Shown here piece after piece: positions 1 to 64,000 of a stretch of DNA of 64,000 bases. The stretch covers positions 88,624-152,623 of the forward strand of contig JARFNK010000014.1 of NCBI GenBank assembly GCA_029167225.1, read 5' to 3'. The translations under genes and the position numbers were made by a program. The stretch comes from Sphingobium arseniciresistens (GTDB taxonomy: Bacteria > Pseudomonadota > Alphaproteobacteria > Sphingomonadales > Sphingomonadaceae). The notes under the pieces were generated by a model. It had not been told where the DNA came from and did no database searches. It saw nothing but the letters and a program-made list of their open reading frames with translations. Within the stretch, counting starts at the first letter, position 1. Each line of letters begins with the position of its first letter.

Positions 1-1722
1 GAGGCGGGGATGCGCGTGCTCGTGCTGGAAGCGGGCCCCGATCCGGGTGATGAGGCAAGCTACGCCGTTCCCGCCTTCCATCCGATGGCGAGCGAAGATC
101 CGGCCTTTTGCTGGCGCCAGATGGTACGGCATTTCGATAGGCCGGAAGAGGCAGCTGCCGACGACAAGGCCGATGCCGAGGGCAATATCCTGTATCCGCG
201 TGCGGGCTCATTGGGCGGATGTACGGCGCATAATGCGATGATCTTCCTCGTGCCGCCCGATGAAGACTGGGAACGGCTGGCGCGGGAGACAGGCGACGAG
301 GGATGGTCCGCCGCCGCGATGCGCCGCCACCGGCGCAGTGTCGAACGTTGCCGCCATCGCCCCCTGTGGCGCCTGCTGGCGCTGCTGGGGATCAACCCCA
401 CGGGCCATGGCTGGCGCGGCTGGCTGCCGGTGGAAAAGGCGATGCCGATGCGGGCGCTGTCGGATGCGGGGCTGATCCGCACGATCTTCCTCGCCGCGCT
501 GGTCGAACTGGGGCGAGGCAAGGGTCTGCTGGCGCGGCTGCATGCCTTTCTCCAGAATTGGGGCGATCCCAATGACGTCCGCCGGGGCGGATGCGAACAG
601 CTTTGCTATCTGCCGCTGTCGACGGATCGCCACGCCCGGACCGGGACGCGCGAACGGCTGTGCGCAGTCGCGAAGCGCTATCCCGACAGGCTTCACATCC
701 AGACGGATGCGCTCGTCACCCGCATCATCCTGGACGCCGGCGGCCGTGCTTCGGGAGTGGAATGGGTCGGCGGGCGGCATCTTTACCGAGCTTCTCCTTT
801 ACCTTCCCCGGAGCCCGGCGTCGCCATGACGTCACTGGCGGCGAGGGAGGTGATCGTGGCGGCCGGCGCCTTTGCCACGCCTCAGTTGCTGATGCTCTCC
901 GGGATCGGTGATCCGGCTCAGCTCGCCGCGCAGGATATCCCTGTGCGAGCAGCGCTGCCCGATGTGGGGCGGAACCTTCAGGATCGCTATGAGATTTCGC
1001 TCGTCAATCGCATGGTCCGGCCCTGGCTGTCGATGAATGGGGCGGCGTTTTCAGTCAAGGACCAGCCCTATCGACTGTGGCAGCGCTGGCGGCGCGGCAT
1101 GTATATCTCCAATGGCGCGGCGATCACGGCTCTGCGGCGGTCCTCGCAAGCGCTGGGCGACAGTCCCGATCTCGTGCTGATGGGGCTGATCGGACGGTTC
1201 CAGGGCTATTATCAAGGCTATGCGCAGCATGTTTGGCCGGGTGCCGACGGCTTTTCCTGGGTGGTGCTGAAGGGGCAGACGGGCAATCGCGCGGGCTCCG
1301 TAACGCTCGCTTCGGGTGATCCACGCGATCCGCCGCTGGTGAATTTCCTCAATTTTGCGGAGCATGGCGACAGGGATCTCGATGCCCTGATCGAGGGGCT
1401 GGGGATGGCCCGCGACCTGACCCGCCCCCTCGTGGCGTGCGGCGCGATCGCCGAAGAGGAACTTCCCGGCCGCGCGCTGGACGGCGCGGCGCTGCGGACA
1501 TGGGTGCGCGCGAACGCATGGGGGCATCACGCCTGCGGGACGGCCGCGATCGGGCCGGTGCTCGATCCGCAAGGGCGCGTTCATGGCGTCGGCGGGCTGC
1601 GGGTGGTCGATGCCTCGATCTTTCCGCGCATACCGGGGCTCTTCATCGTCGCGGCCATCTATCTCGCGGCGGAAAAACTCGCGGCCGACATCCTTGCCGA
1701 CGCCGCCATTGGGAAAGGTTGA
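1..1722 (+). CDS. GMC-family FAD-dependent oxidoreductase (5' end outside window)
   Basis: Flavin enzyme of the glucose-methanol-choline family, which oxidises an alcohol group with FAD and usually passes electrons to oxygen or a carrier; the substrate is unknown. The frame is open from base 1 (Glu-Ala-Gly before the first Met at 10), so the true start and the N-terminal GxGxxG nucleotide-binding loop lie upstream. Visible family marks are VLEAGP (end of the FAD-binding beta strand), the SLGGCTAHNAM segment, and a C-terminal block with the catalytic-histidine motif HHACGT followed by VVDASIFPRIPG. It ends 3 nt before the catalase-family gene, so the two are probably co-transcribed. If it acts as an oxidase it could supply peroxide to the heme proteins next to it; that is inference. 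Confidence 0.88.
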   Translation, partial: EAGMRVLVLEAGPDPGDEASYAVPAFHPMASEDPAFCWRQMVRHFDRPEEAAADDKADAEGNILYPRAGSLGGCTAHNAMIFLVPPDEDWERLARETGDEGWSAAAMRRHRRSVERCRHRPLWRLLALLGINPTGHGWRGWLPVEKAMPMRALSDAGLIRTIFLAALVELGRGKGLLARLHAFLQNWGDPNDVRRGGCEQLCYLPLSTDRHARTGTRERLCAVAKRYPDRLHIQTDALVTRIILDAGGRASGVEWVGGRHLYRASPLPSPEPGVAMTSLAAREVIVAAGAFATPQLLMLSGIGDPAQLAAQDIPVRAALPDVGRNLQDRYEISLVNRMVRPWLSMNGAAFSVKDQPYRLWQRWRRGMYISNGAAITALRRSSQALGDSPDLVLMGLIGRFQGYYQGYAQHVWPGADGFSWVVLKGQTGNRAGSVTLASGDPRDPPLVNFLNFAEHGDRDLDALIEGLGMARDLTRPLVACGAIAEEELPGRALDGAALRTWVRANAWGHHACGTAAIGPVLDPQGRVHGVGGLRVVDASIFPRIPGLFIVAAIYLAAEKLAADILADAAIGKG

Positions 1723-1725
1723 TCG

Positions 1726-2901
1726 ATGCTTACGCCGCTCCATCGCCTGCTCGAACTTGGCCTACACGCCGAACGCAGGATCGATCCCTTCATCCGCCCA
1801 GCGCTGGACACGGCGCTGCGATGGCCGCTGACGCGCTTCGTCAACTGGACGATCAACCTGACGCGCAGCCGCGACGTGCCACCGCTTGCCGGGGAACGGC
1901 TCTGGGCCGACGAGGATGAGAGCCTTGACCGGATGGTGGCGGAAATGAAGCGCCAGCTCGATATCGATTTCACCCCCGGCAATTATGAGCGGGCGGGCAA
2001 CACCAAGACCCATGGGCTGGTGCATGGCGAGCTGACCGTCTTGCCGGGACTGCCCGAGCATCTGCGCCACGGAATTTTCGCGACCGAGCGCAGCTATCCC
2101 GCATGGGTCCGCTTTTCCAATCCCGGCCCGCATGTGGAGCCCGACATCCGGGATGTCGGGTTCGGCAGCATCGGCGTGAAGCTGATGGATGTGCCCGGCC
2201 CCAAGCTGATGGACGACGAGCAGCATACGCAGGACTTCACGGCCGTCACCACCGTCACCTTCGTCACGCCGACGACACGGGAGAATGCCTTCCTGCAATA
2301 TTGGAGCCGGCGCCACCTGCCGGTCTGGTACTTCCTGAACCCCAAACGCTCGCATATCCGCGACTTCATCATGCAGGGGCTGTGGAACCGGACGCTCGCC
2401 AATCCGCTGGCCAACGCCTATTTCAGCTGCGTTCCCTATCTGCTGGGGCAGGGCCAGGCGATGCAATACAGCTTTCACCCTCTGACGAAGGTATCGACGC
2501 GCATTCCCCGCCTGCCGCTTCGGCCACCCGAGAATTATCTGCGCGACAATCTGGCCCAGTCGCTGAGGGAAGGCGAGGCGCGGTTCGAGATGCGGGTCAT
2601 CCTGCAGCGCGACCCCTTCCACATGCCCATCGAACAGAATGGCGTGCTGTGGGATCCTCGCCGCTCGCCGCGCATCCCGGTCGCGACGCTGACCATCCCG
2701 CGGCAGGAATTCCAGTCGCCCGAACAGTTCGCCTTTGCCCGCCAGCTGACGATCAACCCGTGGCACAGCGTCGCCGATCATCGCCCGCTCGGCAATCAGA
2801 ACAGGGCGCGCAAGCGGATGTATTATGAGATGTCGCGCTACCGCCAGTTGATGAATGGCGAGAGCCATGTCGAGCCCACAGGACGCGAGCGGTTTCCGTG
2901 A
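1726..2901 (+). CDS. Catalase-family heme protein
   Basis: A 391-residue protein with a catalase-like heme fold, shorter than a classical catalase (about 480 or more residues). The distal region carries KTHGLVHGEL with His at residue 96. The C-terminal stretch HRPLGNQNRARKRMYYEMSR (about residues 353-372) resembles the proximal heme site, where Arg and Tyr face the iron. Such small catalase-like proteins include true catalases, organic peroxidases and fatty-acid hydroperoxide enzymes, so H2O2 may not be the substrate. The N-terminal 60 residues are a non-catalase extension. The gene follows the GMC oxidoreductase by 3 nt and converges on the DyP peroxidase gene. Confidence 0.85.
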   Translation: MLTPLHRLLELGLHAERRIDPFIRPALDTALRWPLTRFVNWTINLTRSRDVPPLAGERLWADEDESLDRMVAEMKRQLDIDFTPGNYERAGNTKTHGLVHGELTVLPGLPEHLRHGIFATERSYPAWVRFSNPGPHVEPDIRDVGFGSIGVKLMDVPGPKLMDDEQHTQDFTAVTTVTFVTPTTRENAFLQYWSRRHLPVWYFLNPKRSHIRDFIMQGLWNRTLANPLANAYFSCVPYLLGQGQAMQYSFHPLTKVSTRIPRLPLRPPENYLRDNLAQSLREGEARFEMRVILQRDPFHMPIEQNGVLWDPRRSPRIPVATLTIPRQEFQSPEQFAFARQLTINPWHSVADHRPLGNQNRARKRMYYEMSRYRQLMNGESHVEPTGRERFP

Positions 2902-2920
2902 TGGTCGCCGCCGATCGTCT

Positions 2921-4351
2921 TCAGTCGGCCAGAATGGCAGAGAGCCCCTTGAGGCTGGGCAGGAAGAAATAGGCGCCGCCCTTGACCGTCACGAATTGCG
3001 GCACGCGGCCGAGCATATGCGGGCATCCGTTCGCGTCGGCATAGCCGAAACCGTCGGCGGCGAGCCCGCCGTTCGCCGTCAGTCGATTGCCGAGCAGCGG
3101 GTCCGCTTCGCCGCTGAGGCCGGCGAAATTATGGCTGGCGATCCATGCGCCCTGCACGAACTCGAACTGCCGGGCCAGGCTGGCATTGAGGCAGATGAAG
3201 TGCAGGCCGGACGCTTCGCCAGCGCCTGCGCCGTCACCGCTCATCGCCTCTGCGGGTGTGATCACGGGGCCATAGGGGCGGCCGCGACGAATGATACGAT
3301 GGAAGCGGGCAGCGGCGACGGCGTCATGCATTGCCGTTCCCTTGAGGCCCAGCGACGACAGGAGATCGCGGAAAAAGCCCCGTCGCCCTTGCGGATCGTC
3401 GCTGCTGCGGGGATTGGCGCGGCGGATATGGGCGCCGATCGGGCAGGCCGCGCCATCTGGGTCGGTCATGAACGTGAAGCTATTCTGTTCGTCCTCCATA
3501 CCTTCGATTTTCGTCACGGGAAGCCTAGCAAGCGGTCTGCCGTCCATCGTCCGGCCCACCATCTGCTCGGCCAGAGGGGTTGCGCCCTCGGTTCCCGCGA
3601 CATCCTCCAGCCAGCGCCAGAAGCCGCGCACATCCTGTTCGAGCTGGCGGTAGACGAGATAGCTGCCATTGTGCCCGACATCTTCCGCCTCCGGATGATC
3701 GGCGACGAAGCCATATTCGTTGGGATAGCCAAGCAGCACTTCACCCATGGCGAGCCGGTTGCGATAGATCCGGTCGCGTGCGCCGCCGGGTTCCAGCGTG
3801 CCATCCCAATCCAGCATGGGCTGTGAGACTCCATCGACGAAGCCGAATGGCTCATGCCCGACATGGCCGTTGGTACGGTTGACCGTCAGAAGCGTACAGC
3901 CGGCAGAGGGAAGCGCGGCGAGGAGTTCTGCCTCCATGGCGGCGATCTCGTCTTCGGCCGCCATCAGGATCAGCAGCAGGTGGGGTTCCGCTGCACCCGT
4001 TCCCCACGCCCAATGTTCCGGGGCATTACTGCCTTCGTCGCCCAGACGGTGCGAGCGGCGCTCGTCACCGGCCATGCCCTCGAGAAATTCCGGGGCGAAG
4101 CCGGGGACGGTATCGGGATCGAAGCCGATGGCGCGGAGACCGGCTGCGGTAAAAGCGATCTGGTCGACGCGGGGCAGGCGGCGCGCCTTTGCCGCGCCAA
4201 GCGAGGTCACCGGCCATTGCCGCAGCCACGCTCGGGCGGCCGCAGGGTCGGTGATCCGCAGCAGCAGATAGCGCGCGCCACGGAGCGACCCGAAGCCGCG
4301 GTCGACGATCGCCTGGATGTCGTCGACTTCCGATGCGGCGGTCCTGCTCAT
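2921..4351 (-). CDS. DyP-type peroxidase
   Basis: Heme peroxidase of the dye-decolorising family, 476 residues. The diagnostic GFVDG motif (GxxDG, catalytic Asp) is at about residues 170-174. The proximal heme-histidine motif GAHIRRANPR is at about 306-315, and the C-terminal LHFICLNASLARQFEFVQ stretch is typical of the family. I chose the ATG at 4351 because it makes an ATGA overlap with the upstream gene; an in-frame ATG at 4366 would add five residues. There is no signal peptide. The gene is last in a three-gene leftward operon and converges on the catalase-family gene. The physiological substrate cannot be read from sequence. Confidence 0.92.
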   Translation of the reverse strand: MSRTAASEVDDIQAIVDRGFGSLRGARYLLLRITDPAAARAWLRQWPVTSLGAAKARRLPRVDQIAFTAAGLRAIGFDPDTVPGFAPEFLEGMAGDERRSHRLGDEGSNAPEHWAWGTGAAEPHLLLILMAAEDEIAAMEAELLAALPSAGCTLLTVNRTNGHVGHEPFGFVDGVSQPMLDWDGTLEPGGARDRIYRNRLAMGEVLLGYPNEYGFVADHPEAEDVGHNGSYLVYRQLEQDVRGFWRWLEDVAGTEGATPLAEQMVGRTMDGRPLARLPVTKIEGMEDEQNSFTFMTDPDGAACPIGAHIRRANPRSSDDPQGRRGFFRDLLSSLGLKGTAMHDAVAAARFHRIIRRGRPYGPVITPAEAMSGDGAGAGEASGLHFICLNASLARQFEFVQGAWIASHNFAGLSGEADPLLGNRLTANGGLAADGFGYADANGCPHMLGRVPQFVTVKGGAYFFLPSLKGLSAILAD

Positions 4352-5616
4352 ATCTCGGCGATCCATTGGCGCAGGGCCTTGCCCGTGGGCGGATTTTCGA
4401 AGCCGCGCCTGATCCGTGTGTTGCGGGCCATGTCATAGGTGGTGAGGCCCGGCGCCGCCTTGTACCAGACCTGCGTCGGGATCTGGTGATGGAACAGGTA
4501 GCGCTTGAAATCCTGCTCGTGCCGCGCGCCGCCCAGGATCAGCCAGCGGGTGCGGGGATAGCCAAGGCCATTGGAGAAAGAGAGGTTGAGGCCGAAGGCA
4601 ACCTTGTTGATGAAGTCGTCATTATAGGCTTCCCGGCTGCCGTCATAATTGCTGGCAAAATAGACGCGCCGCCTGTCGTCAAGAAAGGTCCACGAAGCAA
4701 AATGGATCGTGTTGACGCGGCCCAGCCGGCCCTTGTTGTAGATGTGCCTTGCCCCCCAGTTGATGATCCAGAGGATGACGATCGTCAGCCACCGCCGGAA
4801 CAGTCCGGGCTTGAGCGAACCGATCGCGCTATACTGGTTGGTGATGTCATGATCCTCCAGCGCTGAGAGCAGGCGGTTGCGCGGCCGGGACGGGGTGGGC
4901 GCGATGACCGGATCGCGGCGTTCGCGCCATCGCAGTAAAATCGCCAGGAATGGCAGCAGGGGCAGGAGGATGGGCGCGAGCAGGAGCGCGATCACGGGGA
5001 GCAGCAGGAAGTGGCCGGCTTCCCTTATGTGCCAGCCGATCGAGCGTCGGGGGAGGGGGGTGAGGGCAACGGCGGCCCCTGCCTGATGCAGGATGGGCCA
5101 AAGCTGTTCCGGCGGCTTGCCCGGATGTGCGATCCGCGCGCTTCTGAGCGCCCGATGCAGCGCGGCTTCTTCACGGACTTGTACCACGCTTCGGCCGCGC
5201 CAGTTGGCATAGGTCGCGGCGGATCGGACCCGGTGAGCATTTATCCACTGCCCAAGGTCGGTATCGCTGCCGAAATCGGTGCAGTGACTGAAGATCCGGC
5301 GCAGGCCCGCTTCTCCGACGGCGATGAGATCGGCGATCAATCCGTCCGGGCCATCATCGAAATCGGCGACGAAGGCGAGGCGCGTCGGTTCATGCACTGG
5401 CAGCGTCGGCGTGATCAGGCGATCGGGAAGCGAGGGATCATCCAGAATGACGAACCGCGCGACATGCAGCTGCGCGATCCGGCCGAAGGGCACCAGATCA
5501 TTGTCCGGGTCGGCCTGCCCCGGGGCGTGGTTCATGGTCGCCAGCAGCGCTTCGAGGGCGGGCGCTGCATCATGGCGCAGGGCCGAGGCCACGAACAACT
5601 GCCCTTGCGGGACCAT
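4348..5616 (-). CDS. Membrane protein of unknown function, internally duplicated
   Basis: A 422-residue protein whose family I do not recognise. Two soluble blocks look like diverged copies: one from about residue 50 (LHVARFVILDD, then a stretch ending in FDDGPDG) and one from about residue 305 (IHFASWTFLDD, then FASNYDGSREAYNDD). Between them lies a strongly hydrophobic segment (about 205-235) and a shorter one (about 280-296), so the protein probably spans or sits on the inner membrane. It is translationally coupled to the DyP gene (ATGA overlap) and starts 2 nt after the 146-residue gene ends. The context suggests a partner in peroxide or lipid-hydroperoxide chemistry, but no catalytic motif is obvious. 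Confidence 0.7.
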   Translation of the reverse strand: MVPQGQLFVASALRHDAAPALEALLATMNHAPGQADPDNDLVPFGRIAQLHVARFVILDDPSLPDRLITPTLPVHEPTRLAFVADFDDGPDGLIADLIAVGEAGLRRIFSHCTDFGSDTDLGQWINAHRVRSAATYANWRGRSVVQVREEAALHRALRSARIAHPGKPPEQLWPILHQAGAAVALTPLPRRSIGWHIREAGHFLLLPVIALLLAPILLPLLPFLAILLRWRERRDPVIAPTPSRPRNRLLSALEDHDITNQYSAIGSLKPGLFRRWLTIVILWIINWGARHIYNKGRLGRVNTIHFASWTFLDDRRRVYFASNYDGSREAYNDDFINKVAFGLNLSFSNGLGYPRTRWLILGGARHEQDFKRYLFHHQIPTQVWYKAAPGLTTYDMARNTRIRRGFENPPTGKALRQWIAEI

Positions 5617-5618
5617 GG

Positions 5619-6059
5619 CTAGTCGCCAAACTCCAGCGCGAAATCAATGAGCCGCTGCTTGCCCCAATAGACCTTGCCCAGGTAGACATTCGGCTGGATC
5701 ATGCGAATTTCGTCGCGCACTCGTGAGGCAACAAGCGACGTATCGGAATAATCGAGGACGATGCACTCCTTGCCGTCCAGCCAACTCGCATCCTTGTAAA
5801 CCTTGGCCACGATAGCCTTCAGGCCCATAGGCAGGATATGGTTGCGCAGGAAGCCGTGCTTGGCATCGAACACCTTGCCCTGCCAGGCGAAGAAGTTGAT
5901 GATCGCCGCGATCTCGTCGGAAAAGCTGTTGCCCGGCGCAATGATCGCCGTGCCCTTGGCCTCCCCGTCGGGTATTGGCCCGGCTTCATGCGCAGAAAAA
6001 AGCGTGTCGAGTTCAGCCTGAGGCATTTTCAGCCATTGTGAAACGATCGTGCCCGCCAT
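5619..6059 (-). CDS. Conserved hypothetical protein, first gene of the DyP operon
   Basis: A 146-residue protein with no signal peptide or membrane segment. The C-terminal half (CIVLDYSDTSLVASRVRDEI then LGKVYWGKQRLIDFALEF) resembles a small lipid- or ligand-binding fold more than an enzyme, but I cannot assign a family. It is the first gene of the leftward operon that continues with the duplicated membrane protein (2-nt gap) and the DyP peroxidase. A purine-rich GGGAGAGGAACC sits directly before the ATG as ribosome binding site. Its likely job is to support the neighbouring peroxide chemistry; this is inference from position only. Confidence 0.6.
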   Translation of the reverse strand: MAGTIVSQWLKMPQAELDTLFSAHEAGPIPDGEAKGTAIIAPGNSFSDEIAAIINFFAWQGKVFDAKHGFLRNHILPMGLKAIVAKVYKDASWLDGKECIVLDYSDTSLVASRVRDEIRMIQPNVYLGKVYWGKQRLIDFALEFGD

Positions 6060-6823
6060 GGTTCCTCTCCCGATCCGTGCGACGAGACATGCTCGGTGGG
6101 AGAATGTCTGGCCGCGTGATGAAACGGATATTGCCTAAGCTACCGTGTTTTCGCGATCTCGAACGGGCTTGTTCTCAAGGTCATTCTTATGGGCTTGAGT
6201 GTTTCACCAATGCTCCCCTGTGACAAGTCATTAACAGGACGCTGCTGGTATTTGCGCAGCATGCGCGCAGCAGCGCCTTGCTCGATCGGGCGGAATGGAA
6301 ATTCCGGGACAGTCTGGATACGCAATTGTCTTGCGCTTCCATGGTGATGGGCAGATGCAGATGGGCAATGTTCACTTTTGAGCAACCATGTTTTCCGGGC
6401 TGGGACAGGCAATGGATTTGCAGGGTTGGCACCATGTCCAAGCGATTTTCCGCAGTAAACGGCCGGGCAGCAGCGCCCCACTCTACAAAGAGGCGATGAT
6501 GGATGTGTCGGGATGGACGCTCGCCACGCTGAGCGGCGCAGCACATGGTGCCATGATGGTGGGCGCGACGGTGGTTGCGCCCTGCCAGATCGAGCGATCA
6601 CCGCCGAAGGTCGAATGTCCCACAGGGCGGGATGGCGAGGACGTCATTATTCGCCAGAGCTCAAGTGTGCTGTCCAAAAAATACGTAAAATCTGTAGAAA
6701 ATGTAGAGTATCGCAACAATACTCCACAATGGTTTGAAATAGTATTTTGAATAGAGTTGCGGTTGATATTTTATTAATCCGGGTTCGCTAATCGTTTGCG
6801 TAGAAATTGATTGGGAGAACCCT
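6060..6823. other. Intergenic region of 764 nt without a convincing gene
   Basis: No reading frame here looks like a real protein on either strand; the longest are Cys/His/Arg-rich frames typical of non-coding DNA. An inverted repeat CGCTGCTG (6240-6247) / CAGCAGCG (6268-6275) could form a hairpin. The last 170 bases are clearly AT-richer than the surroundings and probably hold the promoter of the pilus cluster. The sequence GGGAGAACCCT serves as ribosome binding site for the gene at 6824. Confidence 0.5.
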
Positions 6824-7321
6824 ATGTTACGGAAGGTTGCTTGTCTTTCCGTTGGCGTGATCGCAATCGCATGTCCTTGTGCAAACGTGCAGGCTGCGAC
6901 GACGACGACCACCTTTCCGGTAACTGCAACGGTGCTGAAAGCCTGTGTTGTTTCGGCTACGGCGCTAAACTTTGGAAATTATGATCCAACCTCGGGAACG
7001 GCAACGGATGCGTCCTCGACGGTCACGGTGCTATGCACTGTCGGCACCTCCTTTACCATCGGGCTGAATGCCGGAACCGGCAGTGGCGCGACGGTCTCGA
7101 ACCGCAGCATGACCAATGGCGGCAACAGCCTGCACTATGCCTTGTACCAGGATAGCGGGCGCACGACGAACTGGGGCAACACGGCCGGCACGGATACGCC
7201 CGCGGCGATCGTCGCGCCTGTCTCCACATCGTCGCTAACCGTGTATGGGCGCATAGCTGCGGGCCAAAATGTTGCTGCCGCAAGCTATTCGGACACCGTC
7301 ACCGTTACGGTGAATTACTGA
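6824..7321 (+). CDS. Spore coat U domain pilus subunit
   Basis: A secreted structural subunit of the SCPU family, the pilin type of archaic chaperone-usher pili (Csu-like). The first 24 residues form a signal peptide ending near VQAA. The mature part shows family traits: an early Cys, LNFGNYDP, an MTNGGNSLHYALYQDS block and the C-terminal VYGRIAAGQNVAAASYSDTVTVTV, whose last strand acts as chaperone- and donor-strand-binding edge. It lacks the conventional FimA sequence pattern. It is the first gene of a four-gene cluster and, as the promoter-proximal subunit, the likely major pilin. Confidence 0.88.
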   Translation: MLRKVACLSVGVIAIACPCANVQAATTTTTFPVTATVLKACVVSATALNFGNYDPTSGTATDASSTVTVLCTVGTSFTIGLNAGTGSGATVSNRSMTNGGNSLHYALYQDSGRTTNWGNTAGTDTPAAIVAPVSTSSLTVYGRIAAGQNVAAASYSDTVTVTVNY

Positions 7322-7333
7322 AGGCACGGCGGT

Positions 7334-8068
7334 ATGCGTATGGCTCTTCCTGTGGCGGCGGCGCTCTTGCTGGCGTCGCCGATGGCCGTCAGGGCGGCAA
7401 CCTTCAGCATCTTTCCCGTTCGGATAGACCTGTCCGAACGGGAGCCGGTGCAGACCATGACCGTGCAGAACGGCAGCGATACGTCGACCCGCGTGCAGGT
7501 GCGTATTCGCGCCTGGCGACAGGAGAATGGCCAGGACGTGTTCGAGGAGACGCGGGACGTGCTCGTCAATCCCGCGATGTTCGAAATCGGCCCCGGTGAG
7601 CAACAGATCGCGCGCTTCGGCATGCGTACCAAGGCAGCCGCCGTGGAAAAAAGCTACCGCATCTTCCTTGAGGAGGTTCCCTCCAGCGCTCCGCGCGCGC
7701 CGGGGCAGATACAGACCCTGCTGCGGATCAGCGTGCCGATGTTCGTTCCGGCCGAGCAGGCCGCGCCCGCCAAACTCAACTGGAGCCTCTGGCCATCAGG
7801 TGCGCATCAGGTGACGTTGTCTGTCCGCAATGATGGTGCCAGTCATGCGCATCTGTCGGGCCTGTCGCTGATGAGCCGCGACGGGCATGTGCTCGGCAAG
7901 CAGGGCAGGGCGGTCTATATCCTGCCTGGGGCGACCCAGCCCGTGCTGATCGACGTCAAGACGCCGGTCGCTGCCGGCGAACGGCTCAAACTGTCCGCTT
8001 CCAGCGATCAATCCTCCCTGTCGGCTGAAATTATCAGCCAGGCAGGCCCGCATGATAGCCGTCCATAA
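7334..8068 (+). CDS. Periplasmic pilus chaperone (PapD-like)
   Basis: Periplasmic chaperone that folds pilin subunits and delivers them to the usher; 244 residues. A signal peptide (about 1-20) is followed by two Ig-like domains. The first starts with the FSIFPVRIDLSER strand and includes VQVRIRAWRQ; the IRVS-type strand ahead of the linker is seen as LLRISVPMFV. It starts 12 nt after the first subunit and overlaps the usher gene by 17 nt, showing tight coupling. Sequence style matches the archaic (Csu-type) branch associated with spore-coat-U subunits. Confidence 0.9.
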   Translation: MRMALPVAAALLLASPMAVRAATFSIFPVRIDLSEREPVQTMTVQNGSDTSTRVQVRIRAWRQENGQDVFEETRDVLVNPAMFEIGPGEQQIARFGMRTKAAAVEKSYRIFLEEVPSSAPRAPGQIQTLLRISVPMFVPAEQAAPAKLNWSLWPSGAHQVTLSVRNDGASHAHLSGLSLMSRDGHVLGKQGRAVYILPGATQPVLIDVKTPVAAGERLKLSASSDQSSLSAEIISQAGPHDSRP

Positions 8069-10379
8069 GGCGGCGCTCGCCCTGATGATCGTGACGGCAT
8101 CTGGCGGAACGGCAAGGGCGATGCCTGTGCCGGCCCAGAGCCATGCGCCATCATCCGAGAGCCAGGGAAATGGCGAGAATGAGGACGCGGTGCTGCTGCT
8201 GGAGGTATCGATCAACGGCAAAGCAAGGCCCGGAACCTTCATGTTCGCCCGGCGCGGCGGGCGTTATCTTCTGCGCGTCGGCGATGTCCAAACGCTCCGC
8301 ATCCTGCCTGCTTCGGCTCCGGCGATCGAGATCGACGGCGATAGCTATCAGCCGCTGAGTGCCATTGGGGTGTCCGCCTTCTCGCTGGATATGCGTCTCC
8401 AGCGAATGATGTTGACGCTGAAGGACGATGCGCTCGAAAGGACGGTGCTGGATGCCGCGCCGAGCGTGTCCGCTCCCGGCACCGGCGCCTTTGCCGCCTT
8501 CTTCAACTACGACCTGTCTGTCGAGCGCTCGAGCGGGACAAGGGCAGCGGCGTTCCTCGAAACCGGCATCTCCGACGACTGGGGACTGATCGTGAACAGC
8601 GGTCTTGTGAGCGGCGGCATCTCGGGTGGTGGCGTGCGGCTCGACAGCTATTTCATGCGCGATGATCCGGTCCGCCTGACCCGTCTGGTCGTTGGCGACA
8701 CGGTGACGGATGCGCGGTCCTGGACCCGGCAGGTGCGCTTTGGCGGCATCCGCTTCGGCACGGAGTTCGCACTACAACCCGGCCTCATCACCTTTCCGAC
8801 CCCCGATTTTGCCGGACAGGCGGCCGTCCCGTCCAATGTCGAGTTGCTGGTGAATGACAGCATGCGCTTTCGCGGCACTGTGGATCAGGGGCCGTTCTCG
8901 ATCGCGCAAGTGCCGGTGGTGACGGGCGCCGGGGACGTGACATTGGTGGTCAGGGACTCGCTGGGTGTCCAACGGCAGATCAGGACAAGCTATTACGTCA
9001 GCCCAAACCTGCTCCAGAAGGGGCGGGGCGCCTTTTCACTGGAAGCCGGCGCCGAGCGGCAGGATTATGGCCTGCGCAGCTTCGCCTATGGCCGCGCGTT
9101 CGTCGCCGGCTCCGGGCGCCATGGCGTCAGCAACGGTTTGACGCTGGAAAGCCGCGGGCAACTGGCAAAGGGTCTGCAGATGGCCGGCGCCGGCGCAAAT
9201 CTGGTGATTGCGCCGGTCGGTGAGATCGGCCTTGCCGGTGCCGTTTCCCATGGAGAGACGGGGGCGGGAGGGCTCTACCGCCTGTTCTTCAGCCGGGTTG
9301 CGCGAAACTGGAATGTCGGCGTCAGTTACCAGCGGGCCTCGCGCGGCTATCAGGAAATCGGGGTGAAACGCAGTGCGGAGCGGATTACGCGACAGGTGCA
9401 GGTCTCCGGCGGCTTCTCATTGGGCCGCAAGGGCAGTTTCGGGCTGATCTACAGCGATCTTGAATATGCCAGCCGGGACCGTGCCCGCGTGACCACGGCC
9501 AATTACAGCGTTGGCATCAACCAGCGGCTGTACCTCAATCTGTTCGCCATCAGGGGGAAGTTCCAGGACGCGCGGTCATCGACGACCGCCGGGCTCAGTC
9601 TCACCATTCCCTTGAAGAACAGCGCCAGCGCCTATGCCCAGGTCGACCGGAAAAATCGCTACGCCGAATATCGCCGCCCCGCGCCGCTAGATGGCGGTAT
9701 CGGCTACCGTGTCGGTCTTGGAAACGGCCAAAGCGACCGGCAGCAGGCGGAACTTGAATGGCGCACGAGCTATGGCGAGTTCGATCTGCGGGCAGCGAGG
9801 CTGGGCGGCCGCATCGGGCTGCGGGGAACGGCAAGTGGTGGTGTCCTGCTGGCGGGAAGCGGCCTCTATCCGACCCGGCGCATCGAGGGCGGGCTGGGCA
9901 TCGTCGAGGTGACGGGCCGCGAGAATGTCCGTATCTATCAGGAAAACCGTTTGGTCGCGAAAACCGACAGCCATGGCCGCGCCATCATTCCGGGGCTGCG
10001 CGCCTATGAGCGCAACAAGGTGAGTATTGCGCCGTCCGACCTGCCGCTGGACATGCAAATGTCGACGGATGCACTTGTCCTTGTGCCACGTTATCGTGGT
10101 GCGGCGCGGGCACGTTTCAGCGAGCAGCGGGAGCGCCCGGCCACCATCCTGCTGGTGCGGCGCGACGGTTCCCCTATCGATGCAGGAACGCGTGTGAGCA
10201 TGGGCGCGCAAGAGGGCTTTGTCGGCTATGATGGCGAACTGTTCCTGAAAAATATGCAGGAGGGCGCCGTGCTGAACGTCGATGTGCCGGGTGAGGGATG
10301 CAAGGTCGTCTTGCCCGCATCGATGCCTGACGCCGTTTTGCCGCGTATCGGACCGCTGACATGTGCGGCAGGGGGTTGA
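8052..10379 (+). CDS. Outer-membrane pilus usher (FimD/PapC family)
   Basis: Outer-membrane assembly platform for the pilus, 775 residues. The order is signal peptide (about 1-23), N-terminal chaperone-binding domain, then the long beta-barrel region containing the plug insertion (for example the SNVELLVNDSMRFRGTVDQG and FSIAQVPVVTGAGDV stretches that mark ushers). After the barrel come C-terminal domains with GRAIIPGLRAYERNKVSI and GYDGELFLKNM. The length is slightly short for an usher (about 800-870), as usual for the archaic class. It sits between the chaperone gene and the second subunit gene. Confidence 0.92.
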   Translation: MIAVHKAALALMIVTASGGTARAMPVPAQSHAPSSESQGNGENEDAVLLLEVSINGKARPGTFMFARRGGRYLLRVGDVQTLRILPASAPAIEIDGDSYQPLSAIGVSAFSLDMRLQRMMLTLKDDALERTVLDAAPSVSAPGTGAFAAFFNYDLSVERSSGTRAAAFLETGISDDWGLIVNSGLVSGGISGGGVRLDSYFMRDDPVRLTRLVVGDTVTDARSWTRQVRFGGIRFGTEFALQPGLITFPTPDFAGQAAVPSNVELLVNDSMRFRGTVDQGPFSIAQVPVVTGAGDVTLVVRDSLGVQRQIRTSYYVSPNLLQKGRGAFSLEAGAERQDYGLRSFAYGRAFVAGSGRHGVSNGLTLESRGQLAKGLQMAGAGANLVIAPVGEIGLAGAVSHGETGAGGLYRLFFSRVARNWNVGVSYQRASRGYQEIGVKRSAERITRQVQVSGGFSLGRKGSFGLIYSDLEYASRDRARVTTANYSVGINQRLYLNLFAIRGKFQDARSSTTAGLSLTIPLKNSASAYAQVDRKNRYAEYRRPAPLDGGIGYRVGLGNGQSDRQQAELEWRTSYGEFDLRAARLGGRIGLRGTASGGVLLAGSGLYPTRRIEGGLGIVEVTGRENVRIYQENRLVAKTDSHGRAIIPGLRAYERNKVSIAPSDLPLDMQMSTDALVLVPRYRGAARARFSEQRERPATILLVRRDGSPIDAGTRVSMGAQEGFVGYDGELFLKNMQEGAVLNVDVPGEGCKVVLPASMPDAVLPRIGPLTCAAGG

Positions 10380-10383
10380 GGTC

Positions 10384-10884
10384 ATGAAGGCTCGGACCGC
10401 ATCCATGATCGGCAAAACGGGGCTCGCCCTTATGTTTCTGACGATGCCCGGCATGGCCGATGCCGCCTGCAGTCCATTGTCGCTATGCTCCTGTACCGTG
10501 TCGGCCACGAGCGTCGCGTTCGGCAATGTGAATCCGGTGTCGCCCAGCAATGTCGATGCGACAGGCGATATTCGCGTCACCTGCACGCTGCTGCTGGCGC
10601 TGGCCGGTTCCTATACCATTGATCTGAGCAGCGGATCGTCGGCCAGCTACAATCCGCGGACGATGAAGAACGGCGCCTCCACGCTGCAATACAACCTTTA
10701 TACCAACGCCGCGCGCAGTCAGGTGTGGGGCAATGGCACGGGCGGGTCGGTGGCCGTGACCAATAATTTTTCGGCGCTACTGGCCGTAGACCAGACGACC
10801 CCGGTATATGGCCGGATACCGGCAGGCCAGAATGTCCCGGCTGGCACCTATTCCGATACGATCGTGGTGACCGTGACCTTCTGA
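10384..10884 (+). CDS. Second spore coat U domain subunit (possible tip or initiator)
   Basis: A 166-residue SCPU protein with a signal peptide ending around GMADAA. The mature part begins with a Cys-rich [16 protein letters not shown] and ends with the family hallmark [21 protein letters not shown] place the start at the ATG at 10384, which has AGGGGGTTGAGG before it; an in-frame GTG at 10363 overlaps the usher. It is last in the cluster, the position taken by the tip adhesin in Csu-type systems. It is only one domain long, however, and lacks the extra N-terminal adhesin domain of the CsuE type. Confidence 0.85.
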
Positions 10885-10904
10885 AAGCGCGCCTCCCCGG
10901 GGCC

Positions 10905-10923
10905 GACCCAAGGTCCAATTGTG
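10905..10923 (+). promoter_or_regulatory. Putative operator GACC-N3-GGTC + CAATTG (site 1, aldehyde dehydrogenase)
   Basis: GACCCAAGGTC (10905-10915) followed by CAATTGTG. The palindrome ends 73 nt before the ATG of the aldehyde dehydrogenase. The same arrangement is seen before six other transcription units of the PQQ locus. It probably binds the local LuxR-type response regulator; this is inferred from co-occurrence, not shown. Confidence 0.65.
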
Positions 10924-10988
10924 TCACTGCGGGATTTCGCCATCCTGTGTCCCTGAATTCCGATTCCAAAATCGACCCAGGAGACAAG

Positions 10989-12512
10989 ATGATGCTGCAA
11001 CAGGCGCTGCAGAAATTTGCCGGCCAGACCTTCATCCGCGACCGGTATGAAAATTACATCGGTGGCCAGTGGACGGCCCCCGCAAAGGGAGAATATTTCG
11101 ACAATATCTCGCCCGTGACCGGTCAAGTCGTGTGCACCGTGGCGCGGGGTACGGCGGAAGACATCGAACTGGCGCTGGACGCCGCCCATGCCGCGAAGGA
11201 CGCATGGGGCAAGATGTCATCGACAGAGCGATCCAACATCCTGCTCAGGATGGCCGACCGGATGGAGGCCAATCTTGACCTGATCGCGCTCGCCGAGACG
11301 ATCGACAATGGCAAGCCGATCCGCGAGACGACCCATGCCGACATCCCGCTCGCCATTGACCATTTCCGCTATTTCGCCGGCTGCGCCCGTGCGCAGGAAG
11401 GATCGATCAGCGAGATCGACCATGACACGATCGCCTATCATTTCCACGAACCGCTCGGCGTGGTCGGCCAGATCATCCCATGGAACTTCCCGATCCTGAT
11501 GGCAGTGTGGAAGCTGGCGCCCGCGCTGGCGGCCGGCAACTGCATCGTGCTCAAGCCCGCCGAGCAGACGCCGATGTCGATACTGGTTCTGGCGGAGATC
11601 ATCGGCGACCTGCTGCCGCCGGGCGTGCTCAACATCGTCAACGGCTTCGGCGTGGAGGCCGGCAAGCCGCTCGCCTCCAACAAGCGCATCAGCAAGATCG
11701 CGTTCACCGGCGAGACGACTACCGGCCGCCTCATCATGCAATATGCGTCCGAAAACCTCATCCCGGTTACGCTGGAACTCGGCGGCAAGTCGCCCAACAT
11801 CTTCTTCGCGGACGTGATGGACGCCGATGACGATTATTTCGACAAGTGCCTGGAAGGCTTCGCGATGTTCGCCCTCAACCAGGGTGAAGTCTGCACCTGT
11901 CCCAGCCGGGCGCTGATCCAGGAATCGATCTACGAGAAGTTCATCGAGCGTGCCATCGCCCGCGTGAAGGCGATCAAGCAGGGCAGTCCGCTCGATCCCT
12001 CGACGATGATCGGCGCGCAGGCATCCAACGACCAGTTGGAGAAGATCCTCTCCTATATCGCCATCGGCAGGGATGAAGGCGCCGAAGTGCTGACCGGCGG
12101 CGACCGTGCCGTGCATGAGGGCGAACTGGGTGAGGGCTATTATGTGACGCCGACCGTGCTCAAGGGGCACAACAGGATGCGGATCTTCCAGGAGGAAATC
12201 TTTGGCCCTGTGCTGGCGGTGACGACCTTCAAGGACGAGGCCGAGGCGCTCGCGATCGCCAACGACACGCTCTACGGCCTTGGCGCTGGCGTATGGACCC
12301 GGGATGGCGCCCGCGCCTATCGCATGGGGCGCGGCATTCAGGCTGGCCGCGTGTGGACCAACTGCTACCATGCCTATCCCGCACACGCCGCCTTCGGCGG
12401 TTACAAGCAGTCGGGCATTGGCCGTGAAAACCACAAGATGATGCTCGATCATTACCAGCAGACCAAGAACCTGCTGGTCAGCTACAGCCCCAAGGCGCTC
12501 GGCTTCTTCTGA
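10989..12512 (+). CDS. exaC: NAD-dependent aldehyde dehydrogenase (ExaC/AcoD type)
   Basis: Oxidises the aldehyde produced by the PQQ alcohol dehydrogenase to the carboxylate, in the cytoplasm with NAD(P). About 507 residues from the chosen start. Landmarks are the [20 protein letters not shown] cofactor region, [11 protein letters not shown] (general-base Glu), the catalytic Cys in [20 protein letters not shown], and the C-terminal [19 protein letters not shown] that is typical of the ExaC/AldB group. I start at ATG 10989 (a second ATG follows directly) because AGGAGA lies just upstream; an in-frame GTG at 10947 would add 14 residues. A putative regulon operator lies upstream. Confidence 0.93.
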
Positions 12513-12572
12513 GGGCCCGGATGATGTGACAGGTGCGCGCACGTTTCGCCCCTCTCCACGGCGCGCACTGAT

Positions 12573-12596
12573 GGCGGGCATCTGCGGATGCCCGCC
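12573..12596. promoter_or_regulatory. Strong hairpin between aldehyde dehydrogenase and DUF779 gene
   Basis: GGCGGGCATC (12573-12582), loop TGCG, GATGCCCGCC (12587-12596): a perfect 10-bp stem with a tetraloop. There is no U-tract, so it looks more like an mRNA-stabilising or attenuating hairpin than a simple terminator. It is followed at 12601-12615 by TCTCCTT-C-AAGGAGA, which pairs with the ribosome binding site of the next gene. Confidence 0.55.
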
Positions 12597-12621
12597 CCCT
12601 TCTCCTTCAAGGAGACTGGCG

Positions 12622-13014
12622 ATGAATGCCCTTCCTCCGCGCATCCTCTCCACGCCGGAGGCCGATGCGCTGATCGCCCGGCTGACGGCGCGGCATGGCC
12701 TGCTGATGTTCCATCAGTCCGGCGGCTGCTGCGATGGGTCGGCGCCGATGTGCTTCCCGCGCGGGGAGTTCAAGGTCGGCGCTCAGGATGTGCTGCTGGG
12801 AATGATCGCGGGCGATGTACCGGTCTGGATCGGCGCGGCGCAATTCACATATTGGCGCCATACGCAGGTGACGATCGACGTCGTGCCGGGCCGCGGCGCG
12901 GGCATGTCGCTGGAAAGCCCCGAAGGCGTGCGCTTCATCGTCCGCTCGCGGATCTTCTCCGATGACGAGGCGGCGGTGCTGGAGGCGGCGGGAGAGCCGC
13001 CCAGGGGCGGCTGA
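12622..13014 (+). CDS. DUF779 domain protein
   Basis: A 130-residue protein of the DUF779 family, a group of unknown function often found next to aldehyde dehydrogenases of this type. The conserved Cys-rich signature HQSGGCCDGSAPMC is at about residues 29-42, followed by the family blocks FKVGAQDVLLG, FTYWRHTQ and GRGAGMSLESPEGVRF. The ATG at 12622 is preceded by AAGGAGA at a good distance; longer in-frame starts upstream run through the hairpin and are unlikely. The Cys cluster suggests metal binding or a redox role, but this is not established. Confidence 0.88.
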   Translation: MNALPPRILSTPEADALIARLTARHGLLMFHQSGGCCDGSAPMCFPRGEFKVGAQDVLLGMIAGDVPVWIGAAQFTYWRHTQVTIDVVPGRGAGMSLESPEGVRFIVRSRIFSDDEAAVLEAAGEPPRGG

Positions 13015-13023
13015 CGCGGCACA

Positions 13024-14322
13024 ATGACGAACCTTCGTTTCACCGAACATCCGCTGCGTTCCCAGGTGGTGAGCGAGATGCAGTTGCGCCGCGAGCCGGC
13101 CTTTTCCGTGCCGGCGCTGATCGTGCAGATGGTCCGTTTGCTTGATCCGGCGCAGAGGGAGGCCGAAGCAGAAGTGCTGGTCGCGATGCCCGGCAATCAG
13201 CGGCAGTGCGAGCAGCCGCGCCACCGTGAGGGGCAGGTCAGCGATGACATAAGGCTCTTCTGGGAGCGGCATAGCGAGGCGAGCACCGCGACTGTGGTGC
13301 TGACCGGCGCGGCGGCGACCCACTGGCACATGTGGGATGATCCCGCTGCGCGTGTAGCGCTGGATTGGGCGGAAGCACTACCGGGCGCAGTGATCCGGGC
13401 GGTTCGGCTGACGATCTTGGCGGATGAAACGCAGGCTCAGGATGCCGTGGATGGCGCCGGCTTTCTGCCGGCCCAACTGGTCAGCTGTCATGTCTGTGGA
13501 GGCGCCCGGATATGGTCCGATTTCCGTATCCATGATGACGGCTATGGCCGCATGGTGGTCGCCGCCAACGGCCTGTTGCCCGGCGATCTGGCCCGCTGCG
13601 TCCAGAGGCTGCAGGAACTGGGCAACTATCGCAACCTCGCGCTGCTGGGACTGCCACCTGCGCGGGACGCCTGGGGCGAATTGGACCGGCTGGAGGTCGC
13701 GCTGGAGGATGCGGGACAGGCCCTTGCCATCGGCCAGGCACGAGACGACGCGCTGCTCGGCCTGTTGACGCGCTTGTCGGCCGAGCTGCTTTCGATCGAC
13801 AGCGGCTGCGCCTATCGGATGAGCGCCACCGTCGCCTATAGCCGGATCGTGGCGAGCCGTCTGGCGGAGCTGGACGTGGCGCCGATCGCCGGGCATGCCT
13901 CGCTTGCCGATTTTACCGAGCGGCGGCTGTGGCCCGCCGTCCGCACATGCGCCGCGCTGACCGATCGGCTGGCGCTGCTGAGCGGTCGCGCCGCGCAGTT
14001 CACGGCGCTGCTGCGCACGCGCATCGAAACCCATATCGAGAACCAGAACGGTCGCCTGCTGACGTCCATGGATCGCAGCGCCCGGATGCAGCTGCAGCTT
14101 CAGCAATTGGTCGAGGGGCTCTCAACAGTTGCCGTGAGCTATTATGCGCTGGGGCTACTCTCCTATCCGCTCAAGGCCGCCGAAAAGCACTGGCCCGGCC
14201 TGTCCGCCACCCTGCTCCTGGGGCTGGCGATGCCGCTAGTCGCCTTTACCGTCTTCCATCTGATCCATGGCGCCAAAAGGCAGCTGGTTTCGGGTGACAA
14301 CCCTGCCGATCCCGGTGCATGA
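13024..14322 (+). CDS. DUF3422 family membrane-anchored protein
   Basis: A 432-residue protein fitting the DUF3422 family. The N-terminus RFTEHPLRSQVVSEMQLR matches the family's HPLR opening, LFWERHSEASTATVV its WERHxE block, and QELGNYRNLALLGLPPAR its YRNLALLGLP signature. Two hydrophobic segments close to the C-terminus (about 370-385 and 400-420) suggest anchoring, with the bulk in the cytoplasm. It starts 9 nt after the DUF779 gene. The family has no known biochemical role. Its place between the aldehyde dehydrogenase and the sensor genes suggests a function in the alcohol-oxidation programme. Confidence 0.8.
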   Translation: MTNLRFTEHPLRSQVVSEMQLRREPAFSVPALIVQMVRLLDPAQREAEAEVLVAMPGNQRQCEQPRHREGQVSDDIRLFWERHSEASTATVVLTGAAATHWHMWDDPAARVALDWAEALPGAVIRAVRLTILADETQAQDAVDGAGFLPAQLVSCHVCGGARIWSDFRIHDDGYGRMVVAANGLLPGDLARCVQRLQELGNYRNLALLGLPPARDAWGELDRLEVALEDAGQALAIGQARDDALLGLLTRLSAELLSIDSGCAYRMSATVAYSRIVASRLAELDVAPIAGHASLADFTERRLWPAVRTCAALTDRLALLSGRAAQFTALLRTRIETHIENQNGRLLTSMDRSARMQLQLQQLVEGLSTVAVSYYALGLLSYPLKAAEKHWPGLSATLLLGLAMPLVAFTVFHLIHGAKRQLVSGDNPADPGA

Positions 14323-14357
14323 TATTGCCATAAAGCATAAGCACGAGGGGCAATGGG

Positions 14358-15515
14358 ATGAGGGCAATGACGGCGCAAGGCGTACAGGCGGGGATAGGCT
14401 TTGCATCCTCCCATGCCGACGACCCGTTCGAGGCGATGGCAGCGCTGGTCGAGACGCTAGGCGATGAGCCCCTTGCCGGTGCCGTGATCTTCTGTTCGCA
14501 TCGCCATGACCGGGATCGGCTGGCGCGGGCGATCAATCGTCATAGCGAAGGCACGACCGTCATCGGCTGCACCAGCTCCGGGGAACTGACCGACTCAGGC
14601 TATGACCGTGACAGCCTGACGATCATCGGCTTCCCAGCCGATAGCTTCTGCATGACGTCGCATTGCTTCGACGACATCGACCATTTCGATCCGGTGGCCG
14701 CGCGGGAGCAGGTCCGCGCATTAGCGGCGCGGGCCGACCGGGACAGCCGGGCGCTGGGCGAGGGCGTCAATCATGTGGCGCTTTTCCTGGTCGATGGCCT
14801 CTCGCACCGCGAGGAATTGCTGACCATGACGATCCAGGACGCACTGGGCGACATCCCGCTAATCGGCGGTTCGTCGGGAGATGACCTCGCCTTTCGCCAG
14901 ACCGCAATATTCGACGGCGGGCGCTTTCACGCGCGGGCTGCCGTGGTCGCCATATTGTCCACCACGCGGGCAATGCATGTGTTCAAGGCGCAGCATTATC
15001 GGCCGGGCGAACGCAAGATGGTGATTACCGGGGCAGTCCCGCATGAGCGCATCGTGACCGAGATCAATGCAGAGCCAGCCGCCGCCGAATATCTCCGTCT
15101 GGCGGGTCATGCAGGCGAGGAACTGGGCATGGAATTTTTTGGCGCGCACCCGCCGATGGTGCGGGCGGGCGGCGAATATCATGTGCGCTCCATTCAGAGC
15201 GCCAATCCCGATGGCAGCCTGACCTTCTATTGCGCGATCGACGAGGGCATCGTGCTGACCATCGGCGAGCCGGTGGACCGGATCGCGGGCATGGAGGTGC
15301 TGTTTCAGGATATCCATGCACATGTCGGCGATGTCGACCGGATCATCGCGTTCGATTGTGTGCTGAACCGCATCGATGCCGAGCAGCGGCAGATTTCGCG
15401 CGACGTTTCCGCGCTTTATGCCCGCCACCGGGTGATCGGCTTCAACACCTATGGCGAGCAATATCATGCGCTGCACGTCAATCAGACCTTCAGCGGCCTC
15501 GCAATCGGCAAATGA
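14358..15515 (+). CDS. FIST-domain sensor protein (NosP-like)
   Basis: A 385-residue protein with FIST_N (about 10-210) and FIST_C (about 215-370) domains; conserved pieces are VIGCTSSGEL, LPLIGGSSGDDL-like DIPLIGGSSGDDLAF, and GFNTYGEQY near the end. FIST proteins are intracellular signal-input proteins. In Pseudomonas the related NosP is a heme-based nitric-oxide sensor encoded beside a hybrid kinase of the same type as the gene downstream. Whether this protein binds heme is not evident. The stop codon overlaps the kinase start (ATGA), so the two are translationally coupled. GAGGGGCAATGGG precedes the ATG. Confidence 0.88.
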   Translation: MRAMTAQGVQAGIGFASSHADDPFEAMAALVETLGDEPLAGAVIFCSHRHDRDRLARAINRHSEGTTVIGCTSSGELTDSGYDRDSLTIIGFPADSFCMTSHCFDDIDHFDPVAAREQVRALAARADRDSRALGEGVNHVALFLVDGLSHREELLTMTIQDALGDIPLIGGSSGDDLAFRQTAIFDGGRFHARAAVVAILSTTRAMHVFKAQHYRPGERKMVITGAVPHERIVTEINAEPAAAEYLRLAGHAGEELGMEFFGAHPPMVRAGGEYHVRSIQSANPDGSLTFYCAIDEGIVLTIGEPVDRIAGMEVLFQDIHAHVGDVDRIIAFDCVLNRIDAEQRQISRDVSALYARHRVIGFNTYGEQYHALHVNQTFSGLAIGK

Positions 15516-17761
15516 GCGATATGCGCGCCTCCCTCGATCCTGACACGGAGGTCGAAGAGCTGCGCGAGGAGGTGCGCAAGCTGCGCAAGATCAACAGCGC
15601 GCTGATGGACCGGGTCGAGCGGTCGAGCGACATGTCCGCCAATGCCTTTTCGATGTTCGAGACGGCGATCTCGCTGGAGGCGAAGGTGCGGGACCGCACC
15701 ATGCAGCTGGAGGACGCGCTGGGACGGCTGGCCAAGGCCAATGCCGATCTGGGCGAGGCCCATGCCCATGCCGACGCCGCGCGCATGCGCCTGCGCGACG
15801 CGATCGAGTCGATCAACGAGGGCTTCGTGCTGTTCGATGCGGAGGACCGGCTGGTCCTCTATAACGAAGCCTATCTGGGTTTCTGGCCGCAGGTGGCCGG
15901 GCATCTGAACGAAGGGCTGACCTTCAACGAGATCGCCCGCATCGCGGCTCACAGCCAGAGCCCCGCAGGCGCACAGGTCGCGCCGGATCGCTGGGTTTCC
16001 GACCGGCTCGCCCGGCATGGCATTGCCGATGGTGGGCAGGTCCAGCGGCTTGCCGATGGCCGCTGGATACAGATCAACGAACTGCGTACCAGCGAAGGCG
16101 GGATCGTCGGCATCTATACCGACATCACGGAGGCGAAAGCGGAGGACGCCCGCGCCCGTGCGCTTGAGCTGGCGGAACGCAATGTCGTGCTGCAGGCGAC
16201 GCTGGACAATTTGTCGGAGGGCGTGTGCGTATTCGACGGCGCGGGACAGCTTGCAGCGTGGAACGACGCGCTGCGGCGGCTGCTCGCCCTGCCCGAGAAT
16301 TTCGCGAGCGCGTTCGCAAGCCATGCGGAGCTGCTGCGCTGGTGCCGCGAGAGATTAGGGCTGGACGATGGGGGCTGCCTGGACTGGCGTGGCGGCGACG
16401 TCGGCAATCCGCCAGTCGCGCGCCTGTGCGCGACGGGCGAGCGTCATTTTGAAATCCGCAGCAACAGCATGGCTGGCGGCGGGCAGGTCTTCGGTTTCAC
16501 TGACGTCACCGACATGCTGCACGCGCAGGCGGGCTTGCAGGAAACGGCCGAGACGCTGGAGCGCCGGGTATCGGAGCGAACCGGTGAACTGGTCGAACTC
16601 AACAGCAAGCTGGAGGGCGAGGTTGCCGAGCGCCGGGCGGTTGAGGCGGCGCTGATGGATGCGAAGATCGCGGCAGAAAAGGCGAACCTGTCGAAGACCA
16701 GCTTTCTGGCGGCGGCGAGCCATGACCTGCTGCAACCCCTTAACGCCGCGCGGCTGTTCGTCGCGGCGCTCGGTGACCGGCGGCTGGCGCTGCCGACCCG
16801 CGCGCTGGTCAACCAGACGTCCACGGCGCTGGACTCGGTAGAGGATCTTCTGGAGGCGCTGCTGGAAATCTCCCGGCTCGATGCGGGAGCGATCCAGCCG
16901 GAAACAGGGCATATCCGCATCGACCGGCTGCTGCAAACCCTTGCGGTCGAATTCGCGCCGATGGCAAGATCGGCGGGCCTCGGCTTTCGGATCGCGGCCG
17001 AACCGCTGTGGGTCGAGACAGACGTGCGACTGCTGCGCCGGATCCTCCAGAATTTCATCTCGAACGCGATCCGCTATACGCCTCGCGGGGCGGTCGATGT
17101 TGACTGCACGGCAGAGGGGGATGCCGTCAGGATCAGCGTCACCGATACCGGGCCCGGCATCGCGGCGGACAAACAGGCGCTGATTTTCGAGGAGTTCAGA
17201 CGGCTCGATACCCGCAGCCAGGGCAAGGGGCTCGGCCTGGCCATCGTCAAGCGCGCGAGCGAGATGCTGGGGCATCCCGTCACGCTTCGGTCCGCGCCGG
17301 GCGAGGGGGCGACCTTCACGATCAGCCTGCCGATGGGCCAGGAGCAGCGGGACGAGGAGCAGGATCGCAGCCGTCCGTTAAGGGATCGCTCGATGCGCAA
17401 CCTGTCGGTGCTGGTGGTGGACAATGAGCGGCAGATCCAGTCGGGCATGCGGACATTGCTGGCCGGCTGGGGCTGCACGGTCGCGACGGCCGACGGTTTC
17501 CAGAAGGCTGAGGCACTTTTCCCCGATGGTACGCGGCCGGACATCATCCTGGTCGACTATCATCTGAAGGATGGCGAGACCGGTGATACGGTGATCGCGC
17601 GGCTGCACGCATATTTCGGCGTGAAGGTGCCGGCGGTGATTATCTCGGCAGATCGCGGCGAGGCGTTGAAGACGCAGTTGGCCGCCACCGGCACGCCGCT
17701 GCTGAACAAGCCGGTCAAGCCTGCACAGCTGCGCGCATTGCTGCGGACGATGATGGACTGA
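15512..17761 (+). CDS. PAS-containing hybrid histidine kinase with receiver domain (NahK/ErcS'-like)
   Basis: A cytoplasmic hybrid kinase of 749 residues without membrane segments. The order is N-terminal coiled coil (about 15-95), two PAS domains (about 95-210 and 225-340), coiled coil, HisKA with phospho-acceptor His404 in AAASHDLLQPLNAARLF, HATPase_c with GPGIA and GKGLGLAI motifs (about 500-625), and a C-terminal receiver whose Asp lies in IILVDYHLKDG. The start at ATG 15512 overlaps the FIST gene by 4 nt. The architecture and the FIST partner match the kinase of pseudomonad ethanol-oxidation clusters, where it feeds the LuxR-type regulator also present here. Confidence 0.9.
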   Translation: MSDMRASLDPDTEVEELREEVRKLRKINSALMDRVERSSDMSANAFSMFETAISLEAKVRDRTMQLEDALGRLAKANADLGEAHAHADAARMRLRDAIESINEGFVLFDAEDRLVLYNEAYLGFWPQVAGHLNEGLTFNEIARIAAHSQSPAGAQVAPDRWVSDRLARHGIADGGQVQRLADGRWIQINELRTSEGGIVGIYTDITEAKAEDARARALELAERNVVLQATLDNLSEGVCVFDGAGQLAAWNDALRRLLALPENFASAFASHAELLRWCRERLGLDDGGCLDWRGGDVGNPPVARLCATGERHFEIRSNSMAGGGQVFGFTDVTDMLHAQAGLQETAETLERRVSERTGELVELNSKLEGEVAERRAVEAALMDAKIAAEKANLSKTSFLAAASHDLLQPLNAARLFVAALGDRRLALPTRALVNQTSTALDSVEDLLEALLEISRLDAGAIQPETGHIRIDRLLQTLAVEFAPMARSAGLGFRIAAEPLWVETDVRLLRRILQNFISNAIRYTPRGAVDVDCTAEGDAVRISVTDTGPGIAADKQALIFEEFRRLDTRSQGKGLGLAIVKRASEMLGHPVTLRSAPGEGATFTISLPMGQEQRDEEQDRSRPLRDRSMRNLSVLVVDNERQIQSGMRTLLAGWGCTVATADGFQKAEALFPDGTRPDIILVDYHLKDGETGDTVIARLHAYFGVKVPAVIISADRGEALKTQLAATGTPLLNKPVKPAQLRALLRTMMD

Positions 17762-17769
17762 GGGTGAGG

Positions 17770-17786
17770 GGCGAGGGGATCTCGCC
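17770..17786 (+). terminator. Possible weak terminator after the kinase gene
   Basis: GGCGAG (17770-17775), loop GGGAT, CTCGCC (17781-17786), followed by TTAAATT. A 6-bp GC stem 9 nt after the kinase stop codon with a short T-rich tail; strength uncertain. Confidence 0.35.
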
Positions 17787-17882
17787 TTAAATTCGCTTGA
17801 AAGGGGGAAAAGTGATCCCCATGAACGGCTAGGCGGCGTAGGCAAATTCCGTGTTGTCGCTAACCATCAAGAAGGGTTTCAC

Positions 17883-18005
17883 ACTCCGTTCGTCCTGTTG
17901 AAACGAGGCACCTGTCTTATTTCAATGTCGAAGGGCTGCACTTTTCTTCTCCGTCACGCCCGAAAAGGAAGTACGGTTCTTCGACAAGCTCGGGACGAAC
18001 GGAGT
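17883..18005. repeat. REP-like element bounded by a 13-bp inverted repeat
   Basis: ACTCCGTTCGTCC (17883-17895) and GGACGAACGGAGT (17993-18005) are exact inverted copies about 97 nt apart. The right arm is joined to CTTCGACAAGCTCG, a sequence style common in dispersed palindromic repeats of sphingomonads and related bacteria. A diverged copy (21 of 28 matches) lies at 61335-61362. Confidence 0.65.
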
Positions 18006-18110
18006 ATTGTCACTTTTCTTTGATCGCTATCGATAGAACTGAATTTGTCTCAAGTTGCCTAGATGCTCCGGCGAAGGCTCACGCCGGCATCTTCATTGGC
18101 TATGCGCCTA

Positions 18111-18782
18111 TCAGTTCTCGCCGTCGAAATGCACGCGGTTCGCCAAAATCACGGCCTGCGTGCGGCTGAAGACGTGGAGTTTTTGCAGGATGGCGGAGAC
18201 ATGTGCCTTCACCGTCGTCATCGAGACGCTCAAATCATGCGCGATCTGCTTGTTGAGACGCCCGTGGACAAGGTGGGTCAGCACGATCCGCTGCTGCGGC
18301 GTCAGGCTGCCGATCCGGGCCAGGATGTCGGTTTCTTCCGGGCTTTCCTGCGGACCATCCTCGATCGCATCGGGCATGTAGATTTCGCCCGAGACAACGC
18401 GGTGCAGCGCCTCCACGATGGCCGAGCGCTTCATCGATTTGGGGATGAAACCGGCCGCGCCAGCGCTGAGTGCCTCGCGCACGATGCTGCGGTCGAACGC
18501 GCCCGACACCATGACTACGGGCAGGATCGGGTAACGGCTGCGGAGCAGTCGCAACCCGTCCAGCCGCTTCACGTCCGGGATATTGAGGTCGAGCAGGATC
18601 AGGTCGAAATTGGATTGCTTGTCCAGCGTCGCGAGCGCGTCTTCCAGCCCCGCCGCCTCGAAAATCTCGCAGCCATCGAAGGTCACGGCGATCACGCTGC
18701 GCAGGCCATCGCGGACCAGTGGATGATCGTCAATGATGAGCACCCGTTCCATCATGACTTCGCCGCTGTCTTCAGCCTGCAT
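18111..18782 (-). CDS. LuxR-family response regulator (ErbR/AgmR-like)
   Basis: A two-component regulator of about 223 residues. The receiver domain begins RVLIIDDHPLVRDGL and has the phospho-acceptor Asp in LILLDLNIPDV and the conserved Lys in GFIPKSMKR. The C-terminal LuxR/NarL helix-turn-helix reads LTPQQRIVLTHLVHGRLNKQ and TTVKAHVSAILQKL. The start is uncertain: I chose the ATG at 18782, which has AGGGGG upstream; ATGs at 18755 and 18752 would begin directly at the receiver. It is the obvious output partner of the hybrid kinase and the likely reader of the GACC-N3-GGTC sites in this locus. It ends 329 nt from the convergent kinase gene. Confidence 0.88.
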   Translation of the reverse strand: MQAEDSGEVMMERVLIIDDHPLVRDGLRSVIAVTFDGCEIFEAAGLEDALATLDKQSNFDLILLDLNIPDVKRLDGLRLLRSRYPILPVVMVSGAFDRSIVREALSAGAAGFIPKSMKRSAIVEALHRVVSGEIYMPDAIEDGPQESPEETDILARIGSLTPQQRIVLTHLVHGRLNKQIAHDLSVSMTTVKAHVSAILQKLHVFSRTQAVILANRVHFDGEN

Positions 18783-18885
18783 ATCCGCCCCCTGGGAATG
18801 ATGATCGCGCATAAACAGGGACGCGGCAATATGCCCGCTTCCGGCGTAATTTCCGCGCCCTATGACGATCATCGTACCCGCCTCC

Positions 18886-20634
18886 TTATTTCGGCAGCTT
18901 GAACACCCAGAGCGATCCGCCCTGGTTGATATCCTTGAAGGATTTGGCGACTTCGCCGCCCCACAGCGGCACGGCGCCGCCCCAGCCGGACATCACCGCC
19001 ACGAACTGCTCCCCATCCTGTTCCCAGGTGACGGGCGATCCGACCACGCCGGAGCCGGTCTGGAACTTCCACAGCTCCTTGCCGGTCTTCGCGTCGAAGG
19101 CCTTGAGATATCCCTCAGGCGTGCCGGTGAAGACGAGGTTGCCGGCGGTGGTGAGGACGCCGCCCCACAGCGGGGCCTTGTTCTTATATTCCCACATGAT
19201 CTTGCCTGTCTTGGGGTCCATCGCACGCAGGGCGCCGATATGATCCTCAGCGATCGGCTTGATGGTGAAGCCGGCGCCCAGATAGGCGGCGCCCTTCTTG
19301 TAGGCGATCGGCTCGTTCCAGATGTCCATGCCCCAGTCGTTGGACGGGATGTAGAACAGGCCGGTATCCTTGCTGTACGCCATCGGCATCCAGTTCTTGC
19401 CGCCCAGGAAGGATGGCGAGGAGAAGACGCTCGTGCCCTTTTCGGTCGCGCTCGGCGCGCCGGGGCGGCCGGCGGGGATCACCTTGGGCTTGCCGTTCTT
19501 GTCATAGCCATCGGCCCAGGTGGTCTGCATCACGAACTTGCTGGCGCTGACGAACTTGCCGTTGGTGCGGTCGAGCACGAAGAAATAACCGTTGCGGTCA
19601 GCCTTTGCGCCGAGCTTCATCGACTTGCCGTTGATCGTGGCGTCGAAGGGAATGAACTCGTTAACGCCGTCAAAATCCCATCCGTCATGCGGCGTCGTCT
19701 GGTAGTGCCATTTGATGACGCCGGTTTCCGGGTCGATGGCCAGCGTCGATGCGGTATAGAGATTGTCGCCGGGGCGCAGATGGCTGTTCCAGGGCGCCGG
19801 GTTGCCGGTGCCGAAATAGAGCAGGTTGGTCTCCGGATCATAGGTGCCGCCCAGCCAGGTCGCGCCGCCGCCGGTCTTCCACAGGTCGCCCTGCCATGTC
19901 GCGTTGAGCTTGCCGGTGATGCCGTTGTCCTTGCCGCGAAGGGTGCCCATATTGCCCTCGACGACCGGGCGGTGCCAGATCAGCTCGCCGGTATCGACGT
20001 CACGCGCCTCGACCGCGCCGACAATACCGAACTCGCCGCCGGAGTTGCCGGTGATCACCATGCCCTTGACGATCAGCGGCGCGGCCGTGGCGCTGTAGCC
20101 GGCCTTGTAGTCGGCGATCTGCTTGTTCCACACGACCTTGCCGGTGTTGCGGTTGAGCGCCACCAGACGGGCATCGAGCGTCGCGAAGATGATCTTGTCG
20201 CCATGAATGGCGGCCCCGCGGTTGACGACGTCGCAGCAGGGCATGATGTCGTCGGGCAGACGGGCGTTATATTCCCACTTTTCCTCGCCGGTGCGCGCAT
20301 CGAAGGCGTACAGGCGGGAATAGGATCCGGTGACGTAGATCGTGCCGTCATAGACCAGCGGCTGCGATTCCTGGCCGCGCTGCTTCTCGCCGCCCAGCGA
20401 GGAGGAAAAGGCCGGCACCAGCTTCGCCACCGTCTCGCTGTTGATCGCGGTCAGCGGGCTGAAGCGCTGCCCCTGCGGCCCCATGCCATAGGTCAGCACG
20501 TCGCCCGTGGAGGCTGCGTCGCCCATCAGGTCAGCGTCCGTCGGGCCTGTGGCCAGCAACGGTGCGCCGGCCGCCAGCAGCGCCATGGCGGCAACTCCCG
20601 CGAACGAACGCGTGAGACGTCCTTTCATCATCAT
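18886..20634 (-). CDS. exaF: PQQ-dependent alcohol dehydrogenase, lanthanide type (ExaF/PedH/XoxF-like)
   Basis: Periplasmic quinoprotein that oxidises alcohols and passes electrons to cytochrome c; 582 residues with a signal peptide (about 1-30) and an eight-bladed propeller built from tryptophan-docking repeats (for example [24 protein letters not shown]). The adjacent cysteines 133-134 form the PQQ-contacting disulfide. Metal and catalytic residues visible are Glu201, Asn278 and Asp320. Two residues after the catalytic Asp comes Asp322 (WDFDGVN); Ca-dependent MxaF-type enzymes have Ala here, while lanthanide enzymes have Asp. A putative operator lies 71 nt upstream of the ATG. The substrate range is unknown; ethanol-type alcohols fit the neighbours. 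Confidence 0.93.
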
Positions 20635-20705
20635 CCTCCCTTGTTACGGGCGCTGTCGGCGCCTTCGATATCGCAGACTATTAGGTGTCGCCTGCGGAAC
20701 AATTG

Positions 20706-20716
20706 GACCTTCGGTC
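20706..20716 (-). promoter_or_regulatory. Putative operator (site 2, PQQ alcohol dehydrogenase)
   Basis: Read on the minus strand: GACCGAAGGTC followed directly by CAATTGTTCCGCAGG. It lies 71 nt upstream of the dehydrogenase ATG, nearly the same distance as at the aldehyde dehydrogenase (73) and the porin (72). It is the cleanest copy of the motif. Confidence 0.7.
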
Positions 20717-20722
20717 GGTGTT

Positions 20723-21592
20723 TCAGCCCGCTGCGAGCGCGGGTGCATAGGTGACGCCATGGCGCGCGAAGATCGCCTTGATCTCGCCCGACGCGGTTAT
20801 GTCGGCCAGGATCGCTTCGATCGCGTCGCCCAGGTTCCGGCTGTTCTCCTTGACCGCCATGCCGATATCCCAGCCGGCCGACGTGAAGGCGGGCAGGGGC
20901 ATGGTGCGGCGAACGATGTTGGTGGCGCCGCTATCATGCAGCACGGCGTCGATCTGCGCCCGGCTGGCGAGCACGGCATCGGCGCGGCCCTCGGTCACGG
21001 CGGCAACCGCTTCGGCGCCGCCCGGAAAATGGACGACGTCCTTTGCCAATATGCCCCCGAAGGTGCCGATCAGGTAGAAATCGGGAATGGAATCGATCTC
21101 CACCGCCAGCCGCTTGCCGCGATACTGGACCGGCGGGGCATTCACATCCATCTCACCCTTCACGCAGGCGAACTGGAAATTCTCGCGATAATAGGGCGCG
21201 ACGATCGCCACCTGGTCGTTGCGCGCGGCAAAGGTCCGGTCGAAGGGGACGTGCAGCATGATGTCTGCAGGCTGGAAGCCAAGCAGGCCGCCCTTCCAAA
21301 CGCCGTTGCGCAGGTCATCGTCGGCGCTTTCGTCCGCCACAAGCTCCGCGATATCGGCACGCACGCCCAGACCTTTGGCCAGCGCCTGCGCCAGATCGAC
21401 GTCCACGCCGATCAGCTTGCCATCCTTGCGCCAGGACCAGGGACGATTGTCCTTGTAGACTGCGACCCGAAGGACGCCCAGATCCTTGACCTTGCCGAGC
21501 GGGGCGGCCTTTGCGGCGCGCTCGCCCGGAAATCCTGCAATGCCGAGCAGGCCGGCAACCGCCGCGCTGCTCAGAAAGGCGCGACGGTCCAT
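20723..21592 (-). CDS. Quinoprotein-associated periplasmic substrate-binding-like protein (XoxJ/MoxJ-like)
   Basis: A 289-residue protein of the extracellular solute-binding family 3 fold, the branch that accompanies PQQ dehydrogenases (XoxJ/MxaJ type) rather than ABC transporters; no transporter genes are nearby. A twin-arginine-like leader MDRRAFLSSAAVAGLLG precedes the mature start near KAAPLG. The family blocks LRVAVYKDNRPWSW, GVDVDLAQALAKGLG and ADIMLHVPFDRTF are present. It is thought to help maturation or activation of the dehydrogenase. It lies 6 nt downstream of the cytochrome gene, in the same operon, and ahead of the dehydrogenase gene. Confidence 0.85.
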   Translation of the reverse strand: MDRRAFLSSAAVAGLLGIAGFPGERAAKAAPLGKVKDLGVLRVAVYKDNRPWSWRKDGKLIGVDVDLAQALAKGLGVRADIAELVADESADDDLRNGVWKGGLLGFQPADIMLHVPFDRTFAARNDQVAIVAPYYRENFQFACVKGEMDVNAPPVQYRGKRLAVEIDSIPDFYLIGTFGGILAKDVVHFPGGAEAVAAVTEGRADAVLASRAQIDAVLHDSGATNIVRRTMPLPAFTSAGWDIGMAVKENSRNLGDAIEAILADITASGEIKAIFARHGVTYAPALAAG

Positions 21593-21598
21593 CTCGCC

Positions 21599-22027
21599 CT
21601 ACTCCTGATGCTTGGTTTCGAGCCAGGCGCGGATCGCCCAGCCGGCCTTCTGGCCCAGCACCTCGCCCATGGGCGGCATATAGACCTTGCCGTCATGCGA
21701 GGAGCCATGCTGGAAGCGCTGGATATACCATTCGTCACCGGAATCGCCGACCTCCAGGTAGCGCAGGTCCGGGGCGATGCCACCGGATTCCGCGTCCAGC
21801 CCGTGGCAGCGTGCGCAATTCTGGCCATAGGCGGATTCGCCGATCTTGGCTGCCACGGCATTGCCGCGATAGGGGTTGTGCTGCAGCCAGTCCCCGCCGA
21901 TCTCGGGCAGCGCGGACGTGTCGACGGCCTGAGGCGTGACATTGCCGTGCGCCATCAGCGCCGATGTGACGGACACGCTAGCCAGACAGGCAGCGCCGAC
22001 CAATGCGATACGACCGTAGTTCCTCAT
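21599..22027 (-). CDS. pedF: Periplasmic cytochrome c (PedF/XoxG-like)
   Basis: A small class I cytochrome c of 142 residues with a signal peptide (about 1-26). The heme site is CARCHG (CxxCH) and the Met ligand is probably in VYMPPMGEVLG. The GGDWLQHNPYRGN block resembles cytochrome c550 proteins linked to PQQ alcohol dehydrogenases. It is the likely direct electron acceptor of the dehydrogenase. It is first in a leftward operon with the XoxJ-like gene and divergent from the beta-propeller gene. Confidence 0.88.
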   Translation of the reverse strand: MRNYGRIALVGAACLASVSVTSALMAHGNVTPQAVDTSALPEIGGDWLQHNPYRGNAVAAKIGESAYGQNCARCHGLDAESGGIAPDLRYLEVGDSGDEWYIQRFQHGSSHDGKVYMPPMGEVLGQKAGWAIRAWLETKHQE

Positions 22028-22115
22028 CCCAATCCCTCATTTGTGCGTCGACCCATGTTGGCCGCTCGTCACCCCTGTTGCCGTGAGTGTAGGGAAGCTG
22101 ACGCAGCCGCCCATT

Positions 22116-22130
22116 GGCCATTGGTACAAT
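22116..22130 (+). promoter_or_regulatory. Putative operator (site 3, beta-propeller gene)
   Basis: GGCC-ATT-GGTA followed by CAAT: two mismatches from GACC-N3-GGTC-CAAT. It lies 65 nt before the ATG of the beta-propeller gene, in the divergent promoter region shared with the cytochrome gene. It is the weakest but one of the seven sites. Confidence 0.45.
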
Positions 22131-22191
22131 CCCGCGGGGGCGGGGACGGGGCTAATCGGGTCGAAAGCCGAAAGGACGTGGAGATAATGCT

Positions 22192-23154
22192 ATGATGAAG
22201 GTCGCTTTTGCGGGATTGGCGCTGATCGCTGCGATGCCGGCCGTGCAGGCTGAAACCCTCTATGTTTCCAACGAGCGCGGCAATAGCATCAGCGTGATCG
22301 ATGCGGCGACGATGCAGCCACTGGCGACATGGCCGGTCGGCGGGCGGCCTCGCGGCATCACGCTGACGAAGGATGGCAAATATATCCTGCTTTGTGCCAG
22401 CAGCGACCATGCCGTGCAGATGATCGACCGGGCGACCGGCAAGGTCGTGGCCGACCTGCCTTCGGGGCAGGATCCCGAGCAGTTCTTCCTCTCCCGCGAT
22501 GGCCGCACGCTGTTCGTCGCGAATGAGGATAATGCCGCGCTGACCGCGATCGACCTCGAAAGCCGCAAGGTGGCGTTCCAGGTCGATGTCGGCAAGGAAC
22601 CCGAAGGGGTGGCGCAAAGCCCAGACGGGAAATGGGTGGTCGTGACATCGGAGGATGACGGCGTCGTCAACTGGATCGACCTTGCGACAAAGACGATGGT
22701 CGACGCGACGGAGACCGACCAGCGCCCCCGCCATGTGGAATTCACCGCCGACGGCAAGCAGCTGTGGATCGCGGCCGAGACCGGCGGCACGGTACAGATT
22801 GCGGACCCGGGCACCCGCAAGATCACCGATACCATCCATTTCGCCATTCCAGGCGTGCAGGATTATCAGATCCTGCCGTGCGGCATTCGCTTCACGCCAG
22901 ACGGGAAGACGGCGGTCGTCGCGCTGGGCCGCGCGAACCATCTCGCTCTGGTCGACGTCGCGACCCGCGCGGTGCGCGCCTATGTTCCGGTCGGCAAGCG
23001 GGTCTGGCATCTGGCGATCAGCACAGACGGCGCGCATGCCTATGCCGCCAATGGACTTTCGGACAATGTCTCCGTGGTGGACCTTGCCAGTGCGAAGGTC
23101 GTGGGCACGGTGCCGGTTGGCGCCGGGCCGTGGGGTATCGCCATTGCGCCCTGA
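22192..23154 (+). CDS. PQQ-catabolism-associated YVTN beta-propeller protein
   Basis: A 320-residue periplasmic seven-bladed propeller. A short signal peptide (MMKVAFAGLALIAAMPAVQA) is followed by repeated blades of the YVTN type: TLYVSNERGNSISVIDAA, GKYILLCASSDHAVQMIDRA, GRTLFVANEDNAALTAID and HAYAANGLSDNVSVVDLAS. This family accompanies PQQ alcohol dehydrogenase clusters; its molecular role is unknown, possibly in electron relay or protein contacts. It is divergent from the cytochrome-XoxJ operon, with a candidate operator between them. Confidence 0.87.
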   Translation: MMKVAFAGLALIAAMPAVQAETLYVSNERGNSISVIDAATMQPLATWPVGGRPRGITLTKDGKYILLCASSDHAVQMIDRATGKVVADLPSGQDPEQFFLSRDGRTLFVANEDNAALTAIDLESRKVAFQVDVGKEPEGVAQSPDGKWVVVTSEDDGVVNWIDLATKTMVDATETDQRPRHVEFTADGKQLWIAAETGGTVQIADPGTRKITDTIHFAIPGVQDYQILPCGIRFTPDGKTAVVALGRANHLALVDVATRAVRAYVPVGKRVWHLAISTDGAHAYAANGLSDNVSVVDLASAKVVGTVPVGAGPWGIAIAP

Positions 23155-23189
23155 TCCAAAGTGCGATCCGGGACTGATCGAAGGAACGA

Positions 23190-23206
23190 GAACCAAAGTC
23201 CAATTT
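23190..23206 (+). promoter_or_regulatory. Putative operator (site 4, porin gene)
   Basis: GAACCAAAGTCCAATTT: 15 of 19 positions agree with the site before the aldehyde dehydrogenase when aligned through the CAATT tail. The core ends 72 nt before the porin ATG. Confidence 0.5.
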
Positions 23207-23272
23207 CGGTAAGGGAACGACCAAAGCACCTTCCTCCCTGCTGGCACGACCAGCGCATAATGGGAGGATGAC

Positions 23273-24673
23273 ATGGGAAGAGGGACGTTCCTCGGGAGCG
23301 CCGCAATGGCGCTCGCGTTCGCGGCAGGCGCAACGCCGGCGATGGCGAGCACGACACAAGAGCTGCTGAAAAGGCTTCACGAAAAGGGCATCCTCACCGA
23401 CGAGGAATATCAGCAACTGGTGAAGCAGGAGGACGCCCAGGTCGCAACCGCGCCAAGCGCGCCGCCCGCGCAGGCAGCGGCCGCTTCGCTGGACGACAAG
23501 CGCCTCGTGCGGATGACGGATAGCGGTGTCGGCATGGAAGTGGGCGGCGTCGCGGTCAAGATTTCCGGCTCGGTGAACGGCTTCTACACGCATGAGAACG
23601 GTCAGGCACCTGGTGCGACAACAGCGGTCGTCGGGGGCGTGGTGCCGGTGGGAGGCAACAGTTCGTCCATCCGCAACGGCCTGCTCCCCGGCTATCTGAA
23701 ATTCGACGTCACCACCAATCAGGGGGGATGGGATGTCGGCGCGCATTTCGGCATGTATCCCGGCATCAACAGCGCGGATTATTCCGGCGGTGGCGGCGCG
23801 AATGCCGGCGGCCGCCCGGTCGCGCTGCAGACAGCGGGCATCGATTTCCGTCAGACCTACATGACCATCGGCCGCAAGGGGCTGGGCGAGTTCAAGTTGG
23901 GCCGCGACATCGGCCTGTTCGGGTCGGAAGGCATATTGAACGACATCACCCTGCTCTCCGTCGGATCGAGCGGCGGCAATGTCGCGCCGTCCAACACCTC
24001 GCTGGGGCGCATCGGCATCGGCTACATCTACACCGATTTCCAGCCACAGATCACCTACAACTCACCCAGCCTTTCCGGCTTCCAGGTGTCGGTCGGCGTC
24101 TTCCAGCCGCTCCAGTCCCTCACTGGACCTGGCGAAAGCAGCAAGTCGCCCGGTTTCCAGGGCAAGCTCGTCTATGATGGCAAGTTCGGGGATTTCTCGG
24201 CCCGTGCCTGGCTGTCGGGCATCACCCAAAAGCATAACCGCATCGATGGCGTCTCCTATACCGGCAGCGGTTTCGATACGGGCGCCAAGCTCGGCTATGG
24301 CCCGATCGTGCTGACGGGCTATTATTATAACGGCGCGGGCCTTGGTACGACGGCGCTCAACCTGTTCGATACGGACGCGAACGGGGCGAAACGCGACAGC
24401 GACGGCTTCTACCTTCAGGGGCTGGCGACGTTCGGCAAATTCTCCGTCGGCGGCAGCTATGGGGAGAGCAACCTGCATTATGCCAACATGGCAGACGCCC
24501 TCGCCAATCCGGCACTGGTGGAAAAGAACAGCAGCTGGGTCGGGCAGGCGCGCTATGGCTTGACCGGCTGGGTCACGCTGATCGGCGAATATATCCGCAC
24601 CAAGTCGCAGGCGCACAATGGCAATGAGGCAAAGGCGGACACCATCGCGGCAGGTGCAATCCTGTTCTTCTGA
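23273..24673 (+). CDS. Outer-membrane porin
   Basis: A 466-residue outer-membrane beta-barrel. The signal peptide ends near PAMAS. A short coiled-coil stretch (TTQELLKRLHEKGILTDEEY) follows, as in trimeric porins with an N-terminal periplasmic stalk. The barrel contains strands such as VKISGSVNGFY and GEFKLGRDIGLFG and ends in a hydrophobic-aromatic terminus with Phe (AAGAILFF), as expected for assembly by the Bam machinery. The upstream operator copy suggests it is induced with the alcohol-oxidation genes, perhaps for alcohol or metal-complex uptake. The specific solute is unknown. Confidence 0.85.
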   Translation: MGRGTFLGSAAMALAFAAGATPAMASTTQELLKRLHEKGILTDEEYQQLVKQEDAQVATAPSAPPAQAAAASLDDKRLVRMTDSGVGMEVGGVAVKISGSVNGFYTHENGQAPGATTAVVGGVVPVGGNSSSIRNGLLPGYLKFDVTTNQGGWDVGAHFGMYPGINSADYSGGGGANAGGRPVALQTAGIDFRQTYMTIGRKGLGEFKLGRDIGLFGSEGILNDITLLSVGSSGGNVAPSNTSLGRIGIGYIYTDFQPQITYNSPSLSGFQVSVGVFQPLQSLTGPGESSKSPGFQGKLVYDGKFGDFSARAWLSGITQKHNRIDGVSYTGSGFDTGAKLGYGPIVLTGYYYNGAGLGTTALNLFDTDANGAKRDSDGFYLQGLATFGKFSVGGSYGESNLHYANMADALANPALVEKNSSWVGQARYGLTGWVTLIGEYIRTKSQAHNGNEAKADTIAAGAILFF

Positions 24674-24688
24674 GCTTAATGAGGCGCC

Positions 24689-24699
24689 GACTAAAGGTA
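24689..24699 (+). promoter_or_regulatory. Putative operator (site 5, TonB receptor)
   Basis: GACTAAAGGTA: 9 of 11 positions of GACCAAAGGTC, without a clear CAATTG tail. It ends 58 nt before the receptor ATG. Taken alone it would be weak; it is listed because of the series. Confidence 0.4.
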
Positions 24700-24757
24700 T
24701 GACAGAACGCAAATTCGTGCCACCCTAGCGTCGATCGATAACAAAAATGGAGGCGAT

Positions 24758-27070
24758 ATGAGGGGATTGGGCTGGCTTTCAGCAGGAGTGGCGGGGATGG
24801 CGCTGGTTCCGGCGCTCGCGCGTGGGGAGGAGCCTGACGCGACTCCATCTCAGGCTATCGTCGTCACTGCCCCCGGCGGCGCGGTCGATAGCGACGATGC
24901 ACTTTCCATCGGCGCACCGGATATCAGCCGCGCGTCGGCGCCCGATCTGCTCTCCGCTTTGACGCGGAACGTGGCCGGCGTCACTCTGCAGGATGCCCAG
25001 AACAATCCCTGGCAACCCAATCTGGTCTATCGGGGCTTCGTCGCGTCCCCGTTGCAGGGGCAATCACAGGGCCTGGCGGTCTATATGGACGGCGCACGCT
25101 TCAACCAGCCCTTTGGCGATACTGTCCAGTTCGACCTGATCCCCGAAGCGGCAATCCGCAAGCTCAGCATCCTCGATGCCAGCCCAGTCTATGGCCTCAA
25201 CGCGCTGGGCGGTGCCATTCTCCTGGAGACCAAGACCGGCCGAAGCGATCCGGGGTTGGAGGCAAGCGCGACCGGCGGGCGCTTCGGCTATGCAGAGGGC
25301 AGCATCGCGGGCGGGCTCGCGCGTGGCAATGTCAGCGTTTTCGGCGCGTTCCAATATAGTCGGGAAGATGGCTGGCGCGATCATAGCCCATCCCGGCTTT
25401 ATAATGGATATCTCGATCTGGGTTTCGATACCGAGGCCGGCGGCCTTCATATGAAGCTGGTCGGTGCCGATACCGACCTGACCGGCAATGGCGTCTCGCC
25501 CGTGGAATTGCTTGCCGCAGATCGACGCGCAGTCTTCACCTGGCCCGATAACAGTCGCAGCCGCTATGGCCGGGTCAGCCTGCATCCCTGGGTCGCTCTG
25601 TCTCCAGAAACGCGTATCGAAGGCACGCTTTACGCCCAACGGCTCACCCTGCGCACAGTCAATGGTGACGCCGCCGATATCGAGGGCTGCGAGGATGACG
25701 ATGCCGATGGGCTGTTATGCCTGGAGACCGTGAGCGGTGATGGCGATGAAGAGCAGGCCATCCTGACGGAGGCCGGCGGCAATCCGATCGTCGATGCGCT
25801 GGACGGAGAGGGCTATGGCGTCCTTAATCGCGGGCGCACGCGCACTGATGCGATCGGCGCATTGGCGCAGATCATCGATGAACGACCCCTGCTTGCCGGC
25901 AATAATCACTTTGCGCTCGGCCTGAGTTACGACGGCAGCCGCACCCGTTTCGATACGTCGACGGAACTGGGCGAACTCACCGAGGACCGCAGCGTGGAAG
26001 CGCTTGGCAGTCGCATCGTGCAGGCCGATGGTGCGATTGCGCCAGTGGGATTGGTGGCCCACACCGAATATTGGGGTGCGTTCGTGCAAGATAGGGTGCC
26101 GCTGGCGCCGGGGATTTCCGCCGAACTCGGCCTGCGCTGGAACCATGCGCGGATAGAATTGACGGATCAGATCGGCACGGCGCTTAACGGCAGGCACAGT
26201 TTCGAGCGCCTCAATCCGGGCATCGAACTGGACTATATCGTGTCACAGGGGCTGTCGCTGCGCGCTGGCTATGCCGAGAGCAACCGCGCGCCCACGCCCG
26301 CCGAACTCTCCTGCGCAGACGAGACGGCGCCGTGCAGCCTCACCAACTTCTTCATCGCCGATCCGCCGTTGAAGCAGGTTGTCGCCAAAAGCTGGGAGGC
26401 GGGAGCGTCGGGCGCTTTCCATCTGGGCGGATGGCAGGCGACATGGCTGCTCTCCGCCTATCGCACCACCAACCGCAACGATATCCAGTATATCGCCTCG
26501 CAGATCCGGGGGCGCGCCTATTTCCAGAATATCGGGAGCACGCGGCGGCAGGGTGTCGAGGGTTCGCTCAAGGCTAGCCATGGCGGCCTGACCGCCGGCC
26601 TTGGCTATGCCTTTACCGATGCGACCTATCGTGATGACCTGATCCTGAGCAGCCCGGCCAACCCTGAAGCGGATGACGACGGCACCGTCGATGTCGCGCC
26701 GGGCGATCGCCTGCCGGGCATCCCCCGCCATAGCGTCACGCTGACATTGGATTATGCGGCAAAGGGCTGGTCGATCGGCGGCGACCTGATTGCCCGCTCC
26801 GGCCAATATCTGGTCGGTGACGAGGGCAATCAGAACGCCAGGGTGCCCGGCTATCTGATTGCGAACCTGCGCGCCGGGATCGATATCGTACAGGGCGTCA
26901 CCCTGTTTGGCGAACTGCGCAATGCCTTTGGCCGCAAATATGCGACTTTCGGTACATTCTCGCAGGTGGATGAGATTGAACTGGAGGAGGCACCCGGCGC
27001 GAATAATCCGCGGGCCTATGGCCCCGGAGCGCCCAGAAGATGGTATGCAGGCGTCAAGACGAGATTCTAG
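24758..27070 (+). CDS. TonB-dependent receptor of the PQQ/lanthanide locus
   Basis: A 770-residue outer-membrane receptor. Signal peptide about 1-22, TonB-box-like AIVVTAP at 33-39, plug domain (about 50-160, with VYMDGARFNQPFGD and NALGGAILLETKT), then a 22-strand barrel ending RRWYAGVKTRF. An unusually acidic extracellular-type loop at residues 303-333 lies between Cys311 and Cys321 and beyond (CEDDDADGLLC, then SGDGDEEQ). Receptors in such positions are candidates for lanthanide-chelate uptake because the local dehydrogenase has a lanthanide site. That assignment is inference; siderophore or cofactor uptake is also possible. Confidence 0.85.
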   Translation: MRGLGWLSAGVAGMALVPALARGEEPDATPSQAIVVTAPGGAVDSDDALSIGAPDISRASAPDLLSALTRNVAGVTLQDAQNNPWQPNLVYRGFVASPLQGQSQGLAVYMDGARFNQPFGDTVQFDLIPEAAIRKLSILDASPVYGLNALGGAILLETKTGRSDPGLEASATGGRFGYAEGSIAGGLARGNVSVFGAFQYSREDGWRDHSPSRLYNGYLDLGFDTEAGGLHMKLVGADTDLTGNGVSPVELLAADRRAVFTWPDNSRSRYGRVSLHPWVALSPETRIEGTLYAQRLTLRTVNGDAADIEGCEDDDADGLLCLETVSGDGDEEQAILTEAGGNPIVDALDGEGYGVLNRGRTRTDAIGALAQIIDERPLLAGNNHFALGLSYDGSRTRFDTSTELGELTEDRSVEALGSRIVQADGAIAPVGLVAHTEYWGAFVQDRVPLAPGISAELGLRWNHARIELTDQIGTALNGRHSFERLNPGIELDYIVSQGLSLRAGYAESNRAPTPAELSCADETAPCSLTNFFIADPPLKQVVAKSWEAGASGAFHLGGWQATWLLSAYRTTNRNDIQYIASQIRGRAYFQNIGSTRRQGVEGSLKASHGGLTAGLGYAFTDATYRDDLILSSPANPEADDDGTVDVAPGDRLPGIPRHSVTLTLDYAAKGWSIGGDLIARSGQYLVGDEGNQNARVPGYLIANLRAGIDIVQGVTLFGELRNAFGRKYATFGTFSQVDEIELEEAPGANNPRAYGPGAPRRWYAGVKTRF

Positions 27071-27099
27071 CGCCGGCCAATGGAGAGAGGGGCCTTCCC

Positions 27100-28053
27100 T
27101 TATCTCTCTTGCACATCGATCCGGGGCAGCAGCCTGGCCTCCAGCCCCGGATAGAGATGCGACACGCTGCGCTGCAGTTCATAGCGGGCCACCGCCAGCC
27201 CCGAAAAACGCGCCGGGATCGGCAAGGCGCCCGCCTCGACCATATCCAGCCCGGACTGGACGGCGAGGGTGAGGGTGTCCTCCAGCCAGTCGATCCAGTC
27301 CCGCGTCTGGACGATCGCCGCCGTGCCTGATGGATCGAACGGGCCATGGCCGGGAATGGCCCCCTTGTGCGGCAGCTGCGCCAGCAGCTCCAGGCTCTCG
27401 CGCCAGCGGGCGAGATCCGCAGTCGGCGTACTTGGCGCGCGATCATGAAACAGCAGGTCGCCGCCGATGAGCGTGCCTGTCTTCTCGTCGAGTAGCGCAA
27501 GGTCACCGGCACTGTGGCCGGCGAGGGCCATCAGGCGTAAGGGCCGGCCGCCGAAATCCTCGGAAATCTCACTGATCGGCCGGCCCGGCAGCACCAAGTC
27601 AGTGCCGCGCATCCAGTCACCCAAGATCCGGTACATGGCATCGGAAAAGCCCCGGCCGTCGCGGGCCATGTCGCTGATCGTCTGCGGCAGCGCGGTGACG
27701 ATCGCGCGATCGAACGCGGCGATCCCCATGCCATGGTCAGGATGCAGATGCGTCACATAGACCCGCACAACCGGCTTGCCCGTCAGCCCTTCCGCCACGC
27801 TTTTCAGTGCGCGGCCATAGCGGATCGACGGCCCGCTATCGACCAGCACGGCGCCTGCCGGCGTGTCGATGATCGCGATATTGGCGATCGCCCCGCCATT
27901 GCTGAACAGGATCGGCGCATCGGCGCCGTGGATCATCCATATACCGTCGGCAACCTGTAGAGGCGAAATATGATAATCCTCCGTCGCCGCCCACAGTGCC
28001 ACCGGCATGGCTGCCATCAGCGCACCGAACATGCTCCTGCGCGAAAAACTCAT
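27100..28053 (-). CDS. Quinoprotein relay system zinc metallohydrolase (MBL fold)
   Basis: A 317-residue metallo-beta-lactamase-fold protein with the zinc motif HLHPDHGMG (HxHxDH), a later GHSAGDLAL His and a GHGPF His. The leader MSFSRRSMFGALMAAMPVAL contains a twin arginine followed by a hydrophobic stretch, so export by Tat is likely. This group of MBL proteins is found only with PQQ dehydrogenases and SoxYZ-like carriers, where it is proposed to process a carrier-bound intermediate. Its start overlaps the SoxYZ-like gene stop by 4 nt. Confidence 0.85.
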   Translation of the reverse strand: MSFSRRSMFGALMAAMPVALWAATEDYHISPLQVADGIWMIHGADAPILFSNGGAIANIAIIDTPAGAVLVDSGPSIRYGRALKSVAEGLTGKPVVRVYVTHLHPDHGMGIAAFDRAIVTALPQTISDMARDGRGFSDAMYRILGDWMRGTDLVLPGRPISEISEDFGGRPLRLMALAGHSAGDLALLDEKTGTLIGGDLLFHDRAPSTPTADLARWRESLELLAQLPHKGAIPGHGPFDPSGTAAIVQTRDWIDWLEDTLTLAVQSGLDMVEAGALPIPARFSGLAVARYELQRSVSHLYPGLEARLLPRIDVQER

Positions 28054-28868
28054 CGCGGGCTGAGGGCCGGGACAGGCGATTGTCGCGCTACCGGCACCCT
28101 GGCCAGATAGCCGCGCCCGCTGGTGTCACGCGCCGAAATGGTCAGCATCTCACCCGCCGCAGCATGGGGCATCAGCGTGATGGCGGGATTTTCGGAAACC
28201 GATGCCCAGACCTCCATTGCGCCCAGCGTGGCACCCTGTGCGGATTTCACCGCCAGTTCCTCGATATGATAAGCCGGTATGTTGGCGACGAGCCCGGTGT
28301 CCATGGGATGGCGGAAGCTGATGCGCAGGCGACTGACGGAGTTACCGGCCGCCGGCCATGCTTCGCCGCGTATTTCGCCCAGATGATCGGCCCAGTCGCC
28401 CGCCACCCGGCTCAGTGGCGGCGCCGAGCAACCGCCGCCCACCGCGTCGACCCAGCCGCCCGCGACCAGCCATTGCCCGTCGATCAGCTGCACCGCCCCG
28501 CGTACCGGCGTGCGCTGGTCCAGCTTGATCCGGGTCGCGACATAGGGCTCTGCGGCGTCGGGCCGATAGTCGATGGCGATCGGGATGGGGTTGAGATCGG
28601 CGAAGATCACCATGCGCCTCACCTGACCTATCCCGCGCGCGTCGAGCGCCACGGGAAAGCTGCGCTGGTTCTCCGCCACCTCGGGAGAGCTGATCCTGAG
28701 GCGGGTATCGAAGCGGACAGGATCATCGCCGAAGATGCTCCGGGCATGGGCGGTCCACATCGGTGACTGCAACGGATCTGCAGGGTAGGGGACGCGCGCG
28801 GCGAGCACCGTTGGGATCACCAGCGGCACCGTGCCCAGCGGGACCAGCAGAGATATATGCGGCCTCAT
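28050..28868 (-). CDS. Quinoprotein-associated SoxYZ-like carrier protein
   Basis: About 272 residues, with an N-terminal signal (MRPHISLLVPLGTVPLVIPT) and a SoxY-like domain ending in DAVGGGCSAPPLS, whose Cys corresponds to the carrier Cys of SoxY. A SoxZ-like beta-sandwich (about 165-265) follows. Fused SoxYZ carriers of this type occur in PQQ dehydrogenase clusters next to the zinc metallohydrolase. I start at ATG 28868 with GGGAGAAGGAC upstream; an in-frame ATG at 28892 lacks a good ribosome binding site. A candidate operator lies 51 nt upstream. Confidence 0.82.
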   Translation of the reverse strand: MRPHISLLVPLGTVPLVIPTVLAARVPYPADPLQSPMWTAHARSIFGDDPVRFDTRLRISSPEVAENQRSFPVALDARGIGQVRRMVIFADLNPIPIAIDYRPDAAEPYVATRIKLDQRTPVRGAVQLIDGQWLVAGGWVDAVGGGCSAPPLSRVAGDWADHLGEIRGEAWPAAGNSVSRLRISFRHPMDTGLVANIPAYHIEELAVKSAQGATLGAMEVWASVSENPAITLMPHAAAGEMLTISARDTSGRGYLARVPVARQSPVPALSPR

Positions 28869-28913
28869 GTCCTTCTCCCAAAGTCCATGCATATGCAGCC
28901 GGCAATATCTTTA

Positions 28914-28930
28914 CCATTGCACCTTGGGTC
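28914..28930 (-). promoter_or_regulatory. Putative operator (site 6, between SoxYZ-like and CXXCW genes)
   Basis: Read on the minus strand: GACCCAAGGTG followed by CAATGG. It sits in the short divergent region, 51 nt from the SoxYZ-like start and 27 nt from the CXXCW-protein start, and could serve both directions. Confidence 0.55.
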
Positions 28931-28957
28931 ATGAGGATGTGAGGCAAGGGAGCGCGC

Positions 28958-29509
28958 ATGATGTGGAAACCTGTCCTGACGATCCTGCTGCTGCTGGCAC
29001 CGGCCATTGCCAGCGCCCAGCTGCCCGATGGAGGATTGTTCGGCGCCGACGGCTATCGCATCGCCCATTATCGCGCGCCGGTGCCAGAGGCGCCCGATGG
29101 CGTCGGTCGCATTGCCCCGGCAGCCGTGGCGCAGTTGCGCGCCGATGTGGACGTCATCCTGATCGACGTTTTGCCGGCGGAAGGCGCGCATCGCGACGAG
29201 ACCGGCGGCTGGCACCTCGCAAAGGACCGCCCGAGCGTTCCGGGCGCACACTGGTTCCCCGAAGCGGGGCGCGGCGAACCGGCGCCGGATATCGCATCAT
29301 GGTTCGAACGCGGCGTCGCGCGACTGACGGGCGGCGCGAAGGGGCGTATGATCGTGACCTTCTGCCTTGCCGACTGTTGGATGAGCTGGAACGCCGCCCG
29401 GCGGTTGCGGACCATGGGATATCATAATGTCTGGTGGCTGGCGGAAGGAACCGATGGCTGGCGCGATCTCGGCCTGCCGCTCACGCCGGTTCTGCCTGAA
29501 GGGCGATAG
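28958..29509 (+). CDS. PQQ-catabolism-associated CXXCW-motif protein (rhodanese-like)
   Basis: A 183-residue exported protein: signal peptide about 1-20, then a rhodanese-like domain. The signature is FCLADCWMSWNAARRL at about residues 132-147, where two Cys precede Trp; here the spacing is C-x-x-x-C-W. The C-terminal NVWWLAEGTDGWRD is typical of the rhodanese fold. This family is restricted to PQQ-dependent alcohol catabolism loci; thiol or sulfur chemistry with the SoxYZ-like carrier is a plausible but unproven role. It is divergent from the SoxYZ-like gene and upstream of pseudoazurin. Confidence 0.85.
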   Translation: MMWKPVLTILLLLAPAIASAQLPDGGLFGADGYRIAHYRAPVPEAPDGVGRIAPAAVAQLRADVDVILIDVLPAEGAHRDETGGWHLAKDRPSVPGAHWFPEAGRGEPAPDIASWFERGVARLTGGAKGRMIVTFCLADCWMSWNAARRLRTMGYHNVWWLAEGTDGWRDLGLPLTPVLPEGR

Positions 29510-29527
29510 GACCAAAGGTCAATTGTG
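29510..29527 (+). promoter_or_regulatory. Putative operator (site 7, pseudoazurin)
   Basis: GACCAAAGGTC (29510-29520) followed by AATTGTG, one base closer than in the other sites. It ends 76 nt before the pseudoazurin ATG. The palindrome starts 1 nt after the end of the CXXCW gene. Confidence 0.65.
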
Positions 29528-29596
29528 CCTGCAGCCCGTTCCGCCATTGTCGCTGCAACAGGCAATATTCAAGCTATTGATTACGGGAGAGATCTA

Positions 29597-30046
29597 ATGC
29601 TTCATCGTCCTGCGCTTCGCATGGCGCTCGTGGGTTTCCTGCTGGGCGCCTCCGCCGTGCCCGCATGCGCCAAGGACATTGTCGTCCACATGAAGAACAA
29701 GGGCGCGGATGGCGCGATGGTGTTCGAGCCAGCCTTCGTGAAGGCGGCGCCGGGCGATGTCATCCATTTCCGGCCGACCGACCCCAGCCATAACGCCGAG
29801 ACAATCTCAACGATGCTTCCTGCCGGCGCGACGCCGATGAAAGGGTTGATGAACAAGGAAGCGGTGATGACCGTCTCCAAGCCCGGTCTTTACGGCATCA
29901 AGTGCATGCCGCACTATTCGATGGGGATGGTCGCGCTGGTCCAGGTGGGGAAGCCGACGCCTACGGACATCGCTGCGGCCAAGGCCGTGAAACTCCCGCC
30001 ATTCGCCATGAAGAGAATGACAGGCATGCTGAACGGCGTGAAATAG
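29597..30046 (+). CDS. Pseudoazurin (blue copper electron carrier)
   Basis: A 149-residue periplasmic type I copper protein. A signal peptide (about 1-25) ends near PACAKD. The mature protein begins DIVVHMKNKGADGAMVFEP. Copper ligands are His in DPSHNAETI and the C-terminal cluster CMPHYSMGM (Cys, His, Met), the usual pseudoazurin spacing. It probably takes electrons from the quinoprotein or cytochrome. I start at ATG 29597 (CGGGAGAG upstream) rather than at an in-frame codon further upstream, because this begins directly with the signal peptide. It has its own operator copy. Confidence 0.92.
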   Translation: MLHRPALRMALVGFLLGASAVPACAKDIVVHMKNKGADGAMVFEPAFVKAAPGDVIHFRPTDPSHNAETISTMLPAGATPMKGLMNKEAVMTVSKPGLYGIKCMPHYSMGMVALVQVGKPTPTDIAAAKAVKLPPFAMKRMTGMLNGVK

Positions 30047-30156
30047 GCATGCAGCAACCGGATCGAGCACGGCCGGTGGATGAAACCATGTTCAGTCCCC
30101 GGTTGTCCTGGCGCTCACGACCGGAAGACCATTTACTGAAGACGCTGCGATACCGG

Positions 30157-30173
30157 TGGAGCGGTGAAGGGAA
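30157..30173. repeat. Left attachment-site core (tRNA 3'-end remnant)
   Basis: TGGAGCGGTGAAGGGAA matches 17 of the 18 bases at the tRNA-Gly 3' end (35718-35735) in the same orientation, with one G missing from the GGG run. Confidence 0.65.
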
Positions 30174-30230
30174 GCCAAAAATCACCATAATACACAGATT
30201 AGAAAGAGGTTTTCGATGCGCCAACGCGGC

Positions 30231-30252
30231 AGTGGCCCCCAATATGGCCCCC
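30231..30252. repeat. Left arm-type repeat of the island
   Basis: Two TGGCCCCC boxes separated by AATA; 21 of 22 bases are identical to 35582-35603 near the integrase gene, in the same orientation. It probably binds the integrase. Confidence 0.6.
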
Positions 30253-30730
30253 TGCTACGTCAGATGCCTGTGGAAATCCTGAGATTCAAAAAGACAATGC
30301 CAGGCGAGATCGTCCGCTCTTGCCAACGTACCGGCACAGCTGATTGCGGCAGCAATCGACCAGATTTCGCCCGTCTTTTGTGGTGAGATGAACGTCCGGC
30401 TTTGATAAAAGCAGCCGGTCAAGCGCGATGAACGCGCTGATCGGCGGCCGCTTGGACATTGTGATTCGATCGATTACTCTCGCTTTCCGGAACAGACGGT
30501 TTCGAGAATGCGTGAACGCCCCGTTTCTCCATCTCCGATCTGCCATTTTGGGAAAGCCTAGCCTGCCGTTCAGGTGTTTAAAAGCGCCAACACCGGTCGT
30601 CTCGCAACACCTTCTCAATCGGAAATGGCTTGGGGGCACCCCAATATTCGCCCTTTCGATCCGAAAAGTGCTGCGACCGCAGCGCGAACCGTCAGTCTGG
30701 CATCAAGGGCAATCCGCCGCTGTCCTGCGA

Positions 30731-31558
30731 TTATGAAAGCGCCTGCCGATATCGGCGACTTCCTTTCAAGACTTCGCCACAGCGTGTGGTGATGGTGAAG
30801 TCGCCTGACGGGGTGCTGTTGATCGTCAACACGTTCGATCGGGAAAGAAGGATGCTGCGATGGATGCGGACGAAGGCGTCGCCCAGTTCCGTTTCGATCA
30901 TCGACATGGTGGAGCGGTGCAGGATGCTCTCGCCGGTTGTCACGATCTCCACGTAATTCCCAGCTGCCCTGACGTAGCGGATCGCGTCGATCCGAACAAA
31001 ATGGCGGCAAGCACCGTCTTGGACAACCAGCACCCTGCTTTCCGGCCGGGTCGCTGGAACGACTGATGATGCTCCCAATCTCCGGCTCAGCGTGAATGCC
31101 ATTACGATGACAGCATAGCTCCACGCGTCCTTGCGAAATTCATAAAGGAGCAGATCGTCGATCGGACCAGCGTCGTACCGATTTCCCCAGATCAGGAAGC
31201 GCAGGGCGAGCATCAGCGCGATATGCAGGGCGGAAAAGATCAGGCTGCCGACGAGGTGAAGTGCCAGATAGCACGGCCAACCTTCCCGCGCAGGAGGCAG
31301 GCGCCCGGTGGCGTGCCAGATCAACGGCAGCAGCAAGAGGATGGAGATGCCGGAGGTCAGTTCGTACCCCCAAGCCTCTTCTGCGCCGATCGGATCGCTC
31401 GATGCCCTGCCATCCGCCAGGCGCGAGGCGGCGTTGATCGAGACTTGGACGATCACCGCTATCGGCACAAGCCCGGCAACCAGGCGGGCGAGCGTCCCGC
31501 CGCTTGTCCCGCCCGGACCGCCGTTCGTCACAACCACCTCTTCCGTCGTCACCGCCAC
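30731..31558 (-). CDS. LytTR-family regulator with membrane N-terminus
   Basis: About 275 residues. Four hydrophobic segments in the first two thirds (for example LVAGLVPIAVIVQVSI and ISILLLLPLIW) are followed by a C-terminal LytTR DNA-binding domain (RFVRIDAIRYVRAAGNYVEI, then FVRIHRSILLSRSNVL). Membrane-bound LytTR proteins act as one-component sensors. The start is uncertain: the frame is open to an ATG at 31657, but that would overlap the start of the divergent acyltransferase, so I use the GTG at 31558. It lies in the tRNA-Gly island and faces away from the acyltransferase, which it may control. Confidence 0.78.
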   Translation of the reverse strand: MAVTTEEVVVTNGGPGGTSGGTLARLVAGLVPIAVIVQVSINAASRLADGRASSDPIGAEEAWGYELTSGISILLLLPLIWHATGRLPPAREGWPCYLALHLVGSLIFSALHIALMLALRFLIWGNRYDAGPIDDLLLYEFRKDAWSYAVIVMAFTLSRRLGASSVVPATRPESRVLVVQDGACRHFVRIDAIRYVRAAGNYVEIVTTGESILHRSTMSMIETELGDAFVRIHRSILLSRSNVLTINSTPSGDFTITTRCGEVLKGSRRYRQALS

Positions 31559-31641
31559 ACCGCTTCCCGCCCCTCGACCCTTGTCTCCGCCTATCGGTGC
31601 AGAATAGCTCGATATCAGACGCCAACGGTAGGAGAAAAGTC

Positions 31642-32835
31642 GTGGCGACACTGTCACAGAAACGACATTACGGAATGGACTGGTTGCGTATCGGTGCGTT
31701 CGGAATCTTGATCCTTTACCACGTCGGCATGGCGTTCGTGTCTTGGCCGTTCGAGATCAAGGTGACGGCGCCGATCGACTGGATCGCGATCCCGATGATG
31801 TTCACCAACCCGTGGCGGCTATCCCTGCTGTTCGCCATCTCGGGTTATGCCAGCGCCGCAGTGCTGTCGCGCAGCACAGGATACGGCCCATTCCTGCGCG
31901 GGCGGTTCTCCCGGCTGGGCATCCCGCTGCTGTTCGGCATGGCGGTGGTCGTGACGCCCCAGCCTTGGGTCGCCCTGGTGACGCAGCATGGCTATGCGAA
32001 TGGCTTCCTGCATTTCCTCGCCTTTGACTACTACCGGTTCCAGTTCATCGACGGCATCGCCATGCCGACCTGGATGCACCTTTGGTTTGTGCTTTACCTA
32101 CTTGTCTACACACTTGCGCTGGCCGCGTTATTGCGCCTGCCCGCCAGCCTGCGAGCAACGATCCGCGCCTTGGTGGAACGGCCCTTGGCCGGACGGTGGC
32201 TGCTGCCACTCCCGATCGCTTTCGTCTTCGTCGTTCGCGAGGTGTTGCCGCCCGGCTGGATCGACACCCATGGGCTGTTCGACGACTGGAGCGCCCATGC
32301 GACCTATCTGCCGCTGTTCCTGTTCGGGGTGTTGCTGCGGGGCTCGGCGGGGTTGCAGGTGGCGGTCGGGCGGCAGTGGCGGTACGCACTGGCGGTCGGC
32401 ATCGTCGCTTATCCGGCCATCGCCATTCTGGAGGCGGCCTTCCCGGGCGCGACGCCACTGCCTGACATGGTGCGTCTCGCCTATCATGGCCTGCGCGCCG
32501 TCATGCTCTGGACGTTCGTCGTGGGGCTGATCGGAATGGCGGATCGATACTGGAACCACGATCATTGTTGGCGCACGACACTCGCGGAGGCGGTGTTCCC
32601 CTTTTACATCATCCACCAGACAATCATCCTCGTCGTCGGTTATTGGCTGCTACCGACACCGACCGGACCGCTCATCCGCTTCGTAATCCTGATCGCGGCG
32701 ACCGCGCTCGGATGCTGGCTTTTTTACGCTATCGGTCGACGTCTCACGTTGCTGCGACCGCTGATCGGTTTGAAGCGTCAATCAAGACGGGCTTCGGACA
32801 CGGGTAAGATGCCTAATTCGGTCTCCGCTTCGTAG
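31642..32835 (+). CDS. Acyltransferase family 3 membrane protein
   Basis: About 397 residues with around ten hydrophobic segments, matching the acyltransferase_3 family (OpgC/OafA-like), which transfers acyl groups to glycans or other envelope molecules. The N-terminal RHYGMDWLRIGAFGILILYH has the conserved Arg and the His of the family active site; FPFYIIHQTIILVVGYW near the C-terminus is also typical. I choose the GTG at 31642, preceded by GGAGAAAAGTC, because the codons further upstream encode an unlikely Pro/Ser/Arg-rich leader. It is island cargo, divergent from the LytTR gene. The substrate is unknown. Confidence 0.8.
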   Translation: MATLSQKRHYGMDWLRIGAFGILILYHVGMAFVSWPFEIKVTAPIDWIAIPMMFTNPWRLSLLFAISGYASAAVLSRSTGYGPFLRGRFSRLGIPLLFGMAVVVTPQPWVALVTQHGYANGFLHFLAFDYYRFQFIDGIAMPTWMHLWFVLYLLVYTLALAALLRLPASLRATIRALVERPLAGRWLLPLPIAFVFVVREVLPPGWIDTHGLFDDWSAHATYLPLFLFGVLLRGSAGLQVAVGRQWRYALAVGIVAYPAIAILEAAFPGATPLPDMVRLAYHGLRAVMLWTFVVGLIGMADRYWNHDHCWRTTLAEAVFPFYIIHQTIILVVGYWLLPTPTGPLIRFVILIAATALGCWLFYAIGRRLTLLRPLIGLKRQSRRASDTGKMPNSVSAS

Positions 32836-32981
32836 CATGATCTATGGAGGTGAGGTTTCGAGTAGCCTTGATCTTTCCCGATATTCGATCCTTCCGGGAT
32901 GTTCGCGGACGGCAGCTCTCGGCCGACCCCGCCGTTCGGCGAAGTTGTTGCGAACGGCGGGTTCGTCCCAGCTGTTGACCT

Positions 32982-33908
32982 TCAGACATCATCCGCAAAA
33001 AAGTCTTCATCGAGCCGCTTGACGTTGATCACACGGGTAGTTCGGACACCAATACCAAACTCGGTCATCAGTTCGGTAAGGCGTGGCCCATCGATGAGAA
33101 TAACCCGTTGCTGCAGACTTCGAGCGTATTCCGTAGCCTGCTTGCTGAAGGCGGAGGTCGTTACGAAAACGCCCTTGCTCGCGCCCAATCCGACAAGGCT
33201 TCCGACGAACCCTTGGACTTCTGGGCGGCCCACTGCGGAACCAGTCGCATAGCGCTTCGCTTGAACATAGATTCGGTCCAAGCCAAGCCGATCTTCGTCA
33301 ATGATACCGTCGATGCCACCGTCACCGGACTTGCCAAGCTGGCGCGCGGCATCTTCATGAGACCCGCCGTAACCCATTGCTACGAGGAGATCGACAATCA
33401 GGCGTTCAAAGAAGGCAGGAGATTGCTCCAGAACGCGCTGCAGCAAATCGGCTTTCAACGCTGCGGTCATTACAGAATACGCAGCGTCGATCTGTTCTTC
33501 GGGCGTGGCGTCAGAAAGCGTCGCCGCGACGGTCGCTGCAGCCTGGTCAGGCTCGGCACTTGCACCTGCTTGCCCGTAAAACTCTGCGAACGAGGGAAAC
33601 CCCTTAAGCGTGTCAACGTCGATACGTTCGGGCTTGGTGGCGAGCAGGGCCTGCCCGGCAGCGGACGCCACAAAAACGCCCCGTTTGGGGCTATCGATAA
33701 GGCCCGCTTTCGACATGTAGAATTTTGCCCAGTGAACGCGGTTATGCAAAAGGCGCTGCTTGCCGCTTGGCAGCATCTCCTCGCGTTCGTCTTCGGTAAG
33801 ACCCAGCCGATCAGCGATTATCTGAGCTGCTGTCGGCACCCTTACTTCGCCTCCTGCAGCAACGGAAAGCACTGGAAGCATTAGCGTCTGGTAATCAGGT
33901 ATGGGCAT
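32982..33908 (-). CDS. mrr: Mrr-type restriction endonuclease
   Basis: A 308-residue protein with an N-terminal winged-helix Mrr_N domain (about 1-95) and a C-terminal PD-(D/E)xK-type nuclease domain. The catalytic motif is seen as GKSGDGGIDGII followed by IYVQAKRY (QAK), with FERLIVDLLVAMGYGG ahead of it. Mrr enzymes cut methylated DNA. Carried by a tRNA-borne island, it is a plausible defence gene against modified foreign DNA. No methyltransferase is present nearby, as expected for a methylation-dependent enzyme. The upstream DNA holds CAAATCGCG palindromes. Confidence 0.88.
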   Translation of the reverse strand: MPIPDYQTLMLPVLSVAAGGEVRVPTAAQIIADRLGLTEDEREEMLPSGKQRLLHNRVHWAKFYMSKAGLIDSPKRGVFVASAAGQALLATKPERIDVDTLKGFPSFAEFYGQAGASAEPDQAAATVAATLSDATPEEQIDAAYSVMTAALKADLLQRVLEQSPAFFERLIVDLLVAMGYGGSHEDAARQLGKSGDGGIDGIIDEDRLGLDRIYVQAKRYATGSAVGRPEVQGFVGSLVGLGASKGVFVTTSAFSKQATEYARSLQQRVILIDGPRLTELMTEFGIGVRTTRVINVKRLDEDFFADDV

Positions 33909-34178
33909 GGATCTGTGGCTAGCAGGATGTACGGGTAACGGGCAATCCGCTGCGCCAAATTTGTTGAATAGGCCGAATTATTCACGCTCAGGCGCCGCGA
34001 GGCTTCGGCCAAGTCAGACAAGATTTCTTCTACTTGAAAGTTCTGCATGCCAAGCGATTGAAGCGGGATCTGCAGATGGCTGACAAGCACACCGTACGCA
34101 GTGGACTGCAGGGTGAAAGTTATTGGTAAAATTAGTAAAAACTGGATATTTCGGTCTGGTGTCAAACCGATTTGCCTC

Positions 34179-34192
34179 CAAATCGCGATTTG
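34179..34192. repeat. Perfect palindrome CAAATCGCGATTTG
   Basis: A 14-bp exact palindrome in the gap between mrr and the integrase gene. The same half-sites recur at 34245-34269 with a 7-nt spacer. Confidence 0.6.
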
Positions 34193-34244
34193 CAATCGCG
34201 CCTTCGAGGAGGATAAGTACAGCAATAACAATAACCTATCCTGA

Positions 34245-34269
34245 CAAATCGCGCGCAAGTCGCGATTTG
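34245..34269. repeat. Inverted repeat CAAATCGCG-N7-CGCGATTTG
   Basis: Two 9-bp arms identical to the halves of the palindrome at 34179, separated by CGCAAGT. A nested inverted repeat GCGCGCAA / TTGCGCGC overlaps it, so a stem-loop is possible. It lies about 40 nt beyond the integrase stop codon. Confidence 0.55.
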
Positions 34270-34307
34270 CGCGCCAGTTGCCAGCGATCAGCTCGTTGGA
34301 TCGCCCG

Positions 34308-35516
34308 TCAGACCGATTTCGCCCCGTTCCGCAGCTCGTCTAGGTAGTCACTCCACCACTGCGCCATGGCCACCCGCTCCTTCCAATGGGCGCCGCGATG
34401 GTACGCGGCGCGTACCTTGTCGGTGTCGCCATGGGCCAGTGCACGTTCGATGGCGTCGGGGTTCCATTTGCCGCTTTCGTTGAGCAGCGTGGATGCCATC
34501 GCGCGGAAGCCGTGGGCGGTCATTTCGTCGGTGGCATAGCCGAGGCGGCGCAGCCCTGCGTTGATCGTGTTGTCGCTCATCGGGCGGCGGCGGGTGCGGA
34601 CGGAGGGGAAGACATAGCCGCTCGGTCCGGTCAGTGGCTGCACGTCCTTGAGGATCGCTATGGCCTGGCGCGAGAGCGGAACGACATGTTCTTTGCGCAT
34701 CTTGGTCTTTCCTGCCGGGATCGTCCACAGCGCCCCTTCCAGATCGATTTCCGACCATTCTGCGTGCCGTAGTTCGCCGGGGCGGACAAACACATGAGGG
34801 GCAAGTTGCATCGCGAGTTTGGTGATCGGTTGCCCCTCGTAGCCATCGATTGACCGAAGCAGTTCGCCCACCCCGGCGGGGTCGATGACCGCCCCGTAAT
34901 GCGTAACGGTGGGGCTTGTCAGCGCCCCCTTGAGGTCGCGGGTAGGATCTGACTTGAGGCGTGCCGTGGCGACCGCATAGCGGAACACCGAGCCTGCCAG
35001 TTGAAGCGTTCGGCGGGCGCTTTCGAGTTTGCCTTTGCCTTCGATCCGGCGGACTGCGACCAGCACATCGGCGGGCTCAATCTCGGCGATCGGCATGTTG
35101 CCAATTGACCCGCACAGGATCGACAGAAGGTACTCGCAACGCTTGGCGGTAGCCGGTGCCCAGGCACGCTGGCCGTCCCGCTTGCGCTTCTCGCAGAATT
35201 CGGTGGTAATCGCAGCGAAGGTGTTTTCTGCCTCCAGCTTTGCCCGCACCTTGTCGCGTTGCTTCTCCCGTGCCGGATCCTTGCCGGCAGCCATTGCCTC
35301 GCGAGCTTCGTCGCGCCGCCTGCGTGCCTCGCCCAGGCCGATCTCCGGGTAAGGGCCAATCGCCAGTTTCTTCTCCCGCCCGTCGACCCGGTACTTGAGC
35401 CGCCAGAGTTTCCCGCCGGTTGGCTGGACCAGCAGAAACAGGCCGTGGGAATCGCCCATCTTGTAGGGCTTAGGCCCCGGCTTAGCATTGCGGACCGCAA
35501 CATCGGTTAATGCCAC
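34308..35516 (-). CDS. Tyrosine recombinase / island integrase
   Basis: About 402 residues. The N-terminal DUF4102-type arm-binding domain (ALTDVAVRNAKPGPKPYKMG, DGREKKLAIGPYPEIGLGEA) is followed by a SAM-like core-binding domain and the catalytic domain: Arg in FVRPGELRHAEW, Lys near TKMRKEH, HGFRAM (His-x-x-Arg), a later His in ALAHGD, and the nucleophile Tyr in VRAAYHRG. I start at the GTG at 35516 with GGAAGGGATTGAAATC upstream; an ATG at 35534 is also possible. The gene reads away from the tRNA-Gly 3' end, the usual layout for tRNA-integrating islands. Confidence 0.93.
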   Translation of the reverse strand: MALTDVAVRNAKPGPKPYKMGDSHGLFLLVQPTGGKLWRLKYRVDGREKKLAIGPYPEIGLGEARRRRDEAREAMAAGKDPAREKQRDKVRAKLEAENTFAAITTEFCEKRKRDGQRAWAPATAKRCEYLLSILCGSIGNMPIAEIEPADVLVAVRRIEGKGKLESARRTLQLAGSVFRYAVATARLKSDPTRDLKGALTSPTVTHYGAVIDPAGVGELLRSIDGYEGQPITKLAMQLAPHVFVRPGELRHAEWSEIDLEGALWTIPAGKTKMRKEHVVPLSRQAIAILKDVQPLTGPSGYVFPSVRTRRRPMSDNTINAGLRRLGYATDEMTAHGFRAMASTLLNESGKWNPDAIERALAHGDTDKVRAAYHRGAHWKERVAMAQWWSDYLDELRNGAKSV

Positions 35517-35538
35517 GATTTCAATCCCTTCCATCCCA

Positions 35539-35563
35539 AGTGGCCCCCAGCCTGGGGGCCACT
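35539..35563. promoter_or_regulatory. 25-bp palindrome AGTGGCCCCCAG-C-CTGGGGGCCACT at the integrase start
   Basis: Two 12-bp arms around a single C, positioned 5-30 nt upstream of the integrase start region. It contains the same AGTGGCCCCC word as the arm repeats and may act both as integrase arm site and as autoregulatory operator. Confidence 0.55.
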
Positions 35564-35581
35564 CGAATTGAGTGAAACCCA

Positions 35582-35603
35582 AGTGGCCCCCAAAATGGCC
35601 CCC
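35582..35603. repeat. Right arm-type repeat of the island
   Basis: Two TGGCCCCC boxes separated by AAAA; 21 of 22 bases are identical to 30231-30252 at the other end of the island. Confidence 0.6.
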
Positions 35604-35717
35604 AGATTCGCGAGATGTCGCGAGAAAAGGCGGGCACAGGCGAGACAAATGCGGTGCGGAAACCCTAAATTTTTGTGGGTTTCGTAGCATTTTCGGGATG
35701 TTCTGGGAAGGGAGGGC

Positions 35718-35791
35718 TGGAGCGGGTGAAGGGAATCGAACCCTCGTCGTAAGCTTGGGAAGCTTCTGCTCTGCCATTGAGCTACACCCGC
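35718..35791 (-). tRNA. tRNA-Gly(CCC)
   Basis: A 74-nt gene read on the minus strand with the CCA end encoded. Acceptor arms are GCGGGTG and CACCCGC, the D-arm is GCTC/GAGC, the anticodon loop TTCCCAA gives anticodon CCC, and the T-arm is GAGGG-TTCGATT-CCCTT. The sequence closely follows the known bacterial tRNA-Gly(CCC) pattern. Its 3' 18 bases are the right core of the island. Confidence 0.92.
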
Positions 35792-35929
35792 ATGCTGGCT
35801 CTTTGCGCATTTGGGCGTGACCAAGTCAACAGGATTTCTTTCATACTGGAACCATTGCGGCGCATAGGCGTATCCCTTGTCACGGTAGATTGTCCCTCGC
35901 GGGATGGGTGAAGAGGGCGTTCCGGGGTT

Positions 35930-38044
35930 ATGCAGTTGTGGGGTGCAGGGCGGAATTGTCGTCTGGCCGTCTTTCCCGTCCTCATTGCCGGAGCCTCGCC
36001 GGCGCTCGCTCAGCAGGCTCAACCTTCCCAGGCATCTGAGCAGGGCGCGGCTGCCGAGCAGGCCGCGCCGGAGGCGATCATTCCCGACGAAGCGTTTGAA
36101 AAGCAGTTGCCGCCCATCGAGGAAAATCAAGGCGCGCCGCTTCCATCGATGGATGCGTTCATGCAGAGCGTTGGAGAGGGGGCTGCCAAGGCCGATCTTC
36201 CTACCGCCACGGAGCCGCCCGCCGATGCTGAACTCGCCCAGCCGCTGCCGCCCATCGATAGCTTCGACGTCACGCCCGTTCAGATCGCCGCCGATCCCAA
36301 GGAGGATGCGCCGTCGATCGCCTATGACGTTTCGCTCCAGGGTTTCGAAGGCACCGGCCTCGCCGAAAAGTTCAGGGAACTTTCTGCCCTTCGGGAAGGC
36401 AAGGGCAAGGCAGAGAATGCCGCGATGGTGCAGGCCCGCGCCCGCGAGGATGAGGCGCTTGCGCTTCGCCTGCTCAAATCGGCGGGCTATTATGACGCCA
36501 CCGCCATCGCCTCGCTGGATCAGGAGGCTGGACCGAAGGGCGCGCTGAAAGCGATCGTTTCGGTGACGCCGGGCAAGCAATATAAGCTCGGCGAGATCGT
36601 CATCAGCGCGCAGCAGACACAGCCGCCCGGCCTCGTCCGGGAGGCGCTGCCGCTCAAGACGGGCGAGCCCATCGTTGCGGAGCGGATCGAGGGGGCAGAG
36701 GCGAATATCAGCCTGGTCCTGCCCCAGCGCGGCTATCCGTTCGTCGATGTCGGCGATCGCGACATCCTGCTCGACGAAAAGACGCTGACGGGCGCCTACA
36801 CGCTGCCCGTCGACACCGGGCCGCGCGGGAGCTTCGGCACGATCACGACGGGCGGCGTGAAGGATGTCTTCGACGCCGAACATATCGGGGTGATCGCCCG
36901 CTTCGATCAGGGCGAGCTCTACGACAGCCGCAAGGTGGACGATCTACGCAAGGCGCTGGTGGCGACCAGCCTGTTTTCAAGCGTGACGGTAGAACCCGTC
37001 AGGACCGGGCGGCCCGCCCCGGACGGCACCGAATATGTCGATCTTGCGGTGGTGCAGGAAAAGGGTCCGGCGCGCACGCTGGCTGGCGACCTTGGCTATG
37101 GGACCGGGCAGGGCATCCGCGCGGAGGGAAGCTGGACGCATCGCAACCTCTTCCCGCCCGAAGGCGCGTTGATCCTCGGCGCGGTCGCCGGGACGCAGGA
37201 GCAGGGGCTTTCCGGCAGTTTCCGTCGGTCCAATGCCGGTCGGCGCGATCGCACGGTGCAGGCCGGCGTCGCCGTCAACCATCAGGATTATGATGCCTAT
37301 GAGGCGTTCACCGCGACGCTCTCCGGCAGCATTTCCCGCGTGTCGACGCCGATCTTCCAGAAGCGCTGGACATGGTCCTATGGGTTCGAGGTGCTGGCTT
37401 CCAACGAAACCACCCGCAATCTGGAGGCGGGCACCAGCAAGCGGCTGACCTATTTCATCGGCGCGCTGCCGGGGCAGCTGGGCTATGATCTATCCGACGA
37501 CCTGCTCAATCCCACCCGCGGGATGCGCGCGACGTTGCGGCTCTCACCCGAAGCGTCTCTGCAGGGCAATGTCTCGCCCTATGCGCGAGCGATGCTGGAT
37601 GTGTCGGGCTATTATCCGGTGTCCGACAGCCTCGTCATCGCGGCGCGCACACGGCTTGGCACGATATCGGGTGCCGCGCGCGACGACATCGCGCCGTCCC
37701 GCCGGATCTATGCGGGCGGTGGCGGATCGGTGCGCGGCTATGGCTATCAGCAGCTTGGCCCGAAGGACGAGAATGCCGATCCGATCGGCGGGCGGTCCGT
37801 CACAGAATTCGCGGTCGAGGCACGCTATCGCTTCGGCAATTATGGCATCGTGCCGTTCATCGACGCCGGGCAGGTGTATGAAAGCTCGATCCCGAAATTC
37901 TCCGACATCCGCTACGGAGGGGGCATCGGCGGACGCTTCTATACCAATTTCGGTCCGTTTCGCGCCGACCTGGCGATGCCGATCAACCGGCAGCCGGGTG
38001 AAGCGAAATTCACGCTCTATATCGGCATTGGGCAGGCGTTCTGA
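35930..38044 (+). CDS. tamA: TamA, outer-membrane translocation and assembly protein
   Basis: A 704-residue Omp85-family protein. A signal peptide (about 1-27) is followed by a long Pro/Ala/Gln/Glu-rich linker (about 28-125, unusually long), POTRA domains (about 130-375) and a C-terminal barrel with the Omp85 signature GGGGSVRGYGYQQLGP at about residue 600; it ends LYIGIGQAF. It works with TamB to insert proteins into the outer membrane. Its stop codon touches the tamB start (TGATG overlap). Confidence 0.9.
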   Translation: MQLWGAGRNCRLAVFPVLIAGASPALAQQAQPSQASEQGAAAEQAAPEAIIPDEAFEKQLPPIEENQGAPLPSMDAFMQSVGEGAAKADLPTATEPPADAELAQPLPPIDSFDVTPVQIAADPKEDAPSIAYDVSLQGFEGTGLAEKFRELSALREGKGKAENAAMVQARAREDEALALRLLKSAGYYDATAIASLDQEAGPKGALKAIVSVTPGKQYKLGEIVISAQQTQPPGLVREALPLKTGEPIVAERIEGAEANISLVLPQRGYPFVDVGDRDILLDEKTLTGAYTLPVDTGPRGSFGTITTGGVKDVFDAEHIGVIARFDQGELYDSRKVDDLRKALVATSLFSSVTVEPVRTGRPAPDGTEYVDLAVVQEKGPARTLAGDLGYGTGQGIRAEGSWTHRNLFPPEGALILGAVAGTQEQGLSGSFRRSNAGRRDRTVQAGVAVNHQDYDAYEAFTATLSGSISRVSTPIFQKRWTWSYGFEVLASNETTRNLEAGTSKRLTYFIGALPGQLGYDLSDDLLNPTRGMRATLRLSPEASLQGNVSPYARAMLDVSGYYPVSDSLVIAARTRLGTISGAARDDIAPSRRIYAGGGGSVRGYGYQQLGPKDENADPIGGRSVTEFAVEARYRFGNYGIVPFIDAGQVYESSIPKFSDIRYGGGIGGRFYTNFGPFRADLAMPINRQPGEAKFTLYIGIGQAF

Positions 38045-41000
38045 TGGCGGACGACCAGACCCAGTCCGTCGGCGATATGCCGGAGCAGAGCCCCACCCGG
38101 CAGCGTTGGGGGGCGGCGCGTGTAACGAAATGGGTGGGTGGTATCGTGGCCGGCTTCGTCCTGCTGGTCGGCGGAATCGTGCTGGGACTCAATACCCAGC
38201 CGGGCAAGCAGTTCCTCATCCGCCAGATCGCCGGGCTCAAGCTCGAGTCCGGCATGAGCATAGAAATCGGGCGGATCGACGGATCGATCTATGGCGACAT
38301 GACCATCCATGATCTGATCCTGCGCGATCCCAAGGGTATCTTCGCCGTCAGTCCGCTGGTGCGGGTGGACTGGAGCCCGTTTCGTTACATCAACAATCAT
38401 ATCAGCGTGCGCACCCTGTCGTCGCCGCTTGTCGTGCTGGCACGATCGCCGCAGTTCAACGCCACGCCGACCGACCCCAATGCGCCGTTGCTTCCCGATC
38501 TTGATATCGACGTCGAGCGGCTGAAGATCGACCGCTTCCTGCTGGCGAAGCCGGTGCTGGGCGAAAAGCGCGAGATCGCGCTGTCGGGCACGACGCATAT
38601 CGCGGATGGCCGCGCGCAGCTTTCGCTCGATGCGGCAGCGGACAGTGGCGATCGGCTGCGCGCGCAGCTGGATGCGGTGCCTTCGGCCAATCGTCTTGCC
38701 ATGCAGGGCAGGCTGGACGCGCCCGCCGGAGGCGTGGTGGCGCGCATGGCGGGGCTGACCGATGCGGTGCAGGTGACGCTGGACGGCAAGGGTAGCTGGC
38801 AGGCATGGAACGGTCAGCTCCGCGCAACGTCGCGCAAGGGTGAACTGGCGTCCGTTGCGTTGGTGGCGCGCGATGGCACCTTCTCCGCCAAGGGGCCGGT
38901 TCGACCCGGCCTCGTCATGGAAGGCGCCGTCGATCGGCTGACAGCCCCCGCACTGATCGTCGACCTGACCGCAGCGCTGGCGCAGCGCCGAGCGACGCTC
39001 CGTGCATCGCTCCGCTCCGACGCGCTGGCAGCGACCGCCAATGGCGTAGTCGATCTGGGGCAGAGCCGTTTCGGCGGGCTGAAGATCGATGCACAGTTGC
39101 TGACGCCCGGCGCGATCATGGAGAAGGTGCGGGGCCGGGATGTGCGTGCCTCCATCGTGATCGACGGGCCCTTCGCAAAGCCGTTCATCGACTATGACAT
39201 CACCGCGGCCCGGCTTGCCTTCGACGCGACCGGGATAGAGGGCCTGCGCGCCAGCGGCCGGGCGGTGATCGACGCCGATCGCATACGCATTCCCGTGAGT
39301 GCGCAGGCGAAGCGAGTGACGGGCCTGAATGCCGCCGCTGGCGGCCTGCTGCAGAACCTGCGCGTGAAGGGCGATTTCGCCTATGCCGGGGGCAAGCTCA
39401 TCAGCGACAACCTCAAGATCGACAGCGACAAGGTAGACGCCACCGCCATCGTGCTCGCGGATCTTTCCAACGCCATTTATCGCGGCGCGCTGAAGGGACG
39501 GGTGAATGATTATTGCATCGACGGGGTCGGCATCGTCAACCTGACCACCGACGTGAAGCTTGAGCCCGGCACACGGGGCGGCTTTGGCCTTTCGGGACGC
39601 TTCGGCGTGCGGACCGCGCGGCTGGACAATGCGTCCGTGCGCGATTTCCTTGGCGGCAATGCGCTCGTCACGGGGCGGATCGGCATGACGCCGCAGGGTG
39701 ATTTCACGCTGCAGGGGCTGAAGGGTGCGGCGCCGGCCTTCACTATTCTTTCCGGCTCCGGCCGCTATGCCGTCAATGGAGCGGTGCAGTTTGATGGCAC
39801 GGCCGCTTCCCGCCAATATGGTCCGCTCGCGCTGTCCGTGCGCGGCACCATGGCGCGACCGCAAGCGGTGCTGCGCGCCGCGCGGCCGAATGTGGGCGTG
39901 CAATTGACCAACGTCGTGGCCAAGCTGAACGGCGAGCCCACCGGCTATCGGCTGGAGGCAACGGGAGGATCGGAATATGGCCCATTCTTTGCCAATGTAC
40001 TGATCCGTACGGCATCGGGGCCGCTCACCATCGACATCAGCAAGGCGCGCTTCGCCGGCGTGGACATGGCCGGTACATTGCGTCAGTCCTCCGCCGGCCC
40101 CTTCGCTGGGCAGCTCGCCATGAGCGGATCGGGCATCAACGGCGTCGCGCGGCTCTCGGCCTCCGGCAAGGCCCAGGCGGTGCAGGTGAATGCCACCGCC
40201 ACCAATACCCGTGTGCCTGGCGATTATGGCATCACCATCGGCCGCGCCATCGTCAACGCGTCGATCCTGCTGGCCGAAACCCCGCAGGTGCTGGCGGACG
40301 TGCAGATCGGCAATGCCAGCTATGGCGACTATGTGTTGCGGCAGGCCCGCGCGAAGGTCGACTATCGCGGCGGTCGCGGCACGGCGCAGGCGGTGGCGGA
40401 AGGCAGCAGCGGCGTGCCATTCAACGTCGCCCTGAATGCGGCGCTGCGGCCCAATCTCTATGCCGTTGCCATGAAGGGCCGGGCGGGGCGCCTCGACTTC
40501 CGCTTTGCCAAGCCAGCGATCATTCGGGCGGAGCGGGACGGCTATCGGCTGGAGCCCGTCACCATTGCGTTGCCGCAGGGCAATGTCGATCTCGCCGGTC
40601 GTTTTGGCGATCAGACCTCGCTGCAGGCCCGGTTCAAGGATTTCGATCTGGCGGTTGCCAATATTTTCGTGCCCGGCTTGGGCATCGGCGGCAAGGCGAC
40701 GGGGGCGCTCGATTATGCCCAGCGCGGCGGCGCCATGCCTGATGCCACGACACGTCTCGCGATCAGCGGCTTTACCCGGTCCAGCCTGTCCGCCGTGTCC
40801 GAACCGGTGTCGATGGCTGTCGAGGGCAAGCTTGGCGCATCTGGAGCGGATCTGCGAGCGCTCATCCGTCGCAACGGTACCGCCGTCGGCCGGGTCGTTG
40901 CGACGATGCAGCCGCTGGGCGGTGGCGCGGGCTGGCCGGACCGGCTGATGACGGCGCCGCTTGGCGGAGGCATCCGCTACAACGGCCCAGCTGACGTGCT

Positions 41001-42258
41001 CTTCTCGCTCGCAGGGCAGGCCGACCAGACATTGACTGGCCCGATCGCGGCGGCAGCGGATTTCAGCGGAACGCTGGGCGATCCGCGGATCAACGGCCTC
41101 GTCCGCGCCAATGCGCTGACCTATGAAAATGAAAGCTTCGGCACGCGCGTCACCAACATGGCGCTGGATGGTCGCTTCACCAACGACCGGCTCGAAATCC
41201 GCCAGTTTACCGGGCGCGCGGGAGAAGGCACCGTGCAGGCGTCGGGTTCAGTCGGCCTTGCGGCGGCCAATGGATTCCCCATCGACATCAAGGTGCAACT
41301 GCGCAACGCGCGGCTGGCCCGTAGCGAGTCCCTGGGGACGACGGTGTCAGGCAATCTGGCGATCACCAACAGCCAGGCGGCCGGCGCGCTGATCGCCGGG
41401 GACCTCAACCTGCCAGAACTGCGCTACAAAGTCGTCTGGCAGGGCGGGGCGGAGGTCCGCGAACTGCGCGGGGTCAGGCGCAAGAGCGACGCGCAGCTCC
41501 AACCCGCCCGTGCTTCCGCCAGTGCCGCTGCGCCGCCCGGCATCTGGAAGCTCGATATCCGCGTGCGTGCGGATAACCGACTGTTCGTCAGCGGCATGGG
41601 GCTCGAGTCCGAATGGGCGGCCAATCTTCGCGTGAGCGGCACCACCAGCCAGCCGCGCGTGAATGGCCGGATAGACGTGGTTCGCGGCACCTACAGCTTC
41701 TCGGGTCGCCGGTTCGAGCTGGATGATGACGGCCAGATCACCTTCAACGGCGATGACATGTACAATCCCACGCTTTCGATCCGCGCGACGACGACGGTGG
41801 ACAGCGTCAGCGCGATCCTGAACGTCACCGGCACGGCGCAGCGGCCTGAAATCGCCTTCACCTCCACGCCCAGCCTGCCGCAGGATGAAGTCCTCTCCCG
41901 CATCCTCTTCGGATCGAGCGTTACCAACCTCTCCGCGACGCAGGCGATCCAGCTTGCGGCAGCGCTCAATGGCCTGCGCGGGGGTGGCGGCGGGCTCAAT
42001 CCGCTCGGCAAGCTGCAGGGTGCTTCAGGCATCGACCGGCTGCGCATATTGGGCGCGGACAACGCTACCGGCCGGGGGACGGCGCTTGCCGCCGGCCAGT
42101 ACCTTACGGACAATGTCTATGTGGAGGTCATCACCGACGCGAAGGGCTTTACCGCAACGCAGCTGGAAGTCGCGCTCAGCAAGGCGCTGAGCATCCTGAC
42201 GAAAACGGGAACGGCGACGGGAACGTCAGTAAACGCGCGCTATTCGAAGGACTATTAG
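38044..42258 (+). CDS. tamB: TamB, translocation and assembly module inner-membrane protein
   Basis: A 1404-residue envelope-spanning protein. A short cytoplasmic start and one transmembrane helix (about 33-55) are followed by an extended beta-taco region with repeats such as LNTQPGKQFLIRQIAGLKLE, and by the C-terminal DUF490/TamB domain (about 1040-1404) with INGRIDVVRGTYSF-like VNGRIDVVRGTYSFSGRRFE, PSLPQDEVLSRILFG and LTDNVYVEV. It partners TamA encoded immediately upstream. It may also help phospholipid transport to the outer membrane, as proposed for AsmA-like proteins. Confidence 0.92.
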   Translation: MADDQTQSVGDMPEQSPTRQRWGAARVTKWVGGIVAGFVLLVGGIVLGLNTQPGKQFLIRQIAGLKLESGMSIEIGRIDGSIYGDMTIHDLILRDPKGIFAVSPLVRVDWSPFRYINNHISVRTLSSPLVVLARSPQFNATPTDPNAPLLPDLDIDVERLKIDRFLLAKPVLGEKREIALSGTTHIADGRAQLSLDAAADSGDRLRAQLDAVPSANRLAMQGRLDAPAGGVVARMAGLTDAVQVTLDGKGSWQAWNGQLRATSRKGELASVALVARDGTFSAKGPVRPGLVMEGAVDRLTAPALIVDLTAALAQRRATLRASLRSDALAATANGVVDLGQSRFGGLKIDAQLLTPGAIMEKVRGRDVRASIVIDGPFAKPFIDYDITAARLAFDATGIEGLRASGRAVIDADRIRIPVSAQAKRVTGLNAAAGGLLQNLRVKGDFAYAGGKLISDNLKIDSDKVDATAIVLADLSNAIYRGALKGRVNDYCIDGVGIVNLTTDVKLEPGTRGGFGLSGRFGVRTARLDNASVRDFLGGNALVTGRIGMTPQGDFTLQGLKGAAPAFTILSGSGRYAVNGAVQFDGTAASRQYGPLALSVRGTMARPQAVLRAARPNVGVQLTNVVAKLNGEPTGYRLEATGGSEYGPFFANVLIRTASGPLTIDISKARFAGVDMAGTLRQSSAGPFAGQLAMSGSGINGVARLSASGKAQAVQVNATATNTRVPGDYGITIGRAIVNASILLAETPQVLADVQIGNASYGDYVLRQARAKVDYRGGRGTAQAVAEGSSGVPFNVALNAALRPNLYAVAMKGRAGRLDFRFAKPAIIRAERDGYRLEPVTIALPQGNVDLAGRFGDQTSLQARFKDFDLAVANIFVPGLGIGGKATGALDYAQRGGAMPDATTRLAISGFTRSSLSAVSEPVSMAVEGKLGASGADLRALIRRNGTAVGRVVATMQPLGGGAGWPDRLMTAPLGGGIRYNGPADVLFSLAGQADQTLTGPIAAAADFSGTLGDPRINGLVRANALTYENESFGTRVTNMALDGRFTNDRLEIRQFTGRAGEGTVQASGSVGLAAANGFPIDIKVQLRNARLARSESLGTTVSGNLAITNSQAAGALIAGDLNLPELRYKVVWQGGAEVRELRGVRRKSDAQLQPARASASAAAPPGIWKLDIRVRADNRLFVSGMGLESEWAANLRVSGTTSQPRVNGRIDVVRGTYSFSGRRFELDDDGQITFNGDDMYNPTLSIRATTTVDSVSAILNVTGTAQRPEIAFTSTPSLPQDEVLSRILFGSSVTNLSATQAIQLAAALNGLRGGGGGLNPLGKLQGASGIDRLRILGADNATGRGTALAAGQYLTDNVYVEVITDAKGFTATQLEVALSKALSILTKTGTATGTSVNARYSKDY

Positions 42259-42302
42259 GAACGCGGTCCGTTACGCGCCTGTCGCGCGCCTTTGGGCAGC
42301 GG

Positions 42303-43637
42303 TCAGGCATATTCCCTGACCGCGTGCCCTCCCGTTTTCGGACGCAGCGCGCTGCCGCCTCTTGCCGGTTTGCGATCGCTGCCGAGAACGAAGGCAGAGG
42401 AGTTTTCGAGAAGAGTGCTGACCTCATGATCCAGATTCTGCGTCGCTGTCGAGGTTTCCTCGACCATGGAGACGTTTTTCTGCGTAGCTTCATCCATCAT
42501 GTTGATGGATGTAGAAATCTGGGACACGGCGTTTGCCTGCATCGCATTGTCGTCGGCAATCGAGCCGATCAGCGAATGCACCTCGACGACGCCAGTGCTG
42601 ATATGGGAAAATGCCTCGTCCACCTTTTCGACGGACTTCACGGCGCCGATGATATCATCCTGAATGGCCGTCAGCTGCTTTCTTGCCCGGCCGCCTTCCT
42701 CTTCGGCGCGCATCGCGAGGCCGCTCACAAGGTCGGCGACGACCGCAAAGCCTTGCCCGGCGTCGCCGGCGCGGCCCGCCTCCACGGCGGCGTTCATCGC
42801 CAGAACGCGGGTCTGGAAAGCGATCTTGTCCAAGCCCTCGATCACCGAATCAATGCCGGCGGTGCTGTCTGCCACATTCTTCATCGACTGGACGGTGCGT
42901 TCGGTCAGGGATCGGCCATCGGCAACCACGACCATGACCTGATCCGCCCGCTGGACGGTCTTGCGGGCGGCCTCCGCCGTATTCGTCATTCGTTGGTCGA
43001 TCTGCGTGACCGCCGCTGACGTTTCCTCGATGGTGGCGGCAACATTCTCCGTCCGCCGGGCCAATTCGCTGGAGGCGTTGGCAATCTCGGATGAACTGGT
43101 CGACATGGCAGCAGCGCTGGACTTCACCTGTCCAATCAGCGTGTCGAGCTGTTCGACGGCATGGTTGTAATGTGTTTTCAGCTCGGCGAAGGCGGGCGGC
43201 ACGTCGATGTCGAGGCGCGATGCCAGGTTGCCGCTGGCCAGCTTGCGCAGATGTTCGCTCAGCACCGCCACAAGGGAGGCCTGTTCCTCCATCAGCGTGT
43301 GGGTAATGACCGCGTTGTCCCGGAAGGTGAACATCGCCCGCGTCATCCTGCCGACGCAGTCCTCATAGTGAGTGAAGGCGATCGGGCTAGTCAGATCACC
43401 GGCGGCCAGTGCCTCCATGCGCACCACCGTGGTCACATAGGGATCGGCAATTGCCTTTCGGAAGAACAGGCCCGCCGCTGCCGTCGCGGCCACGCATAGA
43501 AAATTGCCGGCGATCAGCCAGATCCCCTGTTCGAACAGGGATGAGATGGCGAGCATCATCGCAATGCAGAACATCGTGCCGAATGCAGTGAGGAGCTTGA
43601 GGCGTATGGGCGCCTTCGCCTTGAACCATTCCAACAT
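42303..43637 (-). CDS. Methyl-accepting chemotaxis protein
   Basis: A 444-residue chemoreceptor. Two close hydrophobic segments (about 18-35 and 38-55) are followed by a HAMP-like region and a long cytoplasmic coiled coil. There is essentially no periplasmic sensor domain, so it probably senses membrane state or an internal signal. The signalling tip reads KIAFQTRVLAMNAAVEAGRA then GQGFAVVADLVSGLA. This departs from the usual tip consensus at several positions (Arg for Asn after QT, Gly for Ala in EAGRAG). It converges on tamB. No che gene is next to it. Confidence 0.88.
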   Translation of the reverse strand: MLEWFKAKAPIRLKLLTAFGTMFCIAMMLAISSLFEQGIWLIAGNFLCVAATAAAGLFFRKAIADPYVTTVVRMEALAAGDLTSPIAFTHYEDCVGRMTRAMFTFRDNAVITHTLMEEQASLVAVLSEHLRKLASGNLASRLDIDVPPAFAELKTHYNHAVEQLDTLIGQVKSSAAAMSTSSSEIANASSELARRTENVAATIEETSAAVTQIDQRMTNTAEAARKTVQRADQVMVVVADGRSLTERTVQSMKNVADSTAGIDSVIEGLDKIAFQTRVLAMNAAVEAGRAGDAGQGFAVVADLVSGLAMRAEEEGGRARKQLTAIQDDIIGAVKSVEKVDEAFSHISTGVVEVHSLIGSIADDNAMQANAVSQISTSINMMDEATQKNVSMVEETSTATQNLDHEVSTLLENSSAFVLGSDRKPARGGSALRPKTGGHAVREYA

Positions 43638-43941
43638 CTTTGGAGTATCGCCTTTGCAATGATCGCCGACATATTACCGACACACATATTTATAGGCGGA
43701 TGGAGGCATGAACGGTCTCAATCCATAGATATTCCGAAGAGATAGCGCGATATCTGCCCATCGGATAACAGGTCCGATGCGTACAAGGTCGAAGGGGAGG
43801 GCAGCATGGTGCGCCGCGGAACAGGGTTCCATATTGTTCATGCGACCCGGTGCGTGCCATTGCATAACGGGATCAACATCGGACAGGGAGCCGAAGCGCT
43901 CCCCGCAATTCAGCGCGACATGAGTTTTTAGGAGTAGCCGA
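43638..43941. other. Divergent promoter region between chemoreceptor and LysR genes
   Basis: A 304-nt stretch with no gene. It contains a small hairpin GGGAGC-CGAAGC-GCTCCC at 43886-43903. TTTTTAGGAG shortly before 43942 provides the ribosome binding site for the LysR gene. Nothing else recognisable was seen. Confidence 0.5.
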
Positions 43942-44838
43942 ATGATAGATCCTCGAGCGCTCAGAACGTTCCTCGCGGTCTGTCAGGCCTCGTCCATCAC
44001 GGGCGGGGCACGGCTGCTCAATATCTCGCAGCCATCGGTCTCCAATGCCATTGCTCAGTTGGAACAGTCACTTGGCACAAGCCTGTTCGAGCGATCGCGC
44101 ACGGGCATCAGCCTGACCATGGAAGGGCAAGTGCTATTGCAACGGGCGGAAGCGATCGACCGGCAGCTGCGCGATGCCGAGCATGAAATCCGGCTTGCCA
44201 GGAGCGGTGTGACCGGTCCGCTAAGGGTGGGCGGGACACCTGGGGCGCTGGTCAGCCTGCTGCCGGATGCCGTGCGCCGGCTCGACGAGCAGGGCATTCG
44301 CTTCGCGCTGCATGTCGTCGAACGGTCCGAACGGGATTTGGCCCTAATGCTGCGTCAGGGTGAAATCGAGCTGGCCTTTGTAACGACAGGGATCGAGGAA
44401 CCACCCGAGGACCAGGACGTGATGACCTTCTCGCGCGATCCCTTCGCGCTCATCGTCGGACGGCGGAACGATCACCTTCCGGCGGACCTCTCGCTTCAGG
44501 ATGTCGCAACCATGCGATGGGTTCTGCCAGAGGCGGGCGGTGCCTTTCGCCGGCAGATCGACGCGCTGTTCATGGCGGCGGATGTTCCGATCCCACAGGA
44601 TTGCATCCGGTGCGATTCTCTCCTGACGACCAAGGCGATCGTGCGCAACAGCAACTGGATAACCGTGCTGCCCATGAAGGTCGCGGCGGCGGAGTTGTCC
44701 ATCGGCGTGTTACGTGCCATCGCGATCAAGGAAGCCGTCTTTCCGCGCAACATAGGCGTGCGAATGATGAAGGGCGCACGGCTTTCCAGACTGGGCCAGC
44801 AGCTGCTTGACCAACTTATCCATAGCTCCACCCTATGA
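43942..44838 (+). CDS. LysR-family transcriptional regulator
   Basis: A 298-residue regulator: N-terminal winged helix-turn-helix (ALRTFLAVCQASSITGGARL, then ISQPSVSNAIAQLEQSLGT) and a periplasmic-binding-protein-like effector domain (about 92-290). It lies directly upstream of, and in the same direction as, the aromatic/glycoside operon. The AGGAA-N13-TTCCT inverted repeat just after its stop codon is the likely binding site. The inducer is probably an aromatic pathway intermediate; this is inference from context. Confidence 0.9.
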   Translation: MIDPRALRTFLAVCQASSITGGARLLNISQPSVSNAIAQLEQSLGTSLFERSRTGISLTMEGQVLLQRAEAIDRQLRDAEHEIRLARSGVTGPLRVGGTPGALVSLLPDAVRRLDEQGIRFALHVVERSERDLALMLRQGEIELAFVTTGIEEPPEDQDVMTFSRDPFALIVGRRNDHLPADLSLQDVATMRWVLPEAGGAFRRQIDALFMAADVPIPQDCIRCDSLLTTKAIVRNSNWITVLPMKVAAAELSIGVLRAIAIKEAVFPRNIGVRMMKGARLSRLGQQLLDQLIHSSTL

Positions 44839-44841
44839 CAT

Positions 44842-44864
44842 AGGAAAAAATCATTATTATTCCT
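44842..44864. promoter_or_regulatory. Probable LysR operator before the catabolic operon
   Basis: AGGAA at 44842-44846 and TTCCT at 44860-44864 around an AT-rich 13-nt core, in the 81-nt gap between the LysR gene and the amidohydrolase gene. Its position and dyad are typical of LysR-type sites. Confidence 0.5.
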
Positions 44865-44919
44865 GAGGGAAAAAGGCGCACATAAGGAGGCCAGATAACG
44901 ATCTGCGGGAGAGAAGACG

Positions 44920-46161
44920 GTGCGACAGCTGATACGCAATGTTGCGATATTCGATGGCACCGGTGCAGCATCAGTTCCCGGCGCCGTGGTTGTCGAAGGT
45001 GATCGGATCGCTGCGGTTCTCCACGACGAATCCGAAATTGCCGCGCAGCATGTGGACGTCGAGATCGATGGCAAGGGCGGCACGCTGATGCCCGGCATGG
45101 TCGATGCGCATACCCATCTCACCTGGGGCTCTTCGGTCGAGAAGATCTATCACCAGTTCATCCTGCCGCCCGAAGAACTGAAGGTTGCGGCTTGGCGCAA
45201 TGCGCGGGTGCTGCTGGATCATGGTTTCACCAGCATTTATTCCGCCGGCGCGCTGGGCGACGGCATCGAGACCGAACTGGCGCGCGCAATCGAGGCGGGT
45301 GAAGCGCCGGGGCCGCGCCTGATCCCCTCGACCTTGGAACGCAGCCCCGAAGGCGAAGAGGGCGTGGAGACAGGCGACGTCTTCAACGGTCGCGGCCCGG
45401 AGGCGATGCGCGCGTTCATCGCTTATTGCGCGCAAGAAGGCGTCAAGTCGGTGAAGCTGGTGATTTCCGGCGAAGATGCGCTGAAGCCAGGCTCTGCGCA
45501 GGATATCCTCTACACCGACGCGGAAATGCAGGCGGCGGGCGAAGCCGCGAAGGACGCGGGCCTGTGGATCGCTACCCACGCCTATACGCCGCGCGCCATC
45601 AACCTTGCGCTCGAAGCGGGCGCCCGCATCCTTTATCACTGTTCCTTCGCCGACGAGGCCGCGATCGCGGCGATGGCCGCGAAGAAGGACGAGATTTTCT
45701 ACGCGCCGGGCGCTGGCGTCTCTGTCGCCGCCCTGGAGGCAACACCCCCGCCGCATATCGACATGAGCGCGATGAAGGCAAGCGCGGCACAGCGCATGGA
45801 ACTGGAAGCGAAGCTCGTGCCGGAACTCAAGAAGCGCGGCGTGCGGATCCTGATCGGCGGCGACTATGGTTTTCCCTTCAACCCCAACGGCCGCAATGCC
45901 CGCGACCTTGAGCATTTCGTCACCTATTTCGGTTTCACCCCGGCCGAAGCGCTGAGCGCTGCTACCATGCTGGGCGGCCAGCTCATGGGGCAGGGCGACG
46001 AGCTTGGGCTGGTGAGACAGGGCTATCTCGCCGATTTGCTGCTGGTGGATGGTGATCCGACGCAGGACGTGTCGATCATGCAGGATGCCGCGCGGATCAG
46101 GATGATCATGAAGGGCGGGCAATTGCACAAGGCGCCCTTCACCCAGCCCGTGACGGCCTGA
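44920..46161 (+). CDS. Amidohydrolase-family metal-dependent hydrolase
   Basis: A 413-residue TIM-barrel enzyme of the amidohydrolase superfamily (imidazolonepropionase/dipeptidase-like branch). Metal ligands visible are HTH in DAHTHLTW, a probable carbamylated Lys in VKSVKLVISG, His in ATHAYTPRA and ILYHCSF, and Asp in GGDYGF. The start is a GTG with GGGAGAGAAGACG upstream. First gene of the operon after the LysR regulator. In this setting it might hydrolyse an amide, lactone or ring-cleavage product; the substrate is not known. Confidence 0.85.
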   Translation: MRQLIRNVAIFDGTGAASVPGAVVVEGDRIAAVLHDESEIAAQHVDVEIDGKGGTLMPGMVDAHTHLTWGSSVEKIYHQFILPPEELKVAAWRNARVLLDHGFTSIYSAGALGDGIETELARAIEAGEAPGPRLIPSTLERSPEGEEGVETGDVFNGRGPEAMRAFIAYCAQEGVKSVKLVISGEDALKPGSAQDILYTDAEMQAAGEAAKDAGLWIATHAYTPRAINLALEAGARILYHCSFADEAAIAAMAAKKDEIFYAPGAGVSVAALEATPPPHIDMSAMKASAAQRMELEAKLVPELKKRGVRILIGGDYGFPFNPNGRNARDLEHFVTYFGFTPAEALSAATMLGGQLMGQGDELGLVRQGYLADLLLVDGDPTQDVSIMQDAARIRMIMKGGQLHKAPFTQPVTA

Positions 46162-46176
46162 ACGGAAGAGACGTTC

Positions 46177-47697
46177 ATGTTTGATGTAGCGATCATCGGC
46201 TGCGGGCCGGTAGGGGCCTTTGCGGCCAATCTTCTGGGCAAAAGCGGCCTCTCGGTTCTCGTGGTCGAGAAGGAAGCACGCCCCTATCCGCTGCCGCGCG
46301 CGGTGCATCTCGATCATGAGATGATGCGCCTGTTCCAAAGTGCCGGCGTGATCGATCGCGTGGCGGGCGACATGCGCGATACCGAAGGGCATCTGCATGT
46401 CGGCGCCGATCATGGCGTGATCCGCTATATGGGCACGGTCGGTCGGCCCCGGCCGTTCAGCTGGTCCAACGATTATTTCTTCTACCAGCCCGAACTGGAA
46501 GACCATCTGCGGGACGCGCTGGCGGCTTATCCCAATGTGACGCTTCGCCTGGGGACTGCCTTTTCCGGACTGGAACAGGACGAGGATGGGGTGATGCTGT
46601 ACCTCTCCACGGACGCCGGCGTCGAGCAGGTCCGCGCCCGCTATGTCATCGCCTGCGATGGCGCGCGCAGCGCGGTGCGCAAGGCGCTCGACATCAGCCT
46701 TGACGATCTGAATTTCGACGAGCCCTGGCTGGTGGTCGATGCCGAGGTCGATGGCCCAGTGCGCTTCCCGGATCTGTGGGGCGTGCCCGAGGCAGCGAAC
46801 CTCCAGACGCTGTCGGTGATGATGTGCGATCCCGGCCGTCCGGCGACGATCGTGCCGGGGCGCGGCAATCATCGTCGCTGGGAATTCATGTTGCTGCCGG
46901 GAGAAGACGACCAGGCGATGATGCGGCCGGAAGCCGTCGCGGCTCTTGTCGCGCCCTATCTCGAAGGCGTGCCACACAAGATCGTCCGCGCCGCGACCTA
47001 TCATTTCCATGGGTTGATCGCCGAGCGCTGGCGGCGGGGCGGGGTGTTCCTCGCCGGCGATGCCGCACACCAGACCCCGCCCTTTTTCGGGCAGGGCATG
47101 TGCCACGGCCTGCGCGATGTCGCCAATCTTGCTTGGAAACTCGCGCTGGTGCTGGCCGGCAAGGCGCCTGATGCGCTGCTCGACAGCTATCAGCCCGAAC
47201 GCGATCCGCATGTGCGCTCGGTCATATCAGCCGCCGTGGGTGCGGGGCGCTATATCTGCCTGCTCGACCCAGAAGCCGCCGCCGCCCGCGACGTGCGGAT
47301 GCGTGAGGAAGCAAAGGTGGTACAGCAGGGAACGGCCGCCGATCTCATCCCGCCAATCTCCACGGGCATCGTTGCAACGGGTACGCCGGGCGCAGGCGAG
47401 CGCTTCATCCAGCCGCGTGTCGGCGGTAGGCTGCTGGACGATGTGACAGGCGGCGGCTGGCGCCTGTTTACGCGCGGCCCCGCCATACAGGCGCGCGACG
47501 TCACCGTCATCGACCTTGACACGCTGGACGACGATGGCGCGATCCTCGGCTGGCTTGAGGCGCGGTACGCCGACGCGGTGCTGCTACGGCCCGACCATTA
47601 TGTTTTCGGCACCAGTGCTGGCAGCGGAGACGATCTTGTCGCCCTCCGCGATGCGCTGATCGCTGGCGTCAATATCCCCCAGGAGCTTACCGCATGA
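46177..47697 (+). CDS. FAD-dependent aromatic hydroxylase (MhpA-like)
   Basis: A 506-residue class A flavoprotein monooxygenase. The N-terminal dinucleotide motif is IIGCGPVGAFAANLLG, the DG-type motif CDGARSAVRKAL is at about 160-171, and the second FAD motif is FLAGDAAHQTPPFFGQGMCHG at about 290-310. The closest style is 3-(3-hydroxyphenyl)propionate hydroxylase, which inserts a second hydroxyl ortho to the first to give a catechol. A thioredoxin-like C-terminal domain completes the fold. It sits ahead of a dioxygenase and an FAH hydrolase, so a hydroxylation, ring cleavage, hydrolysis route is likely. Confidence 0.88.
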   Translation: MFDVAIIGCGPVGAFAANLLGKSGLSVLVVEKEARPYPLPRAVHLDHEMMRLFQSAGVIDRVAGDMRDTEGHLHVGADHGVIRYMGTVGRPRPFSWSNDYFFYQPELEDHLRDALAAYPNVTLRLGTAFSGLEQDEDGVMLYLSTDAGVEQVRARYVIACDGARSAVRKALDISLDDLNFDEPWLVVDAEVDGPVRFPDLWGVPEAANLQTLSVMMCDPGRPATIVPGRGNHRRWEFMLLPGEDDQAMMRPEAVAALVAPYLEGVPHKIVRAATYHFHGLIAERWRRGGVFLAGDAAHQTPPFFGQGMCHGLRDVANLAWKLALVLAGKAPDALLDSYQPERDPHVRSVISAAVGAGRYICLLDPEAAAARDVRMREEAKVVQQGTAADLIPPISTGIVATGTPGAGERFIQPRVGGRLLDDVTGGGWRLFTRGPAIQARDVTVIDLDTLDDDGAILGWLEARYADAVLLRPDHYVFGTSAGSGDDLVALRDALIAGVNIPQELTA

Positions 47698-48125
47698 CCC
47701 TGTCGCTCGCACAGGCTCGCAGCATCCTTGACGCTGCCCTCGCCAAGGCCCGCGCCAATGGTGCTCAGCCCCTGGCCGTCGTCGTGCTGGATGCGGGCGC
47801 CCATCCGGTCGCTTTCGCACGCGAGGATGGCGCCAGCCTGTTCCGCTTCGACATCGCAAAGGCGAAAGCAACCGGTGCGCTCGGCATGGGAGCCGACACA
47901 CGGGTCATCGCGGCGCGCGCGGCGAACAATCCTGCCTTCTTTCAAAGCGTGGTGGCCGTCACTGGCGGCCAGCTCGCCTTGTCGGCCGGCGGTGTCCTGA
48001 TCCGTGAAGAGAACGGCACGGTGATGGGCGCCGTCGGTATCAGTGGCGATACCGGCGAATGCGACGAAGCCTGCGCGGTAGCGGGCATTTTCGCCGCCGG
48101 CCTTTTCCATGGAGTGCAATCATGA
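47694..48125 (+). CDS. GlcG/HbpS-family protein
   Basis: A 143-residue protein of the GlcG/HbpS (heme-degrading domain) family, with LAVVVLDAGAHPVAFAREDG near the N-terminus and GGVLIREENGTVMGAVGISG in the C-terminal half. Members bind small ligands or heme, and some are encoded in catabolic operons without a known role. It overlaps the hydroxylase gene and the dioxygenase gene by 4 nt each (ATGA), so it is fully embedded in the operon. There is no signal peptide. Confidence 0.85.
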   Translation: MTLSLAQARSILDAALAKARANGAQPLAVVVLDAGAHPVAFAREDGASLFRFDIAKAKATGALGMGADTRVIAARAANNPAFFQSVVAVTGGQLALSAGGVLIREENGTVMGAVGISGDTGECDEACAVAGIFAAGLFHGVQS

Positions 48126-49030
48126 GACTTCGCAGCATTGAACTGACGCTGCCGGGCGCGGCGGAGGCTGCCGCTTTCCTGACCGACATCTGGGGCATGG
48201 CCCCGGCGGACGTGGCGGGCAGCACCCATTATCTGCGTGGATCAGGCAGCTTTCCCTATCTCGTCGCACTGGAAGACGGCACCGAGAGTTATGTGCGCTC
48301 GACCACCTTCGTCTGCTCGGCCGAGCGGCTCGAACAACTGGAACGCAGCGTGACGAAGGCGGGCCTTGTTGCCAGCCCGGTGGTCTCCAGCGATCCGGGT
48401 GGCGGCCATGGCATCATTGTCGAACTGGCGGAAGGCGAGCTGCTGCGTTTCCTCGTCGATGCGCAGGAAGTCGCGCCGATCCAAGGCAAGGACCTGCCGG
48501 TCAAGCTCACCCATGTCGTGTTCAACAGTGGGGACGCCGAGGCAACCGGCCATCTGGTCGAGGATGCACTGGGTTTCCGCGTGTCGGACCGGACCAAGGG
48601 CATGGTGTTCGTGCGCTGCAATAACTCGCACCATTCCACCGCCTTTGCCCGCGCTGGCTTTCCCTCGCTCAACCATATCGCCTTCGAGATGGAAGATATC
48701 GACGCCGTCATGCGCGGCATCGGCCGCCTGCGCGATCAGGATATGGCGCCGGCCTGGGGGCCCGGTCGTCATGGCCCCGGCGCCAATGTCTTCGCCTATT
48801 TCATCGCGCCCTTCGGCCCCGTCATCGAATTTTCGACGGCGGTAAATAAGGTGCCGGAGGATTATCAGGCGGGCGCGCCCGAGGACTGGACCTGGCCCGC
48901 CAAGCGGATCGATCAGTGGGGCATGTCCGACAAGGATTTCGACGGGCTGCGCGCCGCCGAGGAAAAATTCCGCCATCGCCGCGACTGGCAGCCCCGGTCG
49001 CTGGACGCCTTCAACGAGGAAGAAGCCTAA
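48122..49030 (+). CDS. VOC-superfamily protein, probable extradiol ring-cleavage dioxygenase
   Basis: A 302-residue two-module vicinal-oxygen-chelate protein. The first module (about 1-120) lacks clear metal ligands. The second has LPVKLTHVVFNSGD (first His), FPSLNHIAFEMEDI (second His) and VIEFSTAV (Glu), the 2-His-1-Glu set of type I extradiol dioxygenases. It probably cleaves the catechol formed by the hydroxylase upstream. I start at ATG 48122, overlapping the previous gene by 4 nt. A non-dioxygenase glyoxalase-like role remains possible. Confidence 0.8.
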   Translation: MRLRSIELTLPGAAEAAAFLTDIWGMAPADVAGSTHYLRGSGSFPYLVALEDGTESYVRSTTFVCSAERLEQLERSVTKAGLVASPVVSSDPGGGHGIIVELAEGELLRFLVDAQEVAPIQGKDLPVKLTHVVFNSGDAEATGHLVEDALGFRVSDRTKGMVFVRCNNSHHSTAFARAGFPSLNHIAFEMEDIDAVMRGIGRLRDQDMAPAWGPGRHGPGANVFAYFIAPFGPVIEFSTAVNKVPEDYQAGAPEDWTWPAKRIDQWGMSDKDFDGLRAAEEKFRHRRDWQPRSLDAFNEEEA

Positions 49031-49863
49031 TGCGTTACGTCAGCTTTCGCCGCCCGGACGGCACCCCCAGCTTCGGTCGTCTCGACGGCGATGCGATCAT
49101 CGAACTGGCTGCTGCGGGCGGTCCGCAGAGCCTGAAGGCAGCGCTGACCGATGGTAGCCTGTCCGGCCTTGCCGATGGCGCGCGTTTCGCCAGTGCCGAT
49201 GTCGTCCTGCTGCCGGTCATTCCCGATCCCGCCAAGATCCTCTGCGTCGGCCTCAACTATGCCGATCATGTCAAGGAAACCGGGCGCGAACAAAAGGAAT
49301 TCCCGGCGATCTTCGTGCGCTATGCCGACAGCCTGGTGGCCGATGGCCAGCCGATGGTGAAGCCTACAGTGACCCAGCGCTTCGATTATGAAGGGGAGCT
49401 GGCGGTCATCATCGGGAAGCCCTGCCACAAGATCTCGCGCGCCGATGCGATGGGCTATGTCGCGGGGTACAGCGCCTTTAACGATGGCTCCGCCCGCGAC
49501 TGGCAGCGCCACAATATCCAGTTCACGCCCGGCAAGACCTTCCCCGGCACAGGCGGCTTCGGCCCGGCGCTGGTGACACCGGACGAGATCGCGGACCTGA
49601 ACACGCAGAAGGTCGTCACCCGCCTCAATGGCGAGGTCGTCCAGGATCAGCCGATCGCGGACATGATCTGGGATATCGCCTTCGTCATCGAATATATCTC
49701 CGCCTTCACCCCGCTCGCGCCGGGCGACGTGATCGCCACCGGCACGCCGGGCGGCGTCGGCGATAAGCGCACGCCGCCGCTCTACATGAAGGCCGGGGAC
49801 AAGGTCGAGGTTGAGATCGGCACCATCGGCACGCTCACCAACCGAATCATCGACGAACAATAA
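49030..49863 (+). CDS. Fumarylacetoacetate hydrolase family protein
   Basis: A 277-residue FAH-fold enzyme. Conserved pieces are ILCVGLNYADHVKETGRE (family N-terminal motif), RFDYEGELAVIIGKP with the metal-binding Glu pair, GYSAFNDGSARDWQ and GDVIATGTPGGVGDKR. The family cleaves C-C bonds, decarboxylates or hydrates products of aromatic ring cleavage. The start overlaps the dioxygenase stop (TAATG). Together with the two upstream enzymes it completes a short aromatic degradation route. Confidence 0.9.
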   Translation: MRYVSFRRPDGTPSFGRLDGDAIIELAAAGGPQSLKAALTDGSLSGLADGARFASADVVLLPVIPDPAKILCVGLNYADHVKETGREQKEFPAIFVRYADSLVADGQPMVKPTVTQRFDYEGELAVIIGKPCHKISRADAMGYVAGYSAFNDGSARDWQRHNIQFTPGKTFPGTGGFGPALVTPDEIADLNTQKVVTRLNGEVVQDQPIADMIWDIAFVIEYISAFTPLAPGDVIATGTPGGVGDKRTPPLYMKAGDKVEVEIGTIGTLTNRIIDEQ

Positions 49864-49903
49864 TCAAGCAGACGACCCAATCATAAGAAGGGGAGGATCA
49901 GAT

Positions 49904-52270
49904 ATGCGTAAGTTCCATCATTCGATCGCGGCACTCGCTAGTGCCAGCGTCATTGCCATCGCCGCGCCTGCCATCGCGCAGGACGCCGCTGCCCCCGAAC
50001 AGGCTGCCGGTGCGGAAACGACCGGCAGTGGCGCCGACATCGTCGTCACCGCCACGCGCCGTTCCGAGCGCCTGCAGGACGTACCGCTGGCCGTATCGGC
50101 CATCGGGGCCGAGCAGCTTGCCGCCACGGGCTTCAAGGACCTGACCAATATCGCGTACACCTTTTCCGGTGTGCAGTTCGGTACGACGCCTAATGACGCG
50201 GGCTTCCGCGTGCGCGGCGTCGGCACCCTTGGCGGCTTCACCAGCGCATCCGAAGCGCCGGTCGGCCTGGTCGTCGACAATGTCGTGGTCGGCTTCGGCA
50301 GCCCGGTGAACAGCCTGGGTGATCTGGAGCGGATCGAGGTGTTGAAGGGGCCGCAGGGTACGCAGTTCGGCAAGAATGCGTCTTCGGGCGTCATCAACAT
50401 CACCACCAAGAAGCCGGAACTCGGCGTATTTGGCGGTAATGCCTTTGCCTCCTATGGCTCGCTCAACGAGCGCGACATCCACGGCGCGGTCAATATCCCG
50501 ATCGGTCAGAAGGCGGCGCTCAATGTCTATGCCTTCGACCGGGCCTATGACGGCTTCATCAAGAACACGGTGCGCGACGAGGATTGGGGCGGTCAGCATT
50601 TCTACGGCACCCGCGCGAAGCTGCTTGTCGAACCGACCGACGGCCTGTCCCTCTATCTGATCGGCGACTATAGCAGACAGAAGCAAAAGGGGCCGGGCCA
50701 GACCTGGACCCTGAACAAGCTCTCCGCCGCGCAGACGGCACCGGGCGGGATCGCCGGCGTGCCCTTCGTCAACCTTTCCACGCTGGGCGTGACGCCGGGT
50801 CTGAACAACGACGTGTCGATCGAAGACGGCGCAGGCTTTTATGACGTCGAAAATTATGGCGCGTCGTTTCAGGCCGATCTGGAACTGGGCGACTATACGC
50901 TCTCGTCGATCACCGCCTATCGCGAGTTCAACGAAGCGCCCTTCACCTATGCGATCGACGGGCTCCCTTATGAGAAGTTTTTCGCCAAGTCGAAGGGCGA
51001 AACCAAGCGCTTCTATTCTCAGGAACTGCGCCTGACTTCGCCCTCGGGCCATCCGCTCGAATATATCGCCGGCCTCTATCTGTCGCGGCAGAAGACGGGC
51101 CTGGGTGGTGGTCAGAGCGCCACGCTCAGCCCGGCGCTGCCCTATTCGGCCTTCCCGACCATCTCGATCACGGCGGGCTATAATGTCACCCGCACGACAT
51201 CGGACAGCGCCGCGCTGTTCTTCGACGGCAAATATCACATCACCGATACGCTCAGCCTGATCGGCGGCGGCCGCCTGACCCGAGACAAGGTGAAGGCCAG
51301 CAACTTCTCCTATCTCGACCCGGATCTCGACCCATTCGTGCCGCCAATGCCGTCCAATGGCTTCACGCCTTCCGGCACGGTGCCCTATTCGGCGCGCGAC
51401 CTGCAGACCGGCACGGCCAAGAAGACCGATGTTTCCGGGCGTTTCGGCCTGGAATATAAGCCCGACCGCGACCTGCTGTTCTATGCGACGGCTGCGCGCG
51501 GCTATCTCGGCCCCACCGTCACCTTCTCGGGCCTGACCGGCACGCGCAGTTCGGTGGCTCCTCAGACCGTCAAGGATCTGACGGCCGGTGCGAAGATGCA
51601 GTTCCTCGACCGCACGCTGACCGTCAACATCAATGGCTTCTGGGACAAGTATAAGGATCTCCAGACCTCCGTGTTCAACGGGCAGGAGTTCCTGACCGAA
51701 AATGCCGGCGGCGCGGAAGTGAAGGGCTTCGAGGTCGAGATGGTCGCGCGGCCGAGCAAGACCTTCTCGGTCAATGCCTCGCTCACCTATTCGGATGCGA
51801 AGTTCACCGATTATCTGACCGCTTGCCCCAGCGTGTTCGTGCTCGCCGGCACGGCCGCCACAGTGTGCAACGCACCGGGATCGACGACCGCACAGCCGCT
51901 CTATCAGGCCAAGGGGCAGGTATTGCCCGGATCGCCAAAATATAGCGTCGTGTTCGGCGCGACATGGGAAAAGCCGATCACGGAGACCCTGACCTTCGAT
52001 GCGGCCGCGAACCTCTCCTTCCGCAGCAAGACACAGAATGCGGTGGGCGACAAGAACACGATCCAGCCTTCCTATGAAGTCGTGAACCTCAACATCGGAA
52101 TCGGTGATAGCGATGGTGCATGGCGGATCGGCGGCTTCGTCCGCAATCTGTTCAAGACCGACTTCAATTCGGCGATCCTGGGGCTGCCCTTCTCGGATGG
52201 TGGCTATGTGAACTGGCGCACGCGTGAAGCCGAGCGTACCTTTGGCATTTCGCTCGAAGGCCGCTTCTGA
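49904..52270 (+). CDS. TonB-dependent receptor of the glycoside/aromatic cluster
   Basis: A 788-residue outer-membrane receptor. A signal peptide (about 1-26) is followed by a TonB-box-like DIVVTATRR, a plug with LERIEVLKGPQGTQFGKNAS and a barrel ending FGISLEGRF. AAGGGGAGGATCAG precedes the ATG. The position between the ring-cleavage genes and the glycosidases suggests uptake of an aromatic glycoside. The NALGG-type plug feature is replaced by GKNASSGVINITTKK, usual for sphingomonad receptors. Confidence 0.88.
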   Translation: MRKFHHSIAALASASVIAIAAPAIAQDAAAPEQAAGAETTGSGADIVVTATRRSERLQDVPLAVSAIGAEQLAATGFKDLTNIAYTFSGVQFGTTPNDAGFRVRGVGTLGGFTSASEAPVGLVVDNVVVGFGSPVNSLGDLERIEVLKGPQGTQFGKNASSGVINITTKKPELGVFGGNAFASYGSLNERDIHGAVNIPIGQKAALNVYAFDRAYDGFIKNTVRDEDWGGQHFYGTRAKLLVEPTDGLSLYLIGDYSRQKQKGPGQTWTLNKLSAAQTAPGGIAGVPFVNLSTLGVTPGLNNDVSIEDGAGFYDVENYGASFQADLELGDYTLSSITAYREFNEAPFTYAIDGLPYEKFFAKSKGETKRFYSQELRLTSPSGHPLEYIAGLYLSRQKTGLGGGQSATLSPALPYSAFPTISITAGYNVTRTTSDSAALFFDGKYHITDTLSLIGGGRLTRDKVKASNFSYLDPDLDPFVPPMPSNGFTPSGTVPYSARDLQTGTAKKTDVSGRFGLEYKPDRDLLFYATAARGYLGPTVTFSGLTGTRSSVAPQTVKDLTAGAKMQFLDRTLTVNINGFWDKYKDLQTSVFNGQEFLTENAGGAEVKGFEVEMVARPSKTFSVNASLTYSDAKFTDYLTACPSVFVLAGTAATVCNAPGSTTAQPLYQAKGQVLPGSPKYSVVFGATWEKPITETLTFDAAANLSFRSKTQNAVGDKNTIQPSYEVVNLNIGIGDSDGAWRIGGFVRNLFKTDFNSAILGLPFSDGGYVNWRTREAERTFGISLEGRF

Positions 52271-52400
52271 TCCCCGTTTCGGAACCGCTCTCGTAGGGAT
52301 GTGATGGCGGTTCCTCCCTTCATGTACAGCAGCCCATGACGGGCGGATATTGGAGAAGAAGCCGCATGGCCCAAGCCGTCTTCATCGATCGGGGGCATCA

Positions 52401-53246
52401 ATGATACGCGAAGCGATTGCCGCGATGGGAAGCGGCCTTGGCCCGGATGCGCTCGCTCGTTGCAAGGCGCTGTTCGATGAAGAGCAAGGCGCGCTGGCGG
52501 AGTGCATTCCTGCATCCGCCCGCGACATCTTCTATGGCCCGCATGAGCGGCATCGGCTGGATCTCTATGCGCCGGCGCAGCCCTCTGGCCTCGCGCCGGT
52601 CCTCGTCTTCGTCCATGGCGGTGGCTTCCTCAAAGGGGACAAGGGCAGTCCTGACGCATGGCCCAATGCCAATGTCGGCCGCATGGCAGCGCAGGGTGGA
52701 TTCCTAGGCGTCGTTATCAACTATCGCCTCGCCCCGGATCATCCCTGGCCCGCAGGCGCGGAGGATGTGGCGGCGGCCGTTGCCTGGCTCGCAAAGAATG
52801 CTGCGCAATATGGCGGCGATCCCGCCCGCATCGTTCTTGCCGGAACATCGGCGGGAGCCGTTCATGTCGCGGGCTATCTGAAATTGGCGGGGGAATCGGC
52901 CGTCCGCTCGGCAATCCTGCTTTCGGGCCTATATGGCTACACGCCGCTCGATGAACGCGACACGCTCTATTACGGCGATCCGGCACGGTATCCCCAGCGG
53001 ATGCCGCTTGAGACGGTCGCCGCCACCAGCTTGCCGCTGTTCGTGGCCTGCGCCGAGCATGATCCTCCGCGCTTCCAGGCCGAATTTCTGGCGCTGATGA
53101 AGGATCGCCTGGCCCGGCATCATGCCTTGCCGCGGGCAATGATCCTGTCTGGTCACAATCATTATTCGATGCCGATGCATCTGGGCACTGCCGACCGCCG
53201 GCTGGCTGACGAGATCTGCGCCTTCGTGCGCGAAACAACAATATGA
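52401..53246 (+). CDS. Alpha/beta-hydrolase, probable esterase
   Basis: A 281-residue hydrolase of the carboxylesterase/HSL-like type: oxyanion motif HGGGF at about residue 75, nucleophile Ser in GTSAGAVH (about 151), and catalytic His in SGHNHYSM near the C-terminus; Asp is probably in ACAEHDPP. There is no signal peptide, so it acts in the cytoplasm. It could remove acyl or phenolic ester groups from the imported glycoside. It overlaps the GH1 gene by 4 nt. Confidence 0.85.
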   Translation: MIREAIAAMGSGLGPDALARCKALFDEEQGALAECIPASARDIFYGPHERHRLDLYAPAQPSGLAPVLVFVHGGGFLKGDKGSPDAWPNANVGRMAAQGGFLGVVINYRLAPDHPWPAGAEDVAAAVAWLAKNAAQYGGDPARIVLAGTSAGAVHVAGYLKLAGESAVRSAILLSGLYGYTPLDERDTLYYGDPARYPQRMPLETVAATSLPLFVACAEHDPPRFQAEFLALMKDRLARHHALPRAMILSGHNHYSMPMHLGTADRRLADEICAFVRETTI

Positions 53247-54577
53247 CGGAGAGACAGATGATCGATCGCAGGACTTTGATCGGAGCAGGCATTGCGACCG
53301 GCGCGGCGGTCATGGCCGCGCCCGGCCTCGCCGCACGCAAGTCCATCGCCAATCCCGCCTTTCCCAGGGGCTTCCTTTGGGGCGTCGCCACCGCGCCGCA
53401 CCAGATAGAGGGCAATAATATCGCGAGCGACCTGTGGTTTCTCGAAAACCAGAAACCGACGGTCTTCGCGGAGCCGTCGGGTGACGCGTGCAACAATCTC
53501 GATCTGTGGGAAACCGATCTGGACCTCGTCAAGGGCATGGGGCTCAACTGTTATCGCTTCGGCATCGAATGGTCGCGGATCGAGCCTGAAAAGGGCCAGT
53601 TCTCGCAAGCGATGCTGGATCATTACAAGGCGATCATCGCGGGGTGCCAGGCGCGCGGGCTTGCCCCGGTAGTAACCTTCAGCCACTTCACAGCGCCACG
53701 CTGGTTCAGCGCGCAGGGAGGCTGGACCAACCCGGAATCGGCAGAGCTCTTCGCGCGTTACTGCGACAAGGCGATGCGTGCGCTGGGGCAGGGGATCGCC
53801 AGGGTCATCACCTTCAACGAACCTAATATCCTGCTGCTGCTCAAGCCCATGTTGCCGCCGCAGGTGTGGGACATTCAGCGTGTGACGCTGGAAACCGCTG
53901 CGAAGCGATTGGGTGTGCCGAAGTTTGTTTCCGGCAACGTCGCCGACATCGCTGATCTGCCCGCTTTGCAGGCTGGCTTCGAAGCTGCCCACAAGGCAGG
54001 CAAGGCCGCGATCAAGGCCGTGCGCCCCGATCTGCCTGTCGGTTTCTCGCTGGCGATGATGGATGACCAGGCGGTCGGCAAGAATTCCGTGCGTGACCGG
54101 ATGCGCAAGGAACTCTATGGCAACTGGCTGGAGATCGCCAAGACCGACGATTTCATGGGCGTCCAGAACTATGAACGCGCGCTGTGGAGCGACAAGGGCC
54201 GCTTGCCGGCGCCCGCCGGTTCGGTGGTGAACTGGTCGGGCACTGAAGTCTGGGCACCATCGCTCGCGGGCGCGGTACGCTATGCCCATGAGGCGACCGG
54301 CATGCCCATCCTGGTGTCCGAACATGGCGTGGGCACCACCGATGACACGATCCGCGCGAAGTTCATCCCCGCTGCGCTCATCGACCTCAAAAAGGCAATG
54401 GACGAAGGCGTGCCTGTCCTTGGCTATTGTCATTGGTCGCTGATCGACAATTTCGAATGGATCTTCGGCTACAAGGTCAAGTTCGGTCTGCACAGCGTGG
54501 ACCCCGTCACCTTCGCCCGCACGCCAAAGACGAGTGCCGCCGTCTATGGTGCCATCGCCAGTCGCAACGCGGTGTAG
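53243..54577 (+). CDS. Glycoside hydrolase family 1 beta-glucosidase-like enzyme
   Basis: A 444-residue TIM-barrel hydrolase. Acid/base Glu193 is in TFNEPN and the nucleophile Glu360 in LVSEHGVGT, a variant of the usual TENG motif. Other GH1 marks are FLWGVATAPHQIEG, NCYRFGIEWSRIEP and LGYCHWSLIDNFEW. A leader with MIDRRTLIGAG (twin Arg) suggests Tat export to the periplasm. It probably releases glucose from an aryl glucoside. It belongs to the same operon as the esterase and the rhamnosidase-like gene. Confidence 0.88.
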   Translation: MTERQMIDRRTLIGAGIATGAAVMAAPGLAARKSIANPAFPRGFLWGVATAPHQIEGNNIASDLWFLENQKPTVFAEPSGDACNNLDLWETDLDLVKGMGLNCYRFGIEWSRIEPEKGQFSQAMLDHYKAIIAGCQARGLAPVVTFSHFTAPRWFSAQGGWTNPESAELFARYCDKAMRALGQGIARVITFNEPNILLLLKPMLPPQVWDIQRVTLETAAKRLGVPKFVSGNVADIADLPALQAGFEAAHKAGKAAIKAVRPDLPVGFSLAMMDDQAVGKNSVRDRMRKELYGNWLEIAKTDDFMGVQNYERALWSDKGRLPAPAGSVVNWSGTEVWAPSLAGAVRYAHEATGMPILVSEHGVGTTDDTIRAKFIPAALIDLKKAMDEGVPVLGYCHWSLIDNFEWIFGYKVKFGLHSVDPVTFARTPKTSAAVYGAIASRNAV

Positions 54578-54580
54578 GCG

Positions 54581-55024
54581 ATGCCCGATACACAGGTCGT
54601 CTCGATCGCGCGCGAAGCCAGTACGGCGTTCTTCATCAACGCCGCGCTCAGCATCGCCTTCTTCCTGGGGATGTTCCGCACGCGCGCGACTCTTGCATGG
54701 GGGGCGCCTGACGGGCTTGCGATCGATTTTGTCCCGCAGAGCATCGCCGTCTGCCTGATGAGCGCGCTCGTCCCGGTGCTGATCGCGCGCAGGCGGGTGA
54801 TGAACGCCGGGATCGTCGATGTCATCGGCGTGCGCAAGGTCGTCCTGCTCGCACTCTGCCTTGCCCTTGCTGGCGGAGCGCTGGGCGGACTGCTTGCCTG
54901 GATGATGCTGTCGCTGGGGCTGTCACCCATCACATGGCACACGGCGCTTGCTGGCAAGGCGATTTACGGTGGGCTGCTAGGCGCCGTCATCACGAAATGG
55001 GCTTTGAGGAGGTTGGTTCGATGA
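54581..55024 (+). CDS. Small inner-membrane protein of unknown function
   Basis: A 147-residue protein with about four hydrophobic segments (about 15-32, 50-68, 86-108 and 120-138). No family was recognised. It lies 3 nt after the GH1 gene and overlaps the next hydrolase by 4 nt, so it belongs to the operon. A role in sugar or aglycone passage across the inner membrane is possible but not supported by any motif. Confidence 0.7.
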   Translation: MPDTQVVSIAREASTAFFINAALSIAFFLGMFRTRATLAWGAPDGLAIDFVPQSIAVCLMSALVPVLIARRRVMNAGIVDVIGVRKVVLLALCLALAGGALGGLLAWMMLSLGLSPITWHTALAGKAIYGGLLGAVITKWALRRLVR

Positions 55025-55953
55025 AGCGACTGATTATCGCGGCGCTGGTTACCGCGCTGCCAGCGCCGTGCCTTGCCCAGGATTTCCGCATCGAGCCGAT
55101 CGCGGCGCCGTCGCAGGCAAATGCCATTCCGCTCTATCCCGACCAGCCAAAAGCAGGATCAGGCGATGCCGAGCAATGGTCGCACATGCACGGTAAGCTT
55201 GGCGAGATGGTCATCGACAACCAGATGGTCCGCAATGTCACCAGGCCGACCATCACCCCCTATCTGCCCGCACCCGGCAAGGGGACGGGGGCCGCAGTCG
55301 TCGTCGCGCCGGGCGGCGCCTTTCTTTCCCTGTCGATGACGAGCGAGGGAGAGGATATCGCGCGCTGGCTCGCCGACCATGGTGTCGCCGCCTTCGTCCT
55401 CAAATACCGGCTGAATGCGACGCCGCGCGATGACAAGGCTTTCATGGCGTTCATGGGCAGCCGCATGAGCGAGGCCGCAACGTCAGATCATGTACCCCAT
55501 ATCAGGGAGCCGCGCGCCACTCAGGACGCGCTGCGTGCTTTGGCACTGATCCGCACGCGAGCGAAGGATTTCAGCGTCGATCCCGCCCGCCTTGGCATGA
55601 TCGGTTTTTCCGCCGGCGCCATGACGACATTGCGCGCGGCGCTGGAGGGCATGTCCGATCAACGCCCCGCTTTCATCGGCTATATCTATGGGCCGATGGA
55701 GGCAATCGCGGTGCCGGCCGATGCGCCGCCGATGTTCAGTGCGATTGCTATGGATGACGGCCTGTTCGCGCGGCAGGGCTTCGGCATTGTCGAGGCTTGG
55801 CGCAAGGCGAAGCGACCTGTCGAACTTCACGCCTATGAACGCGGCGACCATGGTTTCGGTGCTGGGCATCCGGGAACGACGACGACCGGCGTCTTGCCGC
55901 AATTTCTGGCCTGGATGGAGGCACGCGGCCTCCTGTCCGCACGCACACAATAA
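55021..55953 (+). CDS. Exported alpha/beta-hydrolase, probable esterase
   Basis: A 310-residue hydrolase with a signal peptide (about 1-19, ending CLAQ). The oxyanion region is VVVAPGGAFLSLS, the nucleophile Ser is in GFSAGAMT (about 200) and the His is in RGDHGFGAG. The style matches acetyl-xylan or feruloyl-type esterases of the BD-FAE group, seen in glycan-utilisation loci. It overlaps the membrane-protein gene by 4 nt and precedes the large glycosidase. It likely deacylates the substrate in the periplasm. Confidence 0.85.
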   Translation: MKRLIIAALVTALPAPCLAQDFRIEPIAAPSQANAIPLYPDQPKAGSGDAEQWSHMHGKLGEMVIDNQMVRNVTRPTITPYLPAPGKGTGAAVVVAPGGAFLSLSMTSEGEDIARWLADHGVAAFVLKYRLNATPRDDKAFMAFMGSRMSEAATSDHVPHIREPRATQDALRALALIRTRAKDFSVDPARLGMIGFSAGAMTTLRAALEGMSDQRPAFIGYIYGPMEAIAVPADAPPMFSAIAMDDGLFARQGFGIVEAWRKAKRPVELHAYERGDHGFGAGHPGTTTTGVLPQFLAWMEARGLLSARTQ

Positions 55954-55972
55954 TATTCCCGAGAGGATAACA

Positions 55973-58900
55973 ATGAACCGCAAGCCCGTTCGCCTTGCCG
56001 CTCTGCTTGCCTGCACGGCGTTCTTTTCCACGCCGCTGCTGGCCGATGACCTTGCCGACGGCTTCCGCAATCCGCCGCAGTCGGCGCGGCCGCGCGTATG
56101 GTGGCACTGGCTGAACGGCAATGTCACCAAGGACGGGATCGACAAGGATCTCGACTGGATGCAGCGGGTGGGTATCGGCGGCGTGCAGAATTTTGACGCC
56201 AGCCTGCAGACCCCCCAGATCATTTCCGAGCGGCTCGTCTATATGACCGATGGCTGGAAGGATGCGTTCCGCCATGCCGTGCAGGTCGCGGAGGCCAAGG
56301 GGCTGGAATTTGCCATCGCCGCCTCGCCGGGCTGGAGTGAAACCGGCGGGCCATGGGTGAAGCCCGATGATGCAATGAAGAAGCTGGTGTGGGCCGAGGC
56401 TGATCTGGGCGGAGGCCAGCGTTTCAAGGGCCCCCTGCCATCGCCGCCCTCGGTCACGGGCGTTTTCCAGGATGCCAAATTTGTGGATCCTCTAGCGATC
56501 GGTGCCGAGGCCGCTAACCAGCCCGCCTTCTATCGCGATGCGCTCGTGCTGGCCTATCCCGTCACGCCGCAGCCATTGCCACGGCCGACGGCAAGCCAGG
56601 GGGATGGGAAGGCGATCGACCCCACGTCGCTGCTCGACAACAGTCTTGAGAGCAGCGTGCAGGTGGCGAAGGGCGATCCGGCCCATCCCGGCACGCTCAT
56701 CCTGGACTATGGCAGGCCCGTCACGGTTCGCTCCGCAAGCCTGTTCGTGCCCCATGCCCGTCCGCCCTTTGGCGATCCCGAATATCTGCCCGCCCTTGAG
56801 GTCGAGAAGGATGGCACATGGACGCCGGTGGGCGTGTTCCCATTGACCGAAGCGGCCACGACGATCGCCTTCGCGCCGCTGACGGCCCGGAAGTTCCGCC
56901 TTCTGCTCGCGCCCAATACGGGCGAGAAGGCGCCCGGCCTCGGCGACGCCGCGCCCGGTGCCGTGAGCATGAATGTGTTCGCGAGGCCCGGAACCGATAC
57001 GCTCGCAATCGGCGACTTCCGCCTCTTTGCCGAGGCGAAAGTGGATCAGTTCGAAGCGAAGGCGGGCTTCTCGATCGTTTCGGATTACAACAAGCTTTCC
57101 GGGGCCGTTCAGGAAGGCGGCGCTGCGTTGGACCCCGCGAAGGTCATCGACCTGACCAGCCGCTTGCGTGCCGATGGGACGCTCGATTGGGTCGCGCCCA
57201 AGGGGAGCAACTGGCGCATCGTACGCATGGGTTATTCACTGACTGGAAAGACCAATCACCCCGCCACGCCCGAGGCGACTGGGCTGGAGGTCGACAAATA
57301 TGATGCCGCCGCCGTCCGCCGTTATCTGGAAACCTATCTGGCCATGTATCGCGACACCGTTGGCGCGGAATGGATAGGGCAGAAGGGCATCCGGGCGCTG
57401 CTGACCGACAGTATTGAAGTAGGCACATCGAACTGGACGCCTCATCTTGTCGATGAGTTCCGGGCACGGCGCGGCTATGATCCCCTGCCGTTTCTTCCCA
57501 CATTGACCGGGGTGGTCGTTGGTTCGGCCGCGCGTAGCGATGCGTTTCTTCACGACTTCCGACAGACGCTGGGGGACCTGCTGGCCGATGCGCATTACGG
57601 AACGGTCGCCAAGGTCGCGCATGAGCATGGCCTGAAAGTCTACGGCGAGGCGCTGGAAAATGGCCGCCCGGTGCTGGGCGACGATCTGGCCATGCGGTCC
57701 CATGCCGATGTGCCGATGGCTGCACTCTGGACGTTCAATCGAGGCGCCGCGCCGCGGCCGACGCTGATGGGCGACATGAAGGGCGCGGCGTCGGTCGCCC
57801 ATATCTATGGCCAGAATATCGTGTCGGCCGAGTCCATGACATCCGCTTTCGCGCCCTGGGCCTTTGCTCCATCGGATCTCAAGCGGGTCATCGACATGGA
57901 ATTCGTGTCCGGCGTCAATCGACCGATCATTCATACGTCTGTGCACCAACCCGTGGACGACAAGGTGCCGGGCCTCAGCCTCATGATCTTCGGGCAATAT
58001 TTCAACCGGCATGAGAGCTGGGCGGACATGGCAAAGCCATGGGTCGACTATATGGCGCGCACCGGATTTCTGCTCCAGCAGGGGCGCGATTCTGCCGATG
58101 TCGCCTATTTCTACGGGGAGGACGCGCCGATCACCGCCTTGTTCGAGCGGGGTATTCCGGCCGACCTGCCAAAGCACTACGCCTATGATTTCGTGAATGC
58201 GGACATTCTCTCGCGTCAACTCAATATCGAGAATGGCGATCTGACGGCGGCGAGCGGCGCGCGCTATCGGGCGCTCTATCTCGGCGGATCGAGCAAGGTG
58301 ATGACGTTCGCGACGTTACAGCGGATCGCTGCGCTTGCCGAGGCCGGAGCGACCGTCATCGGGACGGCGCCAAAGAGATCTCCGGGTCTTCAGGACGATC
58401 CCAAGGCGTTTCAGGCACTGGTCACCCGCCTGTGGAGCGGTGCGTCGGTAACGCAGGTCGGGCAGGGCAAGGTCATCGCCAGCCGGGATGTCGAGGCCGC
58501 GCTGGCGGGCGCTGGCGTCTCTCCCGATTTCGCCGTTCAGGGCGGCGGGGTGGACAGCGAATATCGCTTCCTCCATCGCAAGCTGGCCGACGGTGATCTC
58601 TATTTCGTCACCAACCGTCAGGCGCGCGCAGAACATGTCGAGGCCCGCTTCCGCATCGCCGGGCGGCAACCGGAAATCTGGCGCGCGACGTCGGGAACGG
58701 CCGAGCCGGTCTCCTACCGGATGGAAGGCGATGAGACGGTCGTGCCGCTGGATGTCGCGCCGGAAGACGCATTCTTCATTCTCTTCCGCAAACCCACGAG
58801 CGAACGCAGCCTTGCCGCCCCGGCGAAGGCGGAACGGCAGCTGGCCACGGCCTTCGCACCCTGGACCGTGCGCTTTCAGCCGGGACGAGGCGCACCAGCT

Positions 58901-59320
58901 GAGATCGTGATGCCGTCGCTCAAGTCACTCGAAACGAAAGACAATGCCGGCGTGCGCTATTTTTCCGGCATTGCCAGCTACAGCACCAGCTTCGCCCTGC
59001 CTAAGGGTGCCAATCCGGGCAAGCCGCTCTGGATCGATCTCGGCCGGATCGGCGATGTCGCGGAACTCCGGGTCAATGGGCAACTGGCCGGCACGACCTG
59101 GCTTGCCCCCTATCGGCTCAATATCGGCAAGTTCGTGACGAAGGGCAGGAACGCGCTGGAGGTGAGGGTCGCCAATCTCTGGGTCAATCGCCTGATCGGG
59201 GATGAGCAGCCGGGCGCGACCAAGATCACTTTTACCGCCGCTCCGACCTATCGCCCCGATGCGCCACTACGTCCCTCGGGTCTGATAGGCCCGGTAACTC
59301 TTGTCGCGAAGGAGGATTGA
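55973..59320 (+). CDS. GH106-like alpha-L-rhamnosidase
   Basis: A 1115-residue exported enzyme, with a signal peptide of about 25 residues. The N-terminal PRVWWHWLNGNVTKDGIDKD and GIGGVQNFDAS are hallmark stretches of GH106 rhamnosidases. It also has carbohydrate-binding or beta-sandwich modules (about 210-340) and a C-terminal galactose-binding-like domain (about 1000-1110, KPLWIDLGRIGDVAELRVNG). It would remove L-rhamnose from plant glycosides, for example flavonoid rutinosides or phenolic rhamnosides. It closes the operon. The catalytic acids were not assigned. Confidence 0.85.
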   Translation: MNRKPVRLAALLACTAFFSTPLLADDLADGFRNPPQSARPRVWWHWLNGNVTKDGIDKDLDWMQRVGIGGVQNFDASLQTPQIISERLVYMTDGWKDAFRHAVQVAEAKGLEFAIAASPGWSETGGPWVKPDDAMKKLVWAEADLGGGQRFKGPLPSPPSVTGVFQDAKFVDPLAIGAEAANQPAFYRDALVLAYPVTPQPLPRPTASQGDGKAIDPTSLLDNSLESSVQVAKGDPAHPGTLILDYGRPVTVRSASLFVPHARPPFGDPEYLPALEVEKDGTWTPVGVFPLTEAATTIAFAPLTARKFRLLLAPNTGEKAPGLGDAAPGAVSMNVFARPGTDTLAIGDFRLFAEAKVDQFEAKAGFSIVSDYNKLSGAVQEGGAALDPAKVIDLTSRLRADGTLDWVAPKGSNWRIVRMGYSLTGKTNHPATPEATGLEVDKYDAAAVRRYLETYLAMYRDTVGAEWIGQKGIRALLTDSIEVGTSNWTPHLVDEFRARRGYDPLPFLPTLTGVVVGSAARSDAFLHDFRQTLGDLLADAHYGTVAKVAHEHGLKVYGEALENGRPVLGDDLAMRSHADVPMAALWTFNRGAAPRPTLMGDMKGAASVAHIYGQNIVSAESMTSAFAPWAFAPSDLKRVIDMEFVSGVNRPIIHTSVHQPVDDKVPGLSLMIFGQYFNRHESWADMAKPWVDYMARTGFLLQQGRDSADVAYFYGEDAPITALFERGIPADLPKHYAYDFVNADILSRQLNIENGDLTAASGARYRALYLGGSSKVMTFATLQRIAALAEAGATVIGTAPKRSPGLQDDPKAFQALVTRLWSGASVTQVGQGKVIASRDVEAALAGAGVSPDFAVQGGGVDSEYRFLHRKLADGDLYFVTNRQARAEHVEARFRIAGRQPEIWRATSGTAEPVSYRMEGDETVVPLDVAPEDAFFILFRKPTSERSLAAPAKAERQLATAFAPWTVRFQPGRGAPAEIVMPSLKSLETKDNAGVRYFSGIASYSTSFALPKGANPGKPLWIDLGRIGDVAELRVNGQLAGTTWLAPYRLNIGKFVTKGRNALEVRVANLWVNRLIGDEQPGATKITFTAAPTYRPDAPLRPSGLIGPVTLVAKED

Positions 59321-59378
59321 GACCTCTTTGCTCCCCGCAGAAGTCCAAGATTGTCCGCGTGAAATCCTGCCTGGGCCG

Positions 59379-59427
59379 AAGCTGTCCTATTATAGACGCA
59401 GAAGTTACCAGTTCTGGAGGACAGCTT
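59379..59427 (+). promoter_or_regulatory. Inverted repeat covering ribosome binding site and TTG start
   Basis: AAGCTGTCCT (59379-59388) pairs perfectly with AGGACAGCTT (59418-59427). The right arm covers part of the GGAGG ribosome binding site and the TTG start codon of the next gene. It could lower translation or act as a regulated switch; a TATTAT at 59388-59393 may be a -10 box. Confidence 0.45.
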
Positions 59428-61195
59428 GCACTTTTCGGCGACGGTGAATGATGGGCAGGACGAGCAGCGCTCCCTTGCCGGGATCGCTGGCACGCTCAGC
59501 GCCTTGGCGAGCGGTCTGGATGCGAGATTTGTCAGCGCCGGCACCGCGCTTGGGACCGCCTATGATATCGTAGAGCGGCTGGTCGCGTCGCTGGAAGGCG
59601 TGACCAATGCCCTCAATCGCGACGCGGCGGCCAGCGCGGTGGAGAATATGCGCTCCACCGCCGACCGCCTGACGCAATTGCCGATGCAGCAGGCCGAGCG
59701 CCGACAGAGCCTGGATACGATCCGGTCCGCCAGCAGCACATTGTACAAGCATCTGCAGCAGATCCGCCGGACGCTCGACTTCCTCCAGATCTGCGGTCTC
59801 AATATCAAGGTGACGGCCGCCGGAGCGGAAGGTTTCGCCGAGTTTGCCGACAATGTCTTCGGCAAGCTCCAACTGGCAGAGAAGCAGGTCGAGGAATTTG
59901 AAGCCGAGATACGCCAACTTACCGGCGGGATCGCGCATATGGCGGAGGCGGACAGTTCGCTTGCCGCGGAATGCGCCGCCGTGATCCCGCGCGTACCTCA
60001 GAAACTGGCGGCCGATGCCGTCGCGCTTCAGGAACATCAGGGCGCCATCGCTGACCTTGCGACGCAGATTGCCGACGTCGCCCGCGATATTCGGGGCAAG
60101 GTCGCGGTCGCCCTTGGTGCTCTCCAGATTGGCGACATCACGCGCCAGCGACTGGAGCATGTATGCGAGGGCATCGCCATGATGACCGAATTCCTCAACG
60201 AAAATGGCGGAGTGGATGTCGCGACCGCCAAGATCGTTGAAGACCATATGCTGGCATTGCTGGCGGCGCAGGCGGCCGATACCGCCGAAGATTTCCTCAA
60301 GGAAGCGCGAAGGCTGACCGACAGCCTGCACGGCATCGTTCCCGATGCGAGCCGGCTGATCTCCCTGAAGGACAGCAATGGCACCAAGGGGGACGAGGGG
60401 CAGAATTTCCTCCTCATGCTCGAACAGGACATCGCCGAGATTGAAAGCGTGACCGGCCGCCTGCGTGACGCGGAAGCCTATAGCGCACGTCTGGGCAGCG
60501 CGACGTCGGAGGCTGCTGACAGCCTGGCGGAACGGCTGAAGGCCGTGCGCAAGCTCCAGCGCGATGTCGAGCAGATGTCCTGGAATACCGCGCTGCGCTG
60601 CCGCTCGCTGGGCAGCGAAGGCCTGGGCCTTGCCGTGGTCGCGTCAGAAATCCGGGGCTTTTCAAACACGCTCGCGTCGGTCTGGTCCATGGTATCGGAG
60701 ACGTTCGAGAGCATAGACGCTGCCGCTGCGGCCATCCGCGCGCAGCAGGATGCGGGGAGTGGCCCGGACGCCGGCATCACATTGGCACAATCGCTGGAGG
60801 ATATTCGCGCCGGCAGCGTGCGAATGGCCGAGAGCCTCACCGGCGTCGATCAGGAGGCATCGCAGGTGGCGGACATCCTGCGCGACACGACCGGCAATGT
60901 CGATTGCGAGGCTGATGTCGGTGGCCCGCTGATGGATGTCGTGGACATGCTTGCCACCTTAGCCGGATCAGCCAACACACCCGTCGCGGCCGACACCCTT
61001 AACGAAACAGCCGCGGCGCATCTCGAAACGCTGCTTGGCCAGTTCGCCCGGCGATATACCATGGCACGGGAACGCGAAGTGCATCGCCGCTTCGCGATCT
61101 CCGCTGATGGTGCTGGCCCTGAAGCTGAGATCATGGCGGAAGAGCCGACCCAAGGCATGGACGACGATGATCTTTTCGACGACGCGCTTTTCTGA
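59426..61195 (+). CDS. Soluble chemoreceptor-like coiled-coil protein
   Basis: A 589-residue, nearly all-helical protein without membrane segments. The stretch MSWNTALRCRSLGSEGLGLA followed by VVASEIRGFSNTL (about 390-425) resembles the tip of a methyl-accepting chemotaxis protein, but the core IAEQTNLLALNAAIEA consensus is largely lost. The N-terminal two thirds are amphipathic helices with no recognised sensor domain; the C-terminus is acidic (DDDDLFDDALF). The start is a TTG with GGAGG at 5-nt spacing. It is convergent with cheB-cheR-cheW, so a role in chemotaxis or a related signalling array is likely. Confidence 0.75.
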   Translation: MHFSATVNDGQDEQRSLAGIAGTLSALASGLDARFVSAGTALGTAYDIVERLVASLEGVTNALNRDAAASAVENMRSTADRLTQLPMQQAERRQSLDTIRSASSTLYKHLQQIRRTLDFLQICGLNIKVTAAGAEGFAEFADNVFGKLQLAEKQVEEFEAEIRQLTGGIAHMAEADSSLAAECAAVIPRVPQKLAADAVALQEHQGAIADLATQIADVARDIRGKVAVALGALQIGDITRQRLEHVCEGIAMMTEFLNENGGVDVATAKIVEDHMLALLAAQAADTAEDFLKEARRLTDSLHGIVPDASRLISLKDSNGTKGDEGQNFLLMLEQDIAEIESVTGRLRDAEAYSARLGSATSEAADSLAERLKAVRKLQRDVEQMSWNTALRCRSLGSEGLGLAVVASEIRGFSNTLASVWSMVSETFESIDAAAAAIRAQQDAGSGPDAGITLAQSLEDIRAGSVRMAESLTGVDQEASQVADILRDTTGNVDCEADVGGPLMDVVDMLATLAGSANTPVAADTLNETAAAHLETLLGQFARRYTMAREREVHRRFAISADGAGPEAEIMAEEPTQGMDDDDLFDDALF

Positions 61196-61217
61196 CAGCG
61201 CGTCTTGGAATGAAGCA

Positions 61218-61258
61218 CTTCAGGGGCCGGCGAGGAATTCATTCGCCGGCCCCTGAAG
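61218..61258. terminator. Strong bidirectional-type terminator hairpin
   Basis: A perfect 16-bp stem, CTTCAGGGGCCGGCGA / TCGCCGGCCCCTGAAG, with a 9-nt loop. It lies 22 nt after the chemoreceptor-like gene and is followed by TTTGTGCATTTT. It probably terminates that gene and may also stop cheB transcripts from the other side. Confidence 0.75.
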
Positions 61259-61334
61259 TTTGTGCATTTTCGCATGGATCTCTATGACGCTGTCGTTGGC
61301 GACCCCGCTGGATCAGCGATCTTCAACATCAGAC

Positions 61335-61362
61335 CCGTTTGCTCCGAGCCCGTCGAAGGGCC
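61335..61362. repeat. REP-like half element
   Basis: CCGTTTGCTCCGAGCCCGTC and following bases match the reverse complement of 17975-18002 at 21 of 28 positions. It lies in the gap between convergent genes, a common place for such repeats. Confidence 0.45.
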
Positions 61363-61445
61363 GCCCCTCCTTTTTTAATGATGCAAGGCGTCGACAATCA
61401 CTCCGCGACGTCAAATCAAATATGGTGCCGTTTCGGCCCAATTTC

Positions 61446-62540
61446 TCAACGTGTCGTGGCCTGCAGCAGTTCGCGCGTGATGGCGTGTAGCGGCACGATG
61501 CGATCGACCCCTCCGCGCGCAATGGCTTCCTTCGGCATACCGAACACGATCGATGTCGCTTCGTCTTGAGCGATGGTGCGCGCACCGCCCTGCTTCATTT
61601 CCAGCATGCCACGCGCGCCATCGTCCCCCATGCCGGTCATGATGATGCCGACCGCATTGGCGCCCGCACATCGTGCCGCCGAGCGGAAGAGGACATCCAC
61701 CGACGGCCGGTGACGGGAGACCAGCGGTCCCTCGCGCACGGAAACATAATAGCGGGCACCCTGACGCTCCAGCATCAGGTGCCGCCCTCCCGGCGCGATG
61801 AGCACATGGCCGCGCAACACCGGATCGCCATCCTCCGCCTCCTTGACGGAGACCTCGCACAGGCCGTCGAGTCGTCGCGCAAAGGCCTTGGTGAAGCTTT
61901 CGGGCATATGCTGGACGATGACGATGCCCGGTGCGTTGGCCGGCAATGCCTCCAATACCTCTCGCAAGGCTTCCGTGCCGCCGGTCGATGCGCCCATGCA
62001 CACGACCATTTCGGTGGTGCGGCTCATCGCCCGGCCGGTGGGCGGCGGCAGGACGGCGTCGGCGGTGAGCTTCTTTTCCGGTCCTTTGCTTGTCGGGGCG
62101 CCGGCGGAGCGCGAAGGACGGCCCCGGATGCGTGCCTTGGCAGCGCCCTTTACCGTGTCGCGAATCTGAAGGTGCTGTTCCACCAGATGATCGGCAACGC
62201 CGATGCGCGGCTTGAGGATGATATCGACGGCGCCGGCCTCCAGCGCCTGAAGCAGCGTCTCCGATCCTTCTTCGGTCAGGGACGAGCACATCACGACTGG
62301 GATCGGGCACTGTATCATCAGCTTGCGCAGGAACGTGATGCCGTCCATGCGCGGCATCTCGACGTCCAGAGTGATGACATCGGGCACCTCCTCCTGGATG
62401 TGGCGCGCGGCGCTGAAGGGGTCCGAAGCAGCCGCGATGACCTCAATTTCGGGGTCTTCCTGCAGGATTGCGGTCATCGTCTGCCGCACGCTGGCGGAAT
62501 CGTCGATGACGAGGACGCGAATTTTCTTCTTCACGATCAT
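61446..62540 (-). CDS. cheB: CheB, chemotaxis protein-glutamate methylesterase
   Basis: A 364-residue response regulator-enzyme that removes methyl groups from chemoreceptors. The receiver domain (about 5-125) has DDSASVRQ and the phospho-acceptor Asp in [12 protein letters not shown]. After a linker, the esterase domain (about 175-360) has the catalytic Ser in [11 protein letters not shown], His in IVQHMP and Asp in [11 protein letters not shown] start at ATG 62540, which overlaps the cheR stop by 4 nt; longer frames upstream lie within cheR. Confidence 0.95.
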
Positions 62541-63400
62541 TGGCCGGTTTTCTGGAAAACGGTGTTGGCGACCTGCACGAGCGGCAGATCGAAGCCCGTG
62601 ATCGATTCCGAATGGCCGAGAAACAGATAGCCCTGGGGCGCTAGGCAATCGACAAGGCGGGACACGACCTTGAGCTGCGTCGCCTTGTCGAAATAGATCA
62701 GCACATTGCGGCAAAAGATCAGGTGCATCGGGTTGCCGACCGGATAGCGGCTGTCCATCAGATTGAGCCGGGCAAAGCCGATCGTGCTGCGCAACGCCGG
62801 GGTGATCCGTATGGTACGGCTACGCGGATCATGGGAATGCATCACATATTTCTGCGCGAGGAGCTTTGGGACGGGGGCAACCAGTTCTGCAGGATAGATG
62901 CCGCGCCGGGCCGTTTCCAGCACTTCGGTATCAAGGTCCGTCGCGAGAATTCCGTATGACGGGCCACCATGGCGCTCGGCATAATCCTCCAGCACCATGG
63001 CGAGCGTGTAGGGCTCCGGGCCGGTCGAGCAGGCGGCGCTCCAGGTCCGCACGGTTCTAACGCCACGCGCCACCAGGTCGGGCAGGGCAAACTTTTCGAG
63101 ATACTGGAAATGCGTTGGCTCGCGGAAGAAGTCCGTCTTGTTGGTCGTGACGGCGTTGATCAGATCGAGGCCCTCGGCCGCGAGATTATCCCCTGAAAAG
63201 AGGAAGTCGCAATATTGATCGATGCTGGCGCAGCCTGCGGCCCGCACGCGCCGGCGCAGGCGGCCTTCCAGCATCGTCATCTTGCTTTCCGGCATCTTGA
63301 TCCCGGCATAGTCGTAGATGAAGCTCCCAAGCCGCGCGAAATTACGCTTGCTCAGGCGATCGGTGCTGGTGGGGGCTGGGCGCGCTGCTGCGGTGGACAT
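62537..63400 (-). CDS. cheR: CheR, chemotaxis protein methyltransferase
   Basis: A 287-residue SAM-dependent methyltransferase that methylates chemoreceptor glutamates. The N-terminal helical domain (about 1-95, with [14 protein letters not shown]) precedes the catalytic domain carrying the SAM motif [16 protein letters not shown] and the [14 protein letters not shown] and LFLGHSESI motifs. There is a 69-nt gap to cheW upstream and a 4-nt overlap with cheB downstream. Confidence 0.95.
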
Positions 63401-63469
63401 GGAATACTCCGGGGGCGCACCTGCCGCCGACTAGGCAGCGGGCAGGGGCGTGAGTGATTTTAGGCGGGT

Positions 63470-63967
63470 TCAGGCTGCGTTGGCGTTTGGGTTTGCGAGT
63501 GTTGCGGGGTCTTGAGAGAAGATGCGGGCGATGTCGACGAGGACGACGAAGCCTTCGGGCCTGCGGACGACGCCGGCGATATAGTCGGACGGCCAGGGGG
63601 TGCCGATGTCGGGTGCGGGCTCGATCTGGTCGTGGCGGAAGCTGCCGACCTCGAGCACGCGGTCGACCAGGAGGCCGAGCGTGAGCGTCTTGTCGGGCAG
63701 CGGCACGTCGAGGACGAGGATGCGGGTGGCCGGGGTCGGCTCGGCCGGGGGAAGGCCGAGCCGGAGCCGCAGGTCGACGGTGGTGATGCCCTGGCCGCGC
63801 AGTTCGGTGAGGCCGAGCAGATAGTCCGGCCCGCCGGGGATGCGGAAGGGTGCGCGATAGTCGAGGATCTCCCGGACGAGCGCCACCGGCACGGCGAAGA
63901 TCTCCGCGCCCAGGCCGAAGGTCACGGCCTGGATGTCGGCGGCGCCGATGGGGAGATCCTGGCTCAT
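63470..63967 (-). CDS. cheW: CheW, chemotaxis coupling protein
   Basis: A 165-residue coupling protein that links chemoreceptors to the kinase CheA. Typical pieces are TFGLGAEIFAVPVALVREIL, LLGLTELRGQGITTVDLRLR and LGLLVDRVLEV. The start overlaps the stop of the upstream gene (ATGA at 63964-63967). It reads leftward into cheR and cheB. Confidence 0.93.
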   Translation of the reverse strand: MSQDLPIGAADIQAVTFGLGAEIFAVPVALVREILDYRAPFRIPGGPDYLLGLTELRGQGITTVDLRLRLGLPPAEPTPATRILVLDVPLPDKTLTLGLLVDRVLEVGSFRHDQIEPAPDIGTPWPSDYIAGVVRRPEGFVVLVDIARIFSQDPATLANPNANAA

Positions 63968-64000
63968 GCGGCGTGGCTTGCGAAATCGGCGTCGTCCGCG
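63964..64000 (-). CDS. Truncated gene at window edge (C-terminal 11 residues visible)
   Basis: The last codons read Ala-Asp-Asp-Ala-Asp-Phe-Ala-Ser-His-Ala-Ala-stop and overlap the cheW start by 4 nt. Only a few residues lie in the window. Given the position it is probably another chemotaxis gene (receptor or cheA), but this cannot be decided here. Confidence 0.5.
   Translation of the reverse strand, partial: ADDADFASHAA

Follow-up and report, generated by a model that had tools for sequence, protein, structure and literature searches.

In the CrbS/CrbR (MxtR/ErdR) system of Pseudomonas fluorescens and other Gammaproteobacteria, a response regulator of the LuxR family serves a carbon-oxidation regulon through an imperfect inverted repeat, the ACTU motif. 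According to the accessible part of the report on this system, the ACTU box is required for activation by CrbR and lies just upstream of the RpoD promoter, from -52 to -36 (PMC5715377). In the Pseudomonas ped cluster, a LuxR-type response regulator (AgmR/PedR1/ErbR) is found beside PQQ alcohol dehydrogenases together with a porin, NosP/GfdT, the kinase PedS1/ErcS', and rhodanese-like, propeller and SoxH-like quinoprotein-associated genes; the available part of that source yielded no operator for AgmR (PMC12997753). Nor was an operator for LuxR-type regulators of PQQ-alcohol clusters found in the literature searched. In E. coli, PQQ is imported by the TonB-dependent receptor PqqU (YncD), which Alphaproteobacteria are reported, in the accessible part of the source, nearly to lack (PMC12124388).

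In this study, we describe a short DNA box that stands upstream of most transcription units of an alcohol-oxidation cluster of Sphingobium arseniciresistens. The window, meaning the whole stretch of DNA analysed, comprises 64,000 nt (GCA_029167225.1, contig JARFNK010000014.1, positions 88,624-152,623, forward strand). The locus shares with CrbS/CrbR the imperfect inverted repeat, the LuxR-family regulator and the carbon-oxidation regulon, and with the ped cluster a gene set similar to that named above. It differs from the ped cluster in having one dehydrogenase, of the PedH type, plus a TonB receptor, and in that neither pqqB nor pqqC was found in its genome. Compared with CrbS/CrbR, it has PQQ-alcohol targets instead of acs/actP and a NosP-NahK-like sensor kinase instead of the SLC5-STAC protein CrbS, and it belongs to the Alphaproteobacteria instead of the Gammaproteobacteria.

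Results

On the plus strand, the gene for the acetaldehyde dehydrogenase ExaC (10989..12512; NF050026 above cut-off) is followed by genes for a DUF779 protein (12526..13014; PF05610), a DUF3422 protein (13024..14322; PF11902), a NosP-like sensor with FIST N and C domains (14358..15515; NF041558, 410.1 bits against a cut-off of 450) and a hybrid histidine kinase of the NahK/ErcS family (15512..17761; NF041832 above cut-off). The LuxR-type response regulator, the presumed operator binder, is encoded on the minus strand and carries REC and GerE domains; an earlier note on this DNA had placed it at 18111-18782, and its reading frame is 18111..18752, with the ATG at 18752. Its best NCBIfam model is ErdR (NF041830), at 179.6 bits, short of the curated cut-off of 390. 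A LuxR-type regulator thus stands beside a NosP-like sensor, a NahK/ErcS kinase and a PQQ alcohol dehydrogenase, as in the AgmR/PedR1 type. The minus strand also encodes that dehydrogenase, of the PedH (lanthanide) type (18886..20634; TIGR03075 above cut-off; best solved relative PedH, 6zcw), a substrate-binding-protein-like product (20723..21592; PF00497) and cytochrome c550 PedF (21599..22027; TIGR04494 above cut-off). Alignments to 6zcw and 1flg revealed a second Asp after the catalytic Asp of the dehydrogenase (WDFDG, against WDFSG in ExaA), which we take to be the mark of lanthanide-dependent enzymes. The plus strand carries genes for a PQQ-associated beta-propeller (22192..23154; TIGR03866 above cut-off), a porin-like outer membrane protein (23273..24673) and a TonB-dependent receptor whose nearest solved relatives are YncD/PqqU (24758..27070). 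The porin-like product takes its name from the earlier note and its position in the cluster; profile searches found no match to a porin model. The remaining members, all above the cut-offs of their models, are quinoprotein relay zinc metallohydrolase 1 (27100..28053, minus; TIGR04558), a quinoprotein-associated SoxYZ-like carrier (28050..28868, minus; TIGR04557), a CXXCW motif protein (28958..29509, plus; TIGR03865) and pseudoazurin (29597..30046, plus; TIGR02375). An insertion between kinase and regulator in genome G016 was inspected for pqq genes; judged from its translations, it carries argB- and folD-like genes.

A check of each position found the box at all seven places where it had been claimed. 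The copies are GACCCAAGGTCCAATTG upstream of exaC (10905..10921, plus), which is the top matrix match of the window; GACCGAAGGTCCAATTG upstream of the PQQ alcohol dehydrogenase gene (20700..20716, minus), with a -10-like TAATAG 16 nt downstream; the near-palindromic ATTGGCCATTGGTACAAT, common to the divergent promoters of pedF (minus) and the propeller gene (plus) and assigned to neither strand (22113..22130); GAACCAAAGTCCAATTT, of a short-spacer class, upstream of the porin gene (23190..23206, plus); the degraded GACTAAAGGTATGACAG upstream of the TonB receptor gene (24689..24705, plus); GACCCAAGGTGCAATGG upstream of the soxYZ-like gene (28914..28930, minus); and GACCAAAGGTCAATTG upstream of the pseudoazurin gene (29510..29525, plus). 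The three full GACC-N3-GGTC palindromes of the earlier note are exact at 10905, 20706 and 29510, and a scan of the window added a fourth at 61719, outside the cluster. Counted from CAATT(G/T), the distances to the ATG are 73 nt for exaC, 71 for the alcohol dehydrogenase gene, 72 for the porin gene and 77 for the pseudoazurin gene, the last just beyond the 71-76 nt once given and the others within it. The copy at 28914 had been assigned to SoxYZ and CXXCW together; it is placed for soxYZ and ends 28 nt short of the cxxcw start, so SoxYZ is probably its sole target.

The box is conserved in orthologous promoters, which the earlier note had named as a sign of support. In Sphingobium it occurs upstream of the PQQ alcohol dehydrogenase gene in 19 of 19 genomes, soxYZ in 10 of 10, porin in 16 of 17, tonB and pseudoazurin in 12 of 13 each, and exaC in 7 of 10; seven control genes from these loci gave 0-2 matches each. 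The locus is also present in S. fuliginis DSM 18781. At five promoters, the majority base makes up 0.91-0.97 in the motif columns versus 0.48-0.60 in the upstream flank. The tonB promoters elsewhere carry GACCCAAGGTATAATGG and similar sequences, with a good copy in the other 12 of the 13 genomes scored. The pedF/propeller copy is near-invariant among the genomes aligned at this site, and it scores low with the directional consensus used first (pedF 1/18, propeller 3/19 genomes). When all exaC orthologues are considered, 14 of 17 have the box; the three misses have the pseudoazurin gene directly upstream, and the box was scored upstream of that gene in two of them (G015 and G030), while two other such pairs (G036 and G020) still keep it upstream of exaC. 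None of the 13 exaC paralogues examined, of 28 listed, has the box. Cases of 'moved exaC' were withdrawn as independent evidence, being broken contigs or intra-cluster insertions with no clear relocation: exaC lies on another contig of the draft in G028, where the regulator contig ends just past the regulator gene, and at about 9 kb and 19 kb from it in G012 and G008, with the box present in all three.

In a wider genome set, the box was found upstream of the dehydrogenase gene at 24 of 31 loci; the seven without it include Azospirillum. Most soxYZ and cxxcw promoters of this set have no box (2/13 and 0/8 with it). A search of 398 genomes across the phylum, in which the pedF promoters of 30 loci were scored without a control, showed ACTU-like boxes in several Alphaproteobacteria and no clear one in many others.

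The earlier note had made the symmetric palindrome the discriminating part of the motif, and scans did not bear this out. Bare GACC-N3-GGTC with at most one mismatch occurs 29 times in the window against 32.05 expected, and the exact form 82 times in the 6.6-Mb genome, where the reversed control occurs 133 times; with no enrichment in either, the bare palindrome was dropped as the motif. The 17-mer GACCNAAGGTCCAATTG is specific, having four genome sites with at most two mismatches, three of them inside the cluster. With at most three mismatches it has 29 sites against 16 for the reversed control; 25 of the 29 lie outside the cluster, all within reading frames of at least 120 codons; the genuine porin site lies in such a frame too, which makes this a weak test in GC-rich DNA. 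A matrix built only from the dehydrogenase and exaC promoters of other species ranks 10905, 20700 (minus), 28914 (minus) and 23190 first in the 64 kb, the fourth being borderline against shuffled sequence. With a six-gene matrix trained on other genomes, the own genome left out, five of the seven copies score 22.4-28.3, and the best score in eight shuffled windows is 18.8; the copies at 22116 and 24689 are weak by this measure in the window.

The box and the regulator gene occur together. The box is present in 19 of 20 genomes with the LuxR-type regulator versus 1 of 41 without it (Fisher 1.3e-13, relatedness uncorrected); at genus level this co-occurrence is not independent, because regulator and box are passed on together as parts of a single cluster. 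In Mesorhizobium, relatives of the regulator (about 50% identity) have a closely similar box upstream of a molybdenum-hydroxylase operon at 22 of the 27 loci with that gene, by a pattern derived from five matches seen first. The reversed pattern has no match in 756 kb; the pattern itself is unmatched at 16 of 42 loci, and only 9 of the 42 score at least 0.83 with the Sphingobium consensus. The box is therefore separable from PQQ genes.

The earlier note had called the cluster a PQQ locus and named matches upstream of pqq biosynthesis genes as support; the cluster is no locus of PQQ biosynthesis, neither pqqB nor pqqC having been found in the S. arseniciresistens genome. The genomes of this group with the PQQ enzyme mostly lack PQQ synthesis, a setting for scavenging that is context, not proof. 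Among 61 relatives, the TonB receptor of the regulon was found only together with the regulator. PqqU/YncD is its best solved relative by sequence (E 2.5e-17 and 3.5e-17). PqqU is also its top Foldseek match, at about 19-20% identity, which is a hint only because the structure model is poor (pLDDT 59.3, residues 1-126 below 50). The receptor reaches 102.7 of the 1200 bits of the PqqU NCBIfam cut-off. In the phmmer alignment, uncertain at about 20% identity, a Q instead of an aromatic residue stands opposite Y99 of PqqU; R304 and R365 fall outside the aligned stretches.

The pqq operon promoters of PQQ makers (16 loci) gave one clear box, in Azospirillum (L292, 0.88 of maximum). Novosphingobium rosa, Sphingomonas sp. 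Leaf20 and five further Azospirillum loci scored 0.71-0.79, some on the opposite strand, and the best scores elsewhere were 0.67-0.71, a level that the two pqqC loci of the genus (L281 and L282) did not exceed. A box at these promoters is suggestive only.

Discussion

The earlier note had proposed one regulator, with the LuxR-type protein as the candidate. Both proposals are supported computationally by the specificity of the 17-mer, its conservation in orthologous promoters against the controls, the boxless exaC paralogues, the co-occurrence of regulator and box and their pairing in Mesorhizobium. Very probably, the boxes are activator operators of the response regulator encoded at 18111-18752. 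This regulator would most likely be phosphorylated by the adjoining NahK/ErcS-type hybrid kinase, which the NosP-like FIST protein may tune. On an inducing signal, its dimer would bind just upstream of the -35 region and overlap it, turning on, rather than repressing, the sigma-70-like promoters of a periplasmic alcohol-oxidation system that may comprise the dehydrogenase, cytochrome c550, propeller, porin, TonB receptor, SoxYZ/metallohydrolase, pseudoazurin and ExaC. The regulator gene lies 133 nt downstream of the dehydrogenase gene, and transcription running on from the latter could provide feedback; no terminator-like site was found between the two.

It is unlikely that the cluster regulator is a bystander and the box is bound by another protein, for instance a LuxR-type paralogue encoded elsewhere in the genome. 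A response regulator 38% identical to it is indeed encoded on another contig (C110) of S. arseniciresistens, and regulators of 36-44% identity are common in relatives; yet the box, with up to one mismatch allowed, is absent from genomes that have only paralogues at E <= 1e-30 (e.g., G017, G024, G026, G031 and G032), and it is relatives of the cluster regulator that are paired with closely similar boxes beside another operon in Mesorhizobium.

CAATTG occupies the place expected for the -35 hexamer, as judged from inferred promoter positions. In the dehydrogenase promoters its distance from a conserved TAATAG/CATA(G/A)T-like element is nearly fixed at 16-17 nt. The box might thus be taken for an extended -35 element of an alternative sigma factor and no operator at all, and in Azospirillum brasilense the expression of exaA and pqqA is influenced by an ECF factor, RpoE6, according to the accessible part of the source (PMC12826043). 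We consider this very improbable, since a near-symmetric copy sits between the divergent pedF and propeller genes, GACC is conserved upstream of the expected sigma contact, one regulator family is paired with the box across different targets, and the box resembles one necessary for CrbR activation (PMC5715377). That the copies are chance matches or functionless remnants of promoter duplication, as the density of the bare palindrome might suggest, can practically be dismissed in view of the 17-mer conserved amid variable flanks and the matrix ranking.

We read the operator box as an alphaproteobacterial variant of the CrbR/ErdR ACTU box, as far as the available part of that work describes it (PMC5715377). 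As in the ACTU box, a GTC-N-AAT arm on the promoter-proximal side lies directly upstream of, or at, the inferred -35 element, and TACCATCGTCCAAT of Azospirillum pedF matches TACCATCGTCGAAT, the acs box core of P. fluorescens, at all but one base. The ACTU spacing GAC-N4-GTC is found at porin and Azospirillum pedF, whereas exaC, the dehydrogenase gene, soxYZ, tonB and pseudoazurin have N5, so the spacer is here mostly one base longer, and the promoter side reads CAATTG/CAATGG. The two half-sites differ from each other and their spacing is variable (GAC-N5-GTC versus AAC/TAC-N4-GTC), which a rigid dimer would tolerate poorly.

In sum, the box offers a candidate code from which the binding sites of LuxR-type regulators in PQQ-alcohol clusters can be read. 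It ties these regulators to the CrbR/ErdR box of acetate metabolism, suggesting that the regulator-box pair moved between targets. The box may belong to a portable cassette of NosP-like sensor, kinase, response regulator and box that in Alphaproteobacteria serves two or more unrelated oxidation systems, among them the lanthanide-type PQQ alcohol system and the molybdenum hydroxylase, and that drives in PQQ-nonmakers the TonB-dependent import of PQQ or a PQQ/lanthanide complex; we put the chances of this whole proposal a little short of even. The receptor of the regulon, a concrete candidate PQQ importer, suggests how sphingomonads that lack PQQ synthesis may acquire the cofactor, in contrast to published work that sees Alphaproteobacteria mainly as PQQ makers and not scavengers. 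If the proposal is true, Alphaproteobacteria, a class reported almost without PqqU, would possess a PQQ importer that falls outside the PqqU signature.

Results

The PQQ-dependent alcohol oxidation cluster spans 10.9 to 30 kb of the window. Its first half encodes ExaC, DUF779, DUF3422, a NosP-like FIST sensor, a NahK/ErcS-family kinase, a LuxR-type response regulator (RR; 18111-18752, minus strand) and a PQQ alcohol dehydrogenase (pqqADH); its second half encodes a substrate-binding-like protein (sbp), PedF, a propeller, a porin, a TonB receptor (tonB; 24758-27070), a metallohydrolase (mbl), a SoxYZ-like carrier, a CXXCW protein and a pseudoazurin (pazu). The nearest solved structure to the dehydrogenase is PedH (6zcw), and the alignment gives its motif as WDFDG versus WDFSG in ExaA (1flg). 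We take WDFDG to be of the lanthanide type. A chaperone-usher type cluster (6824-10884) lies directly 5' of the box preceding exaC, with usher model matches at 8052-10379 and spore-coat-U-like proteins, assigned by look, on the flanks; a gene at 2921-4366 was judged Dyp-type peroxidase-like by sequence reading alone.

The earlier note had proposed GACC-N3-GGTC, continuing with CAATTG in several copies, as a shared operator before seven units of the locus. The bare palindrome did not exceed chance density: with at most one mismatch it had 29 sites in the window versus 32 expected, and exact copies numbered 82 genome-wide versus 133 for the reversed pattern. A directional 17-mer extended from it (window copies at 10905, 20700 minus strand, 22113, 23190, 24689, 28914 minus strand and 29510) did exceed it. 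This box occurred four times in the 6.6-Mb genome at up to two mismatches, three of them in the window, and 29 times versus 16 for the reversed pattern at up to three. A matrix trained exclusively on 24 sites before pqqADH and exaC in other genomes of the genus placed 10905, 20700, 28914 and 23190 highest in the window, the last two preceding genes absent from its training set. Since two of eight shuffled windows reached 17.7 and 18.1, 23190 (17.3) is borderline; 29510 (12.0) was not singled out. A second matrix, built from 70 sites of six genes, gave five sites in the window scores of 22.4-28.3 versus a shuffled best of 18.8; 24689 and 22113 lay outside the high scores.

Conservation before orthologues, which had also been predicted, was observed. 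Orthologues were mapped in stretches around the RR from 19 same-genus relatives (counts include the window's own genome), and a box was called where a site in the 200 nt before the gene scored at least 18 out of 25. It preceded pqqADH in 19/19 cases, soxYZ in 10/10 (cxxcw, 10/10, shares this site), porin in 16/17, tonB in 12/13, pazu in 12/13 and exaC in 7/10, versus zero to two matches per control gene (RR 0/20, kinase 0/17, nosP 0/10, DUF3422 0/3, sbp 0/18, mbl 0/9, duf779 2/10) and 0-9% of shuffled upstream regions. Counts were low for the propeller (3/19) and pedF (1/18) because their site has a different, near-palindromic form; it is nearly invariant across the genomes compared. At five promoters the box is fixed and the flanks vary. 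A wider set of named loci, which includes some Sphingobium (four being the same genomes), gave pqqADH 24/31, porin 19/22, pedF 20/34, propeller 13/30, exaC 14/19, pazu 9/12 and tonB 4/6; the box was mostly absent before soxYZ (2/13) and cxxcw (0/8), and absent before the controls (RR 0/38, kinase 0/23, nosP 0/23, DUF3422 0/2, duf779 0/17, sbp 0/25, mbl 0/9).

At a distance of 16-17 nt downstream of CAATTG, pqqADH promoters carry a TAATAG, CATAGT or CATAAT-like element conserved across genomes; other promoters have CTAATC, CCTACACT or CCTAGC at nearly equal distance. This near-fixed distance to a -10-like element therefore puts the promoter-proximal arm on the predicted -35 position, with the GACC arm lying further upstream, as would be expected for an activator contacting polymerase. 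The pedF-propeller intergenic site has CAAT at the end of both arms, each facing its own -10-like element, and is predicted to be one operator serving two promoters. Spacing falls into two classes, GAC-N5-GTC at exaC, pqqADH, soxYZ, pazu and tonB, and AAC/TAC-N4-GTC at porin and at Azospirillum pedF.

The RR, named in the earlier note as the candidate regulator, kept that standing. Among 61 relatives' genomes it was found in 20 (at least 75% identity) and the box in 20 (at most one mismatch), with both in 19, counts that ignore relatedness. The sole RR-carrying genome without such a box, G014, retains boxes near porin and tonB remnants at lower stringency; in its fetched stretches (L092, L073) just the end of the propeller gene is left, and dehydrogenase, sbp and pedF were not found there. 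The sole genome with a site but no RR, G001, has a single one-mismatch copy. The box preceded 14 of 17 exaC orthologues and none of the 13 paralogues examined of 28 listed. In the three boxless orthologues (G013, G015, G030) pazu lies immediately upstream, preceded by a scored box in G015 and G030; the G013 pazu, cut by the fetched stretch, was left unscored. The rule is not strict, since G036 and G020 share the pazu-exaC order yet have a box before exaC too. The idea that exaC in G028, G012 and G008 is a relocated gene retaining its box was rejected, as the contigs give no support. The close named relatives of the RR are mostly from Sphingobium, also Rhizorhabdus and Novosphingobium; at 77% identity the regulator is plasmid-borne in both Sphingobium indicum B90A and Sphingobium sp. 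MI1205 (plasmids NZ_CP013072 and NZ_CP005190). In relative G011, contig G011:C3 carries the alcohol oxidation cluster.

The RR-kinase-NosP module is also present in Mesorhizobium and related Hyphomicrobiales, where the 20 kb fetched contained no PQQ genes. The Sphingobium consensus found a site (at least 0.83) in 9 of 42 such loci, five being a shared GACCGAAAGTACAAT. A second pattern, GACCNAAAGTACAATNG with up to two mismatches, was derived from those five and run on the same 42 loci; it occurred 26 times in 26 loci, and its reverse was absent from 756,483 bases. A CoxS-like gene was present in 27 loci; in 22 of them (L172:13334-18447 and 21 similar loci) the site lay at most 350 nt upstream of that gene and on its strand, whereas L158, L179, L183, L195 and L201 had none there. 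In the two loci scanned the operon encodes a molybdenum hydroxylase (CoxS/L/M-like), whose best models, glyceraldehyde dehydrogenase and aerobic CO dehydrogenase, scored below their cut-offs.

The gene pqqC was found in 1/20 relatives with the RR and 1/41 without, and pqqB was not found in the window's genome. The pqqC loci L281 and L282 (G032, G015) are identical in the stretches compared; with its contig measuring 7.5 kb, the G015 copy may be a mobile element or contamination. At E <= 1e-150 the TonB receptor, which has a box upstream in other genomes, was present in 18/20 genomes with the RR versus 0/41 without; the two lacking it are G014 (partial tonB match only) and G025 (60% complete). 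In 37 whole genomes drawn from 80 named loci (mostly PQQ-gene loci, plus a Mesorhizobium and a Methylobacterium), a homologue at E <= 1e-80 occurred in 21/24 without pqqC versus 5/13 with it (Fisher 0.006, relatedness uncorrected); at identities of 36-79%, not all need be orthologues. The pqqC carriers Novosphingobium rosa and a Sphingomonadales MAG had no homologue at this threshold. The three pqqC-less genomes missing it are a 2.4 Mb MAG, a Mesorhizobium MAG and Sphingomonas sp. Ant H11, where a homologue (L147:17143-19426) is split over two reading frames, by decay or assembly error.

Discussion

The boxes are probably operators of the RR. As the regulator module pairs with a closely similar box in Mesorhizobium without PQQ genes in the stretches fetched, the box seems tied to the regulator rather than to PQQ genes. 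All the evidence comes from sequence, from which we infer activation, phosphorylation and a signal.

Among NCBIfam models, ErdR matches the RR best, with a score below cut-off. ErdR/CrbR works via the ACTU box, which is required for acs activation and located at -52 to -36; predicted sites tabulated in the same source include TACTACCAAAGTCTAAT and CTTGACCAAGGTCGATT (PMC5715377), and the ErdR logo is given as a figure in PMC9927353. The Sphingobium box shares the architecture and regulator family of ACTU, but differs in the spacing of most copies, in targets and in bacterial class; we file it as a putative new variant of the ACTU kind. ACTU-like boxes also occur near pqq operons of Azospirillum and Novosphingobium rosa (L292, L288, L293, L295, L286), with the background only partly controlled. 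The gene company of the cluster and its regulator correspond to Pseudomonas ped/AgmR (PMC12997753); an operator for AgmR-type regulators was not found in the literature searched, which covered the text of openly accessible papers.

The nearest solved relatives of the TonB receptor are YncD and PqqU, the E. coli PQQ importer. Foldseek on a poor model ranked PqqU first and YncD third, with other TonB receptors close behind. PqqU, recognized by its Y99/R304/R365 signature, has been reported in one alphaproteobacterium only (PMC12124388). Unlike in PqqU, Y99 is not conserved in the receptor alignment, and the signature would probably miss the window's receptor. This protein is a candidate importer of PQQ or lanthanide; given the presumed lanthanide type of the dehydrogenase, a lanthanide chelate is as open a substrate as PQQ.
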